DNA of 64,000 nt from Molossus alvarezi (Eukaryota > Chordata > Mammalia > Chiroptera > Molossidae): contig JBAWUJ010000092.1 of assembly GCA_037176705.1 (NCBI GenBank), positions 62,001 through 126,000 of the forward strand, in the 5' to 3' direction. Below are positions 1 to 64,000 of this stretch, one piece after another. The notes beneath the pieces were generated by a model. That model was not told the origin of the DNA and ran no database searches. It was given only the letters and a program-made list of their open reading frames with translations. The position numbers and the translations under genes are program-made. Numbering within the stretch: position 1 is the stretch's first letter; each line of letters opens with the position of its first letter.

Positions 1-759
1 TAGGGACCTGGCCCCTTTTCTCCCCTAGTAGAAAAGACAGCCTCACTGTCCTGTGGCTCCAGGCTGGAGTAGACACATTCCTCCCATGCCCCATTGGTGA
101 CAGATTGGTCACCTGTGGACCTTGACATGAAGGTGAGAAACAAGGTGCCGTGGGGCAGCCGTGGGCCACTGGGCCTCCATCCCATCACCAGGTGGCTGGA
201 GAAGGGACTTATCAGCTAGCAGTCCCCTCCAGTGTGAGACCTGAATTCCCTGAGATTCAACTGGGAGCCCCACATTTCTCTCCGTCCCAAACCCTGGGCT
301 CGCAGTTTCATTCAGAAACAGGAGCTGACATCATCAGTTACCTAGTGGAACCAACTCAGGCTTAGACACACGTTCTTTGTCCCAGGCCTGGCGCCGGCAG
401 TTTGGGCTGGTTCTTGTCTGGAATCACTGATGTGGCTGTGGTTGGTGGCTTGACCGCTTGACTGGGGCAGAGTGGTTTCAGATGAACTCACTCACGTGTC
501 TGGAGGTCAGTGAGGGCTGTTGGCTGGACCTGGTGTCTCCAGCACCAGCAGGACAGCTGCTCCAATCATGGTCTCAGGGAAGCAAGAATGTGTGGATGAA
601 ACTGCAAGGCCCTCGAGGCCCAGGCTTGGCAGTTGCCCATCACTCCGTGGTGTTCTGCTGGTCCAAGCCCACCCAGGTTCAAGGGCAGGGGAAATAGACT
701 CCATCCCTTGATGGGCCTTGTAAAGAATTTATGGTCATTTAAAATCTGCCATGCCATTA

Positions 760-1075
760 TGGTTATCTATTGCTAAATAACAGACCACCCCAAAACTTAG
801 TGGCTTAAAACAGTAACATGTCTTTGGCTCATGAATCTTCCACTTGGGCAGAATTTGGTGGGAGACATCATCTCTACTCCACCCAGCATCGACTGCAGTG
901 GGTCCAAGGCTGGGCTGCAATGATCTGAAGCTCACTCAGCCTCATGTCTGGGGTTTGATGCTGGCTGTTGGTGAGGAGAGAGAAAGATCCAGGCAGAGTT
1001 GTTTTGCAGTATGTTGGCAGAGGCAGTCACAAACCTGCTCCATTTCAAGAAGAGAGGAAATAGATCCATGAGAAG
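760..1075 (+). repeat. Ancient interspersed repeat, family not assigned
   Basis: Contains the widespread mammalian motif CCCCAAAACTTAGTGGCTTA. A second, shorter relative lies near 8056-8180. Confidence 0.6.
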
Positions 1076-1854
1076 TGACCAGGTCTTGGAAGAGCTAATA
1101 TAGGACCAGAAATATTGCTGCAGCCAACTTTGGAAAAGAATCTACCAGACACTCTTGATTCTTTGTTCATCCATTTATCACACTCCTGCAGCACACTCGC
1201 TATATGCCAGGCATGGGGTCAGAGCCATTCATATGAATTCTCTGCTTCCCAAAGGAAGTGAGTCACCTCGCCACCCAGGTGAGTGAAAGACTGACAGCTT
1301 TCCTTCTGGGGCCTCAGAAGGGTGCCCGGGGAAATGCCAGCGCTGATGTTCACCACACACAAAGACAGAAAGAGAGCGTACATCTCAGCACACAAGATTC
1401 TTATTAGACCCTAAGAAGGATTTTTCTGAGCAAAGATTTGTTCTGAGGGACATGCTCTTACTTGTCATTGTCACTGTCTTCCTTTTTTCCATGTCCCTGG
1501 ACTCAGCAGAGGTAAGGGACCTGAGGGGGGTGGGTCACCTCAAGGCTGACCAAATAGAATGTCATTAGTGCTCTTTGCTCTTCAGTTTGGATGCATGTCT
1601 GGGCAGAGCCAGTTCTCACAGAACTTGGTTGGATTTGAATATCTAGACTTGCCTTGTTCTCCCACTAGACCATGAACAGCCTGAGCTCTGGGGCCCTGGC
1701 ACCCGGCACAGTGCTTTCTGCATAGTACACATTTATACATGTTTGATGAATGAACAAATGAAAAAAATCAATGAGTACTAATTGTACCTTATGATGTTCT
1801 CATTTTCCTTTTCAGTAAGAAGTATACATATAATTTATAGCTGAACACATAGCA

Positions 1855-2240
1855 ACCTAGAATAATCCATGCATTTCCCAGCCTCTGTTATAGCTAAGAA
1901 CGTCCATATAACTAAGTTCTAGCCAATGAGATGTGAGCAAAAGTATGGTATAACTTCCAGATCATATCTTTACAGAGAACCAGACCCTATTCCGCCTTTC
2001 CCCTTTCCCTCCCACTGCAACGAGATGTGGTGGAGATGTCTTGGAACATGTGAGCAGAACACCTCAGGCAAGGTGAAGCAACAGCTAGAAGACTCCTTGG
2101 TCTCTAACATCTTGAACCTGCCATCCCAGCCCTTGACTTCTTATACTCAGACTGCTATGTGAGAGAGAAATACATTCCTATTTGATTTAGTTACTGTTGT
2201 GTGGGGTCTCCGTTAATTACCCGAACCTCTCTCCTAAATC
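1855..2240 (+). repeat. Ancient interspersed repeat shared with 26140-26520 and 52555-52745
   Basis: All three share a CAGCCTC / leader followed by a 'tagttctggccaatg'-like segment. They look like copies of one old family that I cannot name with confidence. Confidence 0.5.
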
Positions 2241-2867
2241 AATACAGCAAGAAGGAAAATACATGCATGAGTGAATTAATGAGTAAGCAAATGATCAATT
2301 GAGTGAATGTCTAAATTGTTGCTGTTATAGTGACAACAAAAAAACATGACACCTAATTTATAAAGTTTTAACTTTTAGGACATTTATTTACTTACTGAGA
2401 AGTGTGGAGAGGATGGTTTCAGGGATGATTGATCAGCTCAACAGTCATCAAGAACCCCAGGCTCCTTCCACCTTTCTGCTCCACCATCTTCTGGCCAGGC
2501 ATCTTCAGAGTGTTGGATTTTATTCTTGGGGTTTGTGCCTCATGGTCATAAGATGGCTACTACTGTTCCAGACATCATAAACTCACCAATCATGCCCACA
2601 GACAAGAATCAGGGGAGGGCCCAAGTGGTAAGATGGAACTATCCTCCTGAACTTCCTTCTTTCCTCAGGTAGGAAACACTTTCTTCAAAGCCCCCAACAG
2701 ACTTCACCATATCTTATTGGGTCACACGAGCCAGCACCAACTGCAAGGGAGCCTGAGAAATGAGTACCTCGGTTTTTCAAGCTTTATAGTGGGAGGGGGA
2801 CCAAAAAGAAGGGAGTGACTGACATTAGTAACCCACAGAGTCTGCCACAGTGACTAGGTGGGTGAAT

Positions 2868-2911
2868 GAATGAATGAATGAATGAATGAACGAACGAACG
2901 AATGAACGAAC
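2868..2911 (+). repeat. (TGAA/CGAA)n microsatellite
   Basis: About ten tetranucleotide units of GAAT drifting to GAAC. Confidence 0.95.
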
Positions 2912-3454
2912 ACTGTATGGTAAAATTGGAACTATGTCCTCCTCTTCCCTAGTAGTTGGAAGAACTCCCAGGGTCAGGATCCAGGAAGGGAGAAGCAGAC
3001 AATGGAGGGAAAGAGATGGAGATTCTCTTGGGGTTTAGAGGCAAGAAGGTAGTCAGAGTTCTTGAGTCAGGGAGGGTGGTGAGGAAGGTGGGCTAAGAAC
3101 AGACTGGGTGGACCCAGGATGGAGAGGGCACCTGAAAGCTGGGCAGAGTGGCCAGCAGGGCAATAGTGGAGGAAGAGAAGTCCACCTTGGCCTGAAGAGG
3201 GTGCCATTCTTAGAAAAGGGGACAGGCTCCATCAAACCAAAAAACCTGGGTGAGGCCTGTGGGACGGGCAGGGGGGTTGGGTCCCAGACGTTGGTAGTGG
3301 CCCTCGGATTAAACAGCTGTTGTAAAAATCCATCTTCTGCTAACTCAGAGATACAAACAAAAACAAATTTGGCTACTAGTGGTGGTTCTTGTGCTCAATC
3401 CTTTACCCTAATAAGTGAAAACACAGAACACTGGAAGTCAGAGCTTTAGGGCCC

Positions 3455-3565
3455 TAAGGACGGAGTTCATTTCAAACTCCTTCCATTTTTCAGATAGAAG
3501 ATTGAGGTCCAGACACAGGAACAAAAAAAGTCCATGGCAGAACCTGGACCAGAACCAGAGTCTGG
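3455..3565 (-). repeat. MIR fragment
   Basis: Antisense MIR core: CCATTTTTCAGATAGAAGAT then GAGGTCCAGACACAGG. Confidence 0.6.
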
Positions 3566-5104
3566 GACCTGAGTGTGTGCCCCTCCCACTGGGCAATACA
3601 CTATTTCTTAAGGCAGAGCCACAGTCTCCATGGAGTGACAGCCTGGGTTTCTCCAGCCCATCTGGACTGTTGGGGTGCAGAACAGAGCCCCCACCCCCAT
3701 TCTGCCACAGCCTTATCCTCACCATCACACAGGATGCAGAGGGTTGGCAGGGGCAGTAGCTGGCCAAGGTGCTGAGCTCCTGGTCACCAGCACAGTTCGA
3801 AGCAGGACTGGGGGAAGACTGTAGAGATGGTTCTGGCCGGGCATTGGAGGGGGTGGCCAGGGGTTCCATTCAGTGGTGAAACCCTGGGCAACATCTTCAC
3901 ACTAACTCAATTCTCACCAGCCAGGAAGGCCTGGTCCTGCTCAGGTCTAGAGGCAACAGACACTGCTGCCAGCCGTGCTGTTCCCATGGTAACAAGTGGG
4001 AGTGAGAGAGAGAGAGCTGTATGGAGGCCTTTAAAGATGTGTCCTGTGCCCAGCAGGCCCTGGGGCGGGTGCAGTCAAGGCAGGAAGGAGGGGCACCAGG
4101 TCCTCAGAGCCAGGCCCGCTCACCAGAGGCTGAGTTCAGGACTGAAGAAGAGACCTGGGCCCTGCCCCACCCCACATTCACCATTCCAGGCCAGAATTCA
4201 CCGGGTACTGCAGACACCTCCCACCACAGTCCTAGGGGAAAGAGTCCTGGGGGAAGGGGGTGGAGGACTGATCCATCCAGAACCTTCTCTGATTCTGTTT
4301 TACACAAAGAAAGGACCCCGTAGTCTCATCCTAGGGGGAGGAAAATGGGGACAAGTTGTCCCCACTTCTAGAACCAGGGTGAAGGGGTGAAGGGACATCC
4401 CTGAGACCCAGTACAGGCCCCACCTCCACCTCACTCCCGCCTCGCTGCAGGAGCTGCGTCAGTGCTGGTCTGTGACCTCCTGGGAGCCCTCGGGGTTTAG
4501 GGGACCATCCCCACCACCACAATAGAAAGGTCAGGCTGTTTTAATTCTTCTGGGAGACAGGGCAGACAGACTTCCCTCTGGCCCCCCGTCCTCATAGCTG
4601 CCACTGCCCCACTCCTGCTGTCCATCTGTTGGCCTTTCCTCCTCTGTGTTTGGCTCTGCCTCCAGTCCTGAAATCCACCCTATCCTGCCAACACCCCCTG
4701 CCTCAGCACTCTCAGCCAGACCCCGGGGCTGGCGCCACTGGTGCAGCAGGCTGCCCACTGGGCACAGAGCCTGGAGCCTGCAGCCCCACCCCCTTGCCCA
4801 CCAGGCTCAGCCTCTGGGCCTCAATCTGTGCCCACACCCCAGCTGGGCTCCCCTCTAAGACTCTTTCCTTTTCTGCCACCTGTCTGCCTCCTGGCAGGGG
4901 AGGGGACATTTCAGGGTTTAGGGTGTAGAAAGGGAGCAAATTGACTAGCTTCTATTTATGTCTGGGTAACAGGGGTCCCCAGTGTTGGGGAAGAGGACAG
5001 AAACAGACCCACAAGCAAAAATAGGGCTATGTCGCTGGGGTTGCCGTTTATTCTTTTGTGGGGGCCACCTTCCTCTGTCTTGATTTAGAACAGCCCACTC
5101 CTCA

Positions 5105-5225
5105 TTTCATTGATTCCTACAGCTAGAAGAATCTTCAAGTTCAAATCTCCCCAATTTACAGGGAAACTGAGGCCCAGATGGGGCTGGCTTATTTGAGGTC
5201 ACAAGCCAGAATTTGGATCCAGGGG
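5105..5225 (-). repeat. MIR fragment
   Basis: Antisense core: CAATTTACAGGGAAACTGAG, then GGTCACAAGCCAGAATTTGG. Confidence 0.7.
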
Positions 5226-5633
5226 TCCTTGTCCCTCCTCACAGTGCTCAGACTCTGTCCTGTTCCCCTTCTCAGCTCCTCTCTCTCCTTTGGGATCAGG
5301 ACCCCTTCTCTGATCCTAGTCTTGGGGTGGAGATCAGCAGAGGCCTGGATGCTTCTAGTCAAGGGTCTGAGAGTTTCCAAGGGGCTTTCTGCCTACTGGG
5401 TTTGGGAGGAGTCTGGGAAAGGCCCAACCACAGTTCTTGCCCCTCCCAGACCCTCCCCAGCCACAGAGGCAACCGGCCCAGCTCCCACCTTGGCTGTGTC
5501 TGCCCACACACTCTCCTGAGCTGGAGTGAGACTTCATTAAATGGCCCATGTTCAGGAGAGGAAAGGACACACCAGGCTACACAGGAGCCGCCCATGCCAG
5601 GGGGTCCCAAAGAGGGTGTGTGCATGCCCACTC

Positions 5634-6202
5634 ACACACACACACTCACACACTCACACCCACACTCACTCATTCACTTACACACACTCTCTCACACACT
5701 CACACATACTCACACCCACACCCACACACTCCCTCACTCACATTCTCTCTCACACACCCTCACACACTCACTTACACCCACACACCCAAACACACTCACT
5801 TACACACACTCTCTCTCACACACCCTCACACCCACACTCACACACACACCCACACATACTCACACACACTCTCACACACACTCACTCACACACACTCTCT
5901 CTCACACAGCCTCATACACTCACTCACACCCTCACACCCACACACACTCACTCACACACACATTCTCTCTCACACACCCTCACACACACACTCACTCATA
6001 CACACATTCTCACACACTCACTCACTCACTCACACACACTCTCTCTCACACAGCCTCATACACTCACTCACACCCTCACACCCACACACACTCACTCACA
6101 CACACATTCTCTCTCACACACCCTCACACACACACTCACTCATACACACATTCTCACACACTCACTCACACACACACACACACACTCACACACACACACA
6201 GG
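5634..6202. repeat. CA/CTCA-rich satellite with 144-bp tandem duplication
   Basis: About 570 bp of CACA, CTCA and CCCA units. The marker CAGCCTCATA occurs at 5907-5916 and 6051-6060, and the sequence around each is identical over most of a 144-bp period. All three forward frames stay open, giving spurious His-Thr-Ser-Leu proteins. Confidence 0.95.
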
Positions 6203-6344
6203 TGTCAGGCAGGTCTCCAGTGTTTGTTCTGGAAATAGCGTCATTCCCCTTAGGATTTTCTTACTCAAAACCTTTCTTGACATCCTCATCCCCCATCCTT
6301 GGTCAGCACAGCCCAATTCTCCTCATCCCAATTGTCTGAGCACT

Positions 6345-6357
6345 TTTATTGCAATAA
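6345..6357. promoter_or_regulatory. Bidirectional AATAAA pair
   Basis: TTTATTGCAATAAA is a near-palindrome, giving a canonical poly(A) hexamer on each strand. It could be chance in AT-rich sequence or a shared terminator. Confidence 0.2.
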
Positions 6358-6454
6358 ATCAGCAGGAAAAGATGTCAAGGTCTAAGTTCAAAGCCCCCTC
6401 CCCAATCTCTGTGATGTGTAGTTATAAAAATAATGCTAAGAACAGAAAGTGACC

Positions 6455-6460
6455 TTTATT
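6455..6460 (-). promoter_or_regulatory. Candidate poly(A) signal AATAAA
   Basis: The minus strand reads TTAGAAATAAAGGTCAC. It is a canonical hexamer about 7.7 kb past the MDGA1 stop and would imply a very long 3' UTR. Confidence 0.25.
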
Positions 6461-9279
6461 TCTAATCTATAGTTTTTGATGACGTCTGTTGTTTTTTTTT
6501 CCTCAAGAAAATAGATTTTAAAATAATACATGTGAGTTAGAAGCATCTGAAATAACAGCGGTAACTACAGATAACCCAGTGAATGTTCTAGGCTGAAACG
6601 CACCCCCATCCTCACATATGCACACAGTATTCCTAAATAAAACAATGAGGCAGTGACAGGCACCCCGTTTCAAAGGAGCCCTTGCTTTCTGTGTACAGTA
6701 TGGATGCCGCTCAGTGGCAGCAGAGACTGCCTCTGTGTGAACACTTAACACTCTGGACCCTGTGACTCATGTTTCACTCCACTTCTTACTGCCTCTGGTT
6801 GAGCATGAATCCGTGGGTGGCTCCGGGGGTAGACACTGAGAGTGGGGTCATAATTCGGGTGGCAGGTGTAGACAGAATAGGGCCTCGCAAGATGCTCAGT
6901 CCCCCCTGGTTGGCCTCACGGGGCCTGAGAGGCACAGAAAGTTCAAAACATTTTTCAAGACTAAAACTGCTAAAGAGACAGTGATGGCTTCAGTGGTGGG
7001 ATTTGCATTCGGGGCGTTGCCAAGTTGACCTCAAAGCAAAGGGACCCGCTGGGGACTGGCAGGGCTGCCTGCCCAGAAAAGATAAATTTGGGAGCAAGGG
7101 TTTGTTTGAGAAGCATTTTGGAGGATGTTTCCACCTGGGGGGAAGGTGACCTCAAGGAGAAGAGTTTCAACTTTTTTCTTGGGTTTATTTATACCCAGCC
7201 TCTTTCTAAAAAGGTGTTACAGTCGCTTTCCACAAAGGATATGTGCAAAAGGTCAGGCAGCTAGAAATAGAAAATTAGGACCAGGGACCATTTCCATCTA
7301 AAAGGGAGGGCCACACAGGACAGGCCCTGTTTCTGCGGCCCGGGATGAGTGGGTAAGAAACCAGCAGCTCCCCAAGGGGGAAGGAATGGCGGGAGCCTGG
7401 CTGAGAGAACACTGCGCCAGGAATCAAATGTCTACATTTGTCACCATGCTCTTCCCTTCCCAACTCTGTGGGCTTGGGTAACCACAGTGCCTTTCTGAGC
7501 CTCAGTTTCCTCAGTTACCTGGCCCACCTGTGTGCTTTCCACAGGGTGCTGCCCTGGGACTGGGTCACTCTCCTGGCTTACGTGCTGCACATCGGTGCCC
7601 GAGAACAAACGCTCACGAGGGTTGAGAGGGAAGAACCGCAGAGGTGTGTTACCATGCCTGCCAGGCCCTTGTCCCCCTGAAGCAGGCCCACCCACAGCCT
7701 TTCTAGAAGCAGCAACCGCCAGACAGCTATGTTTTCTATCCATGACCCCTTCCTGCTACCCAGCTGATTGGGTCAAGGCTGGCACCTGACCCAAGGGTGG
7801 CTGATTAACAGGTTGCCCAATGAAGCCTGTATGACCAGGCACAAAGTGACGGCTCGTCCAATGGGCCCTTTCTCTAGCGAGGCTGTCAGTGAATGCTGGG
7901 AACCGCCACTGGAAGGTTGTGATGGGAGGTCATGACTGGAGAGGCCATGATACCGGGAAAGCTGAAGTCAGGAAGGAGCAAACACATGAGCCAGGAGTGG
8001 AGTCATGTGGCAATACAAGCAGAGGCTGAAAGGTGGCTGAGTCACACCAGGGCGGTTATCCATTGCTCTTCTAACACACTGCCCCCAACCTCGGGGTGGG
8101 GGGGTGTGAAGCCACAGCCATTTTGATTATACCCCACGACTTTGTGGGTTAGGAAATAGGACTGAGAGTGGCTGGAAGGTCTCCCTGTTGCATGTGGCAT
8201 CGACAGCAGTGTCAGCTGGCGGACTGGCAGGGCAAGAGGGTCCAAGATGGCTTTACTCCATGTCCAGTGCTTTGAGGGGATGGTTGGAAGGCTGGGCTCA
8301 GCTGGAATGGTCAACTGGAGCCCCTCAAGTGGCCTCCCCAGCATGTCAGTCTTAGGGGAGTTGGACATCCAACATGGCAGTGCCAGGTTCCCAGAGAGGA
8401 CGTTCCAAGAGGCCCGAGCAGAAACTGTGGGGAACCTTCAACACGAATGTCACATTCTTTTGGCCAAGTCACTGTGAGCGATTTAGGTTCAAGGGGAAGG
8501 GAATTAGATGCCCCCCCCCAGGAAGACTATCAGTCTGTGGCCATCCTTACTCAGCTGCAGGTGAGGAGCCATAAACTCCTATCGTGACCTGCATCCAATA
8601 CCCATCTGGTACCATAAACCCATCCCTGTCACACCTCTTGTGTTGGGATTTCTGAGAGTGTCATTCCCCTCACTGCATGTGGCCTCATGATGCCCCTGTA
8701 CTTGAATGAGCTTGAGTGGGTCTCTCTTCTTTGTACCCAACTGGCCTGAACAACCCAGAGGTGTGCCCCGAGCTCTGGAAGAGGAATCTCGGGTGTGGCA
8801 GCAAGAGTCACCCAAGGTATGAGCAATAAAGATGGGGTAGGGAGCCCCTAGTCCTGTCACCTTTCTGAGCTTCAGTTTCCCCACTTGGAACATGAAATGA
8901 AACTGTCCACCATGCCTCCCTGAGTCACCGTAACTGAGCAGCACAGAAGACTTGTCCTGCTATTTGCTTGACTGCCCTGCAGTTCATGGCACCCGGGCCC
9001 GTGATGTGGGGGCTCCTCACAAACCTTCATGGGAGAGCCCTGCCCCCATCACTGCTGCCCCCAGGACCTGGGCATACTATTTCTCCCAAGGAAAACAGTA
9101 GCAGGTGGTTGAAATAAGTGACTTTTGAGGACCTCTCAGCTCTAAAATCCTGGGATTCCGAGAGGTGGGGGGACAGGAAAAGGTTGGCACAGTTTGATTT
9201 GGGGGCAAGTGGGCAGTGACCCGGGGGTATACAGGGGAGGCAGCCCCAGGTGGAGTACAGAGCACTAGAACACTGCAGC

Positions 9280-9285
9280 TTTATT
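9280..9285 (-). promoter_or_regulatory. Candidate distal poly(A) signal AATAAA
   Basis: The minus strand reads TTTCAATAAAGCTGCAG, followed within 30 nt by GTGTTCTAGTGCTCTGT, a good GT-rich downstream element. This is the best candidate for the MDGA1 3' end. Confidence 0.5.
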
Positions 9286-9892
9286 GAAACAACCACGTCT
9301 GCAACTAGAGGTTACATCGGGGTCTCGGGGTGAAAAGGAGACAAGTGGGAAAGAGTCTGGGGTGGAGACAGAGAGCAAGGCAAAGGGGTGAGGATGGGAT
9401 TGTGTGACTGAAACAACCCTGGTACCTTTCACCTGTTAGAGAGGGTCTCCTGTTGTGCTTTTACCTTGGTAGTAGGTGGGCCTGGGCCTGGGGGTGGGGG
9501 CTTCTCTCCCAAGTACATGAGGCTCAGGGCTTGAAAAGCCCCCTCCCTCCCCGGCCCCTTCTCCTGGGCTGGGAACAAAGGCCTAGGTGGGCTGACCACC
9601 CTGGGGCAAGAAGGGTGCTGGAGACCTGAGGCAGAGGGTCCAGCAGAACTAGGCTGAGATGGTGGTGATGTGGGCGGCTCGGGGGTGCCAGGAGGGAGGG
9701 CACTTCCAGTAGGGCTCCTGGGAAATGAATGTGTGGCATGAGGGGAAGGGGTGATGGTGGGCAAGTGCCACCTCTCTAGGCCTTAGCTTTCTCACCTGTG
9801 CAGTGGAGACAGCGGGCTGAATGGTCTCTATGGTCCCTCCAGCAGTAAGGGTCAAGGGATCTCCAGGGAAGAGTGGACGGTCCACCCCAGCA

Positions 9893-9960
9893 ACACACCC
9901 TCACACCTTCACACACACGCACACCCTCACACTTATACTCACACTAAGATATACACATAG
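9893..9960. repeat. CA-rich low-complexity stretch
   Basis: Repeated ACACC, TCACA and CACAC units in the probable 3' UTR. Confidence 0.75.
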
Positions 9961-12834
9961 CACTGACTTAATCTGTTAACTGGGGAATTCCCTGTGAATT
10001 CCCTTTTAACTGTATGCAACATTTGACGTATTTATACGTCCTGCTCGGTTAACAGGTTAACGGAGAAGAGGGTGCTTACCCTGCCTTTGGAAGAGGGAAG
10101 GCTCCCCCTAAACCCAGAACATCAACCAATGGCCCTGCAGGAGCTCTCAGGAGCAGGCTCACCCACCTGCTCCTGGGGACAGACACCCTGGAAACACTCC
10201 ACCTCCTGACCTGTCCAGGGAGAAGCAAACTCCAGGATCTGTCCCTGCTCCCCTAGGCCTTCCTGGTCCTTAGGGGAAAGTCAACAGGATGGAGACACCA
10301 GACACACTGACCTACATGCCCAGCCCAGGCCTGTGTGGAGACAGAGGGCAGAGGAGGGGAAACCGTCCCTTCTTTCTGAGAACCTGGGGGAGGGATGCAG
10401 CGAGGCCAGGTGGGCAGAGGGAGGCAGCCTCTGTGTGGCACCCAGGCCTGACGTGGGGTGGGAGGGGCTGTGGCCTGGGCTGTGGCCAGCATTTTAAACA
10501 GAAAGATGGTACCTCTCCCAATGCAGGGCCCAGCAACATCTGTAACATCCAGTACCTGGAAACAGGGAAGTTTGACCAAGCTTCTCATCGCTACCTGGTA
10601 AGACATCCCAGGGGTGCTAACCAGTGGGCATAGATCCCAAGGCTATTGTACCTGGCTTCCAAGGCTAGCTCCCCCTAACTAGCTCTGTGACCTGGGCCAG
10701 TCCCTTCCCCCTCTGGGCTTCACCCTCCTCATTGCACCTTGAGGAGTACGGGCCTCTGAGGCCGGTCCCAGCACTGACACCCTGAGCCAGGGCCTTTCAC
10801 AGAGCACAGGGAGAACAGAGAACACATGGGAAGGAGATGTAGGGCTACCCCAGAGAGGGCAAAAGTGGGAGGAGCATCCCAGCAAAAGGGGGTTTGGTTT
10901 GCAGGCTCAGCTCAGCACCCCAGCTGGCCATCCGATAGTCCCAGGGGCAGAACAGCTAAGCTGAGACACCCCCTCTCCTACCTGTTCAGCACCTGGCTCC
11001 AGGGTCCCTTTTGCTCCCAGATACCAACCTGGAGGGGATGGGGTGAAGGAACCCTAACACCCTGAGAGCTTACCCTGGACTCCCCATTTTAAGGCCACTA
11101 AATGCCTCAGCCACCGTGACCCAGAGGGTGAGACTGCCACTGGGGAGAAGCACTGGATCCAGCCAGACCGGTCTCCCCTGGGCTGGGGGTCTTCATGGGC
11201 CACCTATCAACACAGATGCTGACACCTAAATGCACAAAAATACACAACACAAGCAACACTGATACAGAGCCACTGACTTTCAGACACACACAAACACACA
11301 CCTATGAGTTACCCAGGCACACACAAAGGCACTCATTCCTTGCAGGCCTCCTGATGCAACACAAATGCGCACAGACTGGCACACCCTAGGCACTCACTCA
11401 CATGACACCTGTTCATGCTAGCACTCACTGACACCCACATCGCGGCAGGCACACACAGGCACACACCCCAACCTCACCCTCCTGCACACGAGGACTAGGG
11501 ACCTCAGCATCTCCCTCAGGCACACTGCTAGCCGGGTCCGGCCAGCCTCACGTCAGGACTGCCCCAGCCCTTGCACTGTCCTTCTGGTCGTGCTCCTGTC
11601 ACTGCCTTGCTTGCATTCTGGCCATGTCACCAAGGCCCCTCTCCAGGCCAGAAAGTCAGGGGCGGCCTGCGTGGAGTTCAGTTCAGTGGATGTACGTCAA
11701 GCACATTTTCTGCATCAGGCTCTATGGATAAGGAGGTGAGCATATGACAGGGTTGCCATGATGGGCAGCCAGGGCCAGGAACAGGTGTATTCAAAGACCA
11801 TCTGAGGGAAGTAGGCCTGGGAGGCCATGGAGTCTCAAGGAGGAGGTGCTCAGGGCTAGTCTTCTCTGGGTCTCCAGCCCTACCTCGGAGGGCAGCTGGC
11901 AGGTGACGGGCTGATGGTTCCACTCTGGGGTTCTCCCAAGGAGCCTTTAAACAATTCTGATGCCAGGCCACACGCCAGCCCAGTGAAATCAGGACCTCTG
12001 GGGCGGGCTCAAGCACAGACGCCTTCTCACAGACACTGCTGGTTCTGACCTGCAGCCGGGGCTGGGGAGCACTGGCTCACATACTCCGTCCCACCGAGCC
12101 AGCCCGCTGAGCGATGTCCAGGACAGGCCACTTGTGCTGGCCATGAGGTTGGGGTGGGGTGGGAGTGGGTTGGAAGGCTCAGAGGAGGAGCTCACAGTCT
12201 AGCTGGGACAACAGACCCTGCACAGATGGGACGATCAAGAAACAACACCCTGCAGGCGGGAAGGAAGAGTGTTCCGGAAACCTGGAGTCACTCTGGACAG
12301 AGGCCTTGGGGGGCCAGATGGGCAGCCAGGCTGGTTGGGTATCAGGAGACCCCACTCCAGCCCTGGCCCATGGCCCACCAGCTATTGGTGATGATGGCAA
12401 CACAGACCTGGCAGGGTGGTGAGATGGACAGCGTTTGCCCCTGTTGCCTGCCTGCCTCCTGGCATTGCTGTCTCTTCTCTGAAGCTGTCCCACCAAAGGC
12501 TCCTGGAGAAGCCCTGCGACACCCCCTTCCAAAGGTGCCTGCACTCCAAGAGGGTCATCTGTAAGCTCTTTGTCATTCATAGAGGACGAAAGGTGGAAAT
12601 TCAGGCAGTGGCAGGCAGTTAGTCTACAGATGGGCCTAGAGTGGACTATTTGGCCAGAACCCACAAGCATTCTGTCCCTCCTGAAGACGCCATGCATGCT
12701 GCCACACACAGACACTCCCGGGGTGAGGTGCAGACCTGGCCTCATGGACAGACATGTCCCGCCATGTGCACCGACTCAGATTTGCACACACAAGTGCCCA
12801 GAGATGTACCCACAGTGCCACATAGATACAAACA

Positions 12835-12905
12835 AGCCCTCACATGTGCACACACATGCACACACCCACAAAGACACATGGCCACATGCACACATACATG
12901 AAGAC
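12835..12905. repeat. CA-rich low-complexity stretch
   Basis: Repeated CACATG and CACACA units in the probable 3' UTR. Confidence 0.75.
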
Positions 12906-13971
12906 TCATCCTGGAAGGGGCCGGGCCTCCTCTCTCCCACAGACTGCTGGGTGGGGGTGGGAGGCCCAGAAGTGATGTGGAGAAAGAAAGGTCTAGATCC
13001 CATCATGCCCAACTCAGGCCCCCAACCCAGGACCCAAGGACAGGGAGCCCTTTCACAACTGGGGACATGAGCTCAGCTCCTGGGGAACGGGGACCAGTAA
13101 CTGCCCCACTCCCACCCCAGCTATAGAAACCCCTCCCCCTCACTGCCTTGGTGGGATGGAAAAGCCAGCCAGACAGCATCTGCCTTGGAGGTGAGGCAGC
13201 CTCCCTACACACACCCTCCCATCCAGGGCAACACTCGTGCCAATTGTATAAGAAACAGGCTCCACTCTGCTCCCAAGTTAAGGGTCTGACATAGGGACAC
13301 AAAACTGTGAAAGCAGGACTTCTCTGCCCCTTTCAGAGTCAAGCCTCAGCCCAGGAGATGGCCTGGCCACCACACGCACGGCTCCTCAGAGATGAGCTCG
13401 GGCTGAGGTTAGGCTGGCCTACTGGGCTGGGGACTGTGCGCTCAGGAATCCAGATGCTTCAGGGGGAGGTGGGTAGGGAGGGAAGGTGTCAGTCTTCAGA
13501 CTGTCAGGCCCAAGACCCCATGCTGGGTCCCTTCAAAGGGGGCAGGGGGGACATGATATCTCAGGAACAGGTCAGGAGATGTGGGTTACCAGGGGTCTCC
13601 ACCTCCTGGCCCTTGCCCTGAGGACAGAGCTGAAGGCAGCAGGAACTCACTTCCTGGTTGTCCTCTGCACAGGGACATTCACAGACCTCACAAAGTGCCC
13701 CTGGCCCCGTCTGACCCCAGCCTCCCCATCCCAGGGAGTCCCAGAGTCTGGTCAAGGGCAGGGCTCCTGCGTCTGCTTCCTTCTGGTAAAGCAACAGGGC
13801 GGGAGCTCAGCCTTAAGTTAGGGATGGGGTGAGGGCAGAAACACACCAAAGGTGCAGCCAGGACAAGGCCTAGTGGCGCCAAGGTCCCTGGGGTGGCAGG
13901 CACCATGCAGGTGAGTGCCCATCTCTGCAGTAAAGAAGGTGCTGGCTGGCAGGTTGAATAGAAACTTGTGC

Positions 13972-13977
13972 TTTAAT
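13972..13977 (-). promoter_or_regulatory. Candidate proximal poly(A) signal ATTAAA
   Basis: The minus strand reads TATATTAAAGCACAAG about 230 nt after the MDGA1 stop. It is the commonest variant signal, and use is not demonstrated. Confidence 0.35.
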
Positions 13978-13981
13978 ATAT

Positions 13982-14022
13982 CTCTGTGTGAGTGTGGGTG
14001 TGTGAGTGTGTGCGTGTGTCAG
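13982..14022. repeat. (TG)n-rich stretch
   Basis: Imperfect GTGTGAGTGTG units next to the proximal poly(A) signal. Confidence 0.7.
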
Positions 14023-14204
14023 ATGACTGTCTGCAGGGCCCAGCGCTGGACCTCTGTCCTTGTTCTGCTCATTCTCACAGCCAATGTAGGCCCCTCCTGG
14101 TGGGCCAGCCCTGCCCCGGGCACCCCGGCTGGCGGGGGTCAGTCTTTGGTATGATGCAGACACTTTGGTGTGCCAGGGGCGGGGTGGGGGCCACGCAGCT
14201 CTCA

Positions 14205-14296
14205 TCATCTCTGTAACGCCAAGAGGAAGATGGCCACGGGCCCCCAGAGCTGAGGGCGGGGCTGGCGAAGCACTCCACTGCCTGGCATCTCCACCA
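14205..14296 (-). pseudogene. MDGA1: MDGA1 exon 17 (GPI-attachment tail and stop), acceptor AG to AC
   Basis: The coding part reads VEMPGSGVLRQ and then QLWGPVAIFLLALQR, followed by TGA at 14205-14207. The hydrophobic C-terminus is the GPI-transamidase signal. At the expected boundary the intron ends GTCGCAC, not ..AG (bases 14298-14297). The exon 16 donor is GT, so a U12 AT-AC intron does not explain it. A cryptic AG inside the exon (GATGCCAG) would keep frame while losing four residues, so this lesion alone might be partly bypassed. Confidence 0.82.
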
Positions 14297-14357
14297 GTGC
14301 GACAGGAGAGAGGGGGACAGGCCAGGCGCCAGTCAGCTTGGAGGACCAGGGAGTAGT

Positions 14358-14381
14358 AGCAGGCAGGCAGGCAGGCAGGCT
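14358..14381. repeat. (GGCA)n microsatellite
   Basis: Five to six units of AGGC in intron 16, upstream of exon 17. Confidence 0.9.
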
Positions 14382-14477
14382 GTGGGAGGACCTGCTACTT
14401 TCTCCCCCTCTGGGGACCTGAAGGCAGACACAGACACACTCAGCACAGACTTAAGGTGTGTGGTGTGAGGGTTGACT

Positions 14478-14685
14478 CAGCCTGCGGGGTCCAAATCCTG
14501 GCTCTGTGACTCACTAAGAGCACTTTACTCAACCTCAGGGGGCCTCAATTTTCTCATCTGTAAAATGAATCTAATAGTCAGAGCTACCCCACAGGACTGT
14601 TTTGAAGATTGAATGAGCTCATGTTTTTGTATCTTGCCTGGTACATAGTAATTGCTCGGTAAACTTGAGCTGTTATTACTGCAAA
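14478..14685 (+). repeat. MIR
   Basis: Long sense copy: CTCTGTGACTCACTAAGAGC, CATCTGTAAAATGAATCTAA, and the tail with TTGCTCGGTAAAC. Confidence 0.85.
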
Positions 14686-14991
14686 CATCTGGCCCCTGGG
14701 GGAACACATGTTCACATCTGGACCCACACACACAGAGCTGTACCCAGACACAGGCACAGGAGACAGTCTGGTATGACAACAGCTAAGCACACTCACAGGA
14801 GGGCAGGGTCTGGTCTTCTCATCGCCCTACGTACACCCCACAGCCTGAGCCCAGTGTTCACCTCATCACTGACGCACAGCCTGTCACCCAGCCACTCTGA
14901 ACCCCCGTTCAGACCCAAAGACTCTCCTCCCTGGACATAGGTACCCACCCACGCAGCCCCCCACACATTCACCCCCTCTTTCTGTCTTCAC

Positions 14992-15100
14992 CTTTATTGG
15001 GATCCATCTGCTTCCAGGGACACTCTCCCTTCTTTAGCATGACATCATCTATGGCCATATCTCCCAGGTAGCCCAAGCCTCGAACCCCCTCAAATATAAT
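14992..15100 (-). CDS. MDGA1: MDGA1 exon 16 (end of MAM domain)
   Basis: This 109-nt exon has acceptor TACCCCAG and donor G|GTGAAG. Its 36 open codons read [16 protein letters not shown] to KQMDPNK. IDDV and GEC are the usual MAM C-terminal motifs. R to W in CPRKQ and T to M changes are CpG-type. Confidence 0.93.
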
Positions 15101-15313
15101 CTGGGGTAGGGTCAGAGAGCAGGGAGCAGGGCTTAGGGAGGTTCTGCCAGACAGACTGCCACCCCTTCCCCTCAGTGCCCCTGGAGCCCCCCAACACACA
15201 CCCCTGCCAGCTTCCCACCCGGCTCCCAGGAACACTAAGCCCTCCGGAGATTCCTGGCTGAGCAGCACTCAAAGGCCGGAGAGTCTCGGGAGCTTGGGGA
15301 CCGACAGACTCAC

Positions 15314-15444
15314 CTGGAAGGGCCCGCTGGGGTTGATGGGCACGTGGGCCTGCTGCCACACGTTGCCCTTATTGCCACTGAGGGACCAAGCGTGCGTGTC
15401 CAGGGCCCCTTTGTTCCGAGACCATACCAGGAGGTTGAGGGAGC
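15314..15444 (-). CDS. MDGA1: MDGA1 exon 15 (MAM domain)
   Basis: This 131-nt exon has acceptor CACCCAG and donor CAG|GTGAGT. Forty-three open codons in the ancestral frame read SLNLLVWSRNKGALD to VPINPSGPFQ. It belongs to the conserved MAM beta-sandwich. R to W in LLVRS is a CpG-type change. Intron 14, between this exon and exon 14, is 4.3 kb. Confidence 0.93.
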
Positions 15445-16899
15445 CTGGGTGGGTGTGAAGAGAGGGCCCAGTGAGGTCCGGACCAGGGCACCCTTCCCCT
15501 CCTCATTCCCCAAGCTCTGCTCTCCCACCGCTGCCCACAGCACTGTCCCTGTTAGACAGGACCTGTCCCCACCGCATACGGCTCAATGTCCCATTCTCCC
15601 GGGGCGGAGGGGAGGGGCGGCGATTAACACAGGACAGACAGGAACAGCAGCAGAGTTGGCAAATTTTCTTTCATTTCTTTCCTTTCTTCCTGATCAGCTC
15701 ATCTCCCCACCCAAACACACACACATGTACACGCACACACCACTCTCCGCCCTCCAGACAGGAAGCTGGTCCCAGGGTGATGGGGCTCACGCCTGCACAC
15801 ACGGCAGAACTCCAAAGCACGCAACGCAGACCCATGACATGTGGGAGGGTTTCTGGAGGTATGGCAATGGACCTCAACATTTTTAATACTTCTATGTATG
15901 TTTTACGAAGTGAATAAAGCTAGCACTTCAAACCCATGATTTCTCTAATAGTAATGCTTAAGACAAAGCTAAAAAAAAAAAGGGAATTAGTTGATTTAAA
16001 GAAAGATTAGTTTATGTGCCACACAACTATGGTAAAAAGAGTAACAGTAAAATTTTGGAGGCATTAGTCTGTGGGTGCTGAGCCCATTTGCCCACAGCCA
16101 CAGGGCCTGGCATTCTGGAGGTGCTGGGGACACTGGAGGAGAGGGGTCATGGCTCCACTACGCACCCAGACAGTGTCATGCCCTCTCCGCACTCTTCCAG
16201 CCTATCTGGAGCCCCCAGTGACATGACAGGCCTGGCTCAGAGGGAAGAGGAATCTACTTAAACGGTGCCTGGTGGCTGGCATTTCCACAGTGCTGCCCAC
16301 AGACAAAGCCACACCATCTGTGACACCAGATAGACAGACCCCTAAGGGGGAGAGCCACCAAATGGTACCTGCCTGAGATAAAAGGAGTTGGCTTGGACCA
16401 AAAAGAGCCCATGAAACAAGGTCTGGGGACAGCTGGTGCCCAGAACTGTGAGGTAGGGTGGGAGGGGAGGGGAGAGGAGGTATCAGGACAGCAAGAAACA
16501 CCCTCTTCCCCAGCAGCAGATCCAGGCCTGAGTAGGGGACCTACCAGCAGCTGGGGCCACGAGAGGGCAACCACCAGCACCCAGTGGGTCAGGAGGTGGC
16601 ACACTGACTTCAGCAGGGCTCAAGCCCCAAAACCTTCCGGCCTCCCCACCAGCCCTAAAGGGACCTCTTTTTCTTCCCCTTTCTGGAGATCTTTCCCTGT
16701 CCCTAGCCCCCTTGGGTCCAGCCTCATTCATACCTTTTTTCCTCTCGCACCACACTGCCCCGAGTATGCTAATGAGGGCACTCCACCTTTTCACTGTTCA
16801 ATTTGAATTTCAAACTGAATGTTCAAACTGAATTTCTGCCTCCTCCCCTGAGCACTACACTGACTCCAAGTTCTCCCCTGCTCAGAGGCTTCCTGATGG

Positions 16900-17345
16900 T
16901 CTTTCACAGAGACAGCCAGGCCCAAGACCTTCAGCCTCCCCTGAGGGAGGGTCTGCTCCCTGCATTCTTCCCTATGTTCCTCAGCTCCTCAAAGCCCAGT
17001 GGAATTGCACGCTGGAGCCTGGACATACTCAAGCTTTCCAGCCTCTGGACTTTTGCTGTTCCCACTGCTTGAGATGCCCTTCCCTACCACGTTCCCCTAG
17101 CCACATCCTTCTTGTGCTTCAAGGTCTCTCTGAAATGTCACCTCCTCTGAGAAGTCTTCCTAGGCTTGAGCTGGGAGTTCTCTATGCTTCCTGGGAACTC
17201 TGAGTCTAAACTGAAGCTCTCCAGGCCCAGCCCACACTCTGCGCAGTACGGCAGTTACTGGGATTTCCATTTACTCTTTCCCATGACTCCTGGAGGGAAA
17301 GTCTGCATCAAAATGCTATTGGTTCTCAATAATTAAATGCTGAAT
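16900..17345 (+). repeat. L2 3' region
   Basis: Typical L2 end: TTTGCTGTTCCCACTGCTTG, CCTCTGAGAAGTCTTCCTAG, ending near AATAATTAAATGCTGAATGA. Confidence 0.75.
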
Positions 17346-17439
17346 GAAGAATTGTTCACAACTGTCATCAGGAGTGAGAGGACTTTTATAGGATCTCAGG
17401 ATTAGAAGTTACCTTGGGATTTATCAAGTTCAGACCCCG

Positions 17440-17885
17440 TATCATCCATTCATTCATTCATTCATTCATTCATTCATTCATTCAACTAATTGAGCACCAC
17501 TCTGTGTCAGGCACTATTCTAGGCACTGGGGATACATCAGTGAATAGACAAGGACCCCTGCCCTCCTGGAGCTTGTGCTCTGTTGGTGGTCAGCATTCAA
17601 AAGAAAATAATTCAGGGAAGAGAATGAAGACTTATCTCAGATGGGGCTCTCAGGGACCTCTCTGAGGAGGCCTGAATGAAGGGAAGGGAGAAATGTTCCA
17701 GGCCAGGGGACATCATGAGCAAAGGCTTCTAAGGCAGAAACCTGCCTCAAGCACTTGAAGAAAAGCAAGGACACCTGTGTGATTGAGCCAATTGGTCGCC
17801 AGAGGAAGAGCAGCAGAAAACAAGGTCAGAGAAGCAGGCAGGGTCTGATCATGTAGGGGAGGCCTGGAGAGGATGGTGATGGAAC
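17440..17885 (-). repeat. L2 3' region with (ATTC)n tail
   Basis: Starts with a CATT/ATTC run (17447-17482), the reverse of the L2 TGAA-type tail, then TGTCAGGCACTATTCTAGGC and further antisense L2 sequence. Confidence 0.8.
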
Positions 17886-19284
17886 AGAGCCGGGAGTAGC
17901 CTGACGTGACAGGGGTCCCCTCCACAGCATCGCTGCAGTTCAGTCCTCCTGACCAGGGACAGGGCAGCACACATCTTTGCTGGGCACATCTGATACTCAC
18001 AGGGTCTTTTCAGCTAGAATCAAATCTTCCCCGGGGTGCTTTTGCTGATGGTTTGTTCCACCCCCCAAAACACCGACAAGCTCTTGAGCTGGCTGCTCCC
18101 AGACACCCTGGCATCCCAGCTCACAAGGCCTGATTTCCCAGGGCCCTACCGGACCCAATATGCTCCTCTTGGCAACTGGGTCTCCAGTGCCTCTCCTGAG
18201 TTGGGGATAAAATGACCAACTCTCCGAGTTGGCCTGCAATATGGGACTTCCAGTATAAATCTGGAACAGGTTGGGGCAAAGCAGAATCAGTTTGCATTGG
18301 TTACTGGAGCTGGGAAGCCACGTGGAAACAAGAGGTGGGGCAGAATGGGCAGTCCACCTCGTCTACCTCAGAAGAAGCTTCTCACAAAGCCTAGACCCAG
18401 CTGTGGGCAAACTGGTCAGTGTGGGTGACCTGGGGCCCTGGGGTTATAAGAACCTTTCATCCCACCCCAGTACAGTTTAGCAGTTCAGCTTAACCCATCA
18501 TATGACCTGCGGGAACTTCTCCACAATGAGCCTTTAGGTCCACACTTGCTTCAAGTCACTTCCTCTACTGAGCAGTCTTGGAGAACAACTAAGTGTTCTG
18601 TGGCCTGATGAGGCGGGGTCATCAAGATGCACAGTTCAGAGGGAGAACAAGGCTGAGAACAGTGTAATACTGGCTGGGGACAGTACATGGGCACTGCTTC
18701 TGTACGCATAAAGTATTTCTGGGCATTTCCCCAAATCTAGTACAATGATTGCCTCTGGAGTGGAGCTATAAGTGGCAGGAAGATGGGATGGGATGGACTC
18801 TCATCATGGCCCTTTTGTACCTTCTGACCCACGCAGAATACAGTACTTTCCCAATAAGTAAGGACACAAGCAAATGGATAAAAGTTTTTAAATTGTTAAT
18901 TCCTCAGCAGAGTCTTCTATATCCAGGCCTCAGAGTCGGTCCCTATCACCAGCTGTCTTGTTCCCTGTCCTCCTGCCACAGACACGTGTCACAGTGGCCA
19001 TTTGATTCTTATCTGGTACAATTAGTTGTTCATTGTCTGTCCCTCTAACTTGACTGTGGATGCCAAGAGCATGGGGAGCTTGTCCACGCGGTTATGGCAG
19101 CGCCTGGTGCAGGTCTCTGGAAGCAAAGGCTGCACTGGGGAGTCCCTGGTTCGTGTGATGCTCCTGCCGACCTGCCTCTTTCCAAGGGCTCTCCTCAGGT
19201 GCACACCCACACTCAGGAGGCAGGGCTTCCTCTCACTGCTCACAAAGCTCACCCTTCCAGCCCTTGTCTAGGGTTGGAGGAAGT

Positions 19285-19435
19285 CCGACAGGTTTGGGTT
19301 GCTGTGTGGTCTTGAGCAAATACTTAACCTCACTGAACACCTCCCTCACCTGGAGGCTGTAAGGGATAATAAGACCACAGGTGCAGAGCACCCAAGATGC
19401 CACCTGGCCCCTGGCAGACACTCAATACATGCGAC
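19285..19435 (+). repeat. MIR
   Basis: TGTGTGGTCTTGAGCAAATA, then the CCTGGCAGACACTCAATACA tail. Confidence 0.7.
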
Positions 19436-19717
19436 CTCTTAGCTGTTTTCTCCACTCCTTCCAGACCCTCATCTCATCCTACTGGAGCCATCTTCTCCCC
19501 AGACTCAGGAAGCCTTGATCATCTCAAAACCTCACAGGAGCTGGCTCTGGACCTCTCCCTTTGTGCAGATTCTGCCCACTCTCCCTCCAGGGATCTCTGA
19601 TTCAGCCAAGTTGGGAAATTCAGGCCACGCATGGGCAGTTCCCTAGCCTCCTGCGGACCCTTTGCCGCCCTCCAGCCCTGACACACACTGGGCAGACTAC
19701 CTGGTCCCCTGACTCAC

Positions 19718-19851
19718 CGATGTGTTTCCCATACAGTTGTAGAAGAAGGAGATGCAGTAGAACTTGGCACTGGCATTGTACAGGGGACTCACCAACTGTG
19801 CACGGTCCCCCAGCTCCCGGGGCCTTGAGGTCTCAATGAACATGTAGTAGC
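19718..19851 (-). pseudogene. MDGA1: MDGA1 exon 14 (MAM domain, middle), 1-nt deletion
   Basis: Acceptor CCTGCAG and donor G|GTGAGT are intact. The frame reads GYYMFIETSRPRELG to SAKFYCISFFYN, then shifts. The exon is 134 nt where a phase-1 to phase-1 exon of 135 is expected. One base is missing at about 19735/19736, where the family codes FYHMYGKHIG and this copy reads FYNCMGNTS. The shift would put exon 15 out of frame. Confidence 0.88.
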
Positions 19852-20175
19852 CTGCAGGGGAGGGGGGAATACAACAGCCTCCTCTTCCCCCCACCCAGAC
19901 CTCTTTCTCTGCCATAGTCTGGGCTGTATGAATACCAGGGGCCTTTCCCCAACACACCCCATCCTCCCTGCCTCATAGCAGGGGTTCCAGGCCAGTCTTC
20001 ATGAGTTCCTAGCTCTACTGAAGTTTCTCTTCTTCCTGATGCTCTGTTTGAATAGAGCTGTCTCCCCTCAGACTGGGGCTCCCTGAGGACAGGGCTATAT
20101 CTGTCCACTAGACTGGGGCTCCCTGAAGCTAGACTCTAACAGTCCTCTATCCCTAGCAGTAGGCCATGTCCTCAC

Positions 20176-20328
20176 CCTCAGGGGTGCCGCTGATGTCAGT
20201 AGGGGGATCCGTATTGGGAGAATGCTTGGGGTTCTGGGTTAAGGTGTTCTGCTGTGTCCAGTCAAAGTTGTCTGTCAGGTCCTGGGTGTAGCCACAGATC
20301 TTCTCATCCTCAAAGTGGCAGGTGTTGT
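20176..20328 (-). CDS. MDGA1: MDGA1 exon 13 (MAM domain, N-terminal part)
   Basis: This 153-nt exon has acceptor CATGCAG and donor G|GTGAGG. Its open frame contains [16 protein letters not shown], the signature start of a MAM domain with two cysteines, then DNFDWTQQN and ends DISGTPE. The length is as expected. R to Q (DWTRQ) and R to H (PKRSP) are CpG-type changes. Confidence 0.94.
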
Positions 20329-20479
20329 CTGCATGGGGTGGGAAGTGGGGGTAAGACAAAGAGGGTCAGCCTCCCGAGGTCCTCTTGTCCTGATTGGCCC
20401 TCCCTGGCCACCCCTGAGTGGGCCCAGGATTACAAGGCTTGAGAAACCAGGCCACAGGGCCCTGCTAATTTGTTCCCAC

Positions 20480-20990
20480 AACAGGACTTCTCAGCCTTTT
20501 GGTGCCACCACAGAGCCTCTGGCAACTACTGAAGCCTAAGGACCCATCTCAGAGTAATGATTTCAGATGCACAAAAGGAAACACAAAGGATTGCACAGAA
20601 AATCAGTTACATGAAGAGTTGTGAAATATATTTAAACAAATTTGTGTTACAATAAGTAGACTTCTTTATTATCTAACTAATTAAATCAGATCTAGCGCTA
20701 GGTCTAATAACTGCCGTGTTCTGAAACACCAAGGAATAGAAATGATATTGAGAGAGAGTGCAACAACTTTAAGGTGATGTGAAAACATCAAATTTCTGAT
20801 GACAAAATCACAAGTACTGATTACACTACTGTGGTTGGTTGTCTACTTTCATCATTGAAGGAGATGTTACACTTCTGCCAGAAGTTGGGGAAAAGAAAGA
20901 AGTGTATGCCCTTCCAGGTTCCAGATTCACAGACCCCCTAAATTCTGTACTCAGATCCTTTAGGAGTCCATGGATATCAGATTAAGGACA
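20480..20990. repeat. Ancient DNA-transposon-like repeat, family not assigned
   Basis: An AT-rich block between exons 12 and 13 begins CTTCTCAGCCTTTTGGTG and ends near CCATGGATATCAGATTAAGG. These resemble the ends of an old hAT-type element, by memory only. Confidence 0.45.
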
Positions 20991-21294
20991 TCTGCCCCAG
21001 AGAACAGGGATATGGACTGGCCTTTCTTTTGGGGACAGTGAGTGGTGATGAGTAAGGATGAAAGGCCGTGAGTTTGAGATGTCCCCCAACTCCACCCCTG
21101 TCCCCCACCTTTAAGACCCAGAATAAATTCTGGATGCAAACATCTCCAAGCCCAGCCCTGCTCCCTTCTGCTTCTCCTTCCAGCCACTGGCCTCCATCCG
21201 ATTTTCTTTCTGAGTATCTCTTCAGGTCCCTTCCTCCCACCAGGGCTGCTTCTGTGTCCCTACGGAGAAGGAAAAGTGGGTGGGAGTGTCTCAC

Positions 21295-21318
21295 CTGACA
21301 GATTGGGAGAGTTGATAG
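21295..21318 (-). CDS. MDGA1: MDGA1 exon 12 (24-nt micro-exon linking FN3 and MAM)
   Basis: The exon lies between acceptor CTTCTCAG and donor G|GTGAGA and encodes INSPNLS plus split codons on each side. It joins the FN3 domain to the MAM domain. Phase (1 to 1) and sequence match the family exactly, which confirms the gene model despite the tiny size. Confidence 0.9.
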
Positions 21319-21552
21319 CTGAGAAGGCAAGCAAGACAACCAAGTCAGAATCGAGTGGGGCTATGCAGAGGGTGCCCATGCTTAGGACCAAGGGGAGGGT
21401 CCCCAGAGCCAGGACAGGGAGCCAGAGGGGACTGGCCTGCAGTGACAGAGCAGGACACTGCATAGTGGGGAGCCCCAAGCTCAGGAACCATGTGGTGAGG
21501 GTGGTGGGGTCCCCTGGACATAGATGGGCCCACCCTTCCCACCACCACATAC

Positions 21553-21730
21553 ACTCTGTGTAGTGGATGATGCGAGAGGCCATGTCACCAGCTGCAAAGG
21601 TGGTATATGACGTGAGGCGGACCTCGTAGCTGTAGGGCACTCGGAGGTCAGTCAGGATGTACTCCAGCAGCTGCCCCTTCTCCACACGCTGCACTGGAAT
21701 GGCCTTCACCATGGCATTGTGCTGATTTAA
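21553..21730 (-). CDS. MDGA1: MDGA1 exon 11 (fibronectin III, second part)
   Basis: This 178-nt exon has acceptor TTGGCAG and donor T|GTATGT. Its 59 open codons run from LNQHNAMVKAIPV to SRIIHYTE, with the conserved FN3 tyrosine motif YSYEVRL. The length matches the family. Only a few residues differ from human as I recall it (for example R to Q in VRRVE). Confidence 0.94.
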
Positions 21731-21924
21731 CTGCCAATATAGGGAGTTCCCAGAGGCTAGGCAGGCCATGGCCTACGCCAGAGCACCGGCCCAGGCCCTG
21801 GTGTGACTTTGCAGGACAGCATCAAGGAGCAGGAAGAGGAAAGGACTAGGAAGCAGGCCTTAGTTCCTCCTCTGTGGGATGGAGCACTCACCCCTTCCAT
21901 GCCCACCTCTCAGGGCTGTCTTAA

Positions 21925-22110
21925 TAATAAGTGATAGCAACACACATCAAACACTTACTGTGTGCTAGGCACTAAATCCTTTGCAGTGATCAACTCATTT
22001 AATCCTCAAAATAATGGTCCTATGAGGCAGAATACTGCAATTTTACCTCCATTACACAGAAGAGGAAACAGACCACACAGACGTAGCTTGCCCACGTCCA
22101 TACAGAGCTG
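21925..22110 (-). repeat. MIR
   Basis: Antisense: ACTCATTTAATCCTCAAAAT, then CCATTACACAGAAGAGGAAA. Confidence 0.85.
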
Positions 22111-22550
22111 GATCCTAGCTTGGGCAGTCTGCCCAGAGTCACACCCTGTGGGCTAGGCAGAACCACATGGAATTAGGACACGAAACCAGCACATGGCTCT
22201 GGCCTTTCATTCTAGACACCCTGTGGGTGAGATGTAAGCTCATGCCTTAGGTTTCTGCCTTAAGCTTCTGATGTAAGAGTAAATTCTTTGTTTCATGAGC
22301 AGAGCTGACTCTGCATCCCTCCTGACCCCTGCCCAACTCTCAGGGCTGTGCCCAGAGCATGGGTCCAGAGGCATCAGTACCTAGCACCTCCCAGCTCCTG
22401 CTGCTGCTCCCAGAATACTTTCTGTCTGGCACTGAAGAGTTGTCCATAAGAAGGGTCAGTGTGTCCCAGCCCCATCTCCAACCCCTTTCCCTGGCTCCAT
22501 GAGCACCTCAGGGTCAGCTGACACTGGGGTCCCTTTCCCCCTTGGCCCAC

Positions 22551-22702
22551 CTGGCGGACACTGAGTCTGTAGTTGAGCACGGGTTCAACAGCACCAGGTT
22601 CCCTCTGCGTCCACTGCAGCACATAGGAGTAGTTCTTGGACAGCTTGTGGCTGTGGGTGGGATTGGGAATGTTGAAGTAAAACTCCGGGCTGTAGGCTTT
22701 GG
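22551..22702 (-). CDS. MDGA1: MDGA1 exon 10 (fibronectin III, first part)
   Basis: This 152-nt exon has acceptor CTCTTAG and donor CAG|GTGGGC. Fifty open codons read KAYSPEFYFNIP to NYRLSVRQ, including the FN3 tryptophan in VLQWTQRE. The exon ends in phase 0. The length is as expected. R to H in PTRSH is a CpG-type change. A polypurine block fills the adjoining part of intron 9. Confidence 0.93.
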
Positions 22703-22704
22703 CT

Positions 22705-23115
22705 AAGAGGGTGGGGAGGGGGCATGGGGCCATGAAGGGTGGGGGATGGGAGAGGGAGACAGAGAGGACAGAGTGGAACAGAAAGATGAGATGGGGAAAA
22801 CAGAAGGGAATATTGTGAGGAGAGGAAATGGGGAGAGGGTTTTGGGGAGAGTGAGGGTGGGGTAGCAGGGAAGGTGGGAGATGGAGAAAGGGAGATTGAG
22901 AATTCCAAGAGGTGGTGGTGGTGAAAATAGAGTGGAAAGGCCCAAGGTAAAGACAGCAGCGATATTGGAGAAGACTCAGGAAAGAGGATTGGAGGGAAGA
23001 CAGGAAGAGAAGGGCCAAGGAATTGAGGTAGAAGGAAAAGAAAACATAGGAGAGATAGAGGCAAAATGGTAGGGAAACAGGGGAAGTCTAGGAGAACAAG
23101 GGAGAGGGGGAGGAG
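22705..23115 (+). repeat. Polypurine (G/A-rich) block in intron 9
   Basis: About 400 bp in which nearly all plus-strand bases are G or A with many GGGG and GGAGA units. The minus-strand transcript would be pyrimidine-rich. Confidence 0.85.
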
Positions 23116-23837
23116 GTGGGAAATGTCACAGGGGCTTCTGGTGGCAGGGCTGGGGAGTGGCCAGTGACCTGTGGTGCTAGCCCCCTGTCCTTGAGAGAGG
23201 GGATCCAAACAAGAGTTAAAGGGGCACCCAGTCAATCTGGGGCTGTTGGAAGAGCTGGGAGTGAAGTGAAATGGGGGACAGGCATGCCTGGGGTTCTTCT
23301 AGGGGCACTGCCAACAGCTCTGACAGGGAACAGGCTCTCCCCAGTGGAGGAAGAGAGACAGGTTGGGCAACTCTGTCAGTCCCTCTTGGTTCTCCACGCC
23401 CCTCACCACCACCTCCAGGGCTCTCTGACCCATTCACTCTAGTCTGCAGTCCCATCAGCCCACCCAATTAGGACGATGAGGAGATGTAGCTAAGAGGGAT
23501 TTCTGCACACTTAGGGGCCTAAAACTCTAGAGTCTAGTGTGATAGCTCAGGAAATGTGTGCAGGTCAGCCCAGCACCCATGTGGTTCTACAGACACTGTT
23601 GAGGGGTGACTTCTCTCCCTTAAGTTACAGCTCAGGCCCCTCAAATTGGGCCTGCAGTCCAAAAAAGAGCAGGTTCCCCATCCCTAGTCTCCCGGACCAA
23701 GGACAAAGGAAGTGGGGCTTGAAACTTGAGGAGACTCCTCAGTTGTGCGGACTTAGAGCCTTGAGTGGGTGGATCTAAACCGGGTGTGGGCGGGGCTGGA
23801 GGGACCACCTAAAAGGGACACATGGAGTGGCTGTCTC

Positions 23838-23952
23838 TTGCAGGCCCAAGGTCGCGGAACAAACCGCCGTACATGCCCTTAGCGGGAACCGAATCAGGGT
23901 CCCTCTGGACTGCAGGCTGACGCTCTAACCGCTGAGCCAAACCAGCCAGGGC
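23838..23952 (-). repeat. VES SINE, 5'-head fragment
   Basis: The minus strand starts GCCCTGGCTGGTTTGGCTCA and continues through the tRNA-like box with GGTTCCCGCTAAGGGCATGTAC. It is truncated after the head and is a bat-specific tRNA-derived SINE. Confidence 0.85.
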
Positions 23953-24365
23953 ACCTTTTAGGGGAAAGAGCCCAGACCTGGAGCCCGGAGGTAGAGGGGC
24001 GAAGCATGGGCGTGGTCAAGGAAAGGCCTGAAAGAGGTGGGGCTGTCAGTGTCCACCAAGGAGCAGAGCTGCAACAGGCAGGACTTACAGCAGGTGCCGG
24101 GCCTTGAAAGGGGAAGGCCTAGGCCTGGATTGGTTGGGCCCTGTGGAGCAGGCAGGGCTGTAAGAGGAGCTCATGGTTGGACTGGGGTGAGATGGGCTGG
24201 ATCTAGGCCTGGCATGGGCGGATCTTGGAAAAGCAGGGGCCTAAACTTGGGGTAGGCTGGCAGGAATGCTGTGGCGCTCAGTCAGGGGTGGGCAGGGTTG
24301 GAGTTGGGGCGAAGCCTGGGTCTTGGTGGGCTTGGATGATGGGGTGGGACCTATGGGACGCTCAC

Positions 24366-24609
24366 CAGAGACCTGGAAAAGGCAGACAGCGGAGACCTGC
24401 TGTCGCGAGTGGCAGCGTCGAGGCGAAGCTCGGAGTGGTAGGAGGCCTCGGCGGCGGCGGCGGAGGCAGCAGCTGCCCTTTGAAGCGCCATAGGGCCGAG
24501 GCCATGCGCTGGGGGCTGCCTCGGAGGATCCAGCAGCTCAGGAGCACGGGTCTGGCCAGAGCCTGGCGCACATCCTGAAAGCTGGGCTCCACCTCCACCT
24601 CCAGTGGGA
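24366..24609 (-). pseudogene. MDGA1: MDGA1 exon 9 (Ig6), two deletions and frameshift
   Basis: The exon has intact splice sites (CCCCCAG; G|GTGAGC) but is 244 nt against an expected 285. The start reads EVEPSFQDVRQAL, after a 6-nt in-frame EV duplication, and continues through LLSCWILRG and WRFKGQLLPPPP. About 13 nt are missing in the CCG tract at 24450-24466, after which the ancestral reading (SELRLDAATRDS) continues in another frame. About 34 nt are missing near 24382-24398, removing the YEC motif with the second Ig6 cysteine. The net change of -41 disrupts the frame. Confidence 0.88.
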
Positions 24610-24892
24610 CTGGGGGCGGAGGCGGGGTGGCGGTCAGAGTGGCCAAGGTGGGTCTGAGGAGCGGCCCCATGGGGGAGGCGATGCACTCGCCCCTACTCCT
24701 GTGCCCCCAGCCTGGAAAGGTCTTAAGGCAGATACACATTCGCAACACACTCATGCGATAACCACGCTCATATCTCCCCGACCTGCAAATGCCTACTCCC
24801 TTCTGGCTGTTCCTTCCAGCCTTGCGTCCCAGTTTGGGGATGTAGTCAAGCCTCAGATGGCCCCTTCGAGCCCAGTGTGATGAAAAGCAGCA

Positions 24893-25138
24893 GGCCCTGG
24901 CTGGTTTGGCTCAGCGGTTGTCATGGTGGCCTGCGGTCTGGAGAGACCTGGGTTCCTTCTCGCTAAGGGCACTGCCTCGGTTGCAGTTTGTACCGGCCCT
25001 GGTTGGGTCATGTGGGTGGCAACCACTCCATGTGTCCCTTTCACGTCATGTCTCTCTCTCTCTCCCTCCCACTCTATCTGAACAAAAAAAAAAAAAAAAA
25101 AAAAAAAAGCCCTCGGGTGAGGATAAAAAAGAAAAAAG
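24893..25138 (+). repeat. VES SINE, full length, with target-site duplication
   Basis: Head GGCCCTGGCTGGTTTGGCTC, body with CTCTCTCTCTCC, A-run (25084-25108) and tail CCCTCGGGTGAGGAT. It is flanked by a perfect 10-bp repeat AAAAGCAGCA at 24883-24892 and 25139-25148, showing insertion by L1-type target-primed reverse transcription. Confidence 0.93.
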
Positions 25139-25154
25139 AAAAGCAGCATAACAT

Positions 25155-25275
25155 CGGGATTTAGAGCCTGATCCCTGGAGATAGATTACTTAGGTTCAAA
25201 CCCCAGCCCCACCTCTTAGCTGTGAGAACGCACTCAAGTTACTTAAGCTCTCAGTAACTTGGTTTCCCATGTGTC
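25155..25275 (+). repeat. MIR fragment
   Basis: GATAGATTACTTAGGTTCAA, then the GTTACTTAAGCTCTCAGTAA core. Confidence 0.65.
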
Positions 25276-25403
25276 AAGGTATCTAGGATTTAGGAGTATC
25301 AGCAGTAGGTGGAGTTTGGTTGGATAGGGGTGGGTGAAGGGGTAAAGAGCGGGCAGGCCTGGAGAAAACAGGGAGGTCGTCCAGGTGGGACAGGGGGACT
25401 CAC

Positions 25404-25701
25404 ACTGCACGTTCAGCTGCACCTGGGCCCCCCGGGGGCGCACGTTGAAGCCATTATAGCCAGCCGCCTGGCAGTGGTAGGTCCCACTCATGTCGCGGCT
25501 CACGCACTCCAGCCACAGCTTCCCATCCGGCATCTCCTCCAAAGGCAGCCCCGAGGGCAACAGAGCAACCTCCTTGTCCACGCAGGACCTGCGCACAGGC
25601 GGCCGCGGCTTGCCCCGCACCTCCCGCTGCAGCTCGGCAGGCGAGCCTTCGTGCACAGTCACCACGGCCTTGCCCTTGGGCACGCTGATGGGGGGGTGGC
25701 A
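25404..25701 (-). pseudogene. MDGA1: MDGA1 exon 8 (Ig5), +1 frameshift and lost Ig core residues
   Basis: Acceptor CCCCCAG and donor T|GTGAGT are good, but the exon is 298 nt. A phase-1 to phase-1 exon must be a multiple of three, and 297 is expected. The extra base lies in a run of seven C (25690-25696) just after the acceptor. Further on, the frame reads ISVPKGKAVVTV. The first Ig5 cysteine is replaced by arginine (CGG, 25624-25626) and the core tryptophan by arginine (AGG, 25588-25590). The second cysteine (YHCQAA) remains. R to C, W and H changes are frequent here. An Ig fold without its disulfide and tryptophan would be unlikely to be stable. Confidence 0.9.
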
Positions 25702-26139
25702 CTGGGGGAGAGGGTGGGAGCAGGTGAGAGGTCCCCCCTGGCCTCCGCTCTGGGGCTTCTGGTTCCCTCTCCCTAGGTGCGACCCTCCCTTCCCCATCCC
25801 AGACTTCCCACAGATCTCAGTATCTCCAAGCAGAATCCACCTCCCCCATCCTCTCCACCTCCTGGGTCTCTACCTCAGGCTCTCCCAACTCAGAGAAAGA
25901 GCTAACTCGTCCTGGCCTATTCCGTCTTTTTCCTTACCTCAACATTACTACTTCTGGGGGATTCCACCTTTTAAACAGCTCTAGTAATATCTCCTCTCTC
26001 AATTTCCTTTTTCTTGCCCACTGCTCTTGCCCTAGTTAAAGCCACCATCTCTTTCTGGAGTGTTATCACAGAAGGCTAGTCTGTATTCCCAATATCCTTA
26101 CCCTTTTATCCAAAGTAAAAAAATAAAATAAAATAAAAT

Positions 26140-26525
26140 GACATGTGGCCAGAATAAAGACTGTATCTCCCAGCTTGCCTTATGGCTACCATGTGACTAA
26201 ATTCTGGCCAGTGGGATTTGACAGAAAACCAGTGTCTATAAAGGGAGAAGTCACACTGCTCTTTTCCTCCTTCCTGCAGGCTGGAATGCAGGTTGATGAC
26301 TGCAGCTGGAACTGCCACTGTGGAGGAGGTGGCACGTGCTTAGGATAATGGAACAGCAAGACATGATGGAGTGTGGGGCCCTGAGGACTTGGTGGAACAG
26401 AGCCACTATTCCAGCCTGGACTGCTCACTTTTGCATGAAGAGGAAATACACAGCTAACTTATTCAAGGCACTTTCATTTAGGGTTTTTCTGTTATTCACA
26501 GCCAAAACTAATCCAACACAATGTC
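26140..26525 (+). repeat. Ancient interspersed repeat (relative of 1855-2240)
   Basis: Contains CTCCCAGCTTGCCTTATGGC and TTCTGGCCAGTGGGATTTGA; ends AAAACTAATCCAACACA. Family not named. Confidence 0.5.
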
Positions 26526-26560
26526 CAAATGGAGGGTCTTTTAAAGAGTTCCTTGGGTCC

Positions 26561-26788
26561 TGCCCAGTTTGGTTCAGTGGTTAGAGGGTCATGGGTTCAA
26601 TCCCCAGTCTAGAGCACATACCTCAGCTGTAGGTTCTATTCTTGGCCCCTGTGCAGGAAGCAGCCAATCAATGTGTCTCTCTCAAATTGATGTTTCTCTC
26701 TCTCTCTCCCTCCCTGCCTCCCTCCCACTGTATCTAAAAATCAATGGAAAATATCCTTGGGTGAGGATTAAACAATATAATTTTTAAA
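26561..26788 (+). repeat. VES SINE, older copy with 18-bp duplication
   Basis: Diverged head TGCCCAGTTTGGTTCAGTGG and tail TATCCTTGGGTGAGGATTAA. Flanks at 26543-26560 and 26789-26806 match at 16 of 18 positions, so an old insertion. Confidence 0.9.
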
Positions 26789-27949
26789 AAAGAGTTTCAT
26801 GGGTCCTTTCCCACATCACATCAAACACATTAAAATGCTCTAAATTAAATATAAATTGCAAATAATTCTACAAGGCATGCTGAGGTTCAGTTAGTTAGCA
26901 TATTTTATACTCTATATACATTTATACACTTACTGGCTTTAATTATGCAGTTTTCTCTTTGTATTTTGGTGCCAATTAATTTATTTTTCCAGGTCTAAAC
27001 CATTTCCACAGGCCCTTAAAAACCTTCCATGCCTTAAGCATTAGGATTATGAACCAAATGGAGAAAATGGCTGTGTCCCATTGATTTCTCTGTTCCTAAA
27101 ACATCACAGCTTCCACCCCTCCTTTACCCTCTCAGGCTAATGTCTCCCCCATTTGAAGCCCTCAGGTTAAAACTCAAACTCCTTGGCTCTGCAAAGGAGG
27201 CCCCTGTGCTCTGGCCTCTGCATCCCAGCCTCATCTTCCCTCTCCATCCTGTGTCACAGCTGTGGGATTCACTTGTGACCCACTTGTCAGGAATATACTT
27301 CCTGGACAAGCCAAGCCTAGTACACTTAGGGGTTTCTCATCCCTTCTCTCTGGCTTGTCCCCTCACCTGGCAAATCCTCACATGGAGAACAACTCCTCTG
27401 TGAAGCCTTCCTGGCATGCTCTGGCAGCCTGGGACGCCTTCTTTCATGTCCTCAAGATGATCTGCAGATCCTGCCTTTAGCTCCTAAGGTTTGCCCTTCC
27501 AATTCCTGCTTTATCCCATCAGGTGTATCTCCCAGGCTAGGCAGTGGGCTCTGAGGATGGGGTTGGCATTTGTATCTGGGTCCCCAGCTCCTCAACCAGG
27601 GCCTGGCAAACAGCAATTGGTGAAATAAATTTGTGGAATCTGTGAAGGTTTGGCCATTCATAAAGCCCGGTTCAGGATGGTCTCCTTCCGGAAGCCTTTC
27701 CTGACCCCTCTAGCTTCACCTGGCTTCTCCCTATGCAGATGTCAGGATGGAAGGGGCCACCAACGCCATCTGGTTCAATGTCTCACAGAGGAAAAACCAA
27801 GACCCAGAGAGTTAAAGAGTCTTAGCCCAAGTCAGCCAGCTCCTCAGTCCAATGTGCTGGGGACTGTACAATGAGATGAGATTTTAGAGACCCTCTCCAA
27901 AGTCATCCCCTCCAAATCCCTGTCATCTTCAAATATAAACCCTTCAGGG

Positions 27950-28185
27950 ATGGCTGGGATCAGGCTCTGAAGGCAGACTGCCTGAGTTCAAATCCCAGCT
28001 CCACCACTTACTGTGTTACCTTAGGTAAGTTTTTTAAACTCTCTGAGCCTGTTTCTTTATCTCTAAAAATTGAAGATAAATTACCCCATAAGGTAAATCA
28101 TGAACTTGAATGAGATAAACACAAAATCATCAGAATATATAGTAAATATTCAATCAATGTTAGCATTATTATTTCATTATTGTTA
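27950..28185 (+). repeat. MIR
   Basis: CTGCCTGAGTTCAAATCCCA, TTACTGTGTTACCTTAGGTA, and the tail ATATTCAATCAATGTTAGCA. Confidence 0.85.
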
Positions 28186-28194
28186 TTTATCACT

Positions 28195-28620
28195 GGAACA
28201 GAGACTCAATTCCCCTGCATAATGTGGCCCCTACTGACCTCTCCACCCTCATCTCACTCCATTCTCCCAGCCACACTCTCCTCCTTCAGTTCTACAAATG
28301 GCCCACACACTTCCCTGACTCAGTGCCTTTTCACACGCTGGCTTCTTGGCTTCCCTTCCTGTTCCATCCTACCTTGCTCTCCTTTGTCTAGTAAAACCCT
28401 GCCCCTCCTCAGATGTCAGATTGAAGTCTACCTTAGAAAATTCTTTCCTGATTCTCATGTATCGCAGTTTGCAGTGACATATTTATGAGACTATCTAAAA
28501 ATGTTTGCCTTCCTACTTAGTCCAATGAAGGCATAGTCTATTTTGCCCACCACTCTACTCCAGCACCTAGCACAGTGCCTGGCATGTAACAGGTGCTTAA
28601 TAAATGTGTGTGGCATGAAC
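28195..28620 (+). repeat. L2 3' region
   Basis: TAATGTGGCCCCTACTGACC, CAGTGCCTTTTCACACGCTG, and the end CTTAATAAATGTGTGTGGCA. Confidence 0.8.
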
Positions 28621-28730
28621 TAATGGCGTTTCTCCACTGGAACCTCCCTTCCCCAAGCTTCTGCCCCACCTCCCCTCCTTGGGGCTCTTCAGCCCCCTCT
28701 CACCTCCCTGCTGCCCCTCCAGCTGCTCAC

Positions 28731-29060
28731 CTGTCTCAGAGGAGATGTTGACCTCAATGCTCAGGTCAGGTACAGGTGCTCCTGGGAAGGAAGCCACACA
28801 CAGGTAGGTGCCGTAGTCACTGAAGTTGAGGTCAATGAGCTCTAGGCTCCTTGTGACAGCAGGCAGCTCAGGGTCGTTTTGGGTCACTAGCAGTCTCTTG
28901 GACATGCATGCCGGCTTGCCATTCTTGAACCACTGGTAGGTCACCTTCTCCTGGGGCACCACATCCACATGGCATGACAGCTTCAGGTCCTGGCCCAGCT
29001 GTATATTCTCACTTTCTTTGATCACGTCTGGGGTGATCTGGAACATGGCATTCTTCATGG
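28731..29060 (-). CDS. MDGA1: MDGA1 exon 7 (Ig4)
   Basis: This 330-nt exon has acceptor CTGCAG and donor G|GTGAGC, with 109 open codons from MKNAMFQITP to VNISSET. The Ig4 cysteines are in LSCHV and YLCVAS, and the tryptophan is in YQWFKNG. This is the longest intact exon and is close to the human sequence. Changes include R to C in GKPARMS and R to Q in VTRND, both CpG-type. Exon length matches the family exactly. Confidence 0.94.
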
Positions 29061-29309
29061 CTGCAGGTAGATGGGGAGGGGAGGGTGGCTGGTGCTGGCC
29101 CAAAGCCAGGATCTATGTCCCACCCCTACCCACACCCAGCTCCTCCCCTCAAAGTGGCCCTCCTGCAAGTTGGGAGCTACACCACCACTGCCACCACAAG
29201 AAACCATCATTTTGCTTGGAAATTGCTCTGCTGGTTTATATGTGTTTTTAAGAGTTCAAAAAAGCTTGTTGTAGAAAAGTGGGTTTAGTAATGAAGAGCA
29301 TCACTGCTG

Positions 29310-29485
29310 ACTGAACATACACTATGTGAGACACACTGTTCCAAGCACCTTACACCAGTTCATTCATTTAACTCACCCCACAATCTGTGAGGAAGGTACT
29401 CAGTGTCCTCATTCTACAGGAGGAACTGAGGCTCAGACAGTTTAATTCAGAGCCTATGCTCTTAACCACTATACTGCCTTACTTG
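29310..29485 (-). repeat. MIR
   Basis: Antisense: CACTGTTCCAAGCACCTTAC, CATTCTACAGGAGGAACTGA, CTCTTAACCACTATACTGCC. Confidence 0.85.
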
Positions 29486-30454
29486 TATTCTTGTTTTAAA
29501 CCTTGAATGAACAAAATACAAATTTTGGAAGGATGCATTAGAATGTAACACTGGTTTTATCTAGACACAGTGGGTCTGAGAAGAATTGAGGAAATTTTAA
29601 TTTGCACATTTTACCCTTTTGTGCTATTTAACTCTTGGCAGCAAGTTTGCGTTGTTTTTATAATAAAAGCCCAATGCAATAATTTTACACGTACTTACAT
29701 TAAAACACAGAGATTAGGAAGAAAAGGGTCTAACCTCTTTCAAAAATCTAACTATTGTTTGACATAATCCAAGAGTTAGAACTCTTAATACTGGAGGCTA
29801 ATTGGACAGGGCACTGGTACTACAGCCATGAACCAGAATTGGGTTGAGCAAAGCAGGCTCTATGTCACCATAGAAAATGACCATAAGTTTCTGGTGTAAA
29901 CTGAGATCTCATCAACTTGGGTTTTAAAGGCTAAATAAAAACAGGTGGAGAAAAATAATCTTCTGATGGGAAAAGTACTATTAAGGGAAAAAATAGTCAT
30001 CAGCTAGCCACAATCTTGCTACTCTCTTGCTTTGATTAGGTAAAATATTATAGAGAACTAGCTTCTTCTTGTAAGGAGAGTCAGAGGAAGACTGGTCAGT
30101 GAAAGATCAACAACAAAATGTGTTCCTTTCTTCAAAAGACTCTGAGTCAAATTCGGCAGAAGCTATACTTTACTTTCAAATGCTAAAGAGCTGGTAACAT
30201 ACTGTATATTTAAATATGTATATAATAAACAAACTACCTAATAGCTACACAAGCAGAAGAATTTAAAGTCTTCTCCTCAAAGCAGAAAATCAAGATCATA
30301 TCAAGCAGCTAATGCTAACTACTGAGGCTGAGATTTAGTAAGAAAAGTGTTGTACTTCTTTAGATCATACTCCAAGTTTTTTCTATCAATTTACATTTAA
30401 TAATTATCTTCAGACTCACTGAAATGCTTTGCTAGTAAAGATTTACATATGAGC

Positions 30455-30705
30455 CATAATTGGTTTGGCTGAGCAGTTGGAGCATCAACCTGTGGACCGA
30501 AGGGTCTTGGGTTTGATTACCAGTCAAGGGCATGTACCTGGGTTGTGGGTTTGATCTCCAGCTCTGGTCGAGGTCATGCGACAGGCAACCAATTAATGTG
30601 TCTCTCTCACATTAATGTTTCTCTCTCTCCCTCCCTCCTTTCTACTCTCTCTGTGAAAATCAATAAAAAAATATCCTCAGGTGAGGATTAACAACAACAA
30701 CAACA
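30455..30705 (+). repeat. VES SINE
   Basis: Head ATTGGTTTGGCTGAGCAGTT, B-box-like GGGTTTGATTACC, TTTCTCTCTCTCC body, tail ATCCTCAGGTGAGGATTAAC followed by AAC repeats. Confidence 0.88.
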
Positions 30706-31136
30706 CAAAGGAATACACATGAGGTATGTGGAAATGTGTGTTGTTTTCACTTTAACTTTGTGTACAAAAAGAAAGCTAAGAAATATCTCCTGAAGACTGG
30801 AAGTCTATATTTAGCTTTTTGCAACCTCAGTTTACCAATCTAAAAAAAATGTAGGTACTCAATACCAGCCTTTCCTACCGATAGGATTGTTGAAGTTATA
30901 TTCGGAGATGTAGATTGTAAATTGTAAATGAAACTTTACACAAATTTTAATCCTGCCATCTTCTGGCAGACACTTGAATTGCAGGAAAATAAAAGTGCCT
31001 AGAACATAACCTCCTGAGTTTACCTCACCTACCAAGAGGAAGCAGACAGGACCCTCTCCCATTTTATTTGTAGTTCCTGGAGGACAGGGACCCTGTCTAC
31101 CTCTGAGTTCCCTCCCAACCTTTGGGAGCCACATAC

Positions 31137-31406
31137 ATCACACCAGCAGGTTGACGGTCTTCTTGCCGGGGTTGCCCACATTGTTGGTGGCTGTGCAGTT
31201 GTAGTAGCCAGAGTCCAGGGCCTGAGCTGAAGGGATGCTGAGGGTGCCACCCTGGGCCAGAGCCCCCAGGGGCAGCAGGCCCGGCCCATGGGACCACTGC
31301 AGTTGGGGGAGGGGACTACCGCCTGTCAGAAGACACTGCACCGTCACATTCTCCCCAGGGTTCACCACCAGAGTTTCATTCACAGACAGCTTCAGGGCTG
31401 GTAGTG
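31137..31406 (-). pseudogene. MDGA1: MDGA1 exon 6 (Ig3), terminal CGA to TGA stop
   Basis: This 270-nt exon is flanked by TCTTAG and T|GTATGT. It encodes a complete, well-conserved Ig3: LPALKLSVNETLVV, first cysteine in VQCLL, tryptophan in LQWSHG, second cysteine in YYNCTAT, ending KKTVNLLV. The last complete codon is TGA (31138-31140), where the family has arginine, a simple CpG transition from CGA. The exon length is exactly the expected 270, so the alignment leaves no room to avoid the stop without changing the donor. Confidence 0.9.
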
Positions 31407-31658
31407 CTAAGAGGACAAAGAGGTGGGATCTTAGGGGACTATGAGGCAGGGCTGAATGTGGGGATATGGGGAGCTGGGAAAACCATGGGGTTAGGGAAGG
31501 ATGGTGGAGAAGAGAGAGGGGGAGAAGGCAGAGAGCGGGCAGAGGGGAGGAGGAGGCACTAGCGGTGAGTGCCTAGAGTCCTGAGTGGGTCGGGACACTG
31601 TCTCCTGATTGGGGAGTCAGCTCAGGTGGGCGAGGGTATGGGGGGGAAGTGCCTATAC

Positions 31659-31779
31659 CCGTGGTGTTTGCAAGCCAGAAAGCGATGGCCTTGTTGGGGA
31701 TGCATACAGACACTTGGCAGGTGTAGCTGGCATAGTCCTGGGGTCGAAGGTTCTTCAGCTTCAGGACCTTGGTCTACCC
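31659..31779 (-). pseudogene. MDGA1: MDGA1 exon 5 (second half of Ig2), in-frame stop and 12-nt deletion
   Basis: After acceptor TGCCCAG the phase-0 reading is GGG TAG ACC, so codon 2 (Glu in human MDGA1 as I recall it) is a stop at 31774-31776. The rest still reads TKVLKLKNLRPQDYASYTC, keeping the second Ig2 cysteine. At about 31704/31705 four codons are missing between QVSV and CIPNK. The exon is 121 nt against an expected 133. The following residues are unusually diverged (AIAFWLANTT). The donor is G|GTATAG. The TAG could itself act as a second acceptor six bases downstream and remove the stop, but exon 6 has its own stop. Confidence 0.88.
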
Positions 31780-32589
31780 CTGGGCAGCAGTGGACCACTG
31801 GTGTTAGGGGTTTGCTTGGGTCTCCAGACATCCCTCACATATTTACCCAGGCAGAGGCTAAAGTAAATTTCTGTTCTAATTTCTATCTTTCCCAACCTCC
31901 ACACCATTTATCCCCAGGGAGCCTGAGTCTGGGGGGATGCTCTCCAACCCTGAGTTTTTCTGGGTCTAAGGCTGCCCTGGTGCATACTGGCCAGAGCCAG
32001 GCCTCTGTTTCTCCACTTTGGGAAATAGAGTGGTAAGAAGGGGGCCCTGTCCTGTCTTGCAACCCACACAAATGTGGAGCTGGCCCTACAGGCATGGCCA
32101 CCTGTGACACTCAGACAGCCACCTAGGAAAGCCACCTTTGAAAGCCCTCCCTGGTAGGATGACTTCATCAGCATTTGGGACTGTAGGGGACCTATGGGAA
32201 ATAAAGGGATTTCTCTGCCCCAACTCCTGCAGTGCCTGCCCATGGATTCTCAATACTATGACAGCCAGCAGCGAGCAGAGATGGCTTGCCTGACTCTAGG
32301 GGATGCATTTCCTAACTGGCAATGTTCCAGAAGGACATGTTGCCCTGGGGACTCTCCCTCCCCATCACTGTTCCCTGAGCTTTCTGTATCAATTTTGTCT
32401 GCACCATGGTGTGTGAAGTCCAACGAGAACGCATGCTTCCGATATCAGAACATACTGTTTTAGCCAGAGCAGTCCCAGGAACTCCAGATGGTAAGGCCTC
32501 AGCCCCCTGCCCCCCTCCCTTGTTGGGCACAGGAGGAAGAGTGTAGAGTGAGCCATGATGAGACCAGGCCAGCTACTGCCCATCCTGAC

Positions 32590-32786
32590 CTGGGTGTAGA
32601 GGGGCTCATAGATGTCGACTCCATTGTCCTGGCTATGGGGCAGGGTGTCGGAGCCCCACTTCCAGATGTAGCGGGCAGGTGGGTTGGAGTTGACAGTACA
32701 ATGCAGGAACACCGTCTTCTTCTGGTAGAAGTTGCCTCGAACATCACTCACTGTCTGGTGCACCATCAGCACCGGCTTGTCCAGGT
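32590..32786 (-). CDS. MDGA1: MDGA1 exon 4 (first half of Ig2)
   Basis: This 197-nt exon has acceptor TTGCAG and donor CAG|GTCAGG. With the T carried over from exon 3 it encodes 66 codons, starting YLDKPVL and ending YEPLYTQ in phase 0. The first Ig2 cysteine is in FLHCTV and the core tryptophan is in YIWKWG. The frame is open. R to H beside the cysteine and R to W in the C strand are CpG-type changes. Ig2 is the main neuroligin contact in working MDGA proteins. Its second half lies in the broken exon 5. Confidence 0.93.
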
Positions 32787-33014
32787 CTGCAAGGGCACAG
32801 CCCCAGTGGAGTCAAGACTGGGTGATCCCAAGGAGGTGAGAGCTTGGGCTTCTCGTAGCAGCCTCAGGGAAAGCTGAGCCACTCTCAAGGATGCTTCCGG
32901 AAAGCCAGATGCTCTCCTAGCCCTGCAAGCTTGACCTTTAGAATTAGGGAACTGGACTTGATGCCTGCATAGGGTTGTCTATCTTCACCTTCCCATCATG
33001 GGATGGAGGAAGCA

Positions 33015-33140
33015 ACTGCAGACTGGAAATTAGGAAACCTGGTTCAAATCCCAGGCTAGCTATCAATTTGTAGTGTGACCTGCTTAAGTCCCTTCTCTGC
33101 CTGTTTCCTCACTGGTAAATTGGACTAGATTGGCAGTTCT
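33015..33140 (+). repeat. MIR fragment
   Basis: CTGGTTCAAATCCCAGGCTA, then the TTTCCTCACTGGTAAATTGG core. Confidence 0.75.
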
Positions 33141-33535
33141 CACCCCTGTTTGCACAATAGAATCACATGGAGATTTTCTTTTTAATATTGATGTCTGGAA
33201 GAGCTCATTAATGGTGTCAGAAATCAAAAGAGTGATTGCCTCTGAAAAGATTACTGACTGGGAGGGGGCATGAGGGAACTTTCCAGGGTCCGGTAAATTC
33301 TCTTGAACTGGATGGTGTTAACACATGCTTATGTAAGACTTCATTAAACTGTACAGGTAAGATTAGTGCACTCTATTGGATGCAAATTAACCCTCAATTT
33401 TAAAAAGTCCCAATGTCGGGGCCCCACCCCCAATCAATTACATCAGAATCTCTGAAAGTAGGACCCAGACATAAGTATTTTTTAAAAGGCTCCCGTAGAG
33501 ATTCTAATGTGCAACCAGGATTGTGAACCAAAGGC
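33128..33535 (+). repeat. MER5-type DNA transposon split by a later insertion
   Basis: The left part (33128-33180, GGCAGTTCTCACCCCTG) and right part (33418-33535, GGGGCCCCACCCCCAATCAA) fit a MER5-like element. About 235 bp between them resemble an L1-type 3' fragment. Confidence 0.6.
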
Positions 33536-34099
33536 ACCGACATTCCACATTCAAACATTCTAAAAGGATGTTCCGACATCCCAACATTCTGTCCTCCTTC
33601 CACAGCCCACTTAGATAGAAACCATTACCAAGGTTGTGGGCAGAGGTGGGCATTGCTGAAGTCCAGGCCATGCCGGCCAGCCCCTTCCAGCACCAATAAC
33701 TCAAGAAGTAACCCTCAGCCCCAGGGTTTGGGAGACCCCTGGGTGGCTGATGGGGGACAGAAGAGAGGGCCTGGGGTTCCATTGCTCACCACTCTGTTGG
33801 GCACCAAAGGGGAGCATGAGGGATAGGTTCATGGCAAACATGGTAGACATTAAGATGGTATAAGGCCCTTGGGCCTGGCCCCACAGGAGCTGGGTACCTG
33901 GGTCAGCCAGGCTAGGCAGAGGTGGGTGGCAAGCAGGGATACAGCCTCTTGGGGTTAAGGGAATATCCGTGGGGGTCAGGTAGGCACTGGGGGCTTCCCA
34001 CTCAAGCAGCAGCAAGGACTGAGGGGTGCTTGCTCCTGCACTGGGTGGGGTAAGAAAGTTTCAGAGCTGCCCCAGGACAAAAGCAGAGGCATGAGGTAC

Positions 34100-34265
34100 T
34101 GTGGGAAGGGCACTGGACCATAATGAAGACACTTATGCCAGTGATCAAATCTTAAGCCCTCGGTACCTTAGTTTCTTCATCTGTGCAATGGGTATGATCC
34201 AGCCTGTTCTGCCATCCCTGCTCACTTTGCAGGGATGTTGCGAAGTTCATATGGAATTACAGATG
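34100..34265 (+). repeat. MIR
   Basis: GTACCTTAGTTTCTTCATCT followed by GCAATGGGTATGATCC. Confidence 0.75.
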
Positions 34266-34509
34266 GGAATGTGTGAGTGTCCTCGGGCAGTACAAGTCGG
34301 AGATGCAGCAGCGATTTCCCTCTCCAGCATGGAAGAGGGAGAGTCTCTACTATCCTCCCCGGAGGTGTCGGTTCTCCATCGCACTCCACTCACACTCCTC
34401 CTTCCCAGCCTGAGCCCCTGGGCGCCTCCCTGGGCCAGGACGGACAAGAGATGGGGCGTGCAGGACATACAGGTCTAGGCCAGGAGGGACAGGAGGGGGG
34501 CCGACTCAC

Positions 34510-34684
34510 ACTGCACGTCCATGCGGATGGACTTGATGGCGGGCGCGCCCACGCTGTTCTCCGCCTTGCAGTAGTAGCTGCCGCCCTGCTTGCACGCCAT
34601 GCGCTCGATGCGCAGCGTCTCATTGAACACGGATGTCTTCTGGAACTTCTCTGACGCGCTGCCCACCGTCTTGGTCCACCGCAC
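34510..34684 (-). CDS. MDGA1: MDGA1 exon 3 (second half of Ig1)
   Basis: This 175-nt exon (58 codons plus one base) is flanked by CTGCCAG and T|GTGAGT. It starts VRWTKT, with the core Ig tryptophan. It contains YYCKAEN with the second Ig1 cysteine and ends IRMDVQ. The frame is open. Roughly ten of 58 residues differ from human MDGA1 as I recall it (for example R to C, R to S, G to S). That is high for a protein this conserved in mammals and fits relaxed constraint. In a working gene this domain takes part in neuroligin binding. Confidence 0.93.
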
Positions 34685-34914
34685 CTGGCAGGCAGGGCTG
34701 CGCAGATTCAGACCCCGCAGTGAGGGTGGGGTATCCTCCAGGCTGAACCCTGCAGTGCGTCTCCCCTCCCACCCCCATGATTTTTCACAAGCTCACGTGG
34801 GGTATACACAGACCTGGGAAATAAACCCAAACAGACTTGTGAAAATGCGCAGGCAGGGTAGGACGCCTTAGCCAAGAGCCTGGGGAATCGGGAGTCAGAT
34901 GGATAAGGCTTTAA

Positions 34915-35085
34915 AGAAAGCAGTATGAGCAGTGGTTAGGAGCCAGTGGTTGTGGGCAAGTTACCCAACCTTTCCTGACTTCCTTTCCTCATCCATAAAA
35001 TGGAATATAACCCCCCTCTTAGGGTTACTGGGAGGGTTAAATTAATGTATATTTAGTGCCTGGAAAACTAAGCTTACTCATCTCT
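34915..35085 (+). repeat. MIR
   Basis: TGGGCAAGTTACCCAACCTT, CATCCATAAAATGGAATATA. Confidence 0.8.
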
Positions 35086-35574
35086 CGGCTTCAGATTTCT
35101 CATCTATGCAAGAGGTCTATGTGGTAGCCGACCTCCGAGGTGGCCCTGCCTCCTGGTATCCAAACCTTTCTGTAGTCCCCTCCCACTCTGTACCAGGGAT
35201 GGTCTGCATGACCAATAGAACATGGCAGGGGTGATGTATGTTTCCAATATCAGGTTATCAAAGTCTGTGATCCCCCCCACCATAGTTGCTTTCTCAGGTC
35301 ACTCGCTCTGGGAAAAGCCAGATGTCATGTCATGAGCAACCCTCTGGAGAGGTCCAGGGGGAGGAAGGGAAGCCTCAGTCAACCACACGGAAGTTGGCTT
35401 GGAAGGGGATCCTCCATCCCCACAGTCCTCAAATGACTGGTGAGAGACCCTGAGCCAGCAGCAGCCAGCTCAGCCACTCCGGGATTCCTATCCCACACAA
35501 ACGTGAGACAGTGTTTTGTTTTAAGCCCCTAAATTTTGGAGCATTTGTTATGCAGCAATAGATAACTATAACTG

Positions 35575-35700
35575 TTATGGAGCATAATACCCACTTTGCA
35601 GGGTCATTGTGATGTTTAGAAACAAAGTATGTAAAGCACCTAAGTGTGGGGTCTGTTATATATGAGTTACTCAATAAATGTCTATTATTATTAGCATTGC
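35575..35700 (+). repeat. MIR 3' half
   Basis: CACTTTGCAGGGTCATTGTG, then AGTTACTCAATAAATGTCTA. Confidence 0.75.
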
Positions 35701-36613
35701 CACAGATTAGGGGACACTATCAAGGATCACACAAGAAACTGGAGTTACTATTCAAAGTATCAGAGGTTTAAGAAAACTGATCAGTTTCAGGTTACTGAAT
35801 CCTAAGGATTGGAGGATGAGGTAGGGAAGCTTCCATCTTAAAGTTGAGAAGTACTGCTTGTTACTGAGATGGGGCAAGCCCTGATCATGGTGAACAGGTT
35901 AGGCCATAGGTCATAGGTGAAAGGGCACCTTCTCATGCAGGGAGGAGCCACTGCAGGCCATAATGTTGCTACTCCCATCCCCTCAACACTCCTAACTTTA
36001 CCTTCATGGACTTAGAGCTTACAAAACTTGGGGAAAGACAAAGGCAGTTTTAGGTAATCCCTACTTAGACCAGAGGGTGCTTTGGAGAAAGAACAAGGCC
36101 ATGAAAATATTTTTACTTTTTGTACCTGACTTTTGTGGTTTTAACATAATTGCCTAGATGGGGTTTGTTTACATACTGCTTAGGACATGATTTGCTTTAT
36201 CCATTTGAAGGCTGAAGAAACTGGTCCTTGGAGGGACTTGGACTACTTGAACCTCAGGGCCAGTAGTATGAATGCATGTGTGGAGGGGATACGAGTTAAG
36301 GCCACAGAACCGTCTGTGGCATCTTTCTTCAAGTTTACAAAATTCTCAGCCCTTAATTTTTTAATTATTGCTTTCTCTCTGTTATCTTTAGTCTCTACTA
36401 GAACACCTAGGTTTATGTTGTAGCTTCTCATTCTATCCTCCTGTCTCCCAACTTCCTTTTCATGTCTCCATCTCTTTGTTTTCTCCAGTCTGCATTGTGG
36501 CTTATTTCCTCAGATCCAGCATCTAATTCATTAATTTTCTCTTTAGTTATCTCTGTGGTATTAAGGCCAAATTTTTCAAAAATTTATTTTGTTTTCTAGG
36601 ATTTCTATTTACT

Positions 36614-36656
36614 TTTTTTTTTATATCTAACTGATCAGGTTAGATATAAAAAAAAA
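36614..36656. repeat. Perfect AT-rich hairpin
   Basis: Two 18-nt arms (36614-36631 and 36639-36656) of T9-ATATCTAAC and its exact complement around the loop TGATCAG. Confidence 0.95.
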
Positions 36657-36938
36657 CGGTGCTGAAGGTGTATCTGAGGATGTGTCTGCTAACAGACATG
36701 ACGGAGTGAGATCAAATGACTGACATTCAGGTTTTCCCCTTGGTCATTTATGTTCTCAGGTGAATAACCCTGCAGCCCCCAGCCTTCCCCAGAGTTCATT
36801 TTCAACTATTTCCCAACCCCATCTCCTATCTTCTCTGTATTTGCCATTGTTGACTCCAGTCCCCAGCTCTGATCCCAGAGTGGAGTGGGAGGGAGAAGTG
36901 AGGTCAAGAGGGGCCGCACAGGTTGGATAGGGGTTTAC

Positions 36939-37078
36939 CTGGGGCCTCGGTTGCCCGGTGACAAGGCACTGCAGCACGAGGGGGTCACCCTCATGGATGG
37001 TGTAGACGCGCTCACTGATGTTGTCCTCTTTCACCACACATACCTGGCCTACGTGGATGATCTGGGCCTGGGCTGGGG
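36939..37078 (-). CDS. MDGA1: MDGA1 exon 2 (N-terminus of mature protein, first half of Ig1)
   Basis: This 140-nt exon encodes 46 codons after two phase-1 bases. Its acceptor is CTTTGCAG and its donor is CAG|GTAAAC. The product begins PAQAQIIHVGQ and ends VTGQPRPQ. The first Ig1 cysteine is in the LQCLV motif and an N-glycosylation-type NIS site lies upstream. The frame is fully open. Compared with human MDGA1 as I recall it there are a handful of substitutions, including R to H in the TIREG segment. Exon 1 (signal peptide) should supply the first base of the split alanine codon but is not in the window. Confidence 0.93.
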
Positions 37079-38989
37079 CTGCAAAGAGCAGGAGGTTTAG
37101 ACGAGAGGCACCAGGGCTAGAAGGGGTCTGAGACTCCCTCCTAAATATGCCAGAGGGAGGGATCATCCCAGACCTCCCCAGGTCATTCTTCAGAGGCCTG
37201 ACCCCATTGAGCTCAAGAAAGAATCCTCCCAGAACCCCTAGGCCAGAACCAGAGAGGCCAGGAACTCAGGAGAGGGGCAATTCTTCCCCATCCCACCTCC
37301 CTTGCAAGAGGTCTGTGCTTGTCAGTGAGCTGATGAGTGTGCAGGGCTTTGTAATCCATGCAGACTGTTTGTCACTCAGTGAGCACAGTTGTCTCAGCAG
37401 CCCCTGCAGTGGAGGCTGTGGCGCTCCACCCAGCTTCCTGCAGCTGGCCGGGCTTCCATCCCCAGATTCTCTGAGTAACAGCTGCTGGGTGCACAGACCT
37501 CTTTCCCCAGGGAATTGCCCTTAGCCAGTGGGAGCTGCCTGGGCCAGAAATGCCCAGGAGGTCACCTCTTCCGCAGTATAGACACCCATCTGCTGGTGCA
37601 AATGCTCAGCCCTCTTCCCTCAAGATGGGATGGCTGTGGTGCTGTTCACACTCCAGACTCCCACCCTGGACTCCCAGACCCCCGGGAACAGGCTGTCAGA
37701 CTAACCACATTTTTGCCCAGTTTCTTCCCTCACCCCCTTAGTTCCTCCTGAGAGCATTTTCTCTGCAAATCACTTGCCTGAACTGTACCCACCCCCAACC
37801 ATCCCAGGCTCTACTTCTAGGGAGTTTAACCTGCAATTCCCCCAACCCCACAGACTACCTGTGTCAGCCTCTTCTCCAAGGGACAGAAGTTCTCCTAAGG
37901 AACCCAGATGTTCTAAAAAAAAAAAACTGGCTGCTCCCTGACCTCTCTCCAAGTGCACAGGGCTGGGGGAACTCAGAGGGAAAATGACACAGCCCCACTG
38001 TCCTAAAGGCAAACCATCCCCCATCCCACAAATGCTTGGACTCTGGGAAGGAGAGTAAAGCCCCCAAGTTCACACCTGTCTGCTCAGTTGATGGTGGAGA
38101 GAGTGGAGGTGGGAGAGCTGATCAGGGCATGAGGGACATGGGGAGTGAACACAGTTCTGGCCCTAAAGAGGTGCACAGAGGTGAGCTAAAACCTGTACAT
38201 AAAACGTGTAACTCCCCCTAGGAAGTGCCCCACGACTGACCTGCACAATCCCTCCTTTGGTATTGGTCTCTCCCCCAGCACAGCAACAGCATATCAGTCT
38301 GTGTGTCTATCAGATTCAGGGTGCTGTCTTTCTGCCCACCAGACTGTGAACTCCTACTTGATGAGCCACTTCCAGTGGCTGACTTCTCCCACGTGTACAC
38401 ACTCCTCTGGAGGAGGGCTGGCTAGCACAGCCTACCCAGACCCCCTTGACCTTGGCATTTCAGTGCGTCCATCATCCCACCTCCCACCCCCCCACCCAGT
38501 TTCATTAGCATGAGTTAGCCTGCCCCACTTCACTCCCCCTGGAACATCTGGAACTGTTCCTGACCCTGAACCAACAGAAACCCACACCGAGTCACAGGCC
38601 CCAAGAGGCTCTGTCCCACTTAACCTCAACCCTCCCCGCCACACAGCCCAGGGCAGCTCTGCCAGCAGCAGCAGCAGCTTCTGACTCCAAAGGCAACCAG
38701 GCAGGGGCCTGTGTCAAGAGGCACCCCAACATAATCCCTTCATTCAGTCTGTGGAACAGCAAAGGCTTCGAGCCGCCGGGTGCTGGGTGCTGGAGAGGCT
38801 ATCAGGAAATGCAAACAAGGGCCGGCTCTGAAAGGGCATTTCAAGAGACTCACAAAGAGCCAGGAAACAGAAAGGAACAGGGTGACTTTCCAGTGTGCTG
38901 AGTGCTAAGACAACTCAAAAGCAGGGTATGTGGCAGGAACAGTGGGCAGAGGAGAGACCTGTGTTAGATGGAAAGAGCTGACAATCTGA

Positions 38990-39165
38990 GGTGAATTCCT
39001 GGCGCTGCAACCTACTCGCTGTGTGACAATGGGCAAGTTGCTTATCTCTCTGAGCCTCAGCCTCTTCATCTGTAAAATGGGAACAATGATGCCTTCTCCC
39101 AGGGCTCGTGTGAGGGGTAAACCATCTGGCAAACAGTAGGTGTGTATGTGCTCTCTCACTAGATG
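38990..39165 (+). repeat. MIR
   Basis: GTGTGACAATGGGCAAGTTG, CTCTTCATCTGTAAAATGGG. Confidence 0.88.
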
Positions 39166-39399
39166 GCAGCTCCTGAGACAATCAAATGGAGTGAGAGAAG
39201 GGGAGGAGAGCCCCCTCTGTGGCCCCCTGTACATTCCAGGGGTGGAAACACTGGAAGCAAACATTAAACTGGTGGGAATGTTTCATGAATATGGTCAAGA
39301 TTCATGTTGAGGGCTGTGCAGGGCTTCAGAGGGCTTGAAAAACGGGGCGGGGGGGAGTGGGGCACTGAGCACCCCTCTTGCCACAGCCCACTCCTAGCT

Positions 39400-39545
39400 T
39401 GCAGTGAGTTATTTTGTGACTTTCAGCAACATCCTTAAGCCTTAGTTTTCTCAGTTGTGAAATGGGGTTGTTGTGAGGAATAAATACGTAAACTCGGATA
39501 AAGTGTTTAAAACTGGGTCTGGCGCACAGTGAGCAATCTCAGCAT
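39400..39545 (+). repeat. MIR
   Basis: CTTAGTTTTCTCAGTTGTGA, then AATGGGGTTGTTGTGAGGAA. Confidence 0.85.
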
Positions 39546-40301
39546 GTCGGCCAACATTTTCTTCTATAAATGACCCTGCGCTCCTCTCAGGACCCCCTCC
39601 CAGGCCCCCCTCCCAGGCCCTGATGCCCTTTGCAATGACAGGACCCTGGCTTTCCTGCCACAGATGAAGAGGGCTGGTGCATTCCTGGGCTCCACTGTAC
39701 ATTTGCAAGCTCCTCGCCTCTGTTCCGAGAGGCAGAAAGGGCAAGCTCTGTTTAGTCTCCTTTGGCAGGGAAGAAAACGGAGGCCTAGAGAAGAAAATGC
39801 CCACGTCACTCACTGACACAGGACAGCAGCACAGCTAGGACTTCCACCCGGCAGCTTGGATCTCAGTTCACCGGCCCACTCATCCTCGGACTCCCCCACC
39901 CTGCCTCGTGTCGCCAGGGGAGCCTGTCACAGCACATCTCCAGGCCACATGGGATCGTCGGCTCTGACTATCCGGGTCTGGGCCTCAGAGTCTGTATTTG
40001 TAACCGGCTCCCAGGAGCTTCAGGGGCTCTGCAGGGTTTGATTGTCCCTGCTTGATATCACGTTGGTGGACAGAAACAGGACAGGATTTTGGAACCAAGC
40101 TGTTTCCCTGCCTAGGGTCTATAAGACTTTTCCTAGTTCACTCTCTGTGCTGTATTGATAAACCCTCATGAGAAAAGAAAAACCGTGCCCCCCAACCTCT
40201 GTGCTATGACACGTTCATCGATAGTCCACTGCCAAATAAGGACACTGCCTCTTCTTTCCTCGGAGAGTCTCAGCACACAAAAGTATATTATCAAAGGCTC
40301 T

Positions 40302-40542
40302 AGCCCTGGCCGGTTTGGCTCAGCGGTTAGAGCGTCGGCCTGCGGTCCTGAGAGACCCGGGTTCGGTTCCCGCTAAGGGCATGTACCTCGGTTGCAGTTT
40401 GTCCCCGGCCCTGGTTGGTCGTGCGGGTGGCAGCCACTCGATGTGTCCCTTTCACATCGATGTTTCTCTCTCTCTTCCTCTCTCCCCCTCCCACTCTACC
40501 TGAACAAAAAATGGAAAAATGTCCTCAGGTGAGGATAAAAAA

Positions 40543-40573
<31 letters not shown>
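40302..40573 (+). repeat. VES SINE, full length, least diverged copy
   Basis: Head AGCCCTGGCCGGTTTGGCTC with intact A-box (TGGCTCAGCGGTTAG) and B-box (GGTTCGGTTCC), body, TGAGGAT tail and a long A-run. Perfect 9-bp duplication AAAGGCTCT at 40293-40301 and 40574-40582. Confidence 0.95.
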
Positions 40574-40579
<6 letters not shown>

Positions 40580-41554
40580 TCTGAAAAGTCCTGCAATAAA
40601 CACACCAGTTAACTCGGTTCAATCCAATGCTTTCCAAATGTATTTGACCATAATGCTGTTTCTTCACAAAGTATCTCTTAACATGTTGAGAGACAGAAGT
40701 GTTGTATATAACAAGTGGAGAATTCGATGCTCAATACAAAATTAAGGTTGTGAAGTCAAGTAACACTCCCTCCCCTCGCCAACACACACACACCAGTCCC
40801 TTGGCTGAGAATATCAAGTGGGATAAGAGATGTCACCCAAGGGGCAATATCATCATGAAGATGGCTGAGGCAAGAATAGTGAGCCCCTAGCAGAGTGCTT
40901 CTGGCCAATCAGCTCACTCCTTTCTTCCCCTAAAAGTAGACACATCAAATTGTAGGTGGGTGTGGGGACTGCCCGCACCCAGCAGGCCCAGTGAGGAAGC
41001 CACAGACGCAAGGCTCACGTGAAGGCTAATTCCAACTTGCCCATTGGGCTTCCAAAGAGAATTCTCACCAAAACCTAGAAGGGGAATTTAACACGGACCC
41101 CACCACCCAACAAGAGTGTTTTCTCCTGGCTGCTAGCCAAGGGGCAGGGGTGCTGTCAAATGCATGAGGGTGAACAGCACACTCAGAGCCAAATAAGGCA
41201 GCAGAGCAAAATGCAGGGGAACCTGAATTAAAGCCCCATCAGCTTTCCTCCCACCCCACATTTGAAAAGGTCAATCATATCCAAGTGGGGTAGTGTCCTG
41301 CTCCCTGCTCCTGACTCCTTCAGGGGAAGTGTGTCTGCAAGCCAAGCCTGGAAACTTCCAAAAGAGCAGAGTGGGGGATGGGCAAGGAGAAAAGGAGAAG
41401 GGGGACTGCAGACTGCTCCACCTAGAGACTGTTCTATCTGCCCCATTGCCAGGACGCAGGGCAAGTACCACACCCTAACCGCCTCCCGCCAGCATCACTG
41501 AGGGTTCTGGGCCAGGCAGTATGCAATCAAGACCTGTTTGGTTCCAGCTTCCAT

Positions 41555-41690
41555 CAGTCACGCAATAAATCCTGTAAGTGCGAGGGGCTGAGCTTGGCTC
41601 TGGGGTCTGGACATGATGGCACCAAGCCCTGCCCTAGGGAAGGGTACAGTCTATAAGAGCTGGGACAAAGGCTTGCAGAGCAGCAGACAG
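41555..41690 (-). repeat. L2 fragment
   Basis: Antisense L2-like: CCAAGCCCTGCCCTAGGGAA, then GTACAGTCTATAAGAGC. Confidence 0.5.
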
Positions 41691-42438
41691 AAAGTAGGGA
41701 GGGACTGCTGTGAGCTGGAGTTATGTCTCAGGTCTCCCCACCTCATAATATAGATTAAGTTGCCCAAGGATGCCCGGCTATTTGGGGGTCTGTCTGACTC
41801 TCTGACTTTTGTGCCCAGCCCCATGCATTTCCAGTTCCAGAGTGTTCACACAGTGCTGAGGACACACAAAACTGAGTCATCAGTGGGACAGTCCCAGGAA
41901 GCATCCTTCAAAACCACTCCTTTCCTACCCTCCCAGCTCCTAGTACACACATGTTTACCGATTCTTTTATGCATGTAATGCAAATGGACACTTAATAATT
42001 TAGTGGGGTTAATAGTACTGAAATATGAACAGGCTTTTCTCTTTTAATTAGCTGCTCAGAGAATGGCGGCTGGGGTCTAGGAGGAGGCCCTCTGGGCAGG
42101 TGCCTGACCAGCCCTGCTTGGGCCTCCTTCTGCCAGGGATGGTGCTTATGCACCTCTCCTGTGGGCTGTCAACCATGGACAAGCCCTGCCCTCTGCGCTC
42201 TCCACAGTGGGGGTTTGCCCTGCCCTCCACAACATACTGGCTTAGGAGCTGGCTGAGCCTGTCCTCTGCTCAAGAGCACTCCAAGTCTGGGGGAGGCCAA
42301 TTCTATAATCAGAAAACCAATCTGACACAGTCCCACCCACCCTGCACCATCTCCTCTGGCTCTGTCTTCATGCCGGTCATCTAGAGGGGACACACAGCAC
42401 ACTCTGCCCTGTCCACCTCTGGACATCCTCTTAGTTTG

Positions 42439-42600
42439 AAAGGCTGGGAGCGAGAGGGAGGATGGAGAGAAAACTGTCTTGGACCAAGGCCTTAGGTCAT
42501 TAGGCCTTAGGTCATTAGGCCTAAGGTCTTAGGTCATTAGGCCTTGGTCCAAGACAGTTTCCTCTCCATCCTCCCTCTTGCTCCCGGCCTCCCAACCTTT
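42439..42600. repeat. 160-bp near-perfect foldback with repeat-filled loop
   Basis: Arms at about 42443-42491 and 42540-42590 are reverse complements with about three mismatches in 50 (core GAGGGAGGATGGAGAG and ACTGTCTTGGACCAAGGCC). The loop has three to four copies of a 14-15-bp unit, CTTAGGTCATTAGGC. Not a repeat family I recognise. Confidence 0.93.
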
Positions 42601-42644
42601 CCAAGGGCACATGCAGCCACCTGTCAATGTGCCACCGATCCACA

Positions 42645-42765
42645 AATTTCTCTGTAATATTTTCTGAGCACCTATTACATGAACTGCCCTGCCCTCAGCA
42701 CTGGGGTGCAGAGCCCAGAGTGGCCCAGCCCTCTCCCTGAAGAAGCTCTGCCCTCCCCTCGCTGC
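42645..42765 (-). repeat. L2 fragment
   Basis: Antisense: TTTTCTGAGCACCTATTACA, then CCCTCAGCACTGGGGTGCAG. Confidence 0.6.
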
Positions 42766-43489
42766 AGACCACATTCAAGCCTGCTCTCCCCCACAAGGGC
42801 TTCTTTGCTCATCAAAATCAAAGCCCTATTCAGCTGACCTCCCCTTTGGCTGTAAAAATCTCTCTGCAGCCTGAGTGTATGTGTCGCTGACCTCCGGTAC
42901 AAGGGTGCTGTCACTGAGGGTGGAGAGCAGGCTGACACCCTGTCACCATATGGAGCACAGAGCCTGGCTGTGCTCCTGTAGGCAGATGCAGGGCCTGCTG
43001 CTGCATGTCCAACCTGCTGCCATGGGCTGGGTGGGGCCCATCTGCATGGCCGGGCACTCCTGGAAGCCCTCCTCTGCCAAAAGTGGTGGCCAGTCCACCT
43101 GTGCTCCCGTCCCTAAGGATGTTGGGCACCACTGCACCCACATCAAAAGGCACAGGGTTTTGAGAATGCCAGGTATGCTCACAGACTCTCATGTTCGAGC
43201 ATCAATGGGAGTCTCATCTGCACACCACACATAGAAATGCAGGGTATCAGGACAGGCCACCAGGGAGCCGTGCCAACGAGGACTCTGAGCGAAAATGTAA
43301 AGGGACTTTCTCCCTGGTGGGCCCCAGAAAACCTGGATCTAAACTCTCAACAATGAGGGGACTTACGGCAGCTCGAACCAGGGCAGGCAAGGCACTTGGG
43401 AAGAGGGCAGAAGGGCGCACGCCTCAGTCAGGCATTCGGTCTGAAGGGCTGCCCAGATGTTTGGTGGGAGGGGCAGGAGGTAGGGCTCT

Positions 43490-43695
43490 AGCTCTCACCT
43501 ACTAGGTGACCTTAGGCAAGTCATTTATTTAACTTCTTGAAGCCTTAGTTTCTTCATCTGCTAAATGGGGATAATACTACATCCGAGGCTATAGTGGTAA
43601 TAACTTCTGAATTCTGTGGAATAAATAAGATAATGTACATTAGGTACAGAGTACAATGACTATTATATAGTAGACGCTCAATCAATTTCAGTTCC
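43490..43695 (+). repeat. MIR
   Basis: GTGACCTTAGGCAAGTCATT, CTTCATCTGCTAAATGGGGA, GACGCTCAATCAATTTC. Confidence 0.88.
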
Positions 43696-44214
43696 CTTTC
43701 CACTTGATAATATCCCTGGGACCCTTTGGGAGCCTGTTCCAAGGGCCTGTGAGAGGAAAGTATAGGACTGAATGAGGAGGTCTACTTTGGGGGGATGCCA
43801 AGAACAGTAATCCTGAGAGACTAGAACATCAGGGTGGGCTGAAAGCGTAGTCACTGGGAGGAAAGCTCTCCCCAGGAGGACATGCAGGGTGATGGTAGGA
43901 GAGAGACTCTACCCATTAAGGCAGAGAATAGCCTCTGGAACCCAGGACCTGAGCCTGCTTGACCTAGGTATTTGGGGCCCATGGACACTGGGTTACTCAT
44001 GTAAATGTTCTTGCCTGGGTCCCAGCTACCCAGACCCACCAAGCTCTGCTGGTCCTGGGGACTCATCACTGCAGTTCACTTGGCCCTGGGCCCTGACAGC
44101 AACCCAGACCAGGTACAACCAAACGCCCATGTGCCAAAGAATACCTGCCAACTCAAGTCCATGGGAGGAGCAGGGCTGGGGGAGACACAGCTGTGGGCTT
44201 GGGGTCCTCATCTA

Positions 44215-44395
44215 GGCTTTGCATACTTGCTCTGTGGTCTGGGACAAATCATTTAACCCTCTAGTCTAGAGCCTCAGCTCCCTGACTGTAAAATGGGCAT
44301 AAGAGTGTTTCCTGTTGTGAGTGTTAAATACTGTAAGAACGGGATCTACCATGCACAGCATGGCTGCCTCGTAGATGCTCCAGAAATAGTTAGAA
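44215..44395 (+). repeat. MIR
   Basis: GGTCTGGGACAAATCATTTA, CTGACTGTAAAATGGGCATA. Confidence 0.82.
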
Positions 44396-46099
44396 GGAAG
44401 CAGAATGAGACCAAACTCATACCTCAGGTGTGTCCACCATGAGAAGGTGCCCAGAGTCTGAGAGCATCACTGCTGTGTCCAATGAAAACCCTGAGAACCC
44501 CAAGAACCCCGGGTGACCCTGTCCCTAGGAGCCTGAAGGTCCAGTGTACCTGTGACCAACACTAGGATGGGGCACATCTTGGGTGGGGCTAGAGACAATG
44601 GCCAAGTCCAGTCCTGGACCAGGGAATAAAGGAAGCAGTGGCTTTGCTGAAGCAAAGAACCCCAAAGCCCCAGTGGCTTCCACTGGGCCCTTGAAGGTAT
44701 GAGGCACAGCCTGGCTGTGGGAGTTGAAGAGAAACAGGGCTGAGGCGAGACATAGGGCTGAGGCACTGGATTTGGGCTGAAATGAACACCTGGGGACCCT
44801 GAGCCCTCAGAAAGAAAGGGACAGTGGCAGGTGGGTGGGAGTCCTGTCCCACTGACTGAAGGCTCTACTCCAGCACTGAACTTGACTCAACCCAAGTTCG
44901 TCACACACAACAGAGACCGATGAGAACAGGCTCCTTGTCTTAGATGAGATGACGTACCAGAAAGTGACATGTAAACTGTAAAGTTCTGCACAGATCAGGT
45001 ATCATTAGGAGCTGAAAGACCCAATGTAGCTTCCAGAACTGAAAATGGAAGTTAGGAATCAGGCCAGTATGCACCTATCAAACCAATAAAAATAAATTAA
45101 AATAAAAAAAAATCCACTGTGGCTGGGCTGTGTGCAAGCCTGGCTGAAACCTTGGGCAGCACAGCCTGGCAGTGCGGAATGAGGGCCACAGGGCTGTGCC
45201 AGTCCTGTGACACACCAGGCTCTCTCCCTTTGGGGAATCAGCCCCAAGGAAATCATTTAAAAGGCAAAAGTAATTCACATAAGCATATTCACGGCAGGGC
45301 TATCTAGAAGAAAGGGGAGTTGGCATCTGCCCAGATGTCCAGCAGATGGAGAAATGGTGACCAAACTCCAATGCATCAATGCAGTGGGTACCCTGAGGCC
45401 ATTGAAGTGACAGGTCTGAGGGCTCAGTCAATACCAGGAGACCTGTGTAGGAGATAAAGTCAACCCTGAAAGCAGAACGGGCCACTGTTTACTGCTATGT
45501 AAAAACATTGACAGGTAGGTATAAGCAGGAAATTTAGAATAAATGGTTGATGTTCGATGTCACTGGGTTCCTTTATTTTTTTTTTTTTTTTTGTGAGTAA
45601 CAATAACTATAACAACCCTGAAAACAAAATCAATCTTGCATCTTGAGAGCAGGTGGGGCCTTAGATCCCAGGACAGAGGGCAGGGGAGGGAAGGACAGTA
45701 TTTCTGGGGAGTCTACCACCACCAGACAGAACTATGATCCCCTCTTCCAGGCCCCTAGCGTTCCCTGGGCACCACCCCACCCAGCAGTGGGGGGGGGCTT
45801 ATGGGGGCTGCAACTTGATTGCTTAAAACTTCTTAAAGCTGCCTCTGCAGAGTTCCTCCAGCCCAGGCCTTGATCCCAACTCAGGAGGCAGGAAGAAAGT
45901 CTAAACCAGGGAGCCAGATATGACGCCCTGATTAGCTTTATGCTTCTCTTCAACCATTGACCTCAGGAGGACAGCCCTTAGGCCCCCAACACTCCCAAGG
46001 CCTGAGAGCCACTCCTCGCCCACCCATCAGTGAAAACATACTGTCCCCTGCTGACTGTCAGCAGAAACCTAGGAGCCTCCTGACCTCTCCTTCCACACC

Positions 46100-46745
46100 C
46101 ACGCCCAGTCCACCAGCCAGCCCTCTCAGCTCAACCTTCAAAACTGATGCTGACTCTGACCCCTTCGCCACCACCTCCATCTCCTTCCCGGAGTATTACA
46201 GCAGCCTCCTGATGGGTCTACCCTGCTTCCTCCCTTGCCTGGTGTAGTCTGTTCTCCACAGGCAGCCAGAGGGATCCCTTTACAATACAAAAGCAGATCC
46301 ATCCTCCTCTGCTCAAAACCTTACCAGGCTCCCAACTCAGAGTCAAAGCCAACGCTTGCTTTTTTAATAGCCTGCCACACCTGTCACCTGCTCCCATCCC
46401 CACCTTCCTTCTCTGCCCTTCTCTCCACTGTGGTCACCAGCTCTCTGTTCTTCAAGTAGGCCAAGCCCACATCTGCCTCAGGGCCTTTGCACTTGCAACT
46501 CCCTCTGCTAGACTGCTCTTCCCCACAGAGCTCACCCCAGCCCTTCAGCTCTCTTCCAGGGAGGCCCGATCATCCTATCTATTCAAGACAGCGTGCCTTC
46601 CGCCCGCCCTCCATGGCTCTCAATCCTTCTCCCTGCTTTGTGTGTTCATCCTAACACTCTTCAACACCCAGCAGATGAAACTGTCACTTGTTCATTCTCT
46701 GTGTTCCTTTCGAAAGGTGAGCACTCCTGGGAGGGAAAGCATGTT
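46100..46745 (+). repeat. L2 3' region
   Basis: CTGCTCAAAACCTTACCAGG, CCTCAGGGCCTTTGCACTTG: typical L2 ORF2 3' end and untranslated region. Confidence 0.8.
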
Positions 46746-47384
46746 ATACCCCCAAAAGGGGCAAACAATCTTTTTTTTTTAAAGAGTCAATTCAAGAAGC
46801 ATAAAGTTTAGGAACATTTTCTTTAGTCTCAGGTATATTTATAAATCAAGAAATGCCATACTTGCATTACCTATTCTTATTATTTTTCTTTCCATCACTG
46901 AAGGGTTTCTCTCCTTTTTAGGCTAAAATTTTAGAAAACATAAGTGGTATGCACTGCAGGATCTGATTATAATGCTGAGACTCTGAGCAACTTGTAAATG
47001 ACTTGAAACCCAGCAGGTTGGGGAGAAAAGTGAAGTACTTGGGCATAGGGAAGGCCAGCTGGACCAGAGTTCATCACAGCTGGGCACACAAAGGTCACTG
47101 CTATTAGGAGCCCCCTCAGGGCTGGGGATGGGGAAGGAGGGACTGCCCCTTAGGAGGAAAGTGAGGTCTGGGATGGGCAGCGGCAGGGGTGGCAGCAAAG
47201 GGCTGGGTGCAAACACACCTGTCTCCCCACCTACAAAGTAGCTCAAAGGGAACAAGGTTCCTGCTCTAAACTTCCCCAAGAGGAGAGTGGGGGGAGGGCT
47301 GGAATTCTCCACCCTGTCTTCAGGGCCAGGCACTGGGCAAAGAGTGGCTTTCCAGGAGCTCCCCATTCTCTCTTCACCACAGGC

Positions 47385-47545
47385 CCCAGAGGAAGGTGCT
47401 ATTATTATCACCATCGTGTGCATGGGGAAACTGAGGCACAGGGCATCATTTCCCAAGATCACATAGCCTGTGAGTGGCAAAGGAAGAACTTGAACCCAGA
47501 TCTGTTCAGAAGCCTCTATTCCTATCCTTCAGGCCACATGGCCTG
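47385..47545 (-). repeat. MIR
   Basis: Antisense: GGGGAAACTGAGGCACAGGG, then AACTTGAACCCAGATCTG. Confidence 0.85.
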
Positions 47546-49320
47546 CTTACACTCCCACCTGCGCCGGAGCCATGATTCTTCATCCACCGAGATATATTTA
47601 GTTACTTGCTTCTGATATTAGACCCTGGTGGTGTCATGGATCCTGGCAAGTCATGTGCAGCCACTGAGCTCAGAGCTGCTAGTCACTGACACAGTGTGAA
47701 CTTCTCCACTTACTCTCCTCCCTGGGGGCGATGACAAATCAGGGAAGGACCACTTGGCTGACCCTTTCCAGAATCCTCCTCTGTGGTTGCCATGGTGTCA
47801 CCTCTGCAAAGGCCTGGGCCCTGGTGGGGAGGGGGGAGTGAGGAGGGGCCAAAGGCAGTGACCCAGAAGAAAAACAGCTAGCCTGTTTCTAGGGTTCCTC
47901 TGGGAAAAGGGGGCTGCAGAGCCATCAGACCTAAGACCCTCATCAGGCCACCCTTGGTGGAAGAAAAAAGGGATCCTCAGGAGGAAGGAAAGACTGAGTG
48001 GAATGGGTGAAGGAGGTGACAGAAGGTTGTGGAAGGGTGGTGGGAGCTTCAGCGAGAAAACTGCGGCGCACGAGGAAGACCAGACTCTGCAAGGACTGGG
48101 CACTTGGCAGCACTATCCCAGCACCCAGCAAACAGTAGGTACTTAATAAATGTCAGCTCAAAAGAGATGTCCTGGTTAGGGTACTAGTGAGCCCTGATTT
48201 GCTCAGACCAGGAACAAAGCATGAGCACTGCTTGGTGTTCCTATGGTGAGGGGTCCTCAAAGAGGGGCTCCCACCCTGCACAGAAGCCTTTCCTGGGTGC
48301 CAGGTCCCCTGTGAGCCTGAGCAACTCTGTTCCTGAAAGGCTGGCTGGGGAGGGCTTCAGGAGAATAGGCCCCTTGCCACTCAGCCCAGCTGGGGCCACT
48401 GTGCCCATGCGCCCAGCCCAGCCCCCACCCTGGCACAGGCAGAGCAGGTGAGCACATGCCTGGCACAGTCCTTAGTGCTTGGGAGAGAGGCTCCAAGTGG
48501 GTGGCTTTGTATTTTGTGAAAACCAAATCCACAACTGATCTTTCCAGTCAAGCAGGGCCTGCTGGGAAGGCTAGAGGGCCTCTCTTCCGTCCCCCTGCTG
48601 GGGCCCACCCTCCCCCAGGAACCATGGGGAGCACCAGCTGCTGCCCTGGCTGGCACAGACCAATGGGATGGGACTAGGCCCAGCTTCAAGTGCCAGGGTT
48701 CGCCCCCTCCCCACCCTGACCCCCTTCCTGCCTGGAATAAATTGGAATACAAATCAGAGGGAACCGCCTTCCTCTGTTTGAACAAATTGCTCTGGATTTC
48801 TCCCTGTCTCAGGTCAGGCTCACAATGGGGTATATTTTTACTCACCGACTGCTAATAGACTTAGGAGAAGCTGCTGGATCGATGGAGGTCTGCAAAATTC
48901 ACCTGGAGCTCCAGGCCAGCCTTAGCCTGTCCCTGCCCCCATTTCAGGACTCCTTTGAGGGATGAGGGCAGCCATAACCCATGCTGCACATAAACTCAGC
49001 TGACACCTGTCCCACCTCCTGACCGGAGCCAAGGCAAGGCATCCAGGAAAGGCAATAGGACAAAGGTGGGCCCAGAGAAGCCCCCAAAGAGGTTTTCAGT
49101 CCCCCACAGTCAAGTGTGGCCTCCCTGAATATATCTTCATGTTCTTGTGTGCAACATTAGCATGCATATACACACCTTCAGCACATACATGCCCATATAT
49201 ATTTACATGTGCACAAAACAACAGATAAGGTGTACATGTACAAGGTAGAAAGAACATGGGGAATGTATTTCAGCTCCTGTCAGATACCCAGTGAGAGCAG
49301 TTTACTTAATGCCAATGTTT

Positions 49321-49374
49321 TCACACATGCACATGCACATGCACATGCACACATACACACACACACACACACAC
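49321..49374. repeat. (ACATGC)n(AC)n microsatellite
   Basis: About four ACATGC units followed by an AC run. Confidence 0.92.
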
Positions 49375-52300
49375 TCCCCTCAGTAAATTAGAGCCCAGGT
49401 CTGGCTTGGAGACATGTGGGAGAAAGGGTTTGGTTACTAGCAGGCAGAGCTTGGTGTGACGCTTCACCTCTGGCTACAGGTTTCTGCCTCTAAAAACTGA
49501 GCATTTAGGGCCAGGTGACCTCTAAGCCGCTCACATTTGACCTTTTCAAATTCCCAGTCTGGCTGCCTATGGGCTGCATGGCCTGAGGACTTTCCTCGCC
49601 CTCTCAGCCTCAGGTTTCTCTTCTGATAAGTGATGAGATTTGCCCTAAGATCTCTACTGGCTTTGTCATCCTACAAGCCTGTGATTATCGATCATCTCTT
49701 TGTCTTGTTCTCTGCTGTATCCTTAGCACCTGGAACAGTGTCAGGCACACAGAGAGTGCTCAAGAAAAGATTGATTGATTAATTAATGAATTACTCTCAG
49801 GTCCCAGTTGGTAGCGAAGAGACTGAGATGGAGGTGCCACTCTGATCTGGATCATAAGACCCAGGGGCATTCAGGGTGCAGACTAGCCAGGTCATTACTC
49901 ACAGGAGGTTTCTTTCCTGCAGAGGAAAGTGGACAGAATGAAATCGACCTTATTACCCACACAGATTCCTGCCTTCAGAGGGAAGGGCAATCTTCTAGTT
50001 TCAGAAATTGTCCCCACCTCAGTTTTTAATTCAGCTGGTGGGGAGCTAATTATCATGCCCCATGGCAATGCCCAAAGGACCCCAGATACTCTGTGTTTGT
50101 CCTCAGTGACCCCCAAACCCTGCCCTCCCCAGGTGTGAGGCCCCTCGATCCTTCAGGGAGAACCTGGATTCTATCAGGAAGGTCTCGGGAAAATTGATGG
50201 GTTGGAGCTCTAGTCACACAATCCAAGGAAGTAAATGAGGAGCTCACAGGTCTGGTGGCAGCAGGAGAGAGTTTTCCACCTGGAATCAGGGCTTATACAT
50301 GAAGCCCAGAAGACAAGAGCTACAAACAAAGCTCAGCAAAGCAAGCTGGTTCTGAAAAGCAAGACGGAGGCTTACAGGATGTAGTCCAGGCTGCCGGTGC
50401 CCCTTTTCTGGCCACTGCCATGCACAGCGCCAGCACCTGAGACTAGAGTCACACTGCCTGTGTGTGCTGTGGGCTATGAGCACCAGGAATGAACACCCCA
50501 GGCGCAGCCTGCAACCAGCAATAGATGGGAGTTGGTGTATACCTGCCCCAGCTCCCTCACCATGATGGGTAAACTCTGAAGTGTGTGTTTTACAGTGTTC
50601 CAGAGGTCCCCAGTAAGACATGATGGTGACTTGCTTGACAATGCACCTTTTCTTGGTCCCCTTTGCTTTCCTATCTCATGTCCCCATTCCCCTACCTGAG
50701 CTTCCCATGCTCACCTCCCAAATAAACTACCTGTACTCAGCTCCTTACCTCACAGCCTGCTTCTGGGGAACCCAAACGGAGACAGCGAGCCCAAGCCGAT
50801 TCAGATCGTCATGTGTCCCCTATAAATCTCTCACATGGTCACAACTTAGGGCCCTCATTTTGTCCCACTACCCCCCCCACCCACACATAATAAACCCTAC
50901 CACACTCCTCTACCTCCACCTGTCACTTGTCTAGAAACCTTCTTCCTGAATTCCAGTGACTCGAGATCCAACTCCTCTGATTACCCAGCTGAGCCACTGG
51001 GACAAGGCTTCAGGGCTGCGGGTTAGTCCCTACTGGAAACAGGGCCATGTCTCTGCTGGCTAACTTGTTGGTATCCCTAATGTGGACCATAGGCAGTGTG
51101 ACAGAGACAAGCAGCAATCTCCAGGGCATAGTGCCAAGCTAGTTGCCTCCTCCACCCACACGGGGGGCCTCTCAGGGCCTCCCCAACATTTCATTAAGCA
51201 CTTCTAACATCTAACCATGATTCCTGGACCCAGAAGGAGCCCCAGATCCTGTAGTCCAAATGTACTGAGGCCTGGGAATAAGCAGGGGTAAGGGCAAGAT
51301 TATAGAGATGTGGTCATAAAAAGAGCTGTAAGTACCATGTACAAATGCCCTGGCTTCTCCCGAGCCTATAAGGTTATATAAGAGAATGATAAAGATCCAG
51401 CTAAAGAGTCTTGACATGGTTTTTAATTTCAACCTTGGTACCTAATTGCTGACAAGCCACTGACCTTCTCTGGTCAGCCGCTTCCTGCACTAAATCTCAA
51501 AGATCTGCTTTTGTGTCACTTAAGGCCACTGGACAACAGCTGAGCTCATTCTTTGCCACACCCTCGGGCCCCCTCTCATGGCCTCCCTGTGTCTACTCTG
51601 CGGCCTTATTCCAGAAAGAAGAGTACAGCCAGGCCTTACCTCAGCACAGAACTTCAGCTTGCCTTGTGGGCTTATGTCTTTTGCTGGAAGGTAAACTGAC
51701 CTCCCCAAGGTCACCATTGTACCAGAACACCAGAACCTCACCTGGGTAAATGAGGCCACCATAATCTAGCTCCCTCCCCACCTCTTCCTTCCTGGTGTCC
51801 CTCTTTGAGGTGGGAAAATGTGCCCCATTAAAACTTTCTCAAGAATCACACAGGGAAGGTCTTGGGGCCAAGGGGATTTTCAAGTTCAGCTCAGAAGCTT
51901 CAGCTCCTGAATCTTTCTGAGAAGAGATTATGTTACAGCAAGTTAAATTAAAGTCAGACAATGAGAAGGACTTCTCAAGAACAAAGGACCAGAGACACTG
52001 AGAGGCAGGAAGATGAGTTAGATCACCTCTACAGTACTCTCAGGAACTGAAGGGCTATGCCAGAAGCCATGGACCAGTTTTCCCAAATCAGGAGGGTCCA
52101 CAGAGCTCTCTTTTGGCTGGGACTGAAATGAGCCACTTGCCAGAGCAGAGAGGTACCAACCGGCAGAAATCAATCACCTCAGGAAGTATGAAAGATGCAT
52201 GGGGTGTGGAGGGGGAAGGACAGCACTGGCAGACAGAAACCTGGGACCCTTACATGAATATTTGAGTGGCCCCAAGCAAGTCTCTCCCCTACTCTGGGTC

Positions 52301-52554
52301 TTAGTCTGCTATAAAGTTTCTTCTGGGCATCCTCAGAGCAGCCAGAGTCCGCCACTTCACCCCCCACTCCAGCTAGGGTGGCAGGGTAGGGGAGAAGAGC
52401 AGTTTTTACACCCACCTAAATCTTCTCTCATTTCAAGAAACACCAACTGACCCTGAGGTGGGGATATGTGGTAAAGACTGAACATCACCTACCCGATATT
52501 CATTCTCTCCACCTTTCTAAGTAAACCCTGATATTCTCTTGGGTGAAAATATGC

Positions 52555-52745
52555 CCATCCAAAAGGCTGTATTTCTCAGCCTCCCTTGCAGCTAAGAATA
52601 GCCCATGAGATACATGCAGAAGTCATTGGGAGGGGTTTCTGGAAAAGCTCTTTAAAGGAAACTGACTCCACTGGTAGGTCCGCTCTTTTAAATGTCCCTC
52701 TCTCCTTCCTACATGGAACGTGTCATGATGGCTAGCCAAATGCTC
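52555..52745 (+). repeat. Ancient interspersed repeat (relative of 1855-2240)
   Basis: CTCAGCCTCCCTTGCAGCTA and GAAAAGCTCTTTAAAGGAAA. Family not named. Confidence 0.5.
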
Positions 52746-52748
52746 TAA

Positions 52749-52922
52749 GGCAGGGTTCCCAAACTTCACTGCACACTAGAATCACCTGGAGAAACTTTTT
52801 TTAAAAAATGCTAATGCCTGTTTCCCACTCCCAGATATTCTAATTGGTGAGAGGTATGACCCAGGCCTTGGGATTTTTGCACACTCCCTAGTTGGAAGTG
52901 AATTTTGAGAACCACCTCTGTA
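52749..52922 (+). repeat. MER5A-type DNA transposon
   Basis: Starts CAGGGTTCCCAAACTTCACT, contains AGAATCACCTGGAGAAAC, ends TTTTGAGAACCACCTCTG. It is a non-autonomous hAT element. Confidence 0.85.
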
Positions 52923-53149
52923 AGGACAGCCGAGTAATAGGCTGAAAGGATCCTGGATCTCTAGTGACCAAGGAGCCACCAAGCAGCTGCCATCAGCCTG
53001 CCTCTAGACTCAGAACATCAACTTTGATTTGTTGGAGGCTCTCTTGTCAGGTCTTGTTTCTAGCAACAAAAAGAGATTCCTAACTCCACCGTCCATTTCA
53101 GTCAGGGAACCAAACCCAGCCCTTCCTGCCCTGAGGAGCCTCAGATCAG

Positions 53150-53245
53150 CAGGCAGGCACTAGACTTGGCACTAGGCAGGCTTGAGTTCAAATCCTGACT
53201 CCACTACCTGCCAACTATAGGGCCTTTCACAAGCCCCTCAAGTGT
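53150..53245 (+). repeat. MIR fragment
   Basis: GGCTTGAGTTCAAATCCTGA, then CTCCACTACCTGCCAAC. Confidence 0.7.
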
Positions 53246-53676
53246 CTCCACCGGGAACGTGGGGGCGTTGGGAAAGGCTGCACTCCGCTCCACCACGAGT
53301 TCCTTGCACAGGCGCCCTCCGCCTCAGCCCCGGCACCCACCGCCCTGCCAGACGCTTAGCAGGCACACTGGACTGTGGCTGGTTTACATTGAATTGCTAC
53401 AATGCGCTCCAGTTCTGACACTGTCGTTTATTTAAAACCTAACAGGGAAGAGAATAAATAAATGGGCCACTTTTCTAAAAGGTAACAGAACTTGCCTATT
53501 GCCAATCAATGAAAGCAGCATTTCTGGGGAAGCTCTTTCAGTCTCTCCAGGTTCAGGACTGGAAAGCCCCAGGACAGAAGCAGGGAGAGGGGCCAGTCTC
53601 CCAAGCTCCTGACCTGGACTCTCCAGTTAGCACTGTTAACACGGAAAGTCTTCCTGTCCGTAATTTAAAAAACAAT

Positions 53677-53678
<2 letters not shown>

Positions 53679-53712
<34 letters not shown>
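53679..53712. repeat. (GT)n microsatellite
   Basis: About 17 uninterrupted GT units. Confidence 0.97.
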
Positions 53713-53714
<2 letters not shown>

Positions 53715-53849
53715 AAGACACCAGGGTCCACATGGGCTTGACTGAAACAAAGCCTGGGCAGTGACCTGGAAAACCCAGAAATGACCTCAGAAAGCCTGAG
53801 GGAAGAAGACATCTGTTTGGGCCTGACTCATCCCGCTGCACTGTCTACA

Positions 53850-54001
53850 CCAGCTGCGCCTGAGAATCAACCAGAGACCTCAGCTGCCTGGAAAACACCT
53901 GCAGAGCTTCTGATTCAGGAGGTCGGGGCGCAGCCAGGCATCTGCTGTTGAAAAAGCTTCCCAGGTGGTTCTGACAGGCCACCGGGGTTGAGAAGCACTT
54001 G
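53850..54001 (+). repeat. MER5-type fragment
   Basis: GCTTCTGATTCAGGAGGTCG and GGGGTTGAGAAGCACTTG. Confidence 0.75.
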
Positions 54002-54314
54002 TTTACACAGCTTCCCATCCTCCAGCTAATCAAAGTCTATCTTGGCTGAGTTTCTGGGACTGAAAAGGAACCTGAGGTGGAATCTCCAAAGCCAGCTCAG
54101 CAGCACCCTCATGCCTGCCAAGCACCCCCCCATCAACTGAGGCCACGCACCCCTGCAGCCCCAGCTCCCCATGGGCCAACAGCAGGGAGCTAGGCCCTCT
54201 CCTGGGCTGCCATGTCTCTCAAAAGCGCAGCCTGCACCTCCAGCTTCCACATGCCCCCCACGCCCGTGGCTTCCTACCATCTGCCCACCACCCGCTCTGC
54301 TCTTGTGAGACAGA

Positions 54315-54440
54315 GTCCCCACAGTTTGCCTGAGAGTTTGCAAAGTGCTATCACTTGGACGTCTCTTTAACTCCAAGAGGTGGGTGTACCCGAATCAGCC
54401 TTCCAGATAGGAAAAGTGAGGCTCAGTGAGGGAAGGCTAC
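54315..54440 (-). repeat. MIR fragment
   Basis: Antisense: TTGCAAAGTGCTATCACTTG, then GATAGGAAAAGTGAGGCTCA. Confidence 0.7.
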
Positions 54441-54554
54441 TGGTCCAGGGTCTCTCAGAGATGCCAGCTGCCCACCTGGCCCTCCAACCCAAGTCTGCCC
54501 ATTTGCATCCAGTCCTCCTTCCTGTATGCCCTTGCCATTCAAGGACTGATCCAC

Positions 54555-54655
54555 AGGTCCGAAGCACTGGCATCACCCCAGAAATCATTAGAAATGCACC
54601 ATCCCAGCCTAGCCCAGGCCCACTGGACCAGGATCTGCAAACCCCCAGGCACACC
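54555..54655 (+). repeat. MER5-type fragment
   Basis: AGCACTGGCATCACCCCAGA, AATCATTAGAAATGCACC. Confidence 0.65.
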
Positions 54656-55479
54656 CGCTGGGTCTTTGGGAGCTACTCTGGGCTGCAGCTGCTGCCCTGC
54701 CACCTCCCAGTCCCCTGATGGCCTTTCCTCTGTCTCCTCCCCCACCTCAGATGCCCTTCCTCCCTTGGACTCTGTCCTTTCTCCTAGCTTTCCAGCCCCT
54801 GTCACCTCAGGTCTTCTCCTACCTCCCTGATGCCACCTGCTCTGTCTCCTTTTCCTCCTCCCACCCCAGGGTGCTGGTATCAGCCCCTCTCCTCTCTTGC
54901 TCTGCTCTCTCTTCCCTGGCAATCTGATTTCACCTCCTGGTTTCAGCCCACAGCGGTTCTGTGTGCACAAACCCAGATGTGCAAATCTACTTCAGAGCGG
55001 ATCTTGTCCTGAGCACCAACACTCACGCCCACCAGCCCCGTCGACATGTCTCCCAGACATCCCACACCAGCAGCTCAGGAAATCCAAGACTGCACTGGCA
55101 TTGTCATGAAAATAAAACTACTGAGGCCTTGCTTAGCGCCAGGCACAGTGCTCAGGCTTCCTGGCGCTGTCTCACGGCATGCTCACCAAAACGCATGCCA
55201 TGGCACGATGGCCTCCGCCACCAGGGGAGAACCCATGCCTCAGAAAGCAGAAGAAACTTGAGCTGGTGTGGGCAGACTTGGGGTTCAGACCTGGCTTTCT
55301 CACAAGAAGTCCAGGCCCTAAAACACGTCACTGCACTGCCTAAAACCCATCTGATTTCCTGTGCCCTTTGCTGTGCCCTTTGCTCTACCTTGATGCCATG
55401 GTGTGCCAAGCCTCCCAGTGTCTCAGGGCCATTTTCAGCTCCTAGCCCTTGCCTGAGCTCTTCCTGAAGCACATTTAGG

Positions 55480-56170
55480 ACCTAATGATTGTACAGTCTC
55501 ATTTCTTGCCTTTTGCACGAGTCTCTAACTGGCTTCCTTCCCCTACACCCAACCTCCTACAGTCTATTTTCTACACTGCAGCTGGAGGGATTCTATTCAA
55601 AAGGTGTCAGTTCATGTCTCTCCTCTGCTTAAAACCCTCCCAAAGCTCCTCGATTCACTCAGAATAAACACCAAAATCCTTACATAGTTCTTACATGGCC
55701 TTCAACAATCTGGCTCCACTAACTCTCCAACCCCACACCCTATTTCCCTCCCCATGGCTCACTCCCTCCAACCATACTGACTCCTCCTTGTGCGTAAACA
55801 AGCCAGGCATGCTTCCACCCCAGGGCCTTTGCATTGGCTATTCTCCTGCTTAGAATCACTTTCTGCAGATATCCACTGGGCTTTCTCTCTCTTTCCTGGG
55901 CAGCTTCAGGTCTCTGTTCTTGTGGCACCTACTCAAGGAGTGCCTCCCACCCCAACCACTGTATGTGAACTTGAACCACAGTCCAGCACTCCTTGTCCCT
56001 TGGGTGCTTTGCCCCTTTCCCCAGAACTCAGGATACATTATAGACTTATTCATTGACTTATTTATGGCCTGTCTCCCCTCAATTTGAATGTAAATCTAGG
56101 AGAGCAAGAGCTTGTTTCTCTCCAAATATCTCCATATAGAGCCTTCACTCAATGTTTGTAGAATGACTGC
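55480..56170 (+). repeat. L2 3' region, long copy
   Basis: CTTAAAACCCTCCCAAAGCT, CCAGGGCCTTTGCATTGGCT, and the end CTCAATGTTTGTAGAATGAC. A further L2 fragment follows at 56200-56350. Confidence 0.85.
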
Positions 56171-56384
56171 AGTCCTTGTATCGAGTCCCTCCAGTCCACT
56201 CTCACTAAAACTTCCCTGGAGAACTGCAAGGCCTCCTGACCAGCCTCCCTTCTCCTGACCCTGGCCTCCTCAGCACACCGCCACATGGCTCCCCAGCCTA
56301 AAATTCAGCTCACAGCAACCCACTTCCCTGCTCAAGGCCCTTCCAGCAGCTTCTCCCAAACCCAGGATTCCAGCCCACGCCCCC

Positions 56385-56595
56385 AAGCACAGGCCTTGCC
56401 ATCAACAGAGCTGGGTTTAAGCCCAGCTCTGCCCCTTAGATGAGAAACTTCATCTTTCTGAGCCCTCAGTTTCTTCATCAGTAAAACAGGCTGTGAATGA
56501 CTCTCTCAGGGGCTGTGGTGAGGATGAATGAAGACGCACACCGCACGATCTGGGCCTCGCAGTCAACATTAGCAATTTTTATTATGATGCTTTTA
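56385..56595 (+). repeat. MIR
   Basis: AGCTGGGTTTAAGCCCAGCT, CAGTTTCTTCATCAGTAAAA. Confidence 0.85.
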
Positions 56596-57029
56596 CTGTT
56601 CCAGCTCTGACTGCCCCGTTCCCTTTCAACCCACACTCCAGCCCCGCAGAGTGGAATTATTCCACACACACCCAGGGTCTTCATCCTGCGTGCCTCTGTC
56701 TCCTCCTGGGATGCCCTTCTCAGTCCTCTCTCTCTTCGTCAAGGACAGTTCAAGTGGTCCCTCCTCCACAAGGCCTTGGGAGTAATTTCCTTCCCCTTCG
56801 AATTCCCTCGGCCCTTTATCCGCCCTTGCCTCGTGGCATCTATCAGGATCCCCCAGGAACCACCATCCTGTACGTGTTTCCCTCCCCTTTCCTTGAGGGC
56901 AGAACCTCCATCTCGTCCGTCTCAGCGGCCCTGTCAGTTCTCAGAATGGGGTCTGCCCAGGGAGGTGGTAGGGAAATATTTAATGACCGGTGAGGGGTAC
57001 ACCATATTGCTTTCCTGCCTCCAAATCAG

Positions 57030-57200
57030 AAGATCCACTGAGACCGAGCCCCAGAGCCACTTCTTACCAGCTGTGTGACCTTGAGCAGGTGACTTAGACT
57101 CTTGTTCAGAACCCCAGTTTCTTCATCAGTTAAGATGGGGCAATAGGACCTGCTATGCTGACCTCTCTGAGTGTTATCGGAATCAAGGGAGGGAGAGGCA
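57030..57200 (+). repeat. MIR
   Basis: CCAGCTGTGTGACCTTGAGC, CCCAGTTTCTTCATCAGTTA. Confidence 0.85.
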
Positions 57201-60144
57201 TGGAAATGCTTGGGAAGACATGTGACACTTACACGCCTGTCCGGATTGTTACAACCAATGATTCTCCCTGAAAAGTTCGTTCCTCTTTGAGCAAAAGGAT
57301 GCCTGAAAGAACCATCACTAAAAGCATGGCAGGATGTCAAGTGAGTTTTACTTTCTTCCTTATATTTGTATGTATTCTCTCATTGTTTTTGCAAAGAACA
57401 CATGTTACTCATAGACCTGGGAAAGGGAGATTTCATTGTTCAAAAAAACAAAAAGGGTTCACTTCTTTGAGTTAGGCATTGCTCTTCCCTCTGTATCAGC
57501 ATTTAAATGCAACGGGGACCCTTTAGTAGCTCGTACCTGCCATCAGCAGATGCATGCCTAGGTCTTCTGATGAGGGGAAGATGCAGGAGAGGGGCCGCAC
57601 CCCAGGTTCACAAAGGGGCAGCACTGCAGGGTACGAGCCCCTGCTCTGCACACAGCCCCACCTGGACATGAGCCCATGGAGCTGAGCCTCCCCCTCATAG
57701 GGCTCTCCTCTGGCCTAGAAGGTAAGAAGTGTGGCTTTGGCCACACTGGGAGGAAAAACAGGAGAGCCAGAGGGGGGCATAGAACTTCAGGCCTAAAGAG
57801 CCCCCTTGGGCCGCAGGCTAAAGAATTAGAATAAGTGTCATCCCTCTGGAGTCTTGAGGCCAAGGAAGCCTAGGAAAAGCAATAAGCAATGTGGCAGCCA
57901 AGCCCGCCCCCTGGAGTGGCGGCCACATCTGGAGTGGCTGTGCCAGGTGCACAGGGCAGGGTCCCCAGGCACACACCCCTGCAATCAGGCTGTGTCCAGA
58001 GGCAGGTAGGGCCAGGGCAGGGCTCTTCCAGGACTGAGAGGCCCAAGATCCCATCTCTAGGTTCCCTGTCTTTGCTGGGTGGGGTATTTCCTGGCCCAAG
58101 CTCCCTGAGCCCAGCCACAAGGAGAGGCAAGGCTGAAGGGGGGGAGCAGAAGTGGGGGCAGAGGAGGGAGAATGTGAAGTATAGAGGAGGGTGCACCACA
58201 CTCCTGCCTCTGTCTAGCTCCTCCCAGGCCTGCCTGTGCCTCCTGGGCAGCCAGAGAAATCACGGCTGCTACCACCGCCCAGATTGCCACTCCCACACCC
58301 AGGTGTTGATTTCCTGCATCATTCATTTGCTGGCCTTGGCTGCTGTGATTAGCTCCCTCCATTCTCCCTATGGAGCCCCCTGCCCGTCCCTCCATGTTCC
58401 AGCAAAGCAGGGCTAATACCAGGCTTTAAATGAGGCTTTGCCACCCGGCCCCAGCAGCTCACAGCCAAGCCTTGCCAATTACAAGTAGGCCCTTAGCATG
58501 TCCACAGCCCGACCTCAAGGGTGCTTTCCTGACTAATATAATCCTCTCTAAACACCCCCACCACCCCTCGGGACCCCCTCCCCCCACCAGGAAGCACAGA
58601 TTTATAAGATGAGACATGCAGATCTAGACTCTAGGGGGGTTCATTGGTCTGACTCCAGAACTGGGGAGCCCTCAGGCAGGTCAGGAGCCAACATCAGTGA
58701 GAGAGTACAGACAATGCTGACAAAGTAAACAAAACAGCCTGGATATGGGGACACAAGTCCCTCCCTGCCCCTCATAAAGTTTCTGTGACTGAGAAGGAGG
58801 GGACGTCGGAGGCATGGGCCTTCTTGAGGACACTTGGAAAACTTTAAACTTTCTGTTAACCCTGAGGGGACTACAGTTTTCCGACACGATGCTCTCTCCA
58901 AGGGAAGAGTCTGATCTGGACAGGCAGTTTCAGTCACGGGGTGGAAACTAGTGAAACCCCAGGTGTGCCCATGTCTCGATCAACACCCAGAATACAGCGC
59001 TGGGAGACATGCTTCCTGAAATTCCTTCTCTGTACCCTTTAGAGGAGGAAAAAAAAAACAAAAAACCTGACTTGGTGATAATTCTGTAAGCTATGTTGCT
59101 CTTGTCAAATTATTCAACATCTGTCTTCATGTTCCCACAAAAATTAGCATAAGATAGTAGTTTCTGATGACACCTTTGGTGAAATATTTTGACTTCCACC
59201 AGTAAGTTGCAAACAACCTCTTTTAAGGATAATGTCAATTCCTACTCCTGCATATTAAATAATCCAGAGGTTTGCTGTGTTTCTGTAAGGGAGAGGAATC
59301 CCTTCAACCTGCCCCTGCCTGGAAGTCCACCTGCTCAGAGAGGAGACGAGGAAGCCAGGAGAGGCGGTTTCTGATGCTCTCCTCACAAAGGATACTCCTT
59401 CTTCGCTTGGTTGCTGCCTTTGCCCAGAACTAGGCCTCGAGGGCCAGCCCACCACCAGCACCCTAGCCTGCCAGAAAGTGACTTGCAGGATCCACCCTGG
59501 AGCACAACAAACTGGGCCAGGAGATTAGGAGGCTGAAAGGAAAGAGGGAACCAACTCCAAATGGACCATCTGGCCTAGTACTCAGCTGCCGTAGCATCTG
59601 TGCCCCAAAGAAGAGTGAGGCCACCTGGCCAGACTGAGAGCGCTTCCCCAGTCCTACTGCAGACAGTGCAGCTCAGAGCTGGCAAGAGGACCCTCCAAGG
59701 GAAGCCAGGCACAGGGCTCTGGGGCCCTTGCCTCCTCTCAGCCTCAGCAGGACTCACAACTCAGGTCAGATTCCGGCTGGTTTGCCCTCTGCATCCTGTT
59801 CTTCCTCCCTCTTCACTCAGGCTTCTCTGTTTGCTCATTTGCCCTCCCTCTGCCACACAGGCCTGGGGTCAGGTGGAAGGGGCTGGGGTTCGCTCCCAGG
59901 ACTCACTTCTTTTTTTGTGTCTTCAGTAAAAACTGCCTCTCTCTTCACTGCCAGGGTAGCACTGGGCTTCCAGCCGACTCTTCTCTTCCCTGAAGTCCCC
60001 TACAGCAGCCAGCCTAAGACTCTGTGACACCCTAAGTAGAGACCCTCAACAAATGCCCAACTACCCCACCGCAAACCATCTTGATCAGACTTCTTGGAAA
60101 GAAAAAATTTCAAGAAGCATTTTCTCAAACTCCCTAAACCACAG

Positions 60145-60379
60145 TCTTTCTTTTTTTTCTTTTTGTTAATCATCGATTTTTAGAGAGTGGGATGGGGGGG
60201 GGGGGGAGAGACATTGATGTGAAAGAGACACATTGATTGGTTGCCTCCCACACCCACCCCAACCAGGGCCTGGGATCAAACCTGCAACCCAGGTAAATGC
60301 CCTAGACCAGGAATTGAACCTGTGACCCTTTGATGTACCGGTTGACACTTTAACCACTAAGCAACATGGTCCAGGGCAA
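60145..60379 (-). repeat. VES SINE
   Basis: The minus-strand head GCCCTGGACCATGTTGCTTA is diverged. The body includes ACATTGATGTGAAAGAGACA on the plus strand and a G-run at 60193-60205. Confidence 0.85.
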
Positions 60380-60384
60380 TGGAC

Positions 60385-60480
60385 CTTCATTCTTACAACA
60401 AATGTTTGCTGAGCTCCTGCTATATGCCAGGCAATGCTGGATGCTGGCAGACAGTGATGGACACGAGTGACCTATACTCT
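60385..60480 (-). repeat. L2 fragment
   Basis: Antisense: GCTGAGCTCCTGCTATATGC, then CAGGCAATGCTGGATGCTGG. It directly abuts the VES copy at 60145-60379. Confidence 0.65.
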
Positions 60481-63278
60481 CTACTCTTTCTCAAGCTGCT
60501 TTATCTTCTTTGGGCATAGACAGAAAGTAGGGGAGGAAGCAGAAAACTAGTTCTCTGTACTACTTCTTACCCTAGACCCAGCCCTACAATTGTTCTTTCT
60601 TCTGCTGTACTTGGGCAAAGTTTCTAGTCTCTGCTATCCTCCTCATACTAGATCTTCCTTTCTCTCCATCCACCTTCATAGAGACTTTCCACCCAGAATT
60701 TCCCATGAGGCCACAGTCTTCCCTGGAGCCACATTCTCAAAGCTCAGGTAAAAAGAATGTCAACCAAAAGTGCAGGGTTGGCCCCAATGCACACAACCCA
60801 CTTGACTCACTGAGTGAGACCAGTTTGGACCCAGGCAACGAGGGAGGGCAGAAAACACCAAGAAAAGGGGGGCAGATCAGCCAATAACTAAATACTGACA
60901 CCAAAGTACTCTCCAATCATGGTCTGCAGAGACCACTCCATGCCCTCAGTGCTGGGGTTTCCAGCCAGATTCAGAGGAGCTTTCTCAAGATTTGCCCATG
61001 CAGCCCTGGAGAAGGTTAGAGAAGGTGGAGGGAATAAAGGAGAGTGATGACCAGGACATGGGCTTGCCAGATCTGTCCAAGGGCACTTAGAGGGAGGATG
61101 GCAGCAAACAGGAGGGCTCTCAGTCATTCTCCAGAGCCCCTGGGGTATGGTGAGAAAGAGGTAAAGGCTTCTTTAGGCTACCTCTTAAGGAGACAGTGAG
61201 GCTGTGGAGAAAATGTAGGGAGAAAGAAGAAAAAATACCCTTCACACACATCCCTGGTGTTTTCCCCTGTCCTGGGGAAGCTGAAACCTCTGGGACCCAC
61301 TCAGTGGCCTCCTACCCATATCTCAGCCTCCCTCAGTCCCTGCTACATTATTCCTCCTTCTTTCCTTTTCTGGCCTATATAAAGGACTAGGCAGTAAGAA
61401 ATACACAAACTATTTAAGAAGCAGAGTTTGGCCAGATGCCTAGGCCAGCCTCCCCAGGGAATTAAGCCCAAGCAAGTCACCTCCCAGAAACCCCTCAGGG
61501 TACCCCTCCCTCTTGTCAGGCTGATAGCCAAGTGTGGGGAGGGACAAAGTCTCTGACTCCCACCAATAGAAGAGGTCAAACTCTCCCCTCATCTAAAGGC
61601 GAATAACTAGGCCCTCATCCTCAATAAGAAAGAGAATCCCACTCCAGCTCCACATCATTAAAAAGTGGCATACACAGACAACCCTGCAGTCAGGAGAAAG
61701 CAAAGTAAGGGCCACTGGCCCAGAGACTGACTTTTTGTGCTGTGGGGTCAGGGCACTTCAAGCTTCTAGAATTCGAAGGAGGGTCCCTGAGAGGGAAAAT
61801 GCTTACTTTCTGGACCTTTCCCCAGGAAAACCCAGTGGAGAGACAAGAGAAGGGGTGACTGGAGTCCCCTTGGTGCCCAAGAGTGAGGTGTGGGGACGCG
61901 GGAGCAAAGCTGCTGGGCTGGAGGCAGAGTATGGATACCTACCGGGTGGTGCATGCTGTGTTCCTTACAAGATACACATGTAAGGAACCTTTGGTGAGGA
62001 GCAGGGATATGTCGGGCTTGGTTCAGAGCCCCACATTGTCCCTGACCATGACTCTTCCACCTTAGGAGATTCATCTCTCCTCGAGGAGCTTTTCCTGTTG
62101 GCTGGACATTCCCCTCCTGTTACAGATTTCCTGGTGTGGCAAAGAATACCAGCCATTCTCTGATCTTACAGACACTTGTGTCCTTCCACATGGGCTTCTG
62201 GAAAAAGTCTAAATAACATATATGGAGACTTTCCAATTTGGTCTTCGGAAAAACATGTCCCACCTCACCAGTTGCAGACACAGTCGCACTGAAACTTCCC
62301 CAAGCTGGCATGTGTTTTTGCAAATGCAACCTTCTTCTTTCTCACTCTCTCACTCTATCAAAACTCACTGGTCCTGGGTCCCATTCCCTCTGCCCTCAGC
62401 TGGCAAGCAGGTGTTATTCCTTCAGAGTGAGGTAATCAAATTGGTCGCCAACCCCACTCCATCTTGGTAAAGGAACTTCCCAAATAGCAATACCGCTGGC
62501 CTCGTGCACTCAGAGGACTCATCCTCCAGGAGGCTGGCACAGCCGATGCCATGCTGGGAACATCAGGCTTCCCAGCAAGGAGCTCAAGTCTGGAGGCCCC
62601 TAAGATCTTCTGCCTGAGCGCTGCCTAGGAGATCCACTCTGAGCAGACCTCGCTTCATTCCCATGTGTTAATCAGCAGAGAGAGAAGCCCTGAAAACATC
62701 GTTTTCTGATTAGGCCAGCAACTACTCCCCGGTGTTCAAATTGAAAAGAGATCCCAATACGTTGGTCCACAATCTAGATTTGCTTCATAGTCCACATTTG
62801 CTTCATGCAAAATCCGTAGGGATATTTTTAACTTGTACTGGGAAGAAGCCAACATCTAAAGGTGGGACCTCAAGCAAGGCATGGATATAAAAGTAAACAG
62901 GGGTGATGTGCTGTATGCAACATATTATAGATCTTCAAGGTCATGTTTATTTATATATAGGAAAGTTCATATGCTTTTCATTAAAAACATGAAAATTACA
63001 GAAAAATATGTAAATAAGAATAAAAGTTTCTCCCTCTCAATGGATCTCCCTAGAATTACTGCCTTTGTGTGTATCCTCTAAATTTAAAAAAATATGTATG
63101 TGTATATTTTTCATATATATACAGAAAATTATATCTGTTTATTTTGATACACATGATCACAGCATATGTAATATTATTCATTTTTTAATTTTTTTATATA
63201 ATACAGAAATTTCTTCAGATAGTTTATTCTTGCTAAGGGCCATGTAATAGTCCAATGTATCCTGGATCTATCATAATT

Positions 63279-63514
63279 TTTATTTTTAATCCTCACCCAA
63301 GGATATTTTTCAATTTTACCTTCAGATAGAGCTGAGGGAGAGAGGGAGAGAAACATGGATGTGAGAGAGACATCGATTAGCTGTTCCCTGCACAATTCCG
63401 ACCAGGGCTGGGCACTGAACTCAATGAGAGGTACATGCCCCTGCCTGGAATTGAACCCATGACTCTTTGGTCTGTGGGCTGACACTCTAACCTCTGAGGC
63501 AAACTGGCCAGGAC
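63279..63514 (-). repeat. VES SINE
   Basis: Plus strand begins AATCCTCACCCAAGGATA (the tail) and ends CAAACTGGCCAGGAC (the head). Confidence 0.88.
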
Positions 63515-63806
63515 ATGCATGTAACCTAATTATTAAGCATTCATCTATTAATAGACTTTTAGGTTATCTCCAATTTTTCTCTGTGATAAACAGTATTGAA
63601 AATAACATCTTATGCATTTTCTCAACTCCTGTAAATACCTAGGCATTCATTCTAGGAATTGAAGTTGTTGGAGAAAAGGTATAAACTTTTTAAACTTTGA
63701 AAGATATCATTATGTGGTATTTCAAAAATGTCGTGCAAATCAACACTGTCCCCACGGTCATGGATTTCTCAGTATTTTCTATTATTGTTATTTTATTTAT
63801 TTATTT

Positions 63807-64000
63807 ATTATCCTCACCCAAAGTTTTTTTTTTTTTTTTTTTGCATTTTATCTTCAGATCGAGCAGGAGGGAGAAAGGGAGGAAGGGGGGAGAGAGAGAA
63901 ACATTGATGTGATAGAGACACATTGCCACTCACACAACCACAACCGGGACTAGGTTCAAACTGCAACTTAGGTATGTGCCCTTAGCAGGAACTGAACTCG
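63807..64000 (-). repeat. VES SINE, cut by window end
   Basis: Tail ATCCTCACCCAAAG, T-run at 63824-63842, body GAGAAACATTGATGTGATAG; the head lies beyond 64,000. Confidence 0.85.

Follow-up and report, generated by a model that had tools for sequence, protein, structure and literature searches.

For MDGA1, a synapse organiser, the closest references are two protein structures and a mouse knock-out. PDB 5oj2 covers the full ectodomain of chicken MDGA1, and PDB 5xeq covers Ig1-3 of the human protein. In the mouse, according to the accessible part of PMC11405390, knocking out Mdga1 left GABAergic transmission in CA1 weaker, not stronger, and an earlier report of the opposite effect is noted there. 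The preliminary description of the DNA analysed here had MDGA1 restraining inhibitory synapses, which is too simple in view of the weaker transmission in the knock-out.

Here we analysed a 64,000-nt stretch of bat DNA (the window; all coordinates are positions within it), in which MDGA1 is read on the minus strand. The chicken structure 5oj2 is by far the best match over the whole length and has its Ig and MAM domains in the same order, and 5xeq served as the reference for Ig1-3. Compared with these two proteins, the copy in the window is interrupted by two stops and three phase breaks, lacks one acceptor and has lost core residues of Ig5 and Ig6. We argue below that this copy is almost certainly a pseudogene, and that it probably represents the inactivation of the animal's own locus.

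Results

Sixteen MDGA1 exons, as many as had been recognised previously, lie in the correct order on the minus strand from 37,078 (first base) to 14,205 (last base), and they correspond to exons 2-17. Ig1 starts in exon 2 (36,939–37,078, 140 nt), which is open and has its splice sites, and continues in exon 3 (34,510–34,684, 175 nt, open); Ig2 is divided between exon 4 (32,590–32,786, 197 nt, open) and exon 5 (31,659–31,779, 121 nt), the latter with a stop and a four-residue deletion. Exons 6 to 9 carry Ig3 (31,137–31,406, 270 nt, containing a stop), Ig4 (28,731–29,060, 330 nt, open), Ig5 (25,404–25,701, 298 nt, phase-breaking) and Ig6 (24,366–24,609, 244 nt, phase-breaking), respectively. FnIII follows in exon 10 (22,551–22,702, 152 nt) and exon 11 (21,553–21,730, 178 nt), both open, and is succeeded by an open mini-exon 12 of 24 nt (21,295–21,318). 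The MAM domain occupies exon 13 (20,176–20,328, 153 nt, open), exon 14 (19,718–19,851, 134 nt, phase-breaking), exon 15 (15,314–15,444, 131 nt, open) and exon 16 (14,992–15,100, 109 nt, open), where it ends. Exon 17 (14,205–14,296), with the GPI signal and the stop codon, has lost its acceptor.

Introns are kept between all 16 exons, with consistent phases, GT donors, and AG acceptors except at exon 17. These introns rule out a processed retrocopy, as had been argued from the outset. Residues 1-886 of the 915-residue window reading align to chicken 5oj2 (1461.6 bits to 5oj2_A). Pfam matched Ig families and MAM on this reading and gave no match for fn3, FnIII being assigned from the alignment to 5oj2; for the GPI-signal end in exon 17, the match is to the human protein alone. 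The MDGA1 domain set of Ig1-6, FnIII, MAM and GPI signal is recognised in one gene. A tblastn search of the window with the protein sequence as query gave no match for exon 1, and no stretch upstream of exon 2 combines GC > 0.58 with CpG o/e > 0.5; no promoter was located either, and exon 1 therefore probably lies outside the window. The 106 flank ORFs of at least 90 residues, read by eye only, included no gene recognisable as a neighbour, and nothing identified the flanks as the orthologous surroundings; in human, MDGA1 has ZFAND3 and CCDC167 as its neighbours. No RNA gene in the window reached the Rfam gathering threshold, and the SINE copies look Ves-like, consistent with a bat.

No continuous MDGA1 reading frame runs across exons 2-17. 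Six inactivating lesions stretch from 31,776 to 14,297 and fall into three classes (nonsense, length changes that break phase, and splice). All six, together with their spread over ~17 kb, bear out the preliminary description. Exon 5 has an in-frame TAG (31,774–31,776) at a position that is Glu (residue 195) in human 5xeq and chicken 5oj2, and exon 6 has an in-frame TGA (31,138–31,140) where both proteins have Arg (residue 327). The TAG of exon 5 doubles as a potential acceptor 6 nt downstream, and splicing there could remove the stop in frame; this stop taken alone is therefore not decisive.

The lengths first given for exons 8, 9 and 14 (298, 244 and 134 nt) proved exact. With expected lengths taken for chicken from PDB 5oj2_A and for human, beyond Ig3, from the protein sequence, exon 8 should measure 297 nt (human) or 294 nt (chicken), exon 9 285 nt (human) or 270 nt (chicken), and exon 14 135 nt in both. 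The extra base of exon 8 lies in or adjoins a C run (25,696–25,690), and exon 14 is missing one base near 19,738–19,733. Exon 9, its phase broken, has gained two residues near its start and lost the F strand of Ig6, including its Cys. At the end of the gene, AC stands in place of AG before exon 17 (14,297–14,298).

Structural and contact residues are lost as well. Arg105 (chicken numbering; 34,577–34,579, exon 3), a putative neuroligin salt-bridge residue according to the accessible part of PMC5563082, is replaced by Ser. In exon 8, the conserved Ig5 Cys (463; 25,624–25,626) and Trp (475; 25,588–25,590) have both become Arg, and exon 5 has an in-frame deletion of four residues (12 nt) at the Ig2 FG loop near 31,705/31,704, in the region of chicken Cys222. 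Among the 29 Cys and Trp positions common to human and chicken, two are replaced, both in Ig5, and two fall within deleted columns, one in the Ig2 FG loop and one in the Ig6 F strand.

Between the lesions, codons behave nearly as though they were free of selection. Where human and chicken share a residue, the window differs at 68 of 707 positions, the two stops included, and 30 of these 68 changes fit the CpG-transition type; Arg is altered at 18/43 such positions, compared with 50/664 for all other residues (Fisher p = 5e-9). Exon 3 has 9 of its 54 human=chicken residues altered. Within Ig1-3, where the comparison drew only on the window and the PDB chains, 28 changes are unique to the window lineage versus 3 to the human lineage (Tajima chi2 20.2, p = 7e-6), and the window is as distant from human (36/302 differences) as chicken is (35/308). 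Changes are rarer at conserved sites (66/705) than at variable sites (30/169), so constraint acted through much of the lineage, a pattern that fits a recent loss and a recent duplicate equally.

Simulated neutral decay, started from a proxy sequence built from the window itself, roughly matched amino-acid changes, stops and splice hits together at ~0.02-0.03 substitutions/site. At this dose (d 0.02-0.03), the simulation predicts ~2-4 stops and, across 62 splice bases, 1-2 splice hits; 2 and 1 were observed. The loss of 18 Arg residues exceeds the simulated 9.7-13.5 (d 0.02-0.03, CpG factor 10), and the simulation nears the observed value with a CpG factor of 15 at d 0.03 or a factor of 10 at d 0.04. 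Because lesions of three classes are accompanied by near-neutral codon decay between them, the original proposal that MDGA1 is a pseudogene is strongly supported, and we regard the copy in the window as dead with very little doubt.

Discussion

Introns in place, several lesions and relaxed constraint, three of the features by which unitary pseudogenes are judged, are present at this locus. We favour, at a probability of about two in three (0.68), the reading that this MDGA1 is both dead and unitary, the animal's own locus having been inactivated and having then decayed neutrally. The main alternative is a decayed segmental duplicate, in which a block with MDGA1 was copied, the copy in the window died, and an intact MDGA1 stands elsewhere in the genome. 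We consider this unlikely, but it has points in its favour: a multi-exon copy with introns is indistinguishable from a unitary loss when seen from within, the modest decay indicated by the neutral simulation suits a young copy, and retention of a working copy is plausible for a gene as well conserved as MDGA1 is between human and chicken (Ig1-3, above). However, the copied block would have to span at least the 23-kb stretch from exon 2 to exon 17, and no sign of duplication was seen within that stretch.

It is very improbable that the gene remains active by way of a truncated or alternatively spliced product, such as a secreted piece made of Ig1 and Ig2 or a transcript that skips the broken exons. 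Although exons 2-4 are open and the exon 5 stop is avoidable through the TAG acceptor 6 nt downstream, these three exons are no better conserved than the rest (21/160 changed versus 47/547 elsewhere; Fisher p = 0.09), Arg105 is lost within them, and no single splice change bypasses the exon 6 stop, the three phase breaks and the lost last acceptor. A functional short isoform from exons 2-4 was rejected, there being no sign of protection in these exons. Least credible is an intact gene disguised by assembly or sequencing error: two lesions alter exon length by a single base, in one case at a C run, and are thus of a typical error type, but the stops, the splice base change, the 12-nt in-frame loss and the net 41-nt loss follow no error pattern, a further 66 conserved-residue changes accompany them, the CpG-transition share of 30/68 (stops included) is unlike errors, and the predominance of substitutions and multi-base deletions rules out sequencing error as the main cause.

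Under a unitary loss, the animal's own MDGA1 locus would have been inactivated and would since have been decaying neutrally. Any transcripts would be degraded or would yield a truncated, unanchored fragment, and, with MDGA1 missing from the postsynaptic membrane, none would compete with neurexin for neuroligins. Mammalian neutral rates are 2-2.5e-9 per site per year, and a neutral dose of ~0.02-0.03 substitutions/site would translate, as a rough estimate, into ~8-15 million years. It seems reasonably probable that a bat lineage wholly lost MDGA1, a brake on neuroligin signalling that is otherwise well conserved between birds and mammals, within that span, and that its control of inhibitory synapses runs without MDGA1, perhaps with MDGA2 or an altered neuroligin-2 as a substitute.

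If the loss is unitary, nature has here knocked out a synapse organiser. The need for MDGA1 would become testable in a wild mammal, mouse studies being at odds over whether its loss makes inhibition stronger or weaker (PMC11405390, accessible part), and it could be asked whether MDGA2 or the neuroligins changed in step. Among the matches listed in a literature search, none indicated MDGA1 loss in bats by its title or the opening of its abstract, supplements and most subscription papers lying beyond the reach of that search.

The locus resembles lineage-specific gene losses already described in bats. As far as the accessible parts of the two papers go, LRRC70 and IL36G (PMC8075899) and the losses in fruit bats (PMC5865188) likewise concern genes that remain at their locus and carry stops, frameshifts and splice lesions; MDGA1 is not mentioned in the accessible main text of either paper, supplements aside. 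The cases in PMC8075899 were confirmed in further species and PMC5865188 describes lesions that species have in common, whereas the MDGA1 lesions are known from one window. The mouse Mdga1 knock-out, as described in the accessible part of PMC11405390, is engineered, unlike the copy in the window, and studies disagree over the direction in which it shifts inhibition. Adults without MDGA1 were studied there, which makes a natural loss of the gene conceivable.

Exon structure and sequence context of MDGA1

We mapped the synaptic regulator gene MDGA1 in the window with a provisional human protein query and then inspected every exon and splice site directly, which placed exons 2-17 on the minus strand from 37,078 to 14,205, including a 24-nt mini-exon 12 (21,318-21,295). 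Splice phases are consistent from exon to exon, lesions excepted. The resulting reading aligns almost end to end with chicken MDGA1 (structure chain 5oj2_A; 1461.6 bits) and scores 593.1 bits against 5xeq_B, an Ig1-3 chain that we take to be human MDGA1. The 5xeq chain occurs letter for letter within our human reference, which is provisional past Ig3; the mouse control protein is provisional too. Exon 1 probably lies outside the window, since tblastn of the window with the provisional human protein gave no match to it and no stretch upstream of exon 2 passed the CpG threshold applied.

A short tandem array of AGGCCTTAGGTCATT units is present upstream of exon 2 (42487-42544). Downstream, past the 3′ end of MDGA1, a degenerate CA-rich tandem repeat of ~570 bp (5629-6200) has units that are 12, 14 and 144 bases long. 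A SINE at 30,462-30,700 is matched by seven other stretches of the window (60182-60345; 26660-26771; 63277-63504; 63880-63924; 24993-25136; 23869-23943; and 40,303-40,571, the match listed as 40312-40545), the last of which retains several CpGs and therefore looks young. By appearance these are presumably tRNA-derived, Ves-like bat SINEs, with a GGTGAGGAT tail on six of the seven copies inspected.

Inactivating lesions

Six lesions, all read on the minus strand, interrupt the gene, bearing out the preliminary description of MDGA1 as broken. In-frame stops replace residues shared by human and chicken in exon 5 (TAG for Glu, 31,776-31,774) and exon 6 (TGA for Arg, 31,140-31,138). Exon 8 measures 298 nt against an expected 297, the added base falling within or adjoining a C run, and exon 14 measures 134 nt against 135. 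Exon 9, at 244 nt instead of 285 (net -41), breaks phase; its deletion takes out the F strand of Ig6, including the Cys, and two residues are gained near its start. The exon 17 acceptor reads AC in place of AG, the closest upstream AG lying ~40 bases off, ahead of a pyrimidine stretch. The exon 5 stop is the weakest of the six, because its TAG could itself serve as a splice acceptor, which would excise the stop in frame. The exon 5 donor (31650-31658, GTATAGGCA) lacks A at +4 and G at +5, the bases normally found there, and is possibly one more weakened splice site.

Damage extends to protein-level features. The Ig2 FG loop lacks four residues around chicken Cys222, whose bond to Cys36 keeps Ig1 and Ig2 in line (PMC5563082); the Cys left there, at a shifted position, may or may not still pair. 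In Ig5, both Cys and Trp are gone. Arg105, which forms a putative salt bridge with neuroligin-1 (PMC5563082), is Ser, with its partner Arg123 and Tyr107 retained.

The copy in the window is very probably dead, and we put the probability that the animal has no MDGA1 at all (a unitary loss) at about 0.68. A decayed duplicate beside a working original elsewhere in the genome would show the same picture, and we regard this origin as unlikely, with an appreciable minority chance.

Codon decay between lesions

Decay is also visible in a comparison that rests on no single lesion, at residues identical in human and chicken. In the window 66/705 readable residues are changed (68/707 with both stops), compared with 15/728 at the same kind of sites in the provisional mouse MDGA1. 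Arg codons often contain CpG, and Arg is changed at 18/43 sites versus 50/664 for all others (Fisher p = 5e-9); 65 of the 68 changes are single-step, 50 transition-compatible and 30 CpG-transition-compatible. When the comparison is restricted to PDB chains, Ig1-3 carry 28 window-specific changes against 3 human-specific ones (Tajima p = 7e-6); window and human differ at 36/302 positions, matching the distance between chicken and human (35/308). At full length with the provisional human protein, unique changes number 66 in the window versus 9 in human; the provisional mouse control gives 15 versus 9.

Per-exon rates run from 1/34 (exon 15) to 9/54 (exon 3), the mini-exon excluded. Exons 2-4, 5′ of the first stop, are conserved no better than the remainder (21/160 versus 47/547 changed), so no short isoform appears to have been protected. 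A retrocopy, as the preliminary description had also argued, is ruled out by introns still in position.

Conserved sites changed less (66/705) than variable sites (30/169), indicating that MDGA1 was under selection before it decayed. A simulation of neutral substitution with CpG sites made hypermutable, begun from a proxy sequence (0.02-0.03 substitutions per site, CpG factor 10), gave 35-51/664 non-Arg changes (observed 50), 10-14/43 Arg changes (observed 18), 2.7-3.6 stops (observed 2) and, among 62 splice bases, 1.2-1.9 hits (observed 1). To reach the observed Arg loss, the dose or the CpG factor would have to be somewhat higher, and the dose drops slightly once changes expected in a working bat gene are subtracted. 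At assumed rates, neutral decay would have lasted about 8-15 million years, as an order of magnitude.

Functional meaning and known gene losses

MDGA1 Ig1-3 bind neuroligins in cis, competing with neurexin (PMC5563082). If the loss is unitary, neuroligins would be freed; the chief one affected would presumably be neuroligin-2 at inhibitory synapses. The direction of the effect on inhibition is disputed between studies: GABAergic transmission is weaker in knock-out CA1 (PMC11405390), and the same paper refers to earlier work in which perisomatic inhibition was reportedly enhanced. That paper studied adult knock-out mice, which makes a natural loss conceivable.

As first supposed, no report of MDGA1 loss in bats was found among the papers listed for MDGA1 together with bats or gene loss, going by their titles and the opening lines of their abstracts; catalogues of gene losses are frequently published in supplements. 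The one literature match for MDGA1 and echolocation (PMC4683706) appears to deal with subterranean rodents. MDGA1 is absent from the main texts, as available, of PMC8075899 and PMC5865188, and gene loss in bats is, from these same two papers, a known kind of event.
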